Source: Prevotella sp. (lineage in GTDB: Bacteria > Bacteroidota > Bacteroidia > Bacteroidales > Bacteroidaceae). Taken from it: a DNA stretch of 41,544 bases. The position numbers and the translations under genes are program-made. Positions 1-41,544 of the stretch are shown in pieces. The first letter of the stretch is position 1. Each line of letters begins with the position of its first letter. The stretch covers positions 1-41,544 of the forward strand of contig JAFSNG010000029.1 of NCBI GenBank assembly GCA_017447515.1, written 5' to 3'. Below the pieces are notes generated by a model. The model saw only the letters and a program-made list of their open reading frames with translations. It was not told the DNA's origin and ran no database searches.

Positions 1-132
1 ACTCTCCTCTGACTGTGTGTCCTGTGTGGCGGTATTCTCCTTGGGCTTCACCTCAACATTGGTCAGCTCAAACCATTCCAACATATGTGTTGGCAACAAA
101 CATTTGGCAAGTGTTTCGTATTGTGGATTCAT
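1..132 (-). CDS. Partial 5' end of a gene cut by the window edge; possible IS-encoded protein
   Basis: An ATG at 132 reads leftwards for 44 codons without a stop and runs off the window. The product begins MNPQYETLAKCLLPTHMLEW, followed by FELTNVEVK and then a polar stretch rich in K, E, T and Q. The LLP..ML.WFE pattern reminds me of the small N-terminal proteins that accompany ISAon1-type transposases in Bacteroidales, but this is recall without a search. Codon use looks coding. The gene is independent of the rhamnose operon, whose terminator lies at 247-278. It could equally be an ordinary hypothetical gene. Confidence 0.4.
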   Translation of the reverse strand, partial: MNPQYETLAKCLLPTHMLEWFELTNVEVKPKENTATQDTQSEES

Positions 133-165
133 TGTGATATCTCGTTTCTTACAAGAACGAAAAAC

Positions 166-196
166 ATCACGGTTTTAGTGTACGCTCACACGTGAT
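166..196. other. Short imperfect hairpin between the left-edge gene and the rhaD terminator
   Basis: ATCACG (166-171) is complementary to CGTGAT (191-196), with an inner GTGT/ACAC pair. It lies about 35 bases upstream of the ATG at 132. It may be an element end or a 5'-leader structure. No T-run follows, so a terminator role is unlikely. Confidence 0.2.
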
Positions 197-216
197 TATG
201 CAGGTGACCCGTTATT

Positions 217-244
217 AGAGGTGAGAGGTCAGAGGTGAGAGGTA
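217..244. repeat. Heptanucleotide tandem array, 4 units (AGAGGTG type)
   Basis: Four adjacent 7-mers AGAGGTG, AGAGGTC, AGAGGTG and AGAGGTA with no interruption. The array abuts the rhaD terminator hairpin (247-278). The same unit type recurs inside rhaB (4206-4219), at the stop codon of the tandem CE12 gene, and in reverse complement inside the second susD signal sequence (20855-20889). Confidence 0.85.
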
Positions 245-246
245 AG

Positions 247-278
247 AAAAAAGCCGGGACGGGAGTCTCGGCTTTTTT
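247..278. terminator. Bidirectional intrinsic terminator after rhaD
   Basis: AAAAAAGCCG (247-256) pairs perfectly with CGGCTTTTTT (269-278). The stem continues through a G-T wobble and GAC/GTC to a GGGA loop. On the minus strand the hairpin begins about 17 bases after the rhaD stop and is followed by a U-run, so it ends the rhamnose operon. The A-run/T-run symmetry means it could also stop transcription from the other side. Confidence 0.9.
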
Positions 279-294
279 CGTGTATGTGGGAGGG

Positions 295-1116
295 TTAGCA
301 GGGGCGCTTCTTGGGGAGGTTGAAGACGTCCTGCACTTCCTTCATCTGGGCTTCGGTCATGCCGTCGGGCTCAGAACCCATGGCACGGGCACACATGTAG
401 ATGTTGGCGGCCTTGCAGAGCACGTCGGTCTGGTCGAAGGCGTCCATAATGTCGGTGCCTACGGCCACGGTGCCATGCTTCTCCCATAGGACTACGTCGT
501 GGGTCTTGATTTGCTCGAGGGTGGCCTCGGCGAGTGCTACCGACGAGGGTAGGGCATAGGGTACGATGCCGATGCCGAGGGGAGCGAAGGCGAGGGTCTC
601 TGGAATCATCGACCACAGCACGCGGGTCATCTCGTCACCCTTCAGGAAACGCTGGATATGGCTCATGGCCACGAGTTCGATGGGGTGGGTATGCAGCGTG
701 GCCTTGTAGCACGAACCGGTCTCGAGCAGATAGTTCTGCAGAGCGAGGTGGGTGGGCAGCTCAGAGGTTGGCACCACGTTCTCGTCGGCGATGACCACAT
801 ACGAGGCGCAGTCGTCGAGGATGCGGATGATGCTTCCGTTCTGCATGGGTTCCTTGGCGAGGTCGCGCATGCGCTTGCCCGTACCTTTACAATAGAAGTA
901 CTTGCCCTTAAGCTGGGGCAGTACCATGCCAATCTGTTTCACTTCGGAAATGGGGGGCAGGGCACGGCACTCGTCGTCCATGAATTCGGTGACGTTGACG
1001 GTGATGTTGCCGCCATTACGCTCGGCCCAGCCTTTCTGCCAGAGGTAGCCAGTGACCTCGGCAATCTGATAAACTACCGCTTTCAACTGTTCGCGGCCTT
1101 CTAAAATACTTTTCAT
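295..1116 (-). CDS. rhaD: Rhamnulose-1-phosphate aldolase
   Basis: Class II zinc aldolase (273 aa; E. coli RhaD is 274) that splits L-rhamnulose 1-phosphate into dihydroxyacetone phosphate and L-lactaldehyde in the cytoplasm. The metal ligands are the HTH histidines 142 and 144 in LHTHPIEL and H214 in WEKHGTV. E119 in PTSELPTH matches the E. coli catalytic glutamate. I chose the ATG at 1116. A longer frame opens with TTG at 1131, but that codon lies inside a heptamer repeat array and the extra residues (KVEN) are repeat-encoded. The gene is last in the operon, about 30 bases after the permease and before the terminator at 247-278. No lactaldehyde reductase or dehydrogenase gene is present in the window. 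Confidence 0.95.
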   Translation of the reverse strand: MKSILEGREQLKAVVYQIAEVTGYLWQKGWAERNGGNITVNVTEFMDDECRALPPISEVKQIGMVLPQLKGKYFYCKGTGKRMRDLAKEPMQNGSIIRILDDCASYVVIADENVVPTSELPTHLALQNYLLETGSCYKATLHTHPIELVAMSHIQRFLKGDEMTRVLWSMIPETLAFAPLGIGIVPYALPSSVALAEATLEQIKTHDVVLWEKHGTVAVGTDIMDAFDQTDVLCKAANIYMCARAMGSEPDGMTEAQMKEVQDVFNLPKKRPC

Positions 1117-1119
1117 ATT

Positions 1120-1147
1120 TTCAACTTTCAACTATCAACTTTCAACT
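1120..1147. repeat. Heptanucleotide tandem array, 4 units (TTCAACT type), abutting the rhaD start
   Basis: Units on the plus strand are TTCAACT, TTCAACT, ATCAACT and TTCAACT. Read with rhaD they are AGTTGAA/AGTTGAT repeats that end three bases before the ATG. The array fills almost all of the rhaP-rhaD intergenic space, where a ribosome-binding site would be, and reaches the permease stop codon. Confidence 0.85.
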
Positions 1148-2481
1148 TAATAATTCTCTCCGTAACGTTCGCGGGTGATGTCGTCGAGGGCGCGGCCACG
1201 GGTGAGGGGAGCACCGATGAAGCCCACGACGAGCGAGATGCAGAGCAGGGCAATCATGCAGAAGGCTGCAATGGTGAAGCCTTCGCCATTCTCACCGTAG
1301 ATGATGGTGAAGATGAGCCCCCAGACTGCCGACAGGCCACGGACGATGAAGAACATCAAGCCCTGAGCTCCAGCACGGAACTTGGCGGGGACGAGCTCGC
1401 TGCCCCACAGGGCATAGAAAATCTGTGGCGACGAACCGCCCTGGACACCCCAGAGGATGGCAAAGAGCCAGAGGCCCACCATGCCGTTGACACCGATGGT
1501 GACGATGACCAGCCAAGCGGCGATGGCCACGAGGAGACCGAAGGTGTAGATGGCCTTGTGGGACGTCTTGTCGATGAGTTTCGACACGATGAATGTCACG
1601 CCCACGATGATGGCCCATTGGATGCAGTTCATCCAGTTGGCGGTCTCGTTGCTTACACCGCCCGCGGTCTCGTAGATGTGGGGCTGGAAGAAGCCCATGA
1701 CGGATGCTACGAGGTTCCACGTCAGATAGATGGTGGCGAGGAAGATGACGGTACGGATGGCAATCTTGTTGGAGAACAGCACCTTGATATTGTCCAGCAG
1801 GCCAGCCTTCTTGTCGTCAGCCTTCTGGGCGGTAAACTCGGCACTCTCCTGCAACTGGCGCTGCAGGTTCCAGGCGATGAAGGCCACGACGAACAGCGTG
1901 AAGAAGACGATGCGCGACGAGAAGGCATTGACCGCCTCCTGCGACATATCGGCACCGCCAAAGAGGTGTGCCACACTCTCTACCCATCCGAAGAGGTAGC
2001 CGCCAGGGGCAAAGAGCATACCGAACAGGAGGATGCACATGGGTCCGAAGCCCCACGACATCTGTGAGATGCAGATGTTGCGACCGCGGTTGTTGACTTC
2101 GGACGACTCAGAGATATAGGTCCATGAGGCCGGCACGCCCACGCCCACGGAGATGCCCGTGACGAGGAAACCGCAGAGCAGCATGGGGAAATTCATGGAG
2201 AACATGATGAGCAGTACGCCCGTCATGTAGACCAGCAGATTGTAGGTGAAGATGAACTTACGACCGTACTTATCAGCCAGGAAACCGCCGATGATGGCAC
2301 CGATGGCAGCACCGAGGCAGTTGGCTGAGATGAAGTTCAGCCAGCCGAGGTGTACCTCGGAGAGTCCGAGGTAGTTCTGCCACAAGGTCAAGCCCGATGC
2401 TCCAGCCACAATGGCACCGGCATCGAGGTAATTGGTGAGAGACACCGCAATGGTGCTCTTTAAAGATCCAGAATTTGCCAT
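1147..2481 (-). CDS. rhaP: MFS sugar permease, probable L-rhamnose importer
   Basis: Major facilitator superfamily protein of 444 aa with about 12 hydrophobic segments. The loop after the second segment carries the MFS signature GGFLADKYGRKF (roughly residues 65-76). It resembles MFS sugar porters rather than the RhaT family of E. coli. Its place inside an operon of rhamnose kinase, isomerase and aldolase genes supports L-rhamnose uptake across the inner membrane; in Bacteroides thetaiotaomicron an MFS permease (RhaP) has the same context. The ATG at 2481 is 4 bases after the isomerase stop, so the two are probably translationally linked. Substrate specificity is inferred from context only. 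Confidence 0.8.
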   Translation of the reverse strand: MANSGSLKSTIAVSLTNYLDAGAIVAGASGLTLWQNYLGLSEVHLGWLNFISANCLGAAIGAIIGGFLADKYGRKFIFTYNLLVYMTGVLLIMFSMNFPMLLCGFLVTGISVGVGVPASWTYISESSEVNNRGRNICISQMSWGFGPMCILLFGMLFAPGGYLFGWVESVAHLFGGADMSQEAVNAFSSRIVFFTLFVVAFIAWNLQRQLQESAEFTAQKADDKKAGLLDNIKVLFSNKIAIRTVIFLATIYLTWNLVASVMGFFQPHIYETAGGVSNETANWMNCIQWAIIVGVTFIVSKLIDKTSHKAIYTFGLLVAIAAWLVIVTIGVNGMVGLWLFAILWGVQGGSSPQIFYALWGSELVPAKFRAGAQGLMFFIVRGLSAVWGLIFTIIYGENGEGFTIAAFCMIALLCISLVVGFIGAPLTRGRALDDITRERYGENY

Positions 2482-2485
2482 AACC

Positions 2486-3916
2486 TTATCTGCAAACTAC
2501 ATCACACTCAATATTGAAAATCTTGGCAACCTTCAGGATGGTGTCGATATGATGACCGACAGCAGCAGCCATGTGGTGGGTAGGACCAGCCTCGCTCCAC
2601 TTGTTGACGAACTCGCGGCAGCTCAAAGAGAACTTCGTGCGCATGTTGGTATCGCCAAAGGTGAAGATGGGGCCTTCCTCGTTGACACCCTCGGCAGCCA
2701 CGAACTTGAACACGCCGTTCTTATCCTGTGTGATGGCCAGATAGGTGACAGGGCCTACAGGGGGATAGAACTGGGTGAGGTAGCCACCACCAGCCTTGCC
2801 GTGGAAGACAGGCACAATCTTCATTGTGGGCTTCTTGGCCTGCGAGATGTCGAAGTCGCCAGAGCCAGAGTGTCCGATGATGCAGATGTCCTTGGGGAAG
2901 TCGATAGAGTACATCTCGGCCAGCGTGCCTGTGCCTGAGATAGTCTTCAGGATAGACATGGCCATAGCGACCTTCATGTCGCCCTCGACAGCGCAGGCGG
3001 TATGCTGCTTGATGAGCATGGAGAAGGCAGGAATGAGCATGGAGTCGAGCTTGCCGGCAATGCCCTGTGCAAAGCCGTCGTAGTGGGAGGCTATCATGCC
3101 GAGCTTCTCGTCCTTCACCCACTGTTCGAAGGCTACGACATATTTGGCCATATCCCAAACTTTCTCTACTGTACCACCACCCTCGATGTCGAAGGTTGCC
3201 AGGATGTCCTCAGCCTTCGCACGGATGGCAGCCTCGTCGGTGATGTTGTCGGCAATGGCCCACATCTTCTCCCAGTCGAACTGCTTGGTATAGACGAACA
3301 TGCGGTGGTAGAGGTTGGTCTCGTCGATGTAGAGGTCCATCATGCCAGGATAGGGACGGCCAATCTGTGCGATGTTGGTATCGCGGAAGCGGCGACGCAC
3401 CTGGGCAGCACGGCACCAGTCCTCAATCTCTGCCTGACAAGCGGGGTCGCCACCCTCTACAACGCCTGTAATCACTGCCGAGCGCTTGCCGGCACGATTC
3501 AGGTCGGCCACCATCTCGCCAATGGCACCGCAGGCATAGAGCTCGCCCAGCCATGTGGGGATGTCGGTCTTGGCATAGTCGGGAGCCAGCTTCTTCTGCA
3601 GGTTCACGATGACTACGGGCACATCGAGGTCGCGCACAGCAGGCAGCATGTTGTAAGAGGTGCAGTAGGTGAGCATCTGGAGGATGACGAGGTCGACATC
3701 AGCAGCGCGGAACTTGTCGCCTGCAGCCATCGACTGCTCCTTGGTGGTTACCATGCCACCATCGATAATCTCAATCGTGTCGGGCAGCGTCTTCTTGAAT
3801 GCTTCATACTGAGCCTCGAACTCGGGAACGAGTTGTGGGAACTGTGGCAGGTATGCCTGCAGCGCAATGCTGAAGACACCTACCTTTGCTTTGGTTTCTA
3901 CTAATGGTTTTGCCAT
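2486..3916 (-). CDS. FucI/AraA-fold sugar isomerase, probable L-rhamnose isomerase substitute
   Basis: A 476-aa protein of the L-fucose/L-arabinose isomerase superfamily, not of the classical RhaA family (about 420 aa, xylose-isomerase-like barrel). Probable Mn-site residues are E311 (CAVEGD), E334 (LAEMYS), H349 (IIGHSG) and H447/H448 (GPTHHMA). Their spacing matches E306, E333, H350 and H450 of E. coli AraA. The gene sits between rhamnulokinase and permease, 7 bases after the rhaB stop, where an L-rhamnose to L-rhamnulose isomerase is required, and no other isomerase is present. I therefore infer it acts on rhamnose. Alternatives are an L-fucose or L-arabinose isomerase recruited to the operon, with a true rhaA elsewhere in the genome. 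Confidence 0.75.
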   Translation of the reverse strand: MAKPLVETKAKVGVFSIALQAYLPQFPQLVPEFEAQYEAFKKTLPDTIEIIDGGMVTTKEQSMAAGDKFRAADVDLVILQMLTYCTSYNMLPAVRDLDVPVVIVNLQKKLAPDYAKTDIPTWLGELYACGAIGEMVADLNRAGKRSAVITGVVEGGDPACQAEIEDWCRAAQVRRRFRDTNIAQIGRPYPGMMDLYIDETNLYHRMFVYTKQFDWEKMWAIADNITDEAAIRAKAEDILATFDIEGGGTVEKVWDMAKYVVAFEQWVKDEKLGMIASHYDGFAQGIAGKLDSMLIPAFSMLIKQHTACAVEGDMKVAMAMSILKTISGTGTLAEMYSIDFPKDICIIGHSGSGDFDISQAKKPTMKIVPVFHGKAGGGYLTQFYPPVGPVTYLAITQDKNGVFKFVAAEGVNEEGPIFTFGDTNMRTKFSLSCREFVNKWSEAGPTHHMAAAVGHHIDTILKVAKIFNIECDVVCR

Positions 3917-3923
3917 AATGTTA

Positions 3924-5420
3924 TTATTTTTGATTTGTTACTGTTAGATATTTCTCGTATGCCTTGTCCCAGGCGGACTTGTCGCCAGTGGGATGATAGG
4001 GAACCATATCGACGCTGTTGGCAATGATGTGGCGCATCTCCCAGATGTCCTTCACCAGCCCCGTGGCCTTCGCCTGCAGCATGATGTTGCCGATGGCCGT
4101 ACACTCCTGCGGACCTGCCAGCACCTCAACGCCCAAGGCATCGGCCGTAAACTGGTTGAGGTACTTGTTGAGGCTGCCTCCGCCAATGACGTGCAATACA
4201 ATATTAGAGGTAAGAGGTGAGTTCTTGAACTCCATCAGCCACTGGAATACCTGCTTATACCTCAGCGCCAGAGAATCGAAGATGCAACGGCAGATTTCTG
4301 CTGGTGTCTCTGGCACAGGCTGCTTCGTATCACGGCAGTATTGCTGGATAGCCTCAATCATCGACGAGGGATTGGCGAACGCTGCATCGTCCGGATTGAT
4401 GATGCTGCGGAATGCCTCGACCTGCATGGCTGAGCCCTGCAATTCAGGATGCGACAGCTGGCGCACCTCCTCAGGCCATTCCTTGCGGCACCGCTCATAG
4501 AGCCACATGCCACAGATATTTTTCAGGAAGCGCGTCGTGCCCTCGATGCCGCCCTCGTTGGTGAAATTCAGTTCGTAGGAACGGTCGTTGATGATGGCAT
4601 CCTTGGTCTCGATGCCCATCAGGCTCCACGTGCCGCTTGAGAGGTAGGCGAAATTCTCGTTCTTGGCAGGTACTGCAGCCACGGCAGCACCTGTATCGTG
4701 ACCAGCAACGGCGATTACAGGCACAGGACCCAGTCCCGTCATCTTTTGTACTTCTTCGGTCAGCACACCAATCTGGGTGCCTGGCTGGACCATGCGTCCG
4801 AAATGGTCGCGCGTCAGTCCGACGCTTGCGATGAGCTTCTCGCTGAGATCGCCTGTGCGTGGGTCGAGCATCTGGGAGGTAGATGCAATGGTGTATTCGC
4901 AGACCGCCTCGCCAGTGAGCATCCACGACAGGGCATCAGGTACGAAGAGTATTTTGCTGCAATGCCGCAAAGCGCTGTTGCCTGCCTGCTGCATGGCATA
5001 GAGCTGGAACAGCGAGTTGAAGTTCATGAATTGGATGCCAGTGATGTCGTAGACTTCACGTTGCGGAACCACGCGAGACAGGTAGTCGTCCATCGCTGCA
5101 AAGGTATGCGGGTCGCGATAGGCCATCGGATTGCGCAGGATGGCTCCATCCTCACCAATGCATACGAAATCGACACCCCACGTGTCGATGCCGATGGAGG
5201 TGATGTTCAGTCCTCTGCGGGCAACCTCCTTCAGACCGCGAATCATTTCGAAATACAGGGCGTAGAGGTCCCAATAGAAGTGTCCGCCCGTTTCGATGAG
5301 ATTGTTGGGGAAGCGGGTAATCTCTTCCTGTTCCAAACGCCCGCCGTTGATGCTGCCAATGATGGTTCGTCCACTGGTTGCACCCAGGTCGACGGCAAAG
5401 AAATACGTTTTGTTTTCCAT
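3924..5420 (-). CDS. rhaB: Rhamnulokinase
   Basis: FGGY-family carbohydrate kinase (498 aa; E. coli RhaB 489) that phosphorylates L-rhamnulose at O-1 with ATP. The N-terminal nucleotide-binding motif is FAVDLGATSGR (about residues 8-18). GIDTWGVDF follows near 77-85, the catalytic Asp is D242 in VAGHDTGAA, and HVIGGGSLN (about 408-416) is the second ATP-binding motif. I chose the ATG at 5420 (MENKTYFF); the longer frame opens with TTG at 5456, inside the promoter -7 box. It is first in the operon. Two AGAGGTR heptamers (4206-4219) lie within the gene and encode part of a loop (SPLTS) just before the GGGS motif. Confidence 0.95.
   Translation of the reverse strand: MENKTYFFAVDLGATSGRTIIGSINGGRLEQEEITRFPNNLIETGGHFYWDLYALYFEMIRGLKEVARRGLNITSIGIDTWGVDFVCIGEDGAILRNPMAYRDPHTFAAMDDYLSRVVPQREVYDITGIQFMNFNSLFQLYAMQQAGNSALRHCSKILFVPDALSWMLTGEAVCEYTIASTSQMLDPRTGDLSEKLIASVGLTRDHFGRMVQPGTQIGVLTEEVQKMTGLGPVPVIAVAGHDTGAAVAAVPAKNENFAYLSSGTWSLMGIETKDAIINDRSYELNFTNEGGIEGTTRFLKNICGMWLYERCRKEWPEEVRQLSHPELQGSAMQVEAFRSIINPDDAAFANPSSMIEAIQQYCRDTKQPVPETPAEICRCIFDSLALRYKQVFQWLMEFKNSPLTSNIVLHVIGGGSLNKYLNQFTADALGVEVLAGPQECTAIGNIMLQAKATGLVKDIWEMRHIIANSVDMVPYHPTGDKSAWDKAYEKYLTVTNQK
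4206..4219. repeat. Two-unit heptamer (AGAGGTA, AGAGGTG) inside rhaB
   Basis: Two adjacent 7-mers of the same type as the array at 217-244. On the coding strand they encode SPLTS, a variable loop before the conserved HVIGGGS motif. Two units alone could be chance; the call rests on identity with the larger arrays. Confidence 0.5.
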
Positions 5421-5453
5421 TCGTTTTGATGTAGTTTGTTTTAATAGAGAGGG

Positions 5454-5483
5454 CAAAGTTACGAAATTTGTTGGATAATCAAA
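5454..5483 (-). promoter_or_regulatory. Bacteroidota promoter for the rhamnose operon
   Basis: On the minus strand TAACTTTG (5461-5454) matches the -7 consensus TAnnTTTG. TTTG (5483-5480), within a T-run, is the -33 element, 18 bases away (consensus 19-21). The -7 box lies about 33 bases upstream of the rhaB ATG. Confidence 0.7.
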
Positions 5484-5506
5484 AAAAATCTTATCATAAT
5501 TTATGC

Positions 5507-5529
5507 AAAATGCACGAAATTCGCATTTT
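5507..5529. promoter_or_regulatory. Inverted repeat between the divergent rhaB and PL26 promoters
   Basis: The arms AAAATG..CGAA and TTCG.CATTTT are complementary apart from a two-base bulge. They lie between the rhaB promoter (5454-5483) and the -7 box of the divergent lyase gene (5536-5543). It is a candidate operator for a rhamnose-responsive regulator; no regulator gene is in the window, so the assignment is speculative. Confidence 0.35.
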
Positions 5530-5535
5530 TTTTCT

Positions 5536-5544
5536 TACTTTTGC
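5536..5544 (+). promoter_or_regulatory. -7 promoter box of the PL26-like lyase gene
   Basis: TACTTTTGC matches TAnnTTTG plus the frequent following C. It lies 31 bases before the ATG at 5575. No clear -33 TTTG is visible at the proper distance, so this promoter may need an activator. Confidence 0.5.
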
Positions 5545-5574
5545 ACCAATTATTCAAAAACGCAACCGATAGCA

Positions 5575-8500
5575 ATGACTGCAAGACTGACACTACAACT
5601 GCTTTTCCTGCTTGTCACAGCGACGATGATGGGACAGTCGGGACTGAACAAAAAGGACTTTAACCGATACTGGCGGGTGGAATCCGAGTCACCCGACTAT
5701 CGTGTGACTTTCCGCGGCGACACCTGCGAGCTGTTGTCGCCCAAGGGGCTGACGCTCTGGCGCAAAGAGCAGCTGTCGGCAAACAGCGTCGTGGAATATG
5801 ATGCCCAGGTGGTGGACGAGGGTAGGGAAGGTGACCGCCTGAGCGACCTGAACTGTTTCTGGCTGGCCAGTGACCCGCAGCAGAAGGATATCTGGGCAAG
5901 AGCCTCCTGGCGCAGCGGTATCTTCGTGCGCTGCTATACCCTGCAGATGTATTACCTCGGCTATGGTGGCAACCATAATTCCACTACGCGCTTCCGTCGC
6001 TATACGGGCGATGAGCGAGGGGTGGACAGCACAGCCTATCGTCCTGCCATCCTGAAGGAATATACCGATGCGCCCCACCTGTTGCGCCCTAACCACTGGT
6101 ATCATGTGAAGATAGAGAGCCGTGACGGGCGTGTCCGCTTCTTTATGGACGGTGAACTCATCGTGGACTATCTGGACCCTGCACCCCTCGAACGGGGATG
6201 GTTTGGTTTCCGCACCACACTCTCGCGAACACGCATCACAAATTTCCAAAGCCGTTCGCTGGACGACGACGCCCTGACCACGGGCATTCCCCTGCATTGG
6301 CTGCACCAGCCGCAGGCCGCCCAGCCAGTCACCTTCGGCATTCCTTTCCGTCAGGGCGAACTGAAGGATGCAGGATTGCTGGCGCTGAATGACGGTACAC
6401 CCGCTGATGCCTGGGCAACAGCCTGGTGGCCAGACGGTTCCGTGAAATGGGCAGCACTCTCGGCAGTGACCGCCAATCCCTCACCCAAGGTGGTGAAGCA
6501 GGCGAAACGAACCAAGGTGCAGCCCATCGCCATTCACGATACAGGCCATAGTTTTGTTGTCAATACCGGCAAGCTGTGCGTTTGGCTGCCCAAGAGCGGA
6601 CAACAACTCATTGACAGTCTGCAGGTGGACGGAAAAACGGTAGGCGGTGGTGCACTGTTGACAGCCACCACACCCCGAGGGGCTTATCAGTCATCGATTA
6701 ATAAGGTATCTGTAGAACGTCAGAGTCAGGTGGATGCTGTCGTCCGGATAGACGGCACCCATAGCGATGGTCAGCGCCAATGGCTGCCCTTCACGGTGCG
6801 CCTCCACTTCTGGCAGGGTTCGGAACAGGTCAAGATGACACATACCTTCATCTACGATGGTGAACCTTCGGAGGATATGATAGCCTCGCTGGGCATTCGT
6901 TTTGCCATCCCCATGCATACGGAAACGTATAACCGCCATATTGCCTTCGGCATGTCGCCAGAGCGTGTATGGGCTGAACCCGTGCAACCGCTTGACGGAC
7001 GTCGTGACCTGCGCATGAAGGAGTCGCCATCGGAAGAGGGGCGCGGCATTCCACAGCGTCATAACATCCAGATGGACCAGATGCAGGGCAAGCGCATTCC
7101 GCCTCGTGAACAGTTCGACCGTATGGGTCAGGCACTCATTGACCATTGGGCGCAATGGGATGGTTTCCGACTGTCGCAACTGACGGATAACGCCTTCTCT
7201 ATTCGCAAGCGGGCTACCACACAGTCGCCCTGGATAGGAACACTGACGGGCGAACGCGCCCCAGGCTATGCCTTTGTAGGCGACACGGAGGGCGGACTGG
7301 CTGTCCGACTGAAGGATTTCTGGCAGTCGTACCCCTCGACCATCGAGGTCAGTGATGCCCGCAGCAGTGAGGCCCACCTGACCTGCTATCTGTGGAGTCC
7401 GGAGGCAGAACCCATGAATCTGTGCCACTACGACACCATTGCCCACGGACTCTTGGAGAGCTACGAGGATGTGCAGGAAGGTATGAGCACACCCTATGGC
7501 ATTGCCCGCACCAGCGAACTGTGGCTGTTGCCCCAGGGAGGATATGCAGGCAAGGATGCTGCGGTTCGGCAAATGGCTTTGCTGGACGACGAGAACCGCC
7601 TGCTGCCCACCCCTGAATACCTGCATAGCCGCAGGGCTTTCGGCATCTGGTCGCTGCCCACAGCCCACAAGGATGTGGAAGAGCGCCTAGACGAATATAT
7701 CCGCATCTACCAGCAGGAGACGGAACGCCATCGCTGGTATGGTTTCTGGAACTACGGCGACTTCATGCATGCCTACGACCCTGAGCGTGACGAGTGGCGC
7801 TACGATGTGGGAGGCTATGCGTGGGACAATACCGAACTGGCCTCGCCCACGTGGCTGTGGATGATGTTTGTGCGCAGCGGACGTGCGGACATCTGGCGTA
7901 TGGCTGAGGCGATGAGCCGTCATAACAGCGAGGTAGATACCTATCACATCGGTCCCTTCGCCCCTTTGGGCAGTCGTCATAATGTCAGCCATTGGGGCTG
8001 TGGAGCCAAAGAAGCCCGCATCTCGCAGGCAGGATTCCTGCGCTACTATTATTACCTGACTGCTGACGAGCGTATGGGTGACCTGATGCATGCCCAGACC
8101 GATTCCGACACCTTGCTCTGGCATCTTGATCCTATGCGACTGGCAGAGCCACGCGAAAAGTTCCCATGTTCGGCTCCTGCCAGACTGCGCGTAGGACCAG
8201 ACTGGGTGGCGTATGCCGGCAACTGGATGACGGAATGGGAACGTACGGGCAACACCCGCTATCGTGACAAGATTCAGGCTGGCATGACCTCCATCGCTGC
8301 CCTTGAGGATGGTATCTTCACAGGTAATCTGGCCAAGGGCTACGACCCTGCCACAGGACGGCTCAGCTACGATGGGCCGCGCGAACTGCGCAGCACCAGT
8401 CATCTGCTGGCTATCATGGGCGGTTTTGAGGTCATGAACGAACTCCTGCCGATGATGAACAACGACGCCTTCAACCGCTGTTGGCTCGACCACGCCCGCC

Positions 8501-8703
8501 GCTATCGCGATATGGCCTGGCAGACGCGGAAAAACACCTTCCCCGTCCGTCGCCTGGATGCTTATGCTGCGTGGATAGACCGCGACATAGAGCGAAAGGC
8601 CTTTGTCTGGAACTCACTATTGGCTCCGCGCAAAGGCCTCTCCACCAACGATGCGGCCATGTGGTCGCTCGATGCCATCTATATGCTGGAGGTCATCCCA
8701 TAA
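5575..8703 (+). CDS. DUF6250 plus PL26-like exo-rhamnogalacturonan lyase
   Basis: Secreted 1042-aa protein. I chose the ATG at 5575 because it gives a clean signal peptide (MTARLTLQLLFLLVTATMMG); the longer frame from 5503 would run through the promoter. Residues about 27-230 resemble DUF6250 (YWRVESESP, SDLNCFWLASDP, late HVKIESRDGRVRFFMDGE), probably a lectin-like beta sandwich. From about 238 comes a RIFT-barrel region (GIPFRQGELKDAG, WWPDGSVKWA) like PcRGLX, the PL26 exo-rhamnogalacturonan lyase of Penicillium. The C-terminal half (about 600-1042) is Trp/Tyr-rich and helical as in the alpha/alpha toroid of that family. Expected role: beta-elimination from RG-I chain ends. The family call is from recognised motifs, not alignment; exact catalytic residues were not assigned. 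Confidence 0.75.
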   Translation: MTARLTLQLLFLLVTATMMGQSGLNKKDFNRYWRVESESPDYRVTFRGDTCELLSPKGLTLWRKEQLSANSVVEYDAQVVDEGREGDRLSDLNCFWLASDPQQKDIWARASWRSGIFVRCYTLQMYYLGYGGNHNSTTRFRRYTGDERGVDSTAYRPAILKEYTDAPHLLRPNHWYHVKIESRDGRVRFFMDGELIVDYLDPAPLERGWFGFRTTLSRTRITNFQSRSLDDDALTTGIPLHWLHQPQAAQPVTFGIPFRQGELKDAGLLALNDGTPADAWATAWWPDGSVKWAALSAVTANPSPKVVKQAKRTKVQPIAIHDTGHSFVVNTGKLCVWLPKSGQQLIDSLQVDGKTVGGGALLTATTPRGAYQSSINKVSVERQSQVDAVVRIDGTHSDGQRQWLPFTVRLHFWQGSEQVKMTHTFIYDGEPSEDMIASLGIRFAIPMHTETYNRHIAFGMSPERVWAEPVQPLDGRRDLRMKESPSEEGRGIPQRHNIQMDQMQGKRIPPREQFDRMGQALIDHWAQWDGFRLSQLTDNAFSIRKRATTQSPWIGTLTGERAPGYAFVGDTEGGLAVRLKDFWQSYPSTIEVSDARSSEAHLTCYLWSPEAEPMNLCHYDTIAHGLLESYEDVQEGMSTPYGIARTSELWLLPQGGYAGKDAAVRQMALLDDENRLLPTPEYLHSRRAFGIWSLPTAHKDVEERLDEYIRIYQQETERHRWYGFWNYGDFMHAYDPERDEWRYDVGGYAWDNTELASPTWLWMMFVRSGRADIWRMAEAMSRHNSEVDTYHIGPFAPLGSRHNVSHWGCGAKEARISQAGFLRYYYYLTADERMGDLMHAQTDSDTLLWHLDPMRLAEPREKFPCSAPARLRVGPDWVAYAGNWMTEWERTGNTRYRDKIQAGMTSIAALEDGIFTGNLAKGYDPATGRLSYDGPRELRSTSHLLAIMGGFEVMNELLPMMNNDAFNRCWLDHARRYRDMAWQTRKNTFPVRRLDAYAAWIDRDIERKAFVWNSLLAPRKGLSTNDAAMWSLDAIYMLEVIP

Positions 8704-8753
8704 GGTTTCACCCACCGATTACAATTATTCATTATTTTAAATAAAAAACATTT

Positions 8754-10541
8754 ATGACTTATTCACGTTATTCTTCCATTTTAGTCATCTTCCTCCTTGC
8801 TGTACAGGCTTGGGCCTACAAGCAGGAGTCGATGAACATTAATGTCAACGGCAAGTCGAGGAACATGGTGGTATTCACTCCCAACGAGCTGCCGGCCAAA
8901 TCGCCGCTGATGATTATCACTCACGGCATGAACCAAGACCCTGAATACCAGTACGGGTCGGACAAAATCTACGAAATGGTTGATACGGCGAAGTTCGTGG
9001 TGACCTATCTGCGCAGCGATGGCAACACGTGGGATGTTGGCGGTACGAAGGACCAGAATTTCGTCATTAAGGCTATCGACGAGATGGCCAAGCTTTACGA
9101 CATTGACCGTGACCGCGTCTATTGGTCGGGATTCTCGATGGGTTCCATGCTCATCCACCATTGCATTGCCAACATGCAGGACAAGATAGCAGCCTTCGCC
9201 CCCACCAGCGGCATCCAGTTCTCGGAACAGCCCTGGAACAATTGCAAGAAGCCCGTCAACCTGCTGGAATGCATTGCCTATGACGACGACGTGTTCGGCT
9301 ATGAGCAGTACGGTATCCATGCCTACATTGAGAACTACGCCAAGCACGACAAGCATACGCAATATAGCAAGGAGATAGGCTATAAGCCCATGGGAGCTTC
9401 ATGGGGCAACGGTGATTTGGAGAAATGGACAGGCGGACCCAATGGCGGTGAGGTGTGGCTCTATTCGTACAACAATGGTGGTCACTGGCCCTCAGATCAG
9501 AACCGTCACCTCATCTGGAACTTCTGCAAACGTTTCTCGTTGAACCAGCCTACTGCACATATCACCGAGCCCGCTGGCGAAACCACATACCTCTCATTTA
9601 CGCCACCGGGTACAGCTGTATTCCCTGATGTCGCCATAGAAGCCACTGCCAAAGCCCAGAGCGGCGAGGTGGTAAAGGCAGAATTCTATGACGGTGGAAC
9701 CCTCCTTGCCACTATTCCCGATGCTGCATCGGGCTCTTATTCCGCAACCCTGACCGACCCACAAGTCGGCAAGCATTACCTTCGTGTAGTGGTGACTGAC
9801 GATAAGGAAAAAACTGCTGAAGCCGCTTGTCTGGTGAGTTGCGAAACACCTGAGGTGGGCACAGCTTACAATCTGAGTAGTCATTTCACTACTGAGGGCG
9901 TGGTACCCCAGGACTGGATTGTCAGCAATGGCACTACAGAGCGTATCGGTGGCGGTCTGCCATTCTCCAGTGGTCCCCGTCTGTTGCATTTCACCCATGA
10001 GAATCGTGCTATTGAATACGGTCTGCTCGTACAGAATACGGCAGGCAAGGAGAAAGGTGCTTACGCTAAATTCGGTGTGAAGAAAGCACGTTCGACCGTG
10101 ACGCTGTACGCTGGACATTATGCCCTTAAGTACAGGCTGTATAACTGGAACCAGCCGGAGTCCTCGCCTGTGATCATCGTCATTGAGGATGCTAATGGTG
10201 AGGAAGTAGCCTCCAAGACGTACAAGCCCACCGTCAACATCGGTGGAAAGACCGATAAGGCATTTGGCGGTGCCCGTCAGCAGACCTTTGAGTTCGATAT
10301 TAACTATCCGGGCGAATACGTCGTTGCCTTCTACACGGATGCAGCAAAGAATGCCGACTTCGTGCTGGGTCTCGTCAGTCTTCAGGCGAAGGAATACACA
10401 ATAACAGGTATCAGCGATATTCACCGTGAAGCAATAGACCATCACCGTTATTACGACCTTTACGGTCGCCGTGTTGAAGAAGGACAATTGCAGCCAGGCA
10501 TCTATATCCTCGACGGCCGTAAGATAGTCATCCGGAGATAA
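8754..10541 (+). CDS. Secreted CE1-like esterase with Ig-like domain and C-terminal tail
   Basis: 595 aa with a Sec signal peptide ending near VQAWA. Residues about 25-265 form an alpha/beta-hydrolase domain of the PHB-depolymerase/feruloyl esterase type. The nucleophile is S128 in WSGFSMGSM, a probable acid lies at D177-D179 and the histidine is H244 in NNGGHWP. An Ig-like segment follows (about 270-365: EFYDGGTLLATIPDAASGSY), then a beta-rich module that may bind carbohydrate, then the tail YYDLYGRRV...GIYILDGRKIVIRR. It follows the PL26-like gene by 50 bases without a visible promoter, so it is probably co-transcribed. In an RG-I locus it would remove acetyl or feruloyl esters from side chains; the acyl group cannot be told from sequence. 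Confidence 0.75.
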   Translation: MTYSRYSSILVIFLLAVQAWAYKQESMNINVNGKSRNMVVFTPNELPAKSPLMIITHGMNQDPEYQYGSDKIYEMVDTAKFVVTYLRSDGNTWDVGGTKDQNFVIKAIDEMAKLYDIDRDRVYWSGFSMGSMLIHHCIANMQDKIAAFAPTSGIQFSEQPWNNCKKPVNLLECIAYDDDVFGYEQYGIHAYIENYAKHDKHTQYSKEIGYKPMGASWGNGDLEKWTGGPNGGEVWLYSYNNGGHWPSDQNRHLIWNFCKRFSLNQPTAHITEPAGETTYLSFTPPGTAVFPDVAIEATAKAQSGEVVKAEFYDGGTLLATIPDAASGSYSATLTDPQVGKHYLRVVVTDDKEKTAEAACLVSCETPEVGTAYNLSSHFTTEGVVPQDWIVSNGTTERIGGGLPFSSGPRLLHFTHENRAIEYGLLVQNTAGKEKGAYAKFGVKKARSTVTLYAGHYALKYRLYNWNQPESSPVIIVIEDANGEEVASKTYKPTVNIGGKTDKAFGGARQQTFEFDINYPGEYVVAFYTDAAKNADFVLGLVSLQAKEYTITGISDIHREAIDHHRYYDLYGRRVEEGQLQPGIYILDGRKIVIRR

Positions 10542-10545
10542 TCAC

Positions 10546-10561
10546 TTATCTCTCACCTCTT
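10546..10561. repeat. Degenerate two-unit heptamer at the CE12 stop codon
   Basis: In reverse complement this reads AGAGGTG then AGAGATA, and the TGA of the first unit is the stop codon of the minus-strand CE12 gene. It fills the short gap between the convergent esterase genes. It belongs to the AGAGGTG family of the larger arrays but is short enough to be chance. Confidence 0.35.
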
Positions 10562-12244
10562 CAAATACTTCGCCAACGGACTGTTGTTTTCCCTCAGTCC
10601 TTTGGCGATGCTTTGTGCATTCGTCTTGGCACCAAGGAGTGAGGTGTGGGTGTGGTCGTGGTTGAAGTACTTCATGGCCTTCTCCTTTTTGCCACACTTC
10701 TTGTCGAGGAAGTCTGCCGTGATGTTGTGGAGGTCAACGAATTCGACACCAGTATCGGCAACCACTTCGCGATACCACTTGCCATAGGTGTCGTTGCGGC
10801 GCTCAATCTTGCCATTCTCCCATTCGTTACGTGGCGTCAGCGATACCAGAATCGGTGTGGCACCCTTTTCACGCACGTCCTGAATGAATTTCTTCAGATA
10901 CCAGCCGAAGGAGTAGACCACCTCGTAAGAGCCTACCTGGGTGTTGGCCTTTAGCTTTTGGTCGATGACATTCTGCTTCGACAGGTCTTCCTGAGCAGCC
11001 TGCATCTGGTAAACGTGACAGGTGTCCTGGCCTGAGGCGATGGCTGCACGGTATTTGGGCTTGTCAATAGCTCCGATGTCGTTATGGCCGAACTGGATAA
11101 GCACAAAATCGCCAGGTTTCAGCGAGTTATACACTTTGTCCCAACGGCCCTCGTTCAGATACGAGCGACAGCTGCGTCCAGCCATAGCGGCATTTACAAT
11201 GTCTATTCTTGACTCGTCGAAAATGGTGTTGGCCACAGCTCCCCAACCCCACATGCCGTCTTCGTCCTTGTCAGCATTCTTGACCGTGCTGTCGCCAGTA
11301 ATAAAGACAACGGGCTTGCCTTCTGTGCGTGTGATGTCATAGACAGGCAATTGAACGTTACGCATCATCGCCTTCAGCGGATTCAGGGCGGGATTATGAC
11401 TGGCCATCAGCCCCTCAGCCGCAGAGCGTGCATTCATCATCGCACCAAAGCGACTGGTATGTATCTTGTCGAGGAAGAAATGGTAGTCAGTTTTCCATTT
11501 GCCGTAGCTGTCGAGCTTTTGTCCCGATATTTCGTTGAGGTCAATGAAAGGCACACCTTCCTCTGCAGCCACCTGCATCTGCCATTGCGTATGTTGCTTG
11601 CGTACAATCTTGTCATTGTCGTCGTAGGCATTACGCGGTGTCAGCGACATGAGGATAGGGTAGCCGCTTTGCGCGCGTACATCATTTATATATTTACGCA
11701 TGTAGCCGCCATAGGTGTAGACCGTTTCCTTCTCGCCAGTCTCTTTGATGGTCACATTCAGCGTGTCGTCACCAACACCAGGAATGCTTGCTCTGGCGCG
11801 GCCTTCGTCGTAGGGACCGTTGTCGTTATGGCCAATGGAGATAATCACCCAGTCGCCAGGACGGATAGCCTGACGGATGGGGTCCCACAGCTTGTTGTAG
11901 AACGTGCGGCTGCTCATACCGCCCAGGGCCTGATTCTCGACAGTAATCTTCATCGGGTCGAAGTATTCGTGGGCATAATAGCCCCAGCCCCACTGGCCGT
12001 TGTTGCCATTGCCCAGCGTTCCTGTGCGCATGGTGGAATTGCCAATGAGAAACAGCACAGGATTGTTGCCGCGACGGCTCGAACCAGGTACTGGTCGTGC
12101 TGTCATCGCCTTGGCGATACTGTCGGGGGTGTTATCTACGACATTGTTTACATCCTTCACTCCATTTCGGTCTGTCACCTGGGCTGCAACTGTCACAGAT
12201 GCTACTACAAGCAACGCTGCTAATATTTTCCTTAATTGCTTCAT
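10553..12244 (-). CDS. Tandem two-domain CE12 rhamnogalacturonan acetylesterase
   Basis: A 563-aa secreted protein with two complete SGNH/GDSL hydrolase domains. The ATG at 12244 gives signal peptide MKQLRKILAALLVVASVTVA; the longer frame would cross the promoter. Domain 1 (about 60-290): S70 in IGNSTMRTG, GG in ALGGMSSR, N140 in GHND, and D259/H262 in LDKIHTS. Domain 2 (about 308-563): S319 in TGDSTVK, GHND near 386-389, and D530/H533 in DHTHTS. Both catalytic sets look intact, so both halves may be active. CE12 enzymes remove acetyl groups from galacturonate in RG-I, opening the backbone to lyases. The gene is monocistronic and convergent with the upstream esterase, 11 bases away, with no terminator seen between them. 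Confidence 0.85.
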   Translation of the reverse strand: MKQLRKILAALLVVASVTVAAQVTDRNGVKDVNNVVDNTPDSIAKAMTARPVPGSSRRGNNPVLFLIGNSTMRTGTLGNGNNGQWGWGYYAHEYFDPMKITVENQALGGMSSRTFYNKLWDPIRQAIRPGDWVIISIGHNDNGPYDEGRARASIPGVGDDTLNVTIKETGEKETVYTYGGYMRKYINDVRAQSGYPILMSLTPRNAYDDNDKIVRKQHTQWQMQVAAEEGVPFIDLNEISGQKLDSYGKWKTDYHFFLDKIHTSRFGAMMNARSAAEGLMASHNPALNPLKAMMRNVQLPVYDITRTEGKPVVFITGDSTVKNADKDEDGMWGWGAVANTIFDESRIDIVNAAMAGRSCRSYLNEGRWDKVYNSLKPGDFVLIQFGHNDIGAIDKPKYRAAIASGQDTCHVYQMQAAQEDLSKQNVIDQKLKANTQVGSYEVVYSFGWYLKKFIQDVREKGATPILVSLTPRNEWENGKIERRNDTYGKWYREVVADTGVEFVDLHNITADFLDKKCGKKEKAMKYFNHDHTHTSLLGAKTNAQSIAKGLRENNSPLAKYLKR

Positions 12245-12274
12245 ATTTTGACTTGTTTTAGTAAAAAGATAGTG

Positions 12275-12308
12275 CAAATTTACACTTTTTTTTTGAAATC
12301 CGCGCAAA
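12275..12308 (-). promoter_or_regulatory. Probable promoter of the tandem CE12 gene
   Basis: TAAATTTG on the minus strand (12282-12275) matches the -7 box. TTTG (12308-12305) may be the -33 element at 22 bases, slightly beyond the usual spacing. The -7 box is about 30 bases upstream of the ATG at 12244. Confidence 0.5.
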
Positions 12309-12332
12309 TTAACACAAAAAAAGGCAAAATAT

Positions 12333-12363
12333 TTTCAAGATTCTAAAAAAATGTTTATATTTG
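12333..12363 (+). promoter_or_regulatory. Promoter of the susC1-susD1-susC2-susD2 operon
   Basis: TATATTTG (12356-12363) is a full -7 match. TTTC (12333-12336), three of four matches to -33, lies exactly 19 bases upstream. The transcript would start about 35 bases before the ATG at 12406. The operator, if any, must lie in the AT-rich 12283-12332 stretch shared with the divergent CE12 gene. Confidence 0.65.
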
Positions 12364-12405
12364 CACCGCTTAAAGAGAAAAAGTATATCTACTAATAATA
12401 ACTGT

Positions 12406-15400
12406 ATGAAAAAAGCAAATCTTTTGAAGAGGACTGTCATGCCTATGGCATTGATGTGCTCTGCCATGCTGTTTACCCCTCCGATGTTGGGTTTACAGAC
12501 TGCTTACGCAGCCGAACAGCAGCAAGGAACCATCAGTGGTACGGTTGTCGACAGTCAAGGTGAACCAATCATTGGTGCCAGCGTTATTATCGTAGGTGGT
12601 CAGGCTGTTCAGGGAACAGTAACCGACTTCGATGGCCGCTTCACGTTGAAAGTAGCTCCTGGTACCCAGTTGAAAATTTCTTATGTCGGCTACAAAGAGC
12701 AAATTGTCAAGGCTTCCGACAGCATGTTGGTTACGATGGAAGAAGAGGCAACCATGCTGCAGGGCGTCGAGATTGTGGCTTACGGTACGCAGAAGAAAGT
12801 CACCGTCACGGGTGCTATCGCTTCTGTGAAGGCCGAAGACCTGACACGCACCCCTGTGTCGTCAGTCAACAACGTGCTGGCTGGTCAGCTTTCCGGTGTG
12901 ACTACGGTGCAGTTCTCCGGTGAGCCTGGTAGCGATGCTGCCGCCATCTTCGTTCGTGGTAAGGCCACGTTCGCTGGTGACGATGCTGTTAAGCCCCTTA
13001 TCCAGGTCGATGGTGTAGAGCGTGAGATGTGGGATATCGACCCCAACGAAATCGAGAGTATCACGGTGCTGAAGGATGCTTCCGCTACAGCTGTGTTCGG
13101 TGTTCGTGGTGCTAACGGTGTCATCCTGATTACCACCAAGCGCGGTCAGGAAGGTAAGGCTAAGATTACCTTCAACATTTCTTTCTCGGCTCTGACTCCT
13201 ACCAAGATGGTCGAGCAGACCAGCTCTTACGAGTATGCCACCTTCCATAATGCCATGCGTGCCAACGACGGCAAGGCAGGTTATTTCTCGGAGAGTGTGC
13301 TGGAGATGTTCAGAACTGGCGAAGATCCCATCCGTTTCCCGAGCATGAAGTGGACTGATTATCTGATGAAGGACGTCACCCTGCAGCAGCAGCATAACGT
13401 CAACATCTCCGGTGGTAACAAGACCGTGAAATACTTTATTTCTGCTGGTATGTTTACGCAAGATGGTATCTTCGAGGAGTTCGACCGTCCTTACGACTAC
13501 GGCTATCAGTATAAGCGTTTCAACTATCGTACCAATTTGGATATTGACGTCACCAAGACCACCAAGGTCAGCTTCAATATCGCCGGTAAGGTGGATGAGT
13601 CATGCAAGCCTCACACAGGTCAGAGTTCCGACCAGATGATTCGCGAGATGTACTGGGCTTCTCCGTTCAGTAGCGCAGGAATGGTTGACGGCAAATATAT
13701 TGTTACCAGTGTCTCGGATGCTGATAACTATGTGGACGACCTTCTGAAGCCTCAAGGCGAGACCGCTGCTGTTCTGCCTTTTGAAACCAGTTCGCCAATG
13801 GCATACGCCATGAACCAGCCTGGTGCTTATCAATATAGTAACAACAAACTGCAGATGGACTTGATTGTCGACCAGAAGCTCGACTTCATCACAAAGGGTC
13901 TGTCGCTGAAACTGAAAGGCTCTTACAACAGTTCCTATCAGGTTCGCAAGGAGATTACCAACCAGCAGTCTACCTATACTCCCGTTTATCAAAAGTATGC
14001 GTTGACCGATGCCAATGGCGATCCTATCCAGACAGGTACGACCACCATTATTAATAAGGATGGTGAGAAAGAAGTTATTCCTGTCTATGCTTGGGGTGAG
14101 CGTACTGACCTCCGTCTGAGCGGTGACGATACCGAGCCCGTCTACTCCAACTCATCGCCCATCAAGGGACGTAACTGGTATGTGGAGGGTTCGCTGAACT
14201 ACAACCGTTCCTTCGGTGAGCATACCGTCACTGCCCTGGCCCTTTACAACCAGAGTAAGGACTACTATTACGGCGATAGCGAATATAACGATATTCCCCG
14301 TACATACGTTGGTTTCGTAGGCCGTATTACCTACGACTGGAACAACCGCTATATGGCAGAGTTCAACTTCGGTTACAACGGTTCCGAGAACTTTGCCCCC
14401 GGCAAGCGCTTCGGTGCCTTCCCTGCAGGTTCTATCGGTTGGGTGATGAGCGACGAGCCGTTCTTCAAACCCATCAAGAAGGTCGTCAGCTTCCTGAAGC
14501 TCCGCGCGTCGTGGGGTCTCGTGGGTAACGACAAGATTGGCGGCAAGCGCTTTATGTATATGTCCGACCCATACGTTGTCAACCAGACAGCCACCTTCGA
14601 CCGCTTCACTTATACCAACGTGAACGAGCCAGGCTTCGCTTATGTCTTTGGTATTGAGAACGGTACTCCCACCAAGGGTGCTTACGAGTCGTCGAAGAAC
14701 AATCCCGAAGTGTCTTGGGAAAAGGCCTTCAAGCAGGACTACGGTTTCGACATCAACTTCCTTGACGACCGTCTGCGCGTTACGTTCGACTACTATAAGG
14801 AGCACCGTACCGACATTCTCTGGCAGGACGGCACCGTTCCCGGATTCCTGGGCTTCACGCCGCCGTACACCAACTTCGGTGTTGTTGACAGTCACGGTTG
14901 GGAAGTCTCTATCAACTGGCAAGACAGGATTGGCAAGGACTTCCGCTATAACGTGAAGTTCAACCTCTCGAACAACGAGAACAAGATCGTGGAGGACCGT
15001 CAGGCTCCGCAGGCCAACGAATATATGTACACCGCGGGACGCCGCATCGGCTCGCGCCTGCAGTATAAGTTCTGGAAGCTCTACTACGAAGGTGCCGAGG
15101 CCGACTACCAGAAGGAGTTCGGCACGCCCTATCCCACCCAGCTGAAGGAGCTGAAGCCCGGCGACCCCATCTTCGTCGACCTCGACAAGAATGGTTATAT
15201 CGATGCCAACGACCAGAGCCGTGACTTTGGTCATACCGACGACCCGAAGTATATTGCCGGTCTGAATCTGGCAGCATATTATAAGGACTTTTCGTTCAGT
15301 GCCCAGTTCGTCAGTGCATGGGACGTTACCCGAGTTTTGGGCGATGTTTTCCGCCGTCCGTTCCAGAACCGTTCTACCGTGCTCAACGGTGGTCTGCTGA

Positions 15401-15738
15401 AATACCACTTGGAGAATACCTGGACTGTTGACAATCCCGATCCCGGTGCCGAGTATCCTCGTGCTACCTGGGACAATGCCGACCAGAACTATGCTAATTC
15501 TACCCTCTTCGAGAAGGATGCCAAGTACCTGCGTCTGAAGACCATTCAGGTCTCTTACGACTTCCACTTCCCGTTCATGAAGAAGTTGGGTATGACAGGT
15601 ATGCAGCTGGCACTCAGTGCTTACAACCTCTTCACGATTACTCCGTATAAGTTTGGCGATCCTGAGGCTCGCGCCAGTACGACGCCGTCTTATCCTTTGC
15701 AGCGTACCTACACCGCAAGTCTTAAGATTGGATTCTAA
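12406..15738 (+). CDS. susC: SusC/RagA-type TonB-dependent outer-membrane transporter (first of two)
   Basis: 1110 aa. The ATG at 12406 (MKKANLLKRT) was preferred; the frame opens with TTG at 12361 inside the promoter. After an unusually long signal region ending near AYAAE there is a CarboxypepD_reg-like domain (about 36-110: TISGTVVDSQGEPIIGASV, later TDFDGRFTLKV and ISYVGYKEQ). The plug follows (VNNVLAGQLSGV, FVRGKAT, ATAVFGVRGANG, VILITTKRGQ), then a 22-strand-type barrel ending LKIGF, the usual C-terminal signature. With SusD1 it would form the lidded pore that imports RG-I oligosaccharides across the outer membrane using TonB energy. Substrate is inferred from the neighbouring pectin enzymes. 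Confidence 0.95.
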   Translation: MKKANLLKRTVMPMALMCSAMLFTPPMLGLQTAYAAEQQQGTISGTVVDSQGEPIIGASVIIVGGQAVQGTVTDFDGRFTLKVAPGTQLKISYVGYKEQIVKASDSMLVTMEEEATMLQGVEIVAYGTQKKVTVTGAIASVKAEDLTRTPVSSVNNVLAGQLSGVTTVQFSGEPGSDAAAIFVRGKATFAGDDAVKPLIQVDGVEREMWDIDPNEIESITVLKDASATAVFGVRGANGVILITTKRGQEGKAKITFNISFSALTPTKMVEQTSSYEYATFHNAMRANDGKAGYFSESVLEMFRTGEDPIRFPSMKWTDYLMKDVTLQQQHNVNISGGNKTVKYFISAGMFTQDGIFEEFDRPYDYGYQYKRFNYRTNLDIDVTKTTKVSFNIAGKVDESCKPHTGQSSDQMIREMYWASPFSSAGMVDGKYIVTSVSDADNYVDDLLKPQGETAAVLPFETSSPMAYAMNQPGAYQYSNNKLQMDLIVDQKLDFITKGLSLKLKGSYNSSYQVRKEITNQQSTYTPVYQKYALTDANGDPIQTGTTTIINKDGEKEVIPVYAWGERTDLRLSGDDTEPVYSNSSPIKGRNWYVEGSLNYNRSFGEHTVTALALYNQSKDYYYGDSEYNDIPRTYVGFVGRITYDWNNRYMAEFNFGYNGSENFAPGKRFGAFPAGSIGWVMSDEPFFKPIKKVVSFLKLRASWGLVGNDKIGGKRFMYMSDPYVVNQTATFDRFTYTNVNEPGFAYVFGIENGTPTKGAYESSKNNPEVSWEKAFKQDYGFDINFLDDRLRVTFDYYKEHRTDILWQDGTVPGFLGFTPPYTNFGVVDSHGWEVSINWQDRIGKDFRYNVKFNLSNNENKIVEDRQAPQANEYMYTAGRRIGSRLQYKFWKLYYEGAEADYQKEFGTPYPTQLKELKPGDPIFVDLDKNGYIDANDQSRDFGHTDDPKYIAGLNLAAYYKDFSFSAQFVSAWDVTRVLGDVFRRPFQNRSTVLNGGLLKYHLENTWTVDNPDPGAEYPRATWDNADQNYANSTLFEKDAKYLRLKTIQVSYDFHFPFMKKLGMTGMQLALSAYNLFTITPYKFGDPEARASTTPSYPLQRTYTASLKIGF

Positions 15739-15768
15739 ACAGCTAATAATATAATAAGGTATATCATT

Positions 15769-17880
15769 ATGAAACTACAACATAAATTAGTTACGGGAGT
15801 TGTGACGCTGATGATTGGTAGCATGGCGTTCACGGCTTGCACCGACGAAATCAAGTTCGGTGACTCCTTCATTGAGAAGACTCCCGGCGGTACAGCATCG
15901 CTGGATACCGTATTCGGTAGTGCTGAATACACGAAGCAGTTCCTCGTAGGACTCTACGTGTTACAGTACTACGGCCTGCCTTTCAAGAATGCTACTGAGG
16001 CTCCCTGGAGTGTCAGCTACTGGAATTCGAAGATGGATGCGATGACCGACTGCTACCAGCAGCACTTCAGTGGTGGCGGTGCCTTCGGTAAGTACTATGG
16101 AGGTCTGTTGTCCTCAGCAGATATCGCCAATACCGACCATCCGCTGATTTCCTATACCCATGACTTCGTGTGGGAGGTGGTGCGCCGTTGTTACCTCCTG
16201 ATGGAGAATATCGACAATGTCCCTGGTCTGACGGATGCGGAGAGAAAGAACATGGTGGCTCAGGCCAAGTGTCTGATAGCTGCGCGTTACTTCGACCTCT
16301 ATTCCATCTATGGCGGTCTGCCCATCATCACTCATACCTTCACAGGTTTGGAAGGTACTTACAACATTCCGCGTGCTTCGGCAGAGAATACTGCCAACTT
16401 CATGGTCGGTTTGCTTGACGAGGCCATCCCCGACCTGCTCTGGGCTTACAATGGCAATACCATTGAAACCGATGCTGCTAACAACGTAGGCCGCTGGACA
16501 GCTGCCGGTGCTATGGCGCTGAAGGCCAAGATTCTGCTGTTCAACGCTTCGCCGCTGTACAATGCCGATCAGGGCTACTATGGTGGTACGACACAAGCCG
16601 AGAAGGACAGCCTGGTGTGGCACGGTGGTTTCAAGCAGGAGCGCTGGCAGCGTGCGCTGCAGGCCTGCGAGGACTTCATGAACCGCAATGCGCAGGAGGG
16701 CAACTGGTATCAGCTGAACCAGGCTACAGCGACGAAACCTGCTCCTGAGGACTATCGCCAGGCTTATCGCATGGGTTACATCTATCAGGGTAGCCGTGAG
16801 ATTATCCACTGTACCCGTGTTACAGGAACGACCAGTAACAAAGCTTCTTACCAGTGGGCCAACTTCGTAGGTCCCTTCGGAACGAGCAATGGTCCGTTCC
16901 GTCATTCCTACAATCCTACTGAGGAATATGTCGAGATGTTCCCCTGGAGCGACGGCAGACCGTTTAACTGGGAGGTAGACTCTATCAACGGTAACATTGG
17001 TGGCAAGACAGGTCAGCTGTTCTACAAGTGGACTGTTGGTAAGGTGACCAAGAAGGAAGCCTCACGCGACCCGCGTCTGTATGAGAATGCCATCGTCTGC
17101 AGCCAGACGCTGTCGCTGAACTGGACGACTGGTAAGCCCGAGGGCGATGTCTACGAGCTCTGGGTCAAAGGTGAGCATGAAGGTACTGATGCTGCTGATG
17201 TTGACGAGAAGACAGGTGAGGTAAAGGTCATGGAGAAAGACCTTGGCCGTTTTGCTACGGGTTATGGTGTCATCAAGTATTATCTGGGTCAGGAGTATTT
17301 CGGCAAGTACACCCAGTGGGTTTACCTGAGCTACGACGAGATGCTGCTGATGTATGCCGAGTGTCTGGCCCAGTGCGGTCAGCTTGAGAAGGCCATTCAG
17401 CAGGTTGACGTGGTTCGCGCTCGTGTGGGTATGAAAGGCTTGAAGTATGGTCAGGCCGCCTATAAGGGTGATAAGAGCACACTGCCTGACTTGAATACGA
17501 AGGAAGGCTTGGTGGAGGAGATTCTCCGTGAGCGTGCCTGCGAGCTGGGTATGAGCAACAATCGTTACTACGATATGATTCGCTACAAGCGTACTGACTG
17601 GATGACCAAGAAGCTTCATGGTCTGATTACCTTCCGTATGATGGAGAACTCAAAGAAGGAGCTGATTCCGAACAATAATCCATATATCGGCACCGACAAG
17701 AATAGTGGTGTTAAAGAACCCAGTTTGTTCTCGTACCTGAAGTTTGAGATTCAGAACCCCAAGCGTTACTTGTGGGATTTCCAGCCTAATGATCCTGAAG
17801 TATTGAAGTGGCTGCTGATGCCGTTCCCACTGTCTGAGATTAACAAGGGTTACGGACTTGTCCAGAACCCGGGATGGTGA
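15769..17880 (+). CDS. susD: SusD/RagB-type surface glycan-binding lipoprotein (first)
   Basis: 703 aa, longer than the usual 500-650. Lipoprotein signal MKLQHKLVTGVVTLMIGSMA with lipidated cysteine C24 in MAFTAC. SusD-family helical features include SYWNSKMDAMTDCYQQ, the RAYWDLYxxYGG-like segment LIAARYFDLYSIYGGLPI, and the C-terminal WLLMPFPLSEINKG...QNPGW ending typical of the family. It caps the SusC1 barrel at the cell surface and delivers glycan. The gene starts 30 bases after susC1 and is clearly co-transcribed. Extra length is spread through the glycan-facing half. Confidence 0.95.
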   Translation: MKLQHKLVTGVVTLMIGSMAFTACTDEIKFGDSFIEKTPGGTASLDTVFGSAEYTKQFLVGLYVLQYYGLPFKNATEAPWSVSYWNSKMDAMTDCYQQHFSGGGAFGKYYGGLLSSADIANTDHPLISYTHDFVWEVVRRCYLLMENIDNVPGLTDAERKNMVAQAKCLIAARYFDLYSIYGGLPIITHTFTGLEGTYNIPRASAENTANFMVGLLDEAIPDLLWAYNGNTIETDAANNVGRWTAAGAMALKAKILLFNASPLYNADQGYYGGTTQAEKDSLVWHGGFKQERWQRALQACEDFMNRNAQEGNWYQLNQATATKPAPEDYRQAYRMGYIYQGSREIIHCTRVTGTTSNKASYQWANFVGPFGTSNGPFRHSYNPTEEYVEMFPWSDGRPFNWEVDSINGNIGGKTGQLFYKWTVGKVTKKEASRDPRLYENAIVCSQTLSLNWTTGKPEGDVYELWVKGEHEGTDAADVDEKTGEVKVMEKDLGRFATGYGVIKYYLGQEYFGKYTQWVYLSYDEMLLMYAECLAQCGQLEKAIQQVDVVRARVGMKGLKYGQAAYKGDKSTLPDLNTKEGLVEEILRERACELGMSNNRYYDMIRYKRTDWMTKKLHGLITFRMMENSKKELIPNNNPYIGTDKNSGVKEPSLFSYLKFEIQNPKRYLWDFQPNDPEVLKWLLMPFPLSEINKGYGLVQNPGW

Positions 17881-17886
17881 TGTTAA

Positions 17887-17914
17887 TTGATAACTGATAA
17901 TTGATAATTGATAA
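17887..17914. repeat. Heptanucleotide tandem array, 4 units (TTGATAA type), abutting the susC2 start
   Basis: Units are TTGATAA, CTGATAA, TTGATAA and TTGATAA. The array ends two bases before the ATG at 17917 and fills nearly all of the susD1-susC2 spacer. The position relative to the start codon is the same as for the arrays before rhaD and the first PL11 gene. Confidence 0.85.
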
Positions 17915-17916
17915 TT

Positions 17917-20772
17917 ATGAAGAAGAAACATATATTCATGCTGTCGTTGCTTGCAGGCCTGAGCCTGCCGGCAGCAGCACAGCAAGACAGCACAGGCATC
18001 AGCTTCGTAGACCAGGTCATTGAGGTCGGAGCCAATAAGGACTTCACCCGTGCACAGTCTACCGCTGCCGTGTCGGTCATTACCAATAGAGACGCCGACA
18101 AGCGTTCTGCCAAGAACATCAGCAACTCCATCCTTGGTCAGGGTAACGGACTTGTATCCCTGCAAGGGTCAGGAACCTACTTCGAGCAGAACCCCACGTT
18201 CTACATTCGTGGCTTGCAGAGCCTGAGCACCAATGCACCACTCGTATTGGTGGACGGTATCGAGCGCGACATGAATATTATCAGCCCTGAGGAGGTTGAC
18301 CATGTAAGTGTCCTGAAGGATGCTGCTGCTGTGGCACTCTACGGCTACAAGGGCGCCAATGGTGCTATTCTGATTACCACCAAGCGTGGTCAGTATAACT
18401 CGAAGAACATCCGCGTCAGCTACGACCATTTGTTCAATTTCCAGAGCAACCGCCCGAAGTTTGTCGATGGTGCTACCTTTGCCAGTGCCATGAACGAGGC
18501 TTTGGCTAACGAAGGATCACAAGCACGTTACACTGCTGACGAGATTGCTGCCTTCCAGAGTGGAAACTATCCCTTCCAGTATCCCAACGTGAACTGGGTC
18601 GACGAGACGTTCCGCAAGAGCGGCGCCACCAACAAGATTAACGTTGAATTCAGTGGTGGTGGTGAGCGTTTCCGCTATTTCACCATGCTGAACATCCTTT
18701 CGGACAAGGGATTCATCAAGACACCCGATGCTACCGACGGATACTCCACACAGGACAAGTACGTGCGTGGTAACCTGCGTACCAACCTCGACATCGACCT
18801 GACGCCGACCACCATGCTGAAAGTCAACATGCTCGGTGTGCTCAGCGAGATGTCGCGCCCCGGCGGTCCTACCTCTATCGGCAGTTCATCGTCTACGGCT
18901 AAGGCCGACCTCTGGGATATGGTCTATAGCATTCCGTCACTGGCATTCCCCATCAAGAACGAGGATGGCGACTGGGGTGGCAGTTCTGTCTACAGCGGTG
19001 TCAACAACCCCGTGGCAGAGTCCACTGGTGCTGCCTACTACAAATTGCACGAGCGCGCCTTGTTCGCCGACATGACGCTGAGTCAGGACCTGAAGTACTG
19101 GACGCCCGGTCTGAGTCTGACTGCCCGCTTGGGTTACGACACCTACTCGACCCTCTACGAGGATCACAGTATGACATACCTTTATGGTAACTATCCTTCG
19201 ACGGGTGTAGTCGGTCAGAAGGGAGACCTCTGGACCTCTGGTACGCCAGGTACCATGAGCAAGAACTCCGGCACCGTCGACTGGGCACGCCGACTCATCT
19301 TCTCAGTAGGTATGAACTACGACCGCACCTTCGCTGACAAGCACTATGTGTATACCCAGTTGAAGTGGGACTACGAGTATCAGAACACCACGGGTAGCAC
19401 GGGTTACACCGTCTATCGTCACAACATCTCCTGGTTGGGCCACTATGGCTATGACAACCGTTACATCGGTGAGGTGGCACTGGTCTACTCGGGCAGCAAC
19501 CGTCTCGCCCCGGGCACCAAATGGAACCTGTCGCCGACATTCTCGGCAGCATGGGTGGCTTCTAACGAGTCGTTCATGAAGGATGTGAAGTGGATCAACT
19601 TCCTGAAACTCCGTGCCAGCTACGGCATCATCAATGCCGACTATCTGCCGGGCGACAACGTGTGGAACTACTACGTCTTGTCCTATTCTCAGGCATCTTC
19701 GAACACGGGCAGCTATCCCTTCGGAGCCGGTTACGACTACGTCTATGCCAACTCTACGCTTGGCCTGCTGCCTACGGCTGATCCGAAGCACGAGAAGGCC
19801 CAGAAGTTCAATATCGGTATCGACGCTACGCTCTTCGGCGGTCTGAATGTCGAAATCGACTACTACTCGCAGGTTCGCAAGGACATCTGGAGAGATGGTT
19901 CTGGTGCTTATTCCGACGTCATTGGTTTCGACGCTCCTTACGTCAATGCCGGTAAGGTCAACAGTCACGGCTTCGAGATGCAGCTCGACTATACCAAGAC
20001 GCTGGGCGAAGTGACCTTCAACATCGGTGGCATGCTGAACCTCAATAAGAATGAAATCAAGGATATGGCTGAGGAACCGAAGGCTTATCCCAACCTCGTA
20101 GAGACAGGCAATCCGCTGAACTCTACCTATGGTTTGGTGGCCATCGGCCTCTTCAAGGACCAGGCTGACATCGACGCCAGCCCCAAGCAGAACTTCTCGA
20201 CCGTTCGTCCTGGCGACATCAAGTATAAGGATATCAACGGCGACGGTGTCATCGACGCCAACGATAAGACGAAGATTGGCTATAGTGGCTACGCTCCCGA
20301 ACTGTACTACAACTTCCATGCTGGTGTAGAGTACAAGGGCGTCGGCCTCGACTTCCTGTTCCAGGGCGTCGGACGCTACACTGCCAACCTCAATGCCAAG
20401 GCTATGTACTGGCCTTTGCTGAACTCTACCTCGCTGTCACAGCAGTACTACGATGGCCGTTGGACGGCTTCCAACCCCGACGTGAACGCCAAGTTCCCGC
20501 GTCTGAGCACGGAGAGCAATGCCAACAACTATCAGCCCAGCACCTACTGGCAGCGCGACCGCTCGTTCCTGAAGCTGCGCAATGTGGAGTTGTACTACAA
20601 TTTCCCCAGCAGCCTGCTTGAGAAGACAAAGTATATCCAGACCGCCAAGCTGTATGTCCGTGGTGTCGACCTGCTTTGCTTCGACCATCTGGATGAGGCT
20701 GATCCTGAGTGCTACGGTGTCAACGCTCCTGTCAACAAGAGTGTTGTCGTAGGTGTGGCATTGTCATTCTAA
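17917..20772 (+). CDS. susC: SusC/RagA-type transporter (second), without the N-terminal CarboxypepD_reg domain
   Basis: 951 aa, about 160 shorter than SusC1. I chose the ATG at 17917 (MKKKHIFMLSLLAGLSLPAAAQ); the open frame from 17908 begins within the heptamer array. The mature protein goes almost straight into the plug: FVDQVIEVGANKD, ILGQGNGLVSLQG, FYIRGLQSL, LVLVDGIERDM, ALYGYKGANGAILITTKRG. No CarboxypepD_reg repeat precedes it, unlike SusC1 and most family members. The barrel ends in VVVGVALSF. Paired with SusD2 immediately downstream. The two SusC proteins differ enough in plug and barrel to suggest different glycan lengths or branches rather than a recent duplication. Confidence 0.93.
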   Translation: MKKKHIFMLSLLAGLSLPAAAQQDSTGISFVDQVIEVGANKDFTRAQSTAAVSVITNRDADKRSAKNISNSILGQGNGLVSLQGSGTYFEQNPTFYIRGLQSLSTNAPLVLVDGIERDMNIISPEEVDHVSVLKDAAAVALYGYKGANGAILITTKRGQYNSKNIRVSYDHLFNFQSNRPKFVDGATFASAMNEALANEGSQARYTADEIAAFQSGNYPFQYPNVNWVDETFRKSGATNKINVEFSGGGERFRYFTMLNILSDKGFIKTPDATDGYSTQDKYVRGNLRTNLDIDLTPTTMLKVNMLGVLSEMSRPGGPTSIGSSSSTAKADLWDMVYSIPSLAFPIKNEDGDWGGSSVYSGVNNPVAESTGAAYYKLHERALFADMTLSQDLKYWTPGLSLTARLGYDTYSTLYEDHSMTYLYGNYPSTGVVGQKGDLWTSGTPGTMSKNSGTVDWARRLIFSVGMNYDRTFADKHYVYTQLKWDYEYQNTTGSTGYTVYRHNISWLGHYGYDNRYIGEVALVYSGSNRLAPGTKWNLSPTFSAAWVASNESFMKDVKWINFLKLRASYGIINADYLPGDNVWNYYVLSYSQASSNTGSYPFGAGYDYVYANSTLGLLPTADPKHEKAQKFNIGIDATLFGGLNVEIDYYSQVRKDIWRDGSGAYSDVIGFDAPYVNAGKVNSHGFEMQLDYTKTLGEVTFNIGGMLNLNKNEIKDMAEEPKAYPNLVETGNPLNSTYGLVAIGLFKDQADIDASPKQNFSTVRPGDIKYKDINGDGVIDANDKTKIGYSGYAPELYYNFHAGVEYKGVGLDFLFQGVGRYTANLNAKAMYWPLLNSTSLSQQYYDGRWTASNPDVNAKFPRLSTESNANNYQPSTYWQRDRSFLKLRNVELYYNFPSSLLEKTKYIQTAKLYVRGVDLLCFDHLDEADPECYGVNAPVNKSVVVGVALSF

Positions 20773-20813
20773 AGAATTGAAAGTAGTAATGAGTAATTAG
20801 ATATTAGAAAATT

Positions 20814-22505
20814 ATGATTACAAAGATAAATAAAAAAGTGGCAACAGGGGTAGTCTCTTTCCTCTTACCTCTTACCTCATGCCTCTTCTTCGCTTGTAGC
20901 AGTCAGATGGATTACAAGGAGTTCAGCGTGTTCGACGAGGCGTATATGCAGAAGAAGTTCGAACGTGCCGGTGGATTCCTGTCTACCATCTATGCCGACC
21001 TCGACTCCGACTTCGGCAACTACAATGGTGCCTGCCTGGCATCAGCTACCGACGAGGCAGTCTATTCGCACGACGGCAACGCCATCGAGAGTTTCTTCAA
21101 CGGTGCCTGGAGTCCTACCAATCCCAACAGCTCTATCTGGACTACCTGCTATCACGGTATTTCCTACTGCAACCTGTTCCTCGACGAGTTCACGGGTCTG
21201 ACGTTTGAGGACTACAAACTCGACAAGAACTTCATGGCAGAGATGTACCAGTATAACAACTATCAGTGGGAAGCACGCTGGGCCCGCGCCTACTTCTACT
21301 TCGAGCTGGTGCGCCAGTATGGCGGTGTGCCCCTGAAGACCACCAATATGTCTCCTGAAGAGGCCAACCGACTGCCACGTGCTACTGCCGACGAGGTATT
21401 CAAGTTCATCGACGACGAGTGTGTGGCCATCAAGGACAGCATCACGAAGGATTATGGCGACCTGGGCGGCTTGGCTATGACGCCCGCCAACAACGGACGT
21501 GCCAACAACCTGGCTGTGCTGGCTCTGCGTGCACGTGCTGCACTCTATCATGCCAGCCCCCTGTTCAATCCTGACAACAACCAGGAACTGTGGCGCCAGG
21601 CTGCTGAGACCAACAAGGCCGTCATTGACGCCTGTGTCGCTCGCGGCATGAAGCTCTCTCCCGACTACAAGGCATTGTTCATTGGTAACACCAGTTGGAG
21701 CGATCCCAATCCTGTGGCTGAAATCATTTTCGGACGCCGTATGCCGACAGAGAACCGCAACTTCGAAACCTACAACTTCCCCGTAGGCATGTCGGGTGCC
21801 GGTGCTGGTGGCGGTGGTGGCAACTGCCCCTCGCAGAACCTCGTCGAGGCTTACGAGGACGGTGACAAGCGCTTTGCGGTATCTGTTGCCTGCAATGGCG
21901 ACTCATGGCCCAATGCCAATACCCAGCCCCTGGAGACCTTCGTCGGTGGCGTCAACGGACTCCCCACGACCTACGGAACACCTACGGGCTACTATCTGAA
22001 GAAGTATGTCAACGAGACCGTGCAGATTGCCGGTAGTGGTGCCAACACCTGCAAGCACGTGTGGGTCACCTTCCGCCTGGCTGAGTTCTACCTGAACTAT
22101 GCCGAGGCCATGCTCAACCTCTCGGGCAGTGGCTACCAGTCTGTTCCCGGTTTCGCAATGACCGCAGAGTCTGCCATCAATACCGTCCGTAAGCGTGCTG
22201 GTTTGGCCGGTATCGCCAAGGACCTCAGTGCCGCCGACTTCAAGGCTCAGTACGAAAAGGAGCGCTTCGTCGAGCTGGCCTTCGAGGGTCACCGCTTCTT
22301 CGACGTGCGCCGCTGGAAGGAAGCCGACAAGTATTTCAAGACCATCTATGGAGTGGAAATCATCAACAATGGCGACGGCACGTTCACCGAGACCAAGAAG
22401 GTCGTTCAGAACCGCCAGTGGGAGGATAAGATGTATCTCTTCCCCATTCCGCAGAGCGATATTCTGAAGTCTGGTGGTGCTCTGGATCAGAATCCCGGCT
22501 GGTAA
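20814..22505 (+). CDS. susD: SusD/RagB-type surface glycan-binding lipoprotein (second)
   Basis: 563 aa. Ends DILKSGGALDQNPGW, the standard SusD finish, and has the helical segment ARAYFYFELVRQYGGVPL and FVELAFEGHRFFDVRRW. The signal peptide is odd: residues about 15-26 are encoded by five CTCTTAC-type heptamers (20855-20889). This produces two candidate lipoboxes, PLTSC (C23, repeat-encoded) and FFAC (C28). Either cysteine would give a surface lipoprotein. The gene lies 41 bases after susC2 and is last in the Sus operon; a hairpin at 22515-22547 follows. A glycine-rich loop (GAGAGGGGG, about 324-332) is also present. Confidence 0.95.
   Translation: MITKINKKVATGVVSFLLPLTSCLFFACSSQMDYKEFSVFDEAYMQKKFERAGGFLSTIYADLDSDFGNYNGACLASATDEAVYSHDGNAIESFFNGAWSPTNPNSSIWTTCYHGISYCNLFLDEFTGLTFEDYKLDKNFMAEMYQYNNYQWEARWARAYFYFELVRQYGGVPLKTTNMSPEEANRLPRATADEVFKFIDDECVAIKDSITKDYGDLGGLAMTPANNGRANNLAVLALRARAALYHASPLFNPDNNQELWRQAAETNKAVIDACVARGMKLSPDYKALFIGNTSWSDPNPVAEIIFGRRMPTENRNFETYNFPVGMSGAGAGGGGGNCPSQNLVEAYEDGDKRFAVSVACNGDSWPNANTQPLETFVGGVNGLPTTYGTPTGYYLKKYVNETVQIAGSGANTCKHVWVTFRLAEFYLNYAEAMLNLSGSGYQSVPGFAMTAESAINTVRKRAGLAGIAKDLSAADFKAQYEKERFVELAFEGHRFFDVRRWKEADKYFKTIYGVEIINNGDGTFTETKKVVQNRQWEDKMYLFPIPQSDILKSGGALDQNPGW
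20855..20889. repeat. Heptanucleotide array, 5 units (CTCTTAC type), inside the susD2 signal sequence
   Basis: Units are CTCTTTC, CTCTTAC, CTCTTAC, CTCATGC and CTCTTCT. In reverse complement they belong to the AGAGGTA family at 217-244 and 4206-4219. They encode the hydrophobic core and first lipobox of the lipoprotein signal. A gain or loss of one unit would shift the frame and abolish the protein. Confidence 0.8.
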
Positions 22506-22514
22506 CATAATAAC

Positions 22515-22547
22515 AATGTAGGTGGGGCATAGTGTCCTGCCTACATT
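22515..22547 (+). terminator. Hairpin after susD2, possible attenuating terminator
   Basis: AATGTAGG (22515-22522) and CCTACATT (22540-22547) are perfectly complementary, with further GGG/CCT pairing inside. Only TTT then A-rich sequence follows, so termination may be weak or the hairpin may serve as a 3'-end stabiliser of the Sus transcript. A new promoter follows at 22576-22606. Confidence 0.5.
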
Positions 22548-22575
22548 TAAAAAAAGTAAAAAAACAGGCGGATAA

Positions 22576-22606
22576 TTTGCATTTAAGCATTTTTTCCTTA
22601 CCTTTG
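22576..22606 (+). promoter_or_regulatory. Consensus promoter of the unknown secreted protein
   Basis: TTTG (22576-22579), exactly 19 bases, then TACCTTTG (22599-22606): a full match to the Bacteroidota -33/-7 consensus. The ATG at 22658 is about 50 bases downstream, leaving an AT-rich leader. This indicates transcription independent of the Sus operon. Confidence 0.8.
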
Positions 22607-22657
22607 CACGCAAACAAACCATAATTATTTTTATTTACTATCAAAAATTAAATGTTT

Positions 22658-24844
22658 ATGAAAAAATTTTATCTCCTTTTCGCTGCTTTGTTCGCATGGA
22701 CAATGGTAGCAACAGCAGGTATCAAGAACCTGTACAAGCAGGATTTCGAGGGTATTTCCACTCCTGCTGAGGCCGGATGGAATTCACTTAACCTTGCCGG
22801 TGGTATGTCAATCCAGTCTACTGAGTTCGGTCAGTGGTTCCGTTTTAGCCTGGGCACTGCCAACAACCGTAATGCTGTGTTGAACTTCAACTATGGCAAA
22901 GACGCTGATCAGACCATTTTCACTGGTCAGGATGTCAAGGAGTACACCGTGAAGTTCCAGTGGGGTCTGGTTGCAAATCCTCAGTCTACTGGTAAGCCTC
23001 AGGATGTACAGTTCTCTTCAGAAATCGCTCTTTTAAACAACAGTTGGGTTTCTGCAAATAAGAATACTGGCTATAATATTAATAATGGTCAATATTGTAC
23101 ATTAGACTCAATCTGCCTCTTCTCTATCACTCAGCTGAAGGGTGCTTATAGCGATACCAATCCTTATTGGATTGATAACACTGACAACAGCAGTTACGCT
23201 TTCGATTTTGTTGTATGTCGTGACACTGCCAACGCTACCATTACCCTGACTGAGGGTATGTGGTATGATATCACCGTTACTGTCAATACTGAGACAAAGA
23301 CTACCAAATGGAGCATTTTCGACCTTGAAGGTACTGAGATTAAGTCTGGCGAGAGCAAGCTTGCTGACAACTGTGATCCTTATGTAAAAGGTCTGAATGT
23401 ACTGCTTGGCCGTTACCTCAGTGTTGCTGACATCGACGAGGTGAAGGTTCAGGTTCCCACAGAGGGGGACTATGCAAATACTCCTTCTATCTCTTTGACA
23501 GGTGTTGATATGAAGAAGCGCTACTTCGATATTTATTTCGAGGAGGGCGAGATTCTGCACGTGAAGAAGACCGAAGGCACCGAGGATACTGCCGTTGAGA
23601 GCCCCTACAAATATGAGACTGAGACTTCTGGTACACTGGAGGTTTGGACCGAGTCTGGTACTGCTACTTCTGAGCACGTTACTTATGACGTTGTAGCTGA
23701 GGTCATCCCTCTGCCCAAAGCAGCTATTGAAATCATTAAGGTTAGCGAAGGCTATGGAAAGTCTTTGAAGATGACCGTTGATAATTCTACTGTTCCCACA
23801 CAGCCCCAAATCACACTCACATGGGAATACAGCAATGGCGACAAGTCTAACGGTGAGGTTGCCAGCGGTGCTGTCTATGCAGCAGAAGCACAGGGAACCC
23901 TGACTGTTACTACTCACGCCTATGGCTTTGGTGAGACCACTATCACTTATGAAAACAATACTGATTTCGCCATTGATAAGACCATCGACTTCCAGCATAC
24001 TTCGGAGGCTGACCTGCTTGCTAAGGGCTTTGCAGAGATTGAAGAACTCCGCGCTGACAATATGTCTGGTGAGAACAACTGGACAGCACGTTCACGTATG
24101 TGGTTCGGTATCGAGAATGGCGAGTTCAACGAAGATGGAACTGCCAAGTATGACACCCATGTAGTATGGGGTCCCACCACCAATACTGAGGCTGAGGGCA
24201 TCCGCCGCTTCCTGCTCGTTCCTTCTAAACTGACGAAGGAAGTTGCAACCACCATCTTTGCTCCTGCATACACATGGTACACTGGCGAGGCAGATCCCGC
24301 TGTAGCTGACGGTAGCGACGTACCTGCTATTAAGATGAACTATGGCATTGGTCTGATTAACACTGGTGTGAAGGGCGATGAGCAGACTGCAGGTATTTCT
24401 GTAGGTAATGCAAATATCGGTATCGATGGCTTGACCGATAACGACTTTTACATGGTATATCTTGTTGCTGACTATGGTAGCACTGCTGAGCACCCCATCT
24501 TCCCCGCAGGAACATCTTATGCTGATGCAAAGGCTCAGTATCTGGCTATGAACCTGGGTACTGCAGTTTCAAATGCAAACCAGCAGATCAATGGTGCTAA
24601 TGCCAAGGATGGTCAGGCTCTCGTTCTGAAAGGAACCGATATCTTCGGTCTCTATCGTATCGATACTGCTATCACTCGCATTGACATCTTCAAGTCAAAG
24701 AATCCTACTGGTATCGAGACGCTTCCTTACAACCAGATTGTTTCTGACCACAACGCTCCTATCTACAACCTGAATGGTGTCCAGGTAACTACTCTGAAGA
24801 AGGGTATCTACATCAAGCAGGGCAAAAAGTTCGTGGTTAAGTGA
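22658..24844 (+). CDS. Unrecognised secreted beta-rich protein with Prevotella C-terminal tail
   Basis: 728 aa. The ATG at 22658 (MKKFYLLFAALFAW) was chosen over ATG 22652 because it gives a standard MKK signal peptide, cleaved after ATAG. No lipobox cysteine is seen. I do not recognise a family. Visible parts are an N-terminal beta-sandwich-like region (about 24-285: QDFEGISTPAEAGWNSLNLAG), two similar Ig-like modules (about 290-440), a second beta domain with HVVWGPTT, and the tail IYNLNGVQV...KGIYIKQGKKFVVK. Codons are more A/T-ending than in the neighbours. It occupies the place of a SusE/SGBP-type glycan-binding protein after the SusCD genes, so glycan binding is a reasonable guess. It has its own promoter and terminator, suggesting high or separate expression. 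Confidence 0.6.
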   Translation: MKKFYLLFAALFAWTMVATAGIKNLYKQDFEGISTPAEAGWNSLNLAGGMSIQSTEFGQWFRFSLGTANNRNAVLNFNYGKDADQTIFTGQDVKEYTVKFQWGLVANPQSTGKPQDVQFSSEIALLNNSWVSANKNTGYNINNGQYCTLDSICLFSITQLKGAYSDTNPYWIDNTDNSSYAFDFVVCRDTANATITLTEGMWYDITVTVNTETKTTKWSIFDLEGTEIKSGESKLADNCDPYVKGLNVLLGRYLSVADIDEVKVQVPTEGDYANTPSISLTGVDMKKRYFDIYFEEGEILHVKKTEGTEDTAVESPYKYETETSGTLEVWTESGTATSEHVTYDVVAEVIPLPKAAIEIIKVSEGYGKSLKMTVDNSTVPTQPQITLTWEYSNGDKSNGEVASGAVYAAEAQGTLTVTTHAYGFGETTITYENNTDFAIDKTIDFQHTSEADLLAKGFAEIEELRADNMSGENNWTARSRMWFGIENGEFNEDGTAKYDTHVVWGPTTNTEAEGIRRFLLVPSKLTKEVATTIFAPAYTWYTGEADPAVADGSDVPAIKMNYGIGLINTGVKGDEQTAGISVGNANIGIDGLTDNDFYMVYLVADYGSTAEHPIFPAGTSYADAKAQYLAMNLGTAVSNANQQINGANAKDGQALVLKGTDIFGLYRIDTAITRIDIFKSKNPTGIETLPYNQIVSDHNAPIYNLNGVQVTTLKKGIYIKQGKKFVVK

Positions 24845-24895
24845 GAATAAAGCCAAGCTTGCTTGAGCTTTATCGAACGGGAACGAACTCATAAT

Positions 24896-24931
24896 AATCC
24901 CCACAGTCTCATTGGCTGTGGGGATTCTTTT
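24896..24931 (+). terminator. Intrinsic terminator after the unknown secreted protein
   Basis: AATCCCCACAG (24896-24906) pairs perfectly with CTGTGGGGATT (24916-24926) around a 9-base loop, followed by CTTTT. The 11-bp G/C-rich stem is the strongest hairpin of this region and ends the monocistronic transcript of the 22658-24844 gene. Confidence 0.9.
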
Positions 24932-24954
24932 ACCTAAGGCACTACGCCAACACC

Positions 24955-25042
24955 TTCCCTGCTGTCCGCCACTCTGCTCCCTGCTGTCGGCTTGACACTT
25001 CCCTGCTGTCGACCAGAGATCAGGGAGCAGAGCGCCGGACAG
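24955..25042. repeat. Three 22-bp-spaced direct repeats plus an inverted copy
   Basis: YTCCCTGCTGTC occurs at 24955, 24977 and 24999, exactly 22 bases apart. A fourth, inverted partner at 25021-25042 (begins CAGGGAGCAGAG) is complementary to 24963-24984 with about three mismatches. The stretch could fold into a long hairpin and has no ORF of its own. I do not recognise the element. Confidence 0.75.
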
Positions 25043-25088
25043 CCCGTAAGGTGATAGGACGAACACCGTGCGAGGCTTTTGTTCCCTC

Positions 25089-25147
25089 AATAAGTGCCAC
25101 TTATTTCTGAATAAGAGCCACTTATTTTCCGAGAAGTGGCACTTATT
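25089..25147. repeat. Three near-palindromic AATAAGTGCCACTTATT repeats
   Basis: AATAAGTGCCACTTATT (25089-25105), AATAAGAGCCACTTATT (25110-25126; 21-base period) and an inverted partial copy AAGTGGCACTTATT (25134-25147). Each full copy is nearly self-complementary. Together with the repeats at 24955-25042 they make up most of the 24932-25147 intergenic sequence. The third copy overlaps the stop codon of the gene remnant at 25146. Confidence 0.8.
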
Positions 25148-25306
25148 AATATAGGGGGAGCCAGCTGGTGATGCTGTATTTTTCTTCACCAGTGAGGCGC
25201 GGTTGAGTGATGTTGATGTTGTCGGCAGTCTTGTTCTTGATTTGCACGAAGTACACGCGGTCTTCCTTGTCGTTATAGATGGGGTTGTTCTTGTTTTTGT
25301 GGGCAA
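25146..25306 (-). pseudogene. C-terminal remnant of a protein-coding gene
   Basis: The minus strand reads about 52 codons with coding-like third positions: AHKNKNNPIYNDKEDRV, YFVQIKNKTADNINITQP, then RLTGEEKYSITSWLPLY and stop TAA at 25148-25146. No ATG is present, and upstream of about 25306 the sequence is AT-rich promoter-like DNA, so the 5' part is gone. A minus-strand promoter sits directly at the break. I could not assign a family. It may be the leftover of a gene lost when the PL11 operon or the repeats were inserted, or a leaderless small ORF with a non-ATG start. Confidence 0.55.
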
Positions 25307-25334
25307 AATTACTGCAAAAGTGTGAAATGGCAAA
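25304..25334 (-). promoter_or_regulatory. Divergent minus-strand promoter, consensus spacing
   Basis: On the minus strand TTTG (25334-25331), 19 bases, then TAATTTTG (25311-25304): full consensus. It would drive a transcript through the gene remnant and the repeat block 25147-24955, where no intact gene is seen. It may be left over from the lost gene or may transcribe a structured RNA. Confidence 0.55.
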
Positions 25335-25367
25335 GGGGAAAGCCCTATTCGTAGAGGGAAAATCCCT
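25334..25367. promoter_or_regulatory. Candidate operator: two AGGG-N5-CCCT sites 21 bp apart
   Basis: AGGG-GAAAG-CCCT at 25334-25346 and AGGG-AAAAT-CCCT at 25355-25367. They lie between the divergent promoters at 25304-25334 and 25395-25426. The 21-bp period places both dyads on the same DNA face, as for a dimeric activator bound twice upstream of the PL11 operon promoter. Confidence 0.5.
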
Positions 25368-25394
25368 AAACGGTATGAAAAAGGTGAGCTGACG

Positions 25395-25426
25395 TTTGGT
25401 GGGCTCGTTTTTTCTTTGTAATTTTG
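25395..25426 (+). promoter_or_regulatory. Promoter of the lipoprotein-PL11-PL11-GH2 operon
   Basis: TTTG (25395-25398), 20 bases, then TAATTTTG (25419-25426) matches the Bacteroidota consensus completely. The ATG of the first gene is at 25450. Confidence 0.8.
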
Positions 25427-25449
25427 CAAGCGAAATCAAACTACGACAA

Positions 25450-25986
25450 ATGAAAAAGATATTATTTTTACTGACTTTGGTATGCTGTTTGGGCTGTTCG
25501 GAGTCAACGACGGACATGGACGAAAGTGACGCCCAGCAGGTGTTTAACTCCATCAAAGGGACGTATGTCGGCAATATCCTGGTTGACAACGTTCCCCAGA
25601 AGGTTTACCTGATAGTTGACGATAATTTCACGATGAAGTATCTGCCGGTGAGGCCTATCCTGGAACGTATCTTTACGGGTGCAGCACTGGACGAGGCGGA
25701 GCAATCGGCAGGCAGCGTGGCGTTTACGGCCACCCTCGACCTGATGACCGTTGCCGGTAGCAACAGCCATCTGCACATGAAGCCGACGGACTTGGTATTC
25801 ACGGTGACGGTGGACGGCAAGAGCTATAAGGTGGATGCGCTGATGGAAGGTATGTTATATGCGAATACGACCTACGACGAGTTGTCGATGAGCATGGACG
25901 TGACGGAGCTGAATTGTGACGGTGTGAAATACGATATGGTGAACAATGGCGTGAACTATTTCGTGGACAACGCCAAGAAGGAATAA
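25450..25986 (+). CDS. Small DUF4840-like lipoprotein
   Basis: 178 aa starting at ATG 25450, with the signal MKKILFLLTLVCCLGCSES; C16 in CLGC is the likely lipidated cysteine. The mature part is a beta-rich domain with the opening IKGTYVGNILVDNVPQKV and MKYLPVRPILERIF. This resembles the DUF4840 family of Bacteroidales lipoproteins (recall, not aligned), whose function is unknown. It is first in the operon, directly after a consensus promoter, and 36 bases before the first PL11 gene, so it is probably exported with the lyases to the outer membrane. A role in glycan binding or lyase anchoring is speculation. Confidence 0.7.
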   Translation: MKKILFLLTLVCCLGCSESTTDMDESDAQQVFNSIKGTYVGNILVDNVPQKVYLIVDDNFTMKYLPVRPILERIFTGAALDEAEQSAGSVAFTATLDLMTVAGSNSHLHMKPTDLVFTVTVDGKSYKVDALMEGMLYANTTYDELSMSMDVTELNCDGVKYDMVNNGVNYFVDNAKKE

Positions 25987-26020
25987 TTCATAATTAAGCA
26001 ATTCATAATTCACAATTTAT
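25985..26020. repeat. Heptanucleotide array (AATTCAY type) abutting the first PL11 start
   Basis: AATTCAT, AATTAAG, one extra C, AATTCAT, AATTCAC, AATTTAT; ends two bases before the ATG at 26023. The same unit occurs inside this gene's 3' end (30003-30030) and in the next PL11 gene (32226-32253). Confidence 0.75.
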
Positions 26021-26022
26021 AT

Positions 26023-29000
26023 ATGAAGAGATTGTTTTTGCTGGCTATCCTGATGATAGCAACGCTGAGCGTCGGAGCACAGCGCAAGACGGACGTGTTG
26101 GACCAAGGACTGGTAGCCATCAAGACCACTGAGGGCGTGTACTGCTCGTGGCGCATACTGGCTGAGGAGTATTACGACGTGACGTACAACCTGTATCGCG
26201 ACGGCGTGAAGATTGCCGAAGGACTGAGCGTGTCGAACTATACCGACGCGGCAGGCGCGGATGGCAGCAAATACACGGTGAAGGCCGTGGTGCGCGGTGC
26301 CGAACAGGAAGCCAGCAAGGAGGTGACGCCCTGGGCGCAGAAGTATCTGGAGATTACGCCCGACCACGGTGCGCTGACGTCGACGTATGTACCTAACGAC
26401 GCGTGTTGTGCCGATGTGGACGGTGACGGTGAGCTGGAAATCCTGTTGAAGTTCGACAACCTGAGCGAGATACAGGCCAGCTATCCGAAGGAAGGATACA
26501 ACGGCGAATATTCCATCGTCGAGGTGTACAAGCTGAACGGCAAGAAGCTGTGGTGGCTGGACTTCGGACCGAATATGGGCGACTTCCAGAACAACGAGCA
26601 GAATATTGTGGCTTATGACTGGGATGAAGACGGCAAGGCCGAAGCGGTGATACGCGCTGCAGACGGTACGACGATACACCTGGCAGACGGTACGACGCAG
26701 GTCATTGGTGACGCCACGAAGAACTACCGCAGCGCCACGGGCGGCGGTACGAACTGGTTTATGCACGAGGGTGCAGAATACCTGGTATATATGAACGGCG
26801 AGACTGGCAAGCCCTATCAAGTAATGGAATATCCGCTGAAACGACTGGAGGACGGCGAGACCGACCTGAACGCAGCGTGGGGCGACGGCTACGGCCACCG
26901 CTCGACGAAGCATTTCTTCGGAGCTCCCGTGCTGGACGGTCGTAAAGCCAGCATCTTCCTGGCTCGCGGCATCTATACGCGCCACAAGATGATAGCGCTG
27001 GACGTGAATCCCGCGACCCACGAACTGACGGTACGTTGGCGCTGGAATAACAATACGCCCGGCTCGCCGTGGTATGGGCAGGGCTACCATAACTATAGCG
27101 TGGCCGACGTCGACTGGGACGGCCGTGACGAGATATGTTTCGGTTCGATGGTCATCGACGACAACGGCCACGGACTGTCGACGACGGGCTTGGGTCACGG
27201 TGATGCACATCACGTCGGCGACTTCAATCCCTACATACACGGACAGGAGCTTTTTGCCTGCAACGAAGACCGTCCGGGCAACAACTACCGTGACGCCACG
27301 ACGTCGAAGATATACTACCGCTATGAGGCTGGCGACGATGACGGACGCGCCATGATGGGCAACTTCACCGACGACTTCCCCGGCAGTCAGGGCATTTCGA
27401 GCCGCGACCCGAACCTGATCAGTTCGGTCATCAACGGTCCGCTGCCTGTAGCGAAACCGAGCGACGTGACGCAGAACTTCCGCATCTATTGGGACGGCGA
27501 CCTGTGTGACGAGACGCAGGACTATTCGAGCGGCAAGAATACGGCCATTGCCATCTATAAATATGGTAAGGGCAAGATAGAGACACTGACGGGTTCATTG
27601 ACCAACAACGACACGAAGGGAACGCCCTGCTATCAGGGTGACCTGTTCGGCGACTGGCGCGAGGAGATTATTGCCCGCACGGCGGACAACAAGATTCGCA
27701 TCTATACCACCACGATGCCCACCGAGTGGCGTATTCCCACACTGTGGCACGACCACCAGTATCGTCAGGCGATGGTGTGGCAGATGTGCGGCTACAACCA
27801 GCCGCCCCACGTAAGCTATTTCCTCGGCGAAGTGGAGGGCATCACCCAGGCTCCCCCCGCACTAACCATGACGGGACGCAAGGAGATAGCTAATGGTGGC
27901 AACTTTACAACGACTGATAACGCTGTCATCACTTGCGAGCCCAACGACATGACTGTCAGTGTCAGCGACGGTGCATCACCCTATATCTTCTTTGACAATA
28001 CCCCCTCATGGGTGCAGGGTCACGACAGTAACGACAACATCGATTATACCTACTACACCCACACCCTGACGGGCGGTGCCTTTGCCGGTGATATGCGGTT
28101 GGTGAAGCAGGGCGACGGAATCCTCGTTCTGCCCAACGTGGTGGAAAAATACACGGGTCGGACGGAAGTCTGGGGCGGTACGCTGCGCTTCAACGGCACG
28201 CTGGAGAACAGTTCCCTGTGGCTGAACCGCCACACCGCACTGGAGTCGGACGGCGGACAGTTCAAAGGTGGCATCACGGCAGACTATAACGCCACGATAG
28301 CCATTGGTACAACGGAGAAGGCGGGCAACGTTACGGTGTCCGACCTGACGCTGGGTTTTGGCTCGCGTGTGGTGTTCGACGTGTTTGCAGACAGTACGAC
28401 AGACCAGCTGAAAGTCACGAAGCTGCATATCGGGAAGAAGGACTGGCAGAACGGCCCGCAGTATGACGCTCCTGTTATCCAGATCGTAACGCACAATGCT
28501 GATGGCACGACGACGCTGGCAGCAGGCAGCTACGAACTCATGACGGTCGGCGAGGTGGAAGGCGACGTCAGCGACATCATCATAGAAGGTATTGCCGGAC
28601 AGAAATATTCGCTGACCAACGACGGCGGTAAGCTGTCGCTGAATGTCGCTGCCTTGCGCGACCCTGCCGATGTGGTTTGGGACGGCGGAACGGACGGCAT
28701 CTGGGATTTGGCTAATGCCGAGAACTTCGTGTTGGATGGCAATAAGGACTTCTTCGTGTCGGGCGACAACGTGACGTTCAACGATGCCGCTACGAATACG
28801 GCGATAAATATTGTTGGCGAGGTGAAGCCTGCCAGCGTGACGTTTGACAACAGTGAGAAGAACTTCACCGTCGACGGTGAAGGCAGCATCATTGGCGACG
28901 GTTCGCTGACGAAGAAAGGGTCGGGTAGTGTCACCATCAACAACGTGAACAAATATACAGGCGGAACGACCATCGAGGATGGTAAGCTCATCGTCGGTTC

Positions 29001-30132
29001 GCTGGCCAATAGCGACGGTGCGGAATTCGGTGCGTTGGGCGGTGTGGACAATACCATTACGCTGAACGGCGGTACGCTGGCCGTGAGCCAGACGATGGTG
29101 ACCTCTCAACCTGTGAGTATTGGTGACGGCAACGGTATGGTGGAAGTGGCCGCAGGTAAACAACTGACGTTGAATGCCGCTATCAGTGGCTCGAAAAAGG
29201 AATTGACCAAGGCGGGCAATGGTACGCTGGTTGCGAACGGTGCACCAAGCTATGGTACGCTTGTTGTGAACGCGGGTGTCGTGCAGGGCGGTGAACGGAA
29301 TGCTGTTCACGCATATCCAAGCAAGGTTGTGTTGAACGGTGGCGCGCTGAAGGACCCCAACGACATCTACAGCTATTCGACTAACAATGCCAATGTCGAG
29401 GTGCCTGAAGGCAGTACGGCCACGTGGACGCTGGATTCGCGTTGTGACTATAAGGGCAAGCTGACGGGCTCAGGACAACTGACGGTCAACGTGACCAGCG
29501 TGCGTTGTAACATGCAGGGCGACTGGAGTCAGTTTGAGGGAATCCTGAAGTTCCAGAACACGAAGACAGGCTCGTACGAACCCTCGTTGCAATGGAACAA
29601 TTCTTATGGTTTGGGCAAGGCCACCGTCATTGGTAACTTCTTTAACGACGGCAAGGACGTCACAATAGGCACGCTGACGGATAAGTCGTTCATTAGCGGA
29701 GGAGGCAAGACGACCGTGAAACATATCGCCTTGGACATCAGGAAGATAAAGGGTACCATCACCAATTCCTATTTCGAGGTGGAGCATCTGATGGTCATCA
29801 GCGGCCCCATCGACATCACGCTGAATGGAACACTGAAGGCAGGCGACCGCATCACGTTGTGGAAGGTGGGTGCGCTACAGGACAACGGTGCGGTCGTCAA
29901 TCTGCCCGAACTGCCTGAGGGCCTCTATTGGGATACCACCAATCTGCTGAAGGCCGAGGGTGTGCTGAAGGTGACGAATGAGCCCGTGACGGGAATCGTT
30001 CCAATTCATAATTCACAATTCACAATTGACAATGAGGCTGGCTGGTTCACGCTCGATGGTCGCAAACTCCAGGGCAAGCCGACGCAGAAAGGCGTGTACA
30101 TCATGAATGGTAAACAGGTAGTGATTAAGTAA
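26023..30132 (+). CDS. PL11 rhamnogalacturonan lyase fused to autotransporter-type beta repeats
   Basis: 1369 aa, more than twice a normal PL11 (about 600-700). Signal peptide MKRLFLLAILMIATLSVGA. Residues about 24-615 form the PL11 beta-propeller with calcium-type loops: CADVDGDGELEI, YDWDEDGKAEAV, VADVDWDGRDEICFGS, DLFGDWREEI, and HDHQYRQAMVWQ. PL11 enzymes cut the Rha-GalA bond of RG-I by beta-elimination. Residues about 690-1090 carry at least three segments like the autotransporter-associated beta-strand repeat (LTKKGSGSVTINNVNKYTGG then TTIEDGKLIVG), which form right-handed beta helices. No translocator barrel is present. A repeat-encoded linker (IHNSQFTIDN) leads to the tail WFTLDGRKL...KGVYIMNGKQVVIK. 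The fusion may place the lyase on a stalk. Confidence 0.9.
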   Translation: MKRLFLLAILMIATLSVGAQRKTDVLDQGLVAIKTTEGVYCSWRILAEEYYDVTYNLYRDGVKIAEGLSVSNYTDAAGADGSKYTVKAVVRGAEQEASKEVTPWAQKYLEITPDHGALTSTYVPNDACCADVDGDGELEILLKFDNLSEIQASYPKEGYNGEYSIVEVYKLNGKKLWWLDFGPNMGDFQNNEQNIVAYDWDEDGKAEAVIRAADGTTIHLADGTTQVIGDATKNYRSATGGGTNWFMHEGAEYLVYMNGETGKPYQVMEYPLKRLEDGETDLNAAWGDGYGHRSTKHFFGAPVLDGRKASIFLARGIYTRHKMIALDVNPATHELTVRWRWNNNTPGSPWYGQGYHNYSVADVDWDGRDEICFGSMVIDDNGHGLSTTGLGHGDAHHVGDFNPYIHGQELFACNEDRPGNNYRDATTSKIYYRYEAGDDDGRAMMGNFTDDFPGSQGISSRDPNLISSVINGPLPVAKPSDVTQNFRIYWDGDLCDETQDYSSGKNTAIAIYKYGKGKIETLTGSLTNNDTKGTPCYQGDLFGDWREEIIARTADNKIRIYTTTMPTEWRIPTLWHDHQYRQAMVWQMCGYNQPPHVSYFLGEVEGITQAPPALTMTGRKEIANGGNFTTTDNAVITCEPNDMTVSVSDGASPYIFFDNTPSWVQGHDSNDNIDYTYYTHTLTGGAFAGDMRLVKQGDGILVLPNVVEKYTGRTEVWGGTLRFNGTLENSSLWLNRHTALESDGGQFKGGITADYNATIAIGTTEKAGNVTVSDLTLGFGSRVVFDVFADSTTDQLKVTKLHIGKKDWQNGPQYDAPVIQIVTHNADGTTTLAAGSYELMTVGEVEGDVSDIIIEGIAGQKYSLTNDGGKLSLNVAALRDPADVVWDGGTDGIWDLANAENFVLDGNKDFFVSGDNVTFNDAATNTAINIVGEVKPASVTFDNSEKNFTVDGEGSIIGDGSLTKKGSGSVTINNVNKYTGGTTIEDGKLIVGSLANSDGAEFGALGGVDNTITLNGGTLAVSQTMVTSQPVSIGDGNGMVEVAAGKQLTLNAAISGSKKELTKAGNGTLVANGAPSYGTLVVNAGVVQGGERNAVHAYPSKVVLNGGALKDPNDIYSYSTNNANVEVPEGSTATWTLDSRCDYKGKLTGSGQLTVNVTSVRCNMQGDWSQFEGILKFQNTKTGSYEPSLQWNNSYGLGKATVIGNFFNDGKDVTIGTLTDKSFISGGGKTTVKHIALDIRKIKGTITNSYFEVEHLMVISGPIDITLNGTLKAGDRITLWKVGALQDNGAVVNLPELPEGLYWDTTNLLKAEGVLKVTNEPVTGIVPIHNSQFTIDNEAGWFTLDGRKLQGKPTQKGVYIMNGKQVVIK
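30003..30030. repeat. Heptanucleotide array, 4 units (AATTCAC type), in the first PL11 gene
   Basis: Units are AATTCAT, AATTCAC, AATTCAC and AATTGAC. They encode the linker between the beta-helix region and the short C-terminal tail. An almost identical array sits at the matching place in the next gene (32226-32253), although the domains before it differ. Confidence 0.85.
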
Positions 30133-30134
30133 AG

Positions 30135-30147
30135 CGCACTTCGTGCG
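30135..30147 (+). other. Small hairpin in the PL11-PL11 spacer
   Basis: CGCAC (30135-30139), loop TTC, GTGCG (30143-30147), right after the first PL11 stop. No U-run follows, so a terminator is unlikely. It may be an mRNA processing or stabilising hairpin within the operon. The rest of the spacer is A-rich leader to the ATG at 30211. Confidence 0.4.
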
Positions 30148-30210
30148 GAAATTCTACAAAATTTGAATCAGAATTAAACAATAAGAATCAAACGTCAAAC
30201 AACCAAAACA

Positions 30211-32358
30211 ATGAAACGACTCTTAACTATTTTGCTGTGCGCCCTGACGCTGACGGGCTATGCACAGACACCCGGCGACACACCCGAGAGCCAGATGGAG
30301 AAGCTGGACCGCGGACTGGTGGTCGTCAGGTATCCTCAGGGAAAAGGCTTTAAGTATTTTGCCAGCTGGCGAATGCTGGGAACGGACGACACAAACACGA
30401 CATTCGCGCTGCTGAAGAACGGTGAGACGCTGAAGGACGGCATCAGTGGTGCGACGTCAGTCGATAGCATTACGGCCACTGCCGACGACAGGTTCCAGGT
30501 GGTGACCTACCAGAACGGAACGGCTGTAGAAACGTCTGCTGAGGTGGCGCCCTGGACGAACTATTACCTGAAGCTGCCTTTGGACAAGCCTGCCGCAGGC
30601 GCTTTGGGCGGAACGTATTCGCCCAACGATTGCTCAGTAGGCGATGTGGATGGTGACGGACAGTACGAAATCATCGTCAAATGGGATCCGTCGAACTCAA
30701 AGGACAATTCGCAGAGCGACAAGACGGACAACGTCTTCCTGGACTGCTATAAGCTCGACGGTACGAAGCTATGGCGCATCGACCTCGGCGTAAATATCCG
30801 TGCTGGTGCGCATTATACGCAGTTTATGGTGTACGACTTCGACAAGGACGGTCGTGCGGAGCTGATGTGTAAGACGGCTCCAGGTTCCATCGACGGACAA
30901 GGCAACTACGTAAACCAGGCGGCGACGGACGACAACATCAAGGCTGCCGATAACACGAAGGACTGGCGCACGGCGGCCGGTCGCATCAATGGCGGACAAG
31001 AATATCTGACGGTGTTCAACGGCGAGACGGGAGCGGCCATCCATACCATTGCGTACTATCCGAACCGCAATGCCAAGGCGGAGCTGAGCGAGGCTGCGGG
31101 AACCTTCAACTGGGACGACCGCAGCGGCAAAAACGACAAAGGCGACTACGGCAATCGTGGTGAGCGCTATCTGGCCTGCGTGGCTTATCTGGCAGGACCC
31201 GACCAGCGTCCCAGCGGCGTGTTCTGTCGTGGATACTACACCTTCGCTTATCTGTGGGCGGTCGACTTCGACGGCAGTCAGCTGAAGACACGCTGGCTGC
31301 ACAGTTCGGACAAGATGGATTCCTACCGGCTGATGGACGCCGACGGCAACGAACAGCGGTTGGAGGGCATGGCGAGCACGTCGGGTCATACTACGCGAAA
31401 GACGATGTATGCCAACGGCAACCACAACCTCTCGGTGGCTGACGTCGACGGTGACGGTTGCGACGAGATCATCTGGGGTTCGGCGGCACTCGACAACGAC
31501 GGACGGTTGCTGTACTGCGTCGGTTTCGGTCATGGTGACGCCATCCATTTAGGCGACCTGAATCCCGACCGCCCGGGACTGGAACTGTTTGACGTACACG
31601 AAGAGAAGGGCGAATATGCGTGGGATATGCACGACGCTGCCACGGGTGAAATCATCTGGAAGGGCGGACAGAAAGGGCAGGACAATGGTCGCGGACTGGC
31701 TGCCGACATCGTGGAATCCACGCGTGGCTATGAGTTCTGGTCGTCGTATGGCGGTTTCGACAGCAACAGCCGAAACCAGAATCCCTACAATGCCATTTCG
31801 GGTACGCAGGCTGCCAGCACGAAACCTTCCATGAACTTCCGCATCTATTGGGACGGTGACGCGCTGGACGAGCTGTTGGATAATACCACCATCTCGAAAT
31901 ATGGCGGTTCCAACTTGGGTGTTGGTTCCTCGAATATTACGGGACAATCGAACAATGGTACGAAGGCGACGCCGAACCTCTCCGCCGACATCTTCGGTGA
32001 CTGGCGTGAGGAGCTCATTCTTAGGAGTTCCAGCAATGATGCGCTGAACATCTTCACCACCATTACACCCACCGACTACCGTGTGCCGACGCTGATGCAC
32101 GACCACACCTATCGCTTGGCCGTTGCCTGGCAGAATGTGGCGTATAACCAACCACCCCATCTGGGTTACTACCTGCCGGACTTCATCGATTCGTTCCAGG
32201 GCAGTGGCTCGACGGGAGTCGTTCCAATTCATAAGTCACAATTCACAATTCATCATTCGGTTGACGTGTGGTACACGCTCGATGGACGCAAACTCGCAGA
32301 CGCTCCGACGAAGAAGGGCGTTTATATCCAAAACGGAAAGAAACTCATCATCAAGTAA
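30211..32358 (+). CDS. PL11 rhamnogalacturonan lyase
   Basis: 715 aa with signal peptide MKRLLTILLCALTLTGYA. The PL11 propeller covers about 30-675: SVGDVDGDGQYEIIVKW, YDFDKDGRAELMCKTAPGS, VADVDGDGCDEIIWGSA, ADIFGDWREELILR and HDHTYRLAVAWQN. It lacks the beta-helix extension of its neighbour and ends with a repeat-encoded linker (IHKSQFTIHH) and the tail YTLDGRKL...KGVYIQNGKKLIIK. With the upstream enzyme it gives two PL11 activities, probably cleaving different RG-I regions or chain lengths. The next gene starts 3 bases after its stop, so they are co-transcribed. Confidence 0.93.
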   Translation: MKRLLTILLCALTLTGYAQTPGDTPESQMEKLDRGLVVVRYPQGKGFKYFASWRMLGTDDTNTTFALLKNGETLKDGISGATSVDSITATADDRFQVVTYQNGTAVETSAEVAPWTNYYLKLPLDKPAAGALGGTYSPNDCSVGDVDGDGQYEIIVKWDPSNSKDNSQSDKTDNVFLDCYKLDGTKLWRIDLGVNIRAGAHYTQFMVYDFDKDGRAELMCKTAPGSIDGQGNYVNQAATDDNIKAADNTKDWRTAAGRINGGQEYLTVFNGETGAAIHTIAYYPNRNAKAELSEAAGTFNWDDRSGKNDKGDYGNRGERYLACVAYLAGPDQRPSGVFCRGYYTFAYLWAVDFDGSQLKTRWLHSSDKMDSYRLMDADGNEQRLEGMASTSGHTTRKTMYANGNHNLSVADVDGDGCDEIIWGSAALDNDGRLLYCVGFGHGDAIHLGDLNPDRPGLELFDVHEEKGEYAWDMHDAATGEIIWKGGQKGQDNGRGLAADIVESTRGYEFWSSYGGFDSNSRNQNPYNAISGTQAASTKPSMNFRIYWDGDALDELLDNTTISKYGGSNLGVGSSNITGQSNNGTKATPNLSADIFGDWREELILRSSSNDALNIFTTITPTDYRVPTLMHDHTYRLAVAWQNVAYNQPPHLGYYLPDFIDSFQGSGSTGVVPIHKSQFTIHHSVDVWYTLDGRKLADAPTKKGVYIQNGKKLIIK
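32226..32253. repeat. Heptanucleotide array, 4 units (AATTCAC type), in the second PL11 gene
   Basis: Units are AATTCAT, AAGTCAC, AATTCAC and AATTCAT. They encode IHKSQFTIHH between the PL11 domain and the C-terminal tail, in the same reading frame as the array in the preceding gene. Confidence 0.85.
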
Positions 32359-32361
32359 AAT

Positions 32362-35300
32362 ATGCGAAAGGTCCTTTTGAGTGTTATCCTGATGGCGACC
32401 TGTATGGCGGCAGCAGGTGGTGCAGTGCGTAGCAAATGGAATTTTAACGGCGGGTGGCGGTTGGCCGTAGGCGATATGACGGAGGCTGCGCAGCCCGCGT
32501 ATGACGACTCGCAGTGGCAACAGGTGACGTTGCCATACGCCTTCAACGGCAGCGAGGCGTTCAGGAAAGACATTGTAGACCTGACAGATACGGTCTGCTG
32601 GTATCGCAAGACATTCACTGTGGAAAGTGCCGCTGTGAACGTCAAGAAGTACTTTGTCGAGTTTGAAGGTGTGCGCCAGGGTGCAGACTTCTACTTAAAC
32701 GGTCACCACCTCGGATATAGCGAAAATGGCGTGATGGCCTGCGGTTTCGACCTGACACCGTATGTCGTAGCAGGTACGAACGTGCTGTCCGTGCGTTGCG
32801 ACAACAGCTGGACCTACCGCTCACGCGAATACGACAGCCGTTACCAGTGGAACGACCGCAACTTCAACGCCAACTATGGCGGCATCCCCAAGAACGTGTG
32901 GCTGCACGTCACCGACAAGCTTTACCAGACACTGCCGCTGTATTCGAACCTCGGAACGACGGGAACGTACGTCTATGCCACCGACTTCGACGTGACTGCT
33001 CGCAAGGCCGTCATCCATGCCGAGTCACAGGTGAGAAACGAGGACTCACGGCCGCGTTCCTTCACCTTCTGCGTGAAGCTGCTCGACATCGACGGACAGG
33101 AGGTGGCGCGCTTTCATGGTGAACCTGTCACCATGCAGCCTAGCGAAACACGAATGGTCAGCGCACAGCAACAGGTCGACGGCCTCCATTTCTGGTCGTG
33201 GGGATATGGTTACTTGTATACCGTTGAGACGGGACTGGTTGCCGATGGGGAAACCATTGACCGCGTGCTTACGCGCACCGGTTTCCGCAAGACGCGTTTC
33301 GGCGAGGGTAAGATATGGCTCAACGACCGTGTGCTGATGGTGCATGGCTATGCCCAGCGTACGTCGAACGAATGGCCTGGGGTAGGGCTTAGCGTTCCTG
33401 CCTGGCTCAGCGATTACAGCAACGGCCTGATGGTTGAGTCGAACGGCAATCTGGTGCGGTGGATGCATGTCACGCCGTGGAAGCAGGATATTGAGTCGTG
33501 CGACCGTGTGGGACTGATTCAGGCCATGCCTGCCGGTGATGCCGAAAAGGATGTGGAGGGACCGCGTTGGCAACAGCGTACGGCGCTGATGCGCGATGCT
33601 ATCATCTACAACCGCAACAATCCCAGCATCCTGTTTTACGAGAGCGGCAACGAGAGCATTTCGCGCGAGCACATGCTGGAAATGAAGGCGATTCGCGACC
33701 AATACGACCCCTATGGCGGCCGCGCCATCGGCAGCCGCGAGATGTTGGATATCGACGAGGCGGAATATGGTGGCGAGATGCTGTATATCAACAAGTCGAA
33801 GAAGCACCCTATGTGGGCTATGGAATACTGTCGCGACGAGGGCTTGCGCAAGTATTGGGACGCGTGGAGCTATCCCTACCATCAGGAGGGCGACGGCCCG
33901 CTCTATCGTGGCAAGCCCGCCAAGGAGTACAATCACAATATGGATGAACTGGCTGTCGAACTGGTGCGCCGCTGGTATGACTACTGGTTGGAGCGTCCCG
34001 GCACCGGCACGCGTGTGTCGTCAGGCGGCGTGAAGATTGTGTTCAGCGATACGAATACCCACCATCGTGGCGAGTCTAACTACCGCACGAGTGGTGTTGT
34101 CGATGCCATGCGTATTCCGAAGGATGCCTTCTACGTTCATCAGGTGATGTGGAACGGATGGGTGGATAACGAGGCCCGGCAGACGTACATCATCGGTCAC
34201 TGGAACTACCCCGCCGGCACAGTGAAGCCCGTCTACGTCGTCTCTACTGCCGACGATGTGGAACTGTTCCTCAATGGTCGCTCGTTAGGGCATGGACGTC
34301 AGAGCTACCGTTTCCTCTATACCTTCGACGATGTTCATTGCGAGTCAGGGACGTTGGAGGCAGTTGCTTCCGACGGTAGCCGCTATCAGTTGGAGACAGC
34401 CGGTGAACCCTATCAGCTGCGTCTCACCGCCATGGAGAATCCTGAGGGTACCAAGGCCGACGGTGCCGATATGGTGCTCTTCCAGGTAGAAGTCGTTGAT
34501 CGTCAGGGCCGTCGCTGTCCCCTTGATGATCGCATGGTCCATTTCGACATGTGGGGCGAGGGCAAATGGATTGGCGGCATCGGCACACGGAACAACAAGG
34601 AGATGCAGCGTCCGGACGACAACCGTCCTGCCGGACTGCTTGACGCTGCTGCCACGAAGAATGTGTCTGACAACTATGTGGGGACTATCGACCTGCCCGT
34701 AGAGTGCGGTGTCAATCGCGTGCTGGTACGTACGACGGTGAATGCTGGCGACATCCATCTCTCCGCTTATGCCGAAGGGGTGAAACCCGCCTATATCACT
34801 GTTGCCAGTAAGCTTACGAGTCCTGCCAACGAGTCACCCGCCCTGACGCTTCCCTGCCGTTTGAATCGTGGCGAAACACCGCTCACTCCCTCGTATACGG
34901 AGCAGACCCGCACCATACGCATCGTCAGTGCAAAAGCCGGTTACGACAGTGAACATGCTTCCCGCAGTTTCGACGACAACGAACTCTCAGAGTGGAAAAA
35001 CGACGGGCGCCTTTCTACCGCGTGGATTACCTACAAGCTGGAACGCAAGGCCGTTGTCGACGACATCTGTCTGAAACTCACCGGATGGCGCCTGCGCAGT
35101 TATCCGCTCGAAATCTATGCCGGTCGTCAGCTCATCTGGTCTGGCGACACGGAGCGTAGTTTGGGCTACGTCCATCTGAAACCTCAAAAGGCCGTTAAGA
35201 CAAACGAGATCACCGTCCGCCTGCGTGGTGCAGGTAGGGACGAGGATGCCTTTGGCGGTATCGTCGAAGTTGCCGAGCCTGCTGCCGGCGAGCTCGACCT

Positions 35301-35376
35301 CTTCAAGGCCAAGAATGGTGGTGATACCAAGAGCGAGCTCCGCATCGTGGAAATAGAATTTCTTTCTTCATTATAG
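32362..35376 (+). CDS. GH2 glycoside hydrolase, probable beta-galactosidase
   Basis: 1004 aa, signal peptide MRKVLLSVILMATCMAAAGG. GH2 order: jelly-roll sugar-binding domain (about 30-185: WYRKTFTVE, FYLNGHHLGYSENG), Ig-like domain, TIM barrel (about 310-600), then DUF4982-like and further Ig-like domains (PVYVVSTADDVELFLNGRSL), and a C-terminal discoidin-like domain (about 875-1000). The acid/base is likely E431 in ESGNESIS. E488 in WAMEYCRDEG is a candidate nucleophile. In an RG-I locus GH2 enzymes commonly remove beta-galactosyl side chains; another beta-glycoside specificity is possible. It is last in the operon and ends tail-to-tail with the GH28 gene, the stop codons overlapping by 6 bases. 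Confidence 0.85.
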   Translation: MRKVLLSVILMATCMAAAGGAVRSKWNFNGGWRLAVGDMTEAAQPAYDDSQWQQVTLPYAFNGSEAFRKDIVDLTDTVCWYRKTFTVESAAVNVKKYFVEFEGVRQGADFYLNGHHLGYSENGVMACGFDLTPYVVAGTNVLSVRCDNSWTYRSREYDSRYQWNDRNFNANYGGIPKNVWLHVTDKLYQTLPLYSNLGTTGTYVYATDFDVTARKAVIHAESQVRNEDSRPRSFTFCVKLLDIDGQEVARFHGEPVTMQPSETRMVSAQQQVDGLHFWSWGYGYLYTVETGLVADGETIDRVLTRTGFRKTRFGEGKIWLNDRVLMVHGYAQRTSNEWPGVGLSVPAWLSDYSNGLMVESNGNLVRWMHVTPWKQDIESCDRVGLIQAMPAGDAEKDVEGPRWQQRTALMRDAIIYNRNNPSILFYESGNESISREHMLEMKAIRDQYDPYGGRAIGSREMLDIDEAEYGGEMLYINKSKKHPMWAMEYCRDEGLRKYWDAWSYPYHQEGDGPLYRGKPAKEYNHNMDELAVELVRRWYDYWLERPGTGTRVSSGGVKIVFSDTNTHHRGESNYRTSGVVDAMRIPKDAFYVHQVMWNGWVDNEARQTYIIGHWNYPAGTVKPVYVVSTADDVELFLNGRSLGHGRQSYRFLYTFDDVHCESGTLEAVASDGSRYQLETAGEPYQLRLTAMENPEGTKADGADMVLFQVEVVDRQGRRCPLDDRMVHFDMWGEGKWIGGIGTRNNKEMQRPDDNRPAGLLDAAATKNVSDNYVGTIDLPVECGVNRVLVRTTVNAGDIHLSAYAEGVKPAYITVASKLTSPANESPALTLPCRLNRGETPLTPSYTEQTRTIRIVSAKAGYDSEHASRSFDDNELSEWKNDGRLSTAWITYKLERKAVVDDICLKLTGWRLRSYPLEIYAGRQLIWSGDTERSLGYVHLKPQKAVKTNEITVRLRGAGRDEDAFGGIVEVAEPAAGELDLFKAKNGGDTKSELRIVEIEFLSSL

Positions 35377-36693
35377 GTAGACTTTCGGGGCGGTGTCGGG
35401 CGTGGCCTCGGAGAATTGATTGAAGTCGAGGGGCTGGCCGTCGACCGTGAAGTTCTCGAGGATGTATTTGTCGGAGGTCTTGACATCGAAAATCGTCTTG
35501 GTATCGACCTGGACGTTGCGCAGGGTGATGTTGTTGCAACGCGACTTGGGCATGTCCTTGCGGTCGCCGGGCTTGTAGAACTGCGACCAGGGATGGATGA
35601 AGAGGAAGCGTCCGCAGTGGCCGGTGATGTTCTCGACGGTGACATACTCGTAGTGCTGGGGCGTGTCGGTGCGCATCTTCAGCCATAGCACGCGGTCGGC
35701 ACGCTCGCTGTAACAGTTGCGCAGAATGATGTTGCGGCAGTGGATGGACTCGGAGCCGAGCGTCAGACAGCCGTGAACGCGACCGTAGCGGCAGTTTTGG
35801 ATGATGACGCGCTCGCAGGGGCCGTTGGTCTCGTCCTTGTCGGCCCACGTTCCCTTGCCGCCTTTCATCACTACGGCATCGTCGTTGACATGCATAAAGC
35901 AGCCGTCGATGAGCACGTCGGTGCAGGCATCGACATCGATGGCATCGGACGACGGTGCGCCGCGCTTAGGCTGTGGGGCGTAGACATTCTCCGTGGGTGC
36001 GAAGATGTAGCAGTCCAGATAGCGCACATGGTGGCTCTTGTAGACGTGGTTGGTCCAGAAGGGCGAATTGATGAGGTGTACGTCCTGAATGGTGACGTTC
36101 TGCGAGTTGGACACATAGGTGAGGCGCGGTCGCTGGGCATCCTTGTTGGTACACTGCGGATTCCACGTGCGGCGAATCCAGAACTCCTGCCAATAGTGCA
36201 GGCCGTTGCCGTCGATGGTTCCCTTGCCGCAGATGGTAAAGCCGTCGAGGCCGTCGGCATTGATGAGGGCGGAGAAGTAGTTGCACGTCTCTCCCTCGAT
36301 GCGCGTCAGGAGGATAGGGTAGTCCGCAATGCGCTCGGAGCCTTTCAGCACGGCACCCTCGCAGACCATGAGGTGAGTGCCCTGACGGAAAAACAGGGCA
36401 CCGGACATGAACGTTCCCTGGGGAATGACGACGACACCGCCGCCCTCCTGCGCTGCGCGGTCGATGACGGCCTGGATTTGCGCCGTCTGTACCTCGCTGC
36501 TGCCTATCATCACACCGTAGTCAGTGACGACATACTGGCGACCGAGGGTGCTTGCATCGACCTTCGCTGTATTGCTGAACCACGCGTCCATTTCGGTGCC
36601 GTCGGGCCACGTTTCTACGGTCTTTTTGGCTTTTGGTTTTGCGACTATGCTGATCGCAAAGACCATCATTAGAAATAATGAAATCTTTCTCAT
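35371..36693 (-). CDS. GH28 pectin glycoside hydrolase
   Basis: 440 aa, signal peptide MRKISLFLMMVFAISIVAK. Parallel beta-helix of the polygalacturonase family. D250 in SDAIDV stands for the Asp of the NTD motif, D271-D272 in VNDDAVVMKGG are the paired Asp, H307 in RVHGCLTLGSE is the GHG histidine, and K339 in LWLKMRT stands for the RxK lysine. All three carboxylates are kept, so hydrolysis is expected. The substituted NTD and GHG surroundings suggest action on RG-I or as an exo-enzyme rather than on plain polygalacturonan. It is last in the minus-strand operon, 4 bases after the GH2 stop. Confidence 0.9.
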   Translation of the reverse strand: MRKISLFLMMVFAISIVAKPKAKKTVETWPDGTEMDAWFSNTAKVDASTLGRQYVVTDYGVMIGSSEVQTAQIQAVIDRAAQEGGGVVVIPQGTFMSGALFFRQGTHLMVCEGAVLKGSERIADYPILLTRIEGETCNYFSALINADGLDGFTICGKGTIDGNGLHYWQEFWIRRTWNPQCTNKDAQRPRLTYVSNSQNVTIQDVHLINSPFWTNHVYKSHHVRYLDCYIFAPTENVYAPQPKRGAPSSDAIDVDACTDVLIDGCFMHVNDDAVVMKGGKGTWADKDETNGPCERVIIQNCRYGRVHGCLTLGSESIHCRNIILRNCYSERADRVLWLKMRTDTPQHYEYVTVENITGHCGRFLFIHPWSQFYKPGDRKDMPKSRCNNITLRNVQVDTKTIFDVKTSDKYILENFTVDGQPLDFNQFSEATPDTAPKVYL

Positions 36694-36697
36694 TGCT

Positions 36698-39502
36698 TTA
36701 TTTGATTTTGGGTTTGAGTTCGTCGGGCGACTCGTTGGTGAACATGTTCACTGCGGGAGCCTCACGTTCGAAGAGGTGACGGATGACATCCACCGAGACA
36801 GTCGTCGTGGGCTGGAAATCGTCACTCGCCATATAGCGGAGGATGGAGTAGCGCAACTGCCGGGCAACGGGGGATGGATGATGTGTGATGGCTGATGGCT
36901 GAGGGGTGATGGCTGATGGATGATGTGTGATGGCTGAGGGCTGAGGGCTGACGGGAAGGGTAGTCATCAGCAGGCGGCCATTGAGCACGCGGGCCTCGAG
37001 GAGCATGCCGAGTTTGCGCGAGACGTGCCATGTGTCGATGGGTTGCACGATGGGCTGGAAGTCCTTGGGGAATTCCGCGAGGTTCATCACCTGTGTGCGA
37101 TTGACGAGTTCCCACCAGTTCAGGTTCTGCCAGTCGTCCGTGGGGAAATCGCGGAAGACGGGATGCGTGTTCTGGATGTAGGCCCCCGTGGTATGTGGCG
37201 GGCGCATCTTAAACCACGATGTGTTCCAGAAGACAGGCAGGAACGTGTGGCGTACGTCGTTGCCGTAACGGATCTTGCCGCCAGCCGTGAGCAGCACGTC
37301 GCCACCTTGTTTTAATACCTGCAGGGCCTTGGCGTCGAGGGTATCCGTCTCGTAGATGGCTGATGGCTGATGTATGATGTCTGAGGGCTGAGGTCTGAGG
37401 TCTGAGGGCTGGGGGTAGACCCAGAAGTCCCAGTGGTTTTTGACGACCTGGGAGAGTTGTACCGTCAGCGTCAGTTTGGCTGGTGCCTGAATGTTGCCCA
37501 GCGACAGCGCGACGGTACCCAGGGGAATGTTCTTGCCTACAGGCAACGGCCCTGAGAATAGTGTGCCGTCGCTGATGATCTGATTTGAATCGTTGCTGAT
37601 GACATAGGTGGCGGTGACATCCGAAAAGGGAGTGCTGTAGGCATTGTATGCCTCGACATCGACGGAGAGCTGCTCGTCGTTGGTATAGACAAATTTGGGG
37701 AACTTGGCCAAAGGCACGACGATGTTGCAGAACTGCCGCCAGTCGTCTGCCGTGCAATAGCCTTTCTCGCGCCAATGCACATTCAGCGGACCCACGAGGG
37801 CGGTACCCTGTCCGCTATAGTCGTTGATGCCGAGATACTGGAAACCGGCATAGTCCTTCGTGCGCAGGTTGCGCTCGGTCTCATACTTGTAGCAGAGGGT
37901 CTGCAAACGTCCGCTCGCCATCAGGAATTTTTCTGCCATTTCGGCCATTCCGTTGTCGGCCAACAGGTCGCGGAATATCTCGAAGTTCTTGGCCTTATAG
38001 GCTCCATGGTACTGCGAAATCTCCTTGAAGTCGGGGAAGGCACACCACTGTCCCTGCTCATGAGCCACGATGGGCGAATGGTTGGGTTCCGTACTTTTAT
38101 AATTGCGCGGAAACAGCAACTGCTGATAATAGTCGTCGTCACTGTGTGGTGCGTGTTTGTCCCAATCCAAACCACGTGCTCCGGCCTTCACGTGATATTC
38201 GGAACCGTCGTCCCATGCCCAGCCGCCGCCGACACTAGCTCCGGCATAGATCTTCGTGGGGTCATACTGCTTCATCGCCTTCACCCAGTCGTTGCAGTAC
38301 GTCACCCAGTCGCCGGCGGGTTCATTGCCCGCCGCCATCATGCAGAACGAAGGATGGTGACCGTATTCGTCGATGATGCGTTTCGTCTCCTCCATCAGAT
38401 ACTTGTCGATTTTCTGTCCGTTACGCAGCTTCACGCCATGATTGGGCCACGAGGGACCCTCGGGCTGCAGGTAGATGCCCACACGGTCGGCAGCAGCAAA
38501 GGCGGCCTCGGGCGGACAATAGCTGTGGAAACGCACGTGGTTGAGGCCATACGCCTTGCATTTGGCGAAAACCTCCAGCCATTCTTCCTCGTCAGTAGGC
38601 GGATAGCCGGTCTCCGGGAAGCAGCAGTTCTCCACGGTGCCGCGCAGGTAGAGCGGTCGTCCATTGATGAGCAGTTGGCTGCCCTCCACGCGGATGTCAC
38701 GCAGTCCGAAAGTTACATCCACCGGCATTCCCTCGTAATAGACGGTATGCTGGTAGAGTTGGGGGTGGAACTCGTCCCACTGTATCGCTTCCTGCTTCAA
38801 CGGCACAAAGTAGGAGGTTTCGTTGACGATAATCTCCACGAAATTGGCTTCCAGATGGGGAATGACCCGTTTGCGCCAGATGACGGGCCCCACCTGCAGC
38901 TCGATGCGCCCTACGATACCGTTCCAGTTGCCCTGCGTCTGATCGGTCACGCTATGCGAATCCTGTCCCACACAGACGTTCTCAATGCCGTTGTACACGC
39001 AGATGGCGATGGTGTTGCGCGTGCCGAAACGCAGATACCTGCTGATGTCGTAGCGGTGGGGAACCGACAGCGACATCTGGTGGCCCACCTCCTTGCCGTT
39101 AACGTAGACGGTGGTCTCGATGTGCGGCCGCTCCAGGAACAACGTCACTTGCTCGCCCTTCATCGACTGGGGGATGTAGACGGTGCGCTTGTACCACGCC
39201 TTGCCCGTGTAATGGCGCTCGGGGGTCAGGAAGAACGGGAATTTCATCTCTCCCTCGTGGCGATACTTCTCCATGTAGGGATTGAAATAGAAACTGGAGT
39301 CGTACAACGAACCCGTCCACTGCGTCTTCGTGGTCACGATGTCGCCCTTGCCGTTGGTAAGCATCGAGCCCGGCAGTATCACGTAGTCATTGTATGCCGT
39401 CGAGTCGCCCAACGACAGGTCCCATGCTCCTGCCAGCGATAGTGTCTCCTGCGCCCCGCAAAGCAAGGGCAAGAAGGCCAGAAACCAAATAATCCGTTTC
39501 AT
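36698..39502 (-). CDS. GH2 glycoside hydrolase with repeat-encoded linkers
   Basis: 934 aa, signal peptide MKRIIWFLAFLPLLCGAQE. N-terminal jelly-roll (about 25-205: AWYKRTVYIPQSMKGEQVTL), Ig-like domain, TIM barrel with acid/base E394 in AAGNEPAGDW and nucleophile E482 in IVAHEQGQWC. The C-terminal part (about 690-934) contains two proline-rich heptapeptide stretches encoded by heptanucleotide arrays: about 696-716 (PQPSDLR-type) and about 850-877 (PQPSAIT/HHPSAIT). Each keeps the frame because the unit numbers are 9 and 12. The gene is 27 bases after rhaM. Likely removes beta-linked galactose or uronate from RG-I; exact substrate unknown. Its leader peptide is nearly the same as that of the CE12 enzyme two genes upstream. 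Confidence 0.85.
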   Translation of the reverse strand: MKRIIWFLAFLPLLCGAQETLSLAGAWDLSLGDSTAYNDYVILPGSMLTNGKGDIVTTKTQWTGSLYDSSFYFNPYMEKYRHEGEMKFPFFLTPERHYTGKAWYKRTVYIPQSMKGEQVTLFLERPHIETTVYVNGKEVGHQMSLSVPHRYDISRYLRFGTRNTIAICVYNGIENVCVGQDSHSVTDQTQGNWNGIVGRIELQVGPVIWRKRVIPHLEANFVEIIVNETSYFVPLKQEAIQWDEFHPQLYQHTVYYEGMPVDVTFGLRDIRVEGSQLLINGRPLYLRGTVENCCFPETGYPPTDEEEWLEVFAKCKAYGLNHVRFHSYCPPEAAFAAADRVGIYLQPEGPSWPNHGVKLRNGQKIDKYLMEETKRIIDEYGHHPSFCMMAAGNEPAGDWVTYCNDWVKAMKQYDPTKIYAGASVGGGWAWDDGSEYHVKAGARGLDWDKHAPHSDDDYYQQLLFPRNYKSTEPNHSPIVAHEQGQWCAFPDFKEISQYHGAYKAKNFEIFRDLLADNGMAEMAEKFLMASGRLQTLCYKYETERNLRTKDYAGFQYLGINDYSGQGTALVGPLNVHWREKGYCTADDWRQFCNIVVPLAKFPKFVYTNDEQLSVDVEAYNAYSTPFSDVTATYVISNDSNQIISDGTLFSGPLPVGKNIPLGTVALSLGNIQAPAKLTLTVQLSQVVKNHWDFWVYPQPSDLRPQPSDIIHQPSAIYETDTLDAKALQVLKQGGDVLLTAGGKIRYGNDVRHTFLPVFWNTSWFKMRPPHTTGAYIQNTHPVFRDFPTDDWQNLNWWELVNRTQVMNLAEFPKDFQPIVQPIDTWHVSRKLGMLLEARVLNGRLLMTTLPVSPQPSAITHHPSAITPQPSAITHHPSPVARQLRYSILRYMASDDFQPTTTVSVDVIRHLFEREAPAVNMFTNESPDELKPKIK
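36872..36955. repeat. Heptanucleotide array, 12 units (TGATGGC type), in the GH2 gene
   Basis: 84 bases made of 12 uninterrupted 7-mers: mostly TGATGGC, with TGAGGGC, TGATGTG and TGATGGA variants. On the coding strand it encodes four heptapeptides of the type PQPSAIT/HHPSAIT (28 codons). Being a multiple of 21 bases it leaves the frame intact. Confidence 0.9.
37354..37416. repeat. Heptanucleotide array, 9 units (TGATGGC/TGAGGTC type), in the same GH2 gene
   Basis: 63 bases of nine 7-mers, from AGATGGC through TGATGGC, TGATGTA, TGATGTC, TGAGGGC and TGAGGTC to TGGGGGT. It encodes three Pro/Ser heptapeptides (YPQPSDL, RPQPSDI, IHQPSAI). Same unit family as the 12-unit array 400 bases away. Confidence 0.9.
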
Positions 39503-39529
39503 CCGTGCAATCTGTGGTCGTAAATTAAA

Positions 39530-39847
39530 TCAATCCAAGTGGAACACTTCCTGCAGCGGTACCGTCACGGGCGAATTGTCCGCGTTCACCTCCATGATGT
39601 CCGCCATCATGTCCCACCACTTCTGCGTGATGGGGTCCACGTTCTCCGTGTCCTGCGAGTTACCGTCGCCCTCACACTCCTGATAGCCGAACAGGATGTT
39701 GGTATCCTTGTCCCAATAGATGCTGTAGTTGCTCACTCCGCCGTCCTTGATCATCTTCACCAACTCGGGCCAGATGGCGGCATGGCGACGTTCGTACTCT
39801 TTCTCACAACCTGGTTTCAGGTACATCTTAAATGCAAATCTCTTCAT
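39530..39847 (-). CDS. rhaM: L-rhamnose mutarotase
   Basis: 105 aa (E. coli RhaM 104), covering the family end to end: KRFAFKMYLKPGC, RRHAAIWPELVKMIKDGG with the conserved H22, NYSIYWDKDTNILFGYQE, KWWDMMADIMEVN and the closing VPLQEVFHLD. It interconverts alpha- and beta-L-rhamnopyranose so that released sugar suits the permease or isomerase. There is no signal peptide, so it acts in the cytoplasm although it is co-transcribed with secreted enzymes. It lies 1 base after the CE12 stop. Its presence in this operon supports L-rhamnose as a product of the locus. Confidence 0.96.
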   Translation of the reverse strand: MKRFAFKMYLKPGCEKEYERRHAAIWPELVKMIKDGGVSNYSIYWDKDTNILFGYQECEGDGNSQDTENVDPITQKWWDMMADIMEVNADNSPVTVPLQEVFHLD

Positions 39848-39848
39848 A

Positions 39849-41087
39849 TTAGTTTCCGTCGGGTTTTAGTGTATTACTTGAGCCTGACATGTGCCAGACG
39901 AATTCAGCGTAATTGTCGGGACGCGCTGGGTCGAAGTCCTGCCACTCAGGACGCAGATGGTCAGTGAGTGGCGACTGTATCTGCTTCAGTCCCATGACCA
40001 CCATCTTCGCTATCTCCCACGCACCGTAGGGGTTGAAATGGGTGTTGTCCGCCAGTGCCTTCGGCTGGTCCTTGAACGTGTTGGCAGGGTAGTGGACCAG
40101 TGCATGTTTCGATCCCTCCACGCCCAATGCCTCGTAGAAAGTGGTCGACATCTTCGTCAGGTCAATTACCGGCACGTTCTCCCGTCGTGCTACGGCCTTC
40201 ATCGCCTCAGGATAGTCGCCGTGCGTGTTCTTGATGTGTCCGTTGTCATCGAAGAACCGTCGTGCCGTCGGGGTGCAGAAAATGATGTTCCCGCCTTTCT
40301 CACGTACGCGGTCGACGAAGATTTTCAGGTTCCGCGAATAGCTGTACCACGCACCGTCGCCCGCATTCTTCTCCTTCTCGTCGTTGTGGCCGAACTCTAT
40401 GATGACGTAGTCGCCCTGCTTCAGACGGCTGAGAATTTTGTCCAGTCGGCGTTGAGCCAGGAACGACGTACACGACAGTCCGCTCTCGGCAAAGTTGGCA
40501 AACACCACCTGGTCGTCAAACCATCGCGTAATCATCTGTCCCCACGATGCCCACGGCTCGTCCTCCTGATCCACCACCGTGCTGTTGCCGCAAAGGTAAA
40601 CCGTGGTGGGCGCCTGCTCTGGCTGAACCTCAGTGCGCTCTATTTTGATGCTCTTCACCGCCGGCGCAGGGCCGCAGAACGAAATGGTCAGCGAGTCGTC
40701 CCAGTTCTTATAACCCACCTCGCGCGGCTTCAGCCTGACGTTTGTCTTGTCGTCAATGCGCGGCGAGTGCTTGTTCACCATGAATGTCACCGTCTTGTAC
40801 TCGCCCTTCTTCGTTTGTACGACGTCGTAATAGTGGCGACGGCTCTCAGCACGCACCACCGTCTCGCCAGCCCGCTTCCTGTTGCCCAGCGTCACCGTCA
40901 CGCGGTAGTTGCCGTCAGGTGCCGCCACACTGTAGGAAAACGGCTGCGTCGCCCATTTGTCCAGCGTCGCCTCCCATGTTCCATTCTGCGATTGCAACGC
41001 TGCACGCTGAACATCGGTCTGCGACTGTGCCTCCTGCGCCCCGCAAAGCAATGGTATAAAGGCCAAAAAGCAAAAAATCCGTTTCAT
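39849..41087 (-). CDS. CE12 rhamnogalacturonan acetylesterase with N-terminal beta domain
   Basis: 412 aa, signal peptide MKRIFCFLAFIPLLCGAQE. Residues about 36-155 form a galactose-binding-like beta sandwich (PFSYSVAAPDGNYRVTVTLG). The SGNH hydrolase follows: S169 in LCGNSTVVDQ, G203 in AESGLSC, N235 in FGHND, and D347/H350 in DNTHFNP. It deacetylates galacturonate residues of RG-I. First gene of the minus-strand operon CE12-rhaM-GH2-GH28. It differs from the tandem CE12 at 10553-12244 in having one hydrolase domain and the extra beta domain. Confidence 0.93.
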   Translation of the reverse strand: MKRIFCFLAFIPLLCGAQEAQSQTDVQRAALQSQNGTWEATLDKWATQPFSYSVAAPDGNYRVTVTLGNRKRAGETVVRAESRRHYYDVVQTKKGEYKTVTFMVNKHSPRIDDKTNVRLKPREVGYKNWDDSLTISFCGPAPAVKSIKIERTEVQPEQAPTTVYLCGNSTVVDQEDEPWASWGQMITRWFDDQVVFANFAESGLSCTSFLAQRRLDKILSRLKQGDYVIIEFGHNDEKEKNAGDGAWYSYSRNLKIFVDRVREKGGNIIFCTPTARRFFDDNGHIKNTHGDYPEAMKAVARRENVPVIDLTKMSTTFYEALGVEGSKHALVHYPANTFKDQPKALADNTHFNPYGAWEIAKMVVMGLKQIQSPLTDHLRPEWQDFDPARPDNYAEFVWHMSGSSNTLKPDGN

Positions 41088-41125
41088 AAAGATATTGTTT
41101 CTCTTTTGGTTTGTTTTTGATTATG

Positions 41126-41133
41126 CAAAAATA
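41126..41133 (-). promoter_or_regulatory. -7 box of the CE12-rhaM-GH2-GH28 operon
   Basis: TATTTTTG (then C) on the minus strand fits TAnnTTTG, about 40 bases upstream of the ATG at 41087. No good TTTG is found at the -33 distance, suggesting activator dependence. Confidence 0.5.
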
Positions 41134-41298
41134 CAAAATAATCTATATACCGCCGACGCTTTGACCGCGTTTTAACAAATATTTGTATTAAAAACGTAGT
41201 AACGTGCGACTTTTCAGAGGTATTTCCTCACCGTGTTCCTGTTGTTACCCAGGTTCGTTTCGTTGATGATGTATTGAGATTCAGTAGCACCCCTAAAT

Positions 41299-41369
41299 AG
41301 GTGTGGACTGTTTCCATCGTTTCTGAGGTATTGCAGACCCGACCAGAGATGGAACACAGTTCCACACCT
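41299..41369. repeat. Long imperfect inverted repeat before the right-edge ORF
   Basis: AGGTGTGGA.CTGT.TTCCATC (from 41299) pairs with GATGGAACACAGTTCCACACCT (41348-41369, given with its two bulged bases counted out), about 20 pairs around a loop of roughly 30 bases. It lies 20 bases before the ATG at 41389. Possible uses are a leader structure, a protein-binding site or the end of a mobile element. Confidence 0.65.
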
Positions 41370-41388
41370 TATTATATATGTTTACATT

Positions 41389-41544
41389 ATGCAGATTTCC
41401 ATTTTCGAGTACGACATCCAGCAAGTTCGTGACGGGCTGCTCAGCGATTTTCTCCGCATAGCCCGACGCTATCAGCTCTTTCGAGCCGACAACCCTGTTC
41501 AATATCGTCATCTGGCAATCACAGAGATGCATCAATATGCAGGG
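41389..41544 (+). CDS. Partial ORF running off the right edge, unknown
   Basis: ATG 41389 reads 52 codons to the window end without a stop: MQISIFEYDIQQVRDGLL, then SDFLRIARRYQLFRADNP. Codon use is plausible for this genome, but the opposite strand is also open, so it is not certain. No family was recognised. The hairpin just upstream and the change of content after the pectin genes suggest the locus ends here. Confidence 0.35.
   Translation, partial: MQISIFEYDIQQVRDGLLSDFLRIARRYQLFRADNPVQYRHLAITEMHQYAG

Follow-up and report, generated by a model that had tools for sequence, protein, structure and literature searches.

Seven-nucleotide tandem arrays in a Prevotella genome, a probable single family of drifting repeats with a TGA/TAA core

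Tandem arrays with a period of seven nucleotides are scattered through the genome of a Prevotella species (assembly GCA_017447515.1) and, judged by their unit sequences, most of which are linked by one-base changes, the best interpretation is a single family of repeats that drifts, not a set of unrelated ones. With a probability of about 0.5, they represent a family of heptanucleotide repeats, a kind already known, that arose by slippage plus dispersal and carries a lineage-specific core. The units form a cloud, and most of them carry TGA or TAA (TRA in the following). In a stretch of 41,544 nucleotides of this genome (contig JAFSNG010000029.1, positions 1 to 41,544; the window), a sequence-only reading had pointed out nine period-7 arrays. 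The observation of such arrays was confirmed, and the interpretation given with it was partly supported.

Periods from 4 to 24 were scanned, and an array was called at a period score (+1/−2) of at least 12. All of the claimed sequences were found in place, and seven of the nine scored at least 12 at period 7; for two of these the scan drew slightly narrower limits (20855–20885 and 36879–36951) than those given below. The window held seven arrays at period 7 and none at periods 4–6, 8–13 and 15–20; at periods 14 and 21 the period-7 arrays reappeared as multiples, and periods 21, 22 and 24 each had one or two further repeats. No array was called at any tested period in Markov controls of the window. 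The first array (AGAGGTG/C/A, 217–247, plus strand, score at least 12) can be phased as TGAGAGG on that strand and is directly followed by a hairpin resembling an intrinsic terminator (246–279). TTTCAAC units at 1119–1148 (minus strand, TGAAAGT phase on that strand) extend to the stop codon of an MFS transporter gene (1147–2481, minus strand), and TGATAAT units at 17884–17916 (plus strand) lie in the gap between the stop codon of a SusD-family gene and the start of the next TonB-plug (SusC-like) gene. The CTCTTAC array at 20855–20887 (minus strand, TAAGAGG phase on that strand) encodes the hydrophobic stretch of what, by eye, appears to be the lipoprotein signal peptide of a SusD-family protein. 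Within a rhamnogalacturonan-lyase-family gene (26023–30132), an AATTCAC array (30003–30033, minus strand) occupies the linker preceding the C-terminal module, and the matching linker of the adjoining paralogue (30211–32358) bears another (32226–32252, minus strand), which is under the score cut-off and short but good, with 93% identity to its own consensus. Two arrays on the plus strand run antisense within a GH2 gene (36698–39502, minus strand), TGATGGC at 36873–36951 in a first loop and TGAGGGC/TGATGGC at 37355–37415 in a second, variable loop. The ninth claimed array, an AATTCAT/AATTCAC-like stretch between two ORFs (25985–26021, minus strand), did not hold up as a clear 7-bp array: it is degenerate, with 65% identity to a period-7 consensus, and a tandem-repeat finder prefers period 15. 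The two-unit traces reported at 4206 and 10546 comprise too little sequence to be informative by themselves. Seven of the nine claimed arrays have TGA in their consensus on one or the other strand, and TAA takes its place in the array at 20855 and in the degenerate stretch at 25985. An Rfam scan of the window returned no match at gathering scores, and a plasmid search with the region of the array at 217 returned none either.

The excess of period 7 over neighbouring periods, a check proposed together with the original observation, was found when it was run. In 368 kb of this genome 43 arrays had period 7, whereas periods 8 and 9 accounted for 9 and 6 arrays and periods 5, 6 and 10–13 for 0–2. 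In 20 stretches of this genome outside the window (326,848 bp) the numbers were 36, 9 and 6 for periods 7, 8 and 9 and 0–2 for the others from 4 to 13, and a Markov-3 control of this sample contained no period-7 array. G465, a genome of the same class and a different family that was selected because its TGA count was high, had 48 arrays at period 7 in 17 stretches, compared with 2 and 1 at periods 6 and 8. Cyanobacterial loci that had been fetched because they carry a TGACAGT array (the 80 listed of at least 120 stretches) gave 314 versus 5 and 16 at periods 6 and 8, a period-7 count that is biased by the fetching. We know of no ordinary slippage model in which 7 beats 6 and 8 so sharply, and an unrecognised process, as suggested with the original observation, therefore keeps some probability. 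Why seven, and how the repeats spread, are old puzzles of heptamer repeats. A polymerase contact length has been proposed for the preference for 7-nt steps (Mrazek et al. 2007, as related in PMC4679880). The sharp preference for period 7 in G465 and in the array-fetched loci speaks for independent local slippage, in which arrays would be born from local sequence because mutation itself favours 7-nt steps and unstructured, TRA-bearing units. We consider this tentative and, overall, somewhat unlikely. In line with it, the tendency to fold is weaker in the units than in background 7-mers (p 0.005 and 0.02).

A TGA-type core beyond chance, as had been claimed, is a property of this genome. TGA was present in 18 of its 27 distinct units versus 5.8 expected from intergenic 7-mers, a number reached in none of 2000 draws, and TGA or TAA in 25 of 27 versus 13.0 expected. 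When 19 genomes were pooled, TGA occurred in 60/97 distinct genome-units versus 22.9 (z 8.5; next trinucleotide class z 2.5) and TGA or TAA in 88/97 versus 48.7. Without eight loci picked from or beside TGA-pattern hits (L034, L050–L053, L094–L096), the count for TGA was 52/88 versus 20.5 expected. Most genomes beyond the first were chosen for many matches to the TGA pattern, so that pooled TGA counts lean upward and those of the first genome do not, and distinct units are not independent, being one network. The eight loci are included in the pooled counts on mismatch (save one line of 'unbiased' values), orientation, context, stop-free units, pair sharing and the network. A core-free alignment of the units resulted in TYANYYN (reverse complement NRRNTRA), with 4.71 bits per unit versus 3.56 ± 0.12 for the background, and in the first genome alone with 5.55 versus 4.19 ± 0.26. 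The purine/pyrimidine asymmetry of the units was the same as that of the background. On the replication strands of G465, TRA was counted 20 times on plus, 18 times on minus and 10 times undecided, the GC skew being too weak for use.

In the pooled sample, the positions of the core are less variable than those of the spacer. Among 87 pooled TGA arrays, mismatch at the three TGA positions was 0.034, 0.050 and 0.015 versus 0.104–0.142 in the spacer (rank z 5.6); for coding arrays alone z was 1.65 and for the first genome 0.27. This low mismatch, about a quarter of that of the spacer, counts against shared descent alone, which does not predict it. At other periods, the top trinucleotide classes were GAG (period 8, z 3.4), TAG (period 9, z 2.3) and GGA (period 10, z 4.1), and by eye the arrays of periods 8 to 10 include GGAGTTAA-like, CTAG-bearing and GGA-bearing families. 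A sequence-specific repeat-propagating process might follow such a core-period code (TRA with 7 nt, CTAG with 9, GGAGT with 8 and a GGA type with 10), some factor recognising the core and copying or extending arrays, also inside genes. We regard this process as unlikely; if it were true, loops, linkers and signal peptides would be rewritten at the level of species.

The units had been described as unrelated, and this was not supported: they form a single network of one-base steps. In the first genome 21 of 27 units fell into one cluster, with 31 edges versus 17.4 ± 4.1 in TRA-matched random sets (0/200 as high); across the genus it was 62 of 66, with 116 edges versus 88.8 ± 9.5 (p 0.005). For genome G009 alone, connectivity was not above that of TRA-matched random sets (p 0.135). 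When units one mismatch apart were merged, the TGA excess disappeared both in the first genome (4 clusters, p 0.215) and in the genus (5 clusters, p 0.71), comparisons of low power; for TGA or TAA, the merged clusters of the genus gave p 0.039. A canonical unit was common to 341 of 2656 array pairs within genomes versus 131 of 12,999 pairs between genomes, a sharing carried in good part by the single dominant unit of G009. Both this likeness within genomes and the single network argue against independent local slippage. The same holds for the array at 217, whose 31 bp, private variants included, recur exactly at G000:C13:7741–7771 in the same genome between unrelated flanks, a match that was found after the fact and from which we infer that arrays have been copied between loci. 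A search with AGAGGTR arrays gave matches in 46 of 200 genomes of the genus, with 1–25 each and with 18 in the first genome (overlapping ones counted), while the reversed control gave only isolated matches (7/200).

For a slippage-plus-dispersal family, the following course may be envisaged. Arrays would grow and shrink through 7-nt slippage, and short pieces of them would now and then be copied to other loci by template switching or by ectopic repair via repeats. Each genome would then drift toward its own dominant units, and the common core (TYANYYN/NRRNTRA) would be mainly due to shared descent. Translation would filter the surviving arrays, those in genes being kept antisense in loops, linkers and signal peptides and those in tight stop-to-start gaps in sense orientation.

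At orthologous sites the arrays turn over. Inspected by eye in 20 species, the SusD–SusC gap contained about five different arrays of 7 or 8 nt, and no clear array was seen in 10 of the 20. Its units were TGATAAT in the window, TAGNAAT in G160, TTAAGAG in G544 and G503 and TTAAGAA in G141, and 8-mers were present in G540, G018, G106, G105 and G123 (all by eye). At the SusD-family signal peptide, the CTCTTAC array of the window has a counterpart in a similar pyrimidine-rich stretch of G160, and the sequence is ordinary in the other 17 loci compared. In the first loop of the GH2 gene, G033 has a CTCACCT array, and the remaining 28 of the 30 loci aligned have a short loop; the second loop, variable throughout, bears a CTCAAAT array in G105 and a CTAAACT array in G074. 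The AATTCAC-bearing linker of the rhamnogalacturonan-lyase paralogues likewise varies among aligned relatives. One near-identical locus was compared between G023 and G124 for changes in unit number, and its sequences were the same apart from a run of N. Orthologous sites that do not share units also fit a repeated independent birth of arrays, and the different arrays at the SusD–SusC gap count in favour of local slippage. What looks like a signal peptide or a linker in a genome of this kind may be derived from a repeat.

Arrays within coding sequence, a further part of the original claim, were confirmed: 41 of 180 sampled arrays were inside predicted genes, genes being called by choice of the longest ORF. 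In these 41, TGA or TAA was antisense in 31, sense in 1 and neither in 9. Tight co-directional gaps had TRA in sense orientation 20 times and antisense 4 times (p 0.0015), and in a comparison with their own background it was sense in 18 of 22 versus 10.8 expected; loose gaps had 21 sense versus 24 antisense. The TRA excess was present in every gene context of the pooled genomes, including convergent, divergent and loose gaps. Even coding units free of stops had antisense TRA in 23 of 30 versus 5.6 expected, a result that also speaks for local slippage. This antisense enrichment, together with that in convergent, divergent and loose gaps, rules out stop-codon selection as the sole cause of TRA. 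As TRA is antisense in genes, sense in tight gaps and enriched everywhere, translation filters the orientation of arrays and does not create the core. A selected function would make of TRA every 7 nt either a binding or regulatory signal for an RNA- or DNA-binding protein, or a set of stops in all frames at gene ends. The sense bias in tight gaps, the reduced mismatch at TGA positions among the pooled arrays and the different trinucleotides enriched at other periods (TAG at 9, GGA at 10) are in its favour. However, TRA is enriched antisense in genes and in convergent, divergent and loose gaps as well, orthologous sites have different arrays or none, and no preference for TGA exists phylum-wide; we regard a selected function as quite unlikely.

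The dominant units that differ from genome to genome resemble a genome-specific template, as would be expected if a telomerase-like reverse transcriptase added the repeats, and an RVT_1 domain was indeed matched in the array-rich genomes G006, G009, G010 and G034. However, RVT_1 (11/25 genomes) does not track the arrays, on which grounds this origin was rejected. It was not found in array-rich G007, G008, G019, G028 and G035 or in the incomplete first genome, and was present in G003, G016, G017 and G024, all without a match to the TGA pattern. Several distinct units also occur together in one genome, and we regard template-directed addition as highly improbable. For mismatch repair, 24 of 25 genomes rich or poor in arrays had a match to MutS domain I, the exception being array-rich G009; exonuclease VII was matched in every one of the 25, with G465 alone scoring under the family cut-off. 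With single genomes as the exceptions, these patterns are no correlations.

Beyond this genome the preference for TGA is limited in range. In the genus, the TGA pattern had 1766 matches versus 1026 for the control and was higher in 21 and lower in 8 genomes (30 genomes with any match, the first one included), and some congeneric species had none. Across 296 genomes of the phylum, it had 6621 matches versus 6521 for an AGT control, higher in 94 and lower in 118 (227 rows used, all-zero rows mostly left out; 182 genomes with a match, the first included); AGT is an imperfect control, since units like TGAGAGT contain both TGA and AGT. In the cyanobacterial loci, with arrays within one mismatch of TGACAGT dropped for this count (314 to 180), TRA occurred in 37 of 61 units versus 31.4 expected and TGA was not in excess. 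TGA is thus not a general property of such arrays in the phylum or in these cyanobacterial loci. Among the matches listed, an identical TGACAGT array was found in Cyanobacteria, Bacteroidota, a Firmicutes MAG, Desulfobacterales and Nitrospirae. With an array-rich genome (43 in 368 kb), congeners that lack any match to the TGA pattern, orthologous sites both empty and filled, and arrays by which signal peptides and loops are rewritten, the genus makes the questions of why seven and of how the arrays spread testable by comparison of close strains.

Cyanobacterial heptanucleotide repeats are known as STRR. The arrays described here are like them in being degenerate 7-nt tandem units, dispersed and in multiple copies, and the likeness suggested earlier was borne out by five units of TGACAGT that are identical in Calothrix, Microcoleus, Tychonema and Bacteroidota among the matches listed. 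They are unlike them in their gene-borne fraction and their TGA excess, which the fetched cyanobacterial units lack, and in their host, Bacteroidota, with SusD-family and TonB-plug genes in the window. A passage of PMC4692102 mentions three heptanucleotides of Calothrix. For TGA-phased heptamers in Prevotella, no paper was found in the open-access literature.

Direct repeats of TAACTGA have been described in Beggiatoaceae, Cyanobacteria and five Bacteroidetes (MacGregor 2015, PMC4679880). These too are heptamers, mostly intergenic and often just upstream of start codons, and the Bacteroidetes examples are absent from the same place in close relatives; in contrast to the cloud of units found here, there is a single unit, whose one-base variants are rare as repeats in the main genome. 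TAACTGA (canonical AACTGAT) was not among the units of the first genome. The GGGNATC quadruplex repeats of Xanthomonas and Nostoc (PMC4692102) are likewise dispersed heptamers and lie at different genes in two related species. They have a G-tract in every unit, whereas here GGG or CCC occurred in 1 of 62 distinct units versus 5.7 expected, GAGGGCT being the sole unit of the first genome with GGG. Heptanucleotides are the most abundant class of long SSRs in most prokaryotic genomes, for an unknown cause (Mrazek et al. 2007, via excerpts of PMC4679880 and PMC4692102). The richest genomes named in these excerpts, which say nothing of a shared core or of dispersal, belong to other phyla, unlike the present one. 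Like prokaryotic heptanucleotide repeats in general, the arrays of this genome over-represent period 7 relative to neighbouring periods.

The heptamer array at window positions 217-247, built of AGAGGTG-type units, is directly followed by a hairpin with a T run (window 246-279) that resembles an intrinsic terminator and begins within the final bases of the array. A further structured feature of the window is a palindromic intergenic element at 24951-25147, composed of inverted arms of 47 nt and 27 nt and containing internal repeats of 21/22 bp. A second, diverged copy (83%) occurs in the same genome on contig C3 (G000:C3:23888-24084), and a partial copy (89%) was observed in another genome, G098.

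Palindromes associated with tandem arrays also occurred in sampled stretches. Genome G006 carries two large palindromic elements, one with 12-mer and 8-mer arrays in its arms (L025, 227-513) and one with arms containing 12-mer arrays (L115, 6010-6323). In the stretches L021, L022, and L026, some inverted repeats likewise have heptamer arrays as arms. Arrays of period 9 that consist of a CTAG core plus five variable bases were located at L010 6495, L013 11962, L034 9136, 11635, and 15204, and L100 9363; the cores of period-8 and period-10 arrays differ from this CTAG core.

In genome G010, 36 of the 55 matches to the TGA-phased heptamer pattern fall within a single stretch of approximately 83 kb (G010:C3:1599724-1682832). 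A domain search of 25 genomes yielded no match to MutS domain I in the array-dense genome G009. In G465, which had the highest TGA count in the phylum scan, the ExoVII match was sub-threshold only. Comparison of the region around the GH2 gene revealed that the 4.9-kb locus of G124 (L076) is 100% identical to that of G023 (L077) except for an N run; the two genomes are classed as separate species.
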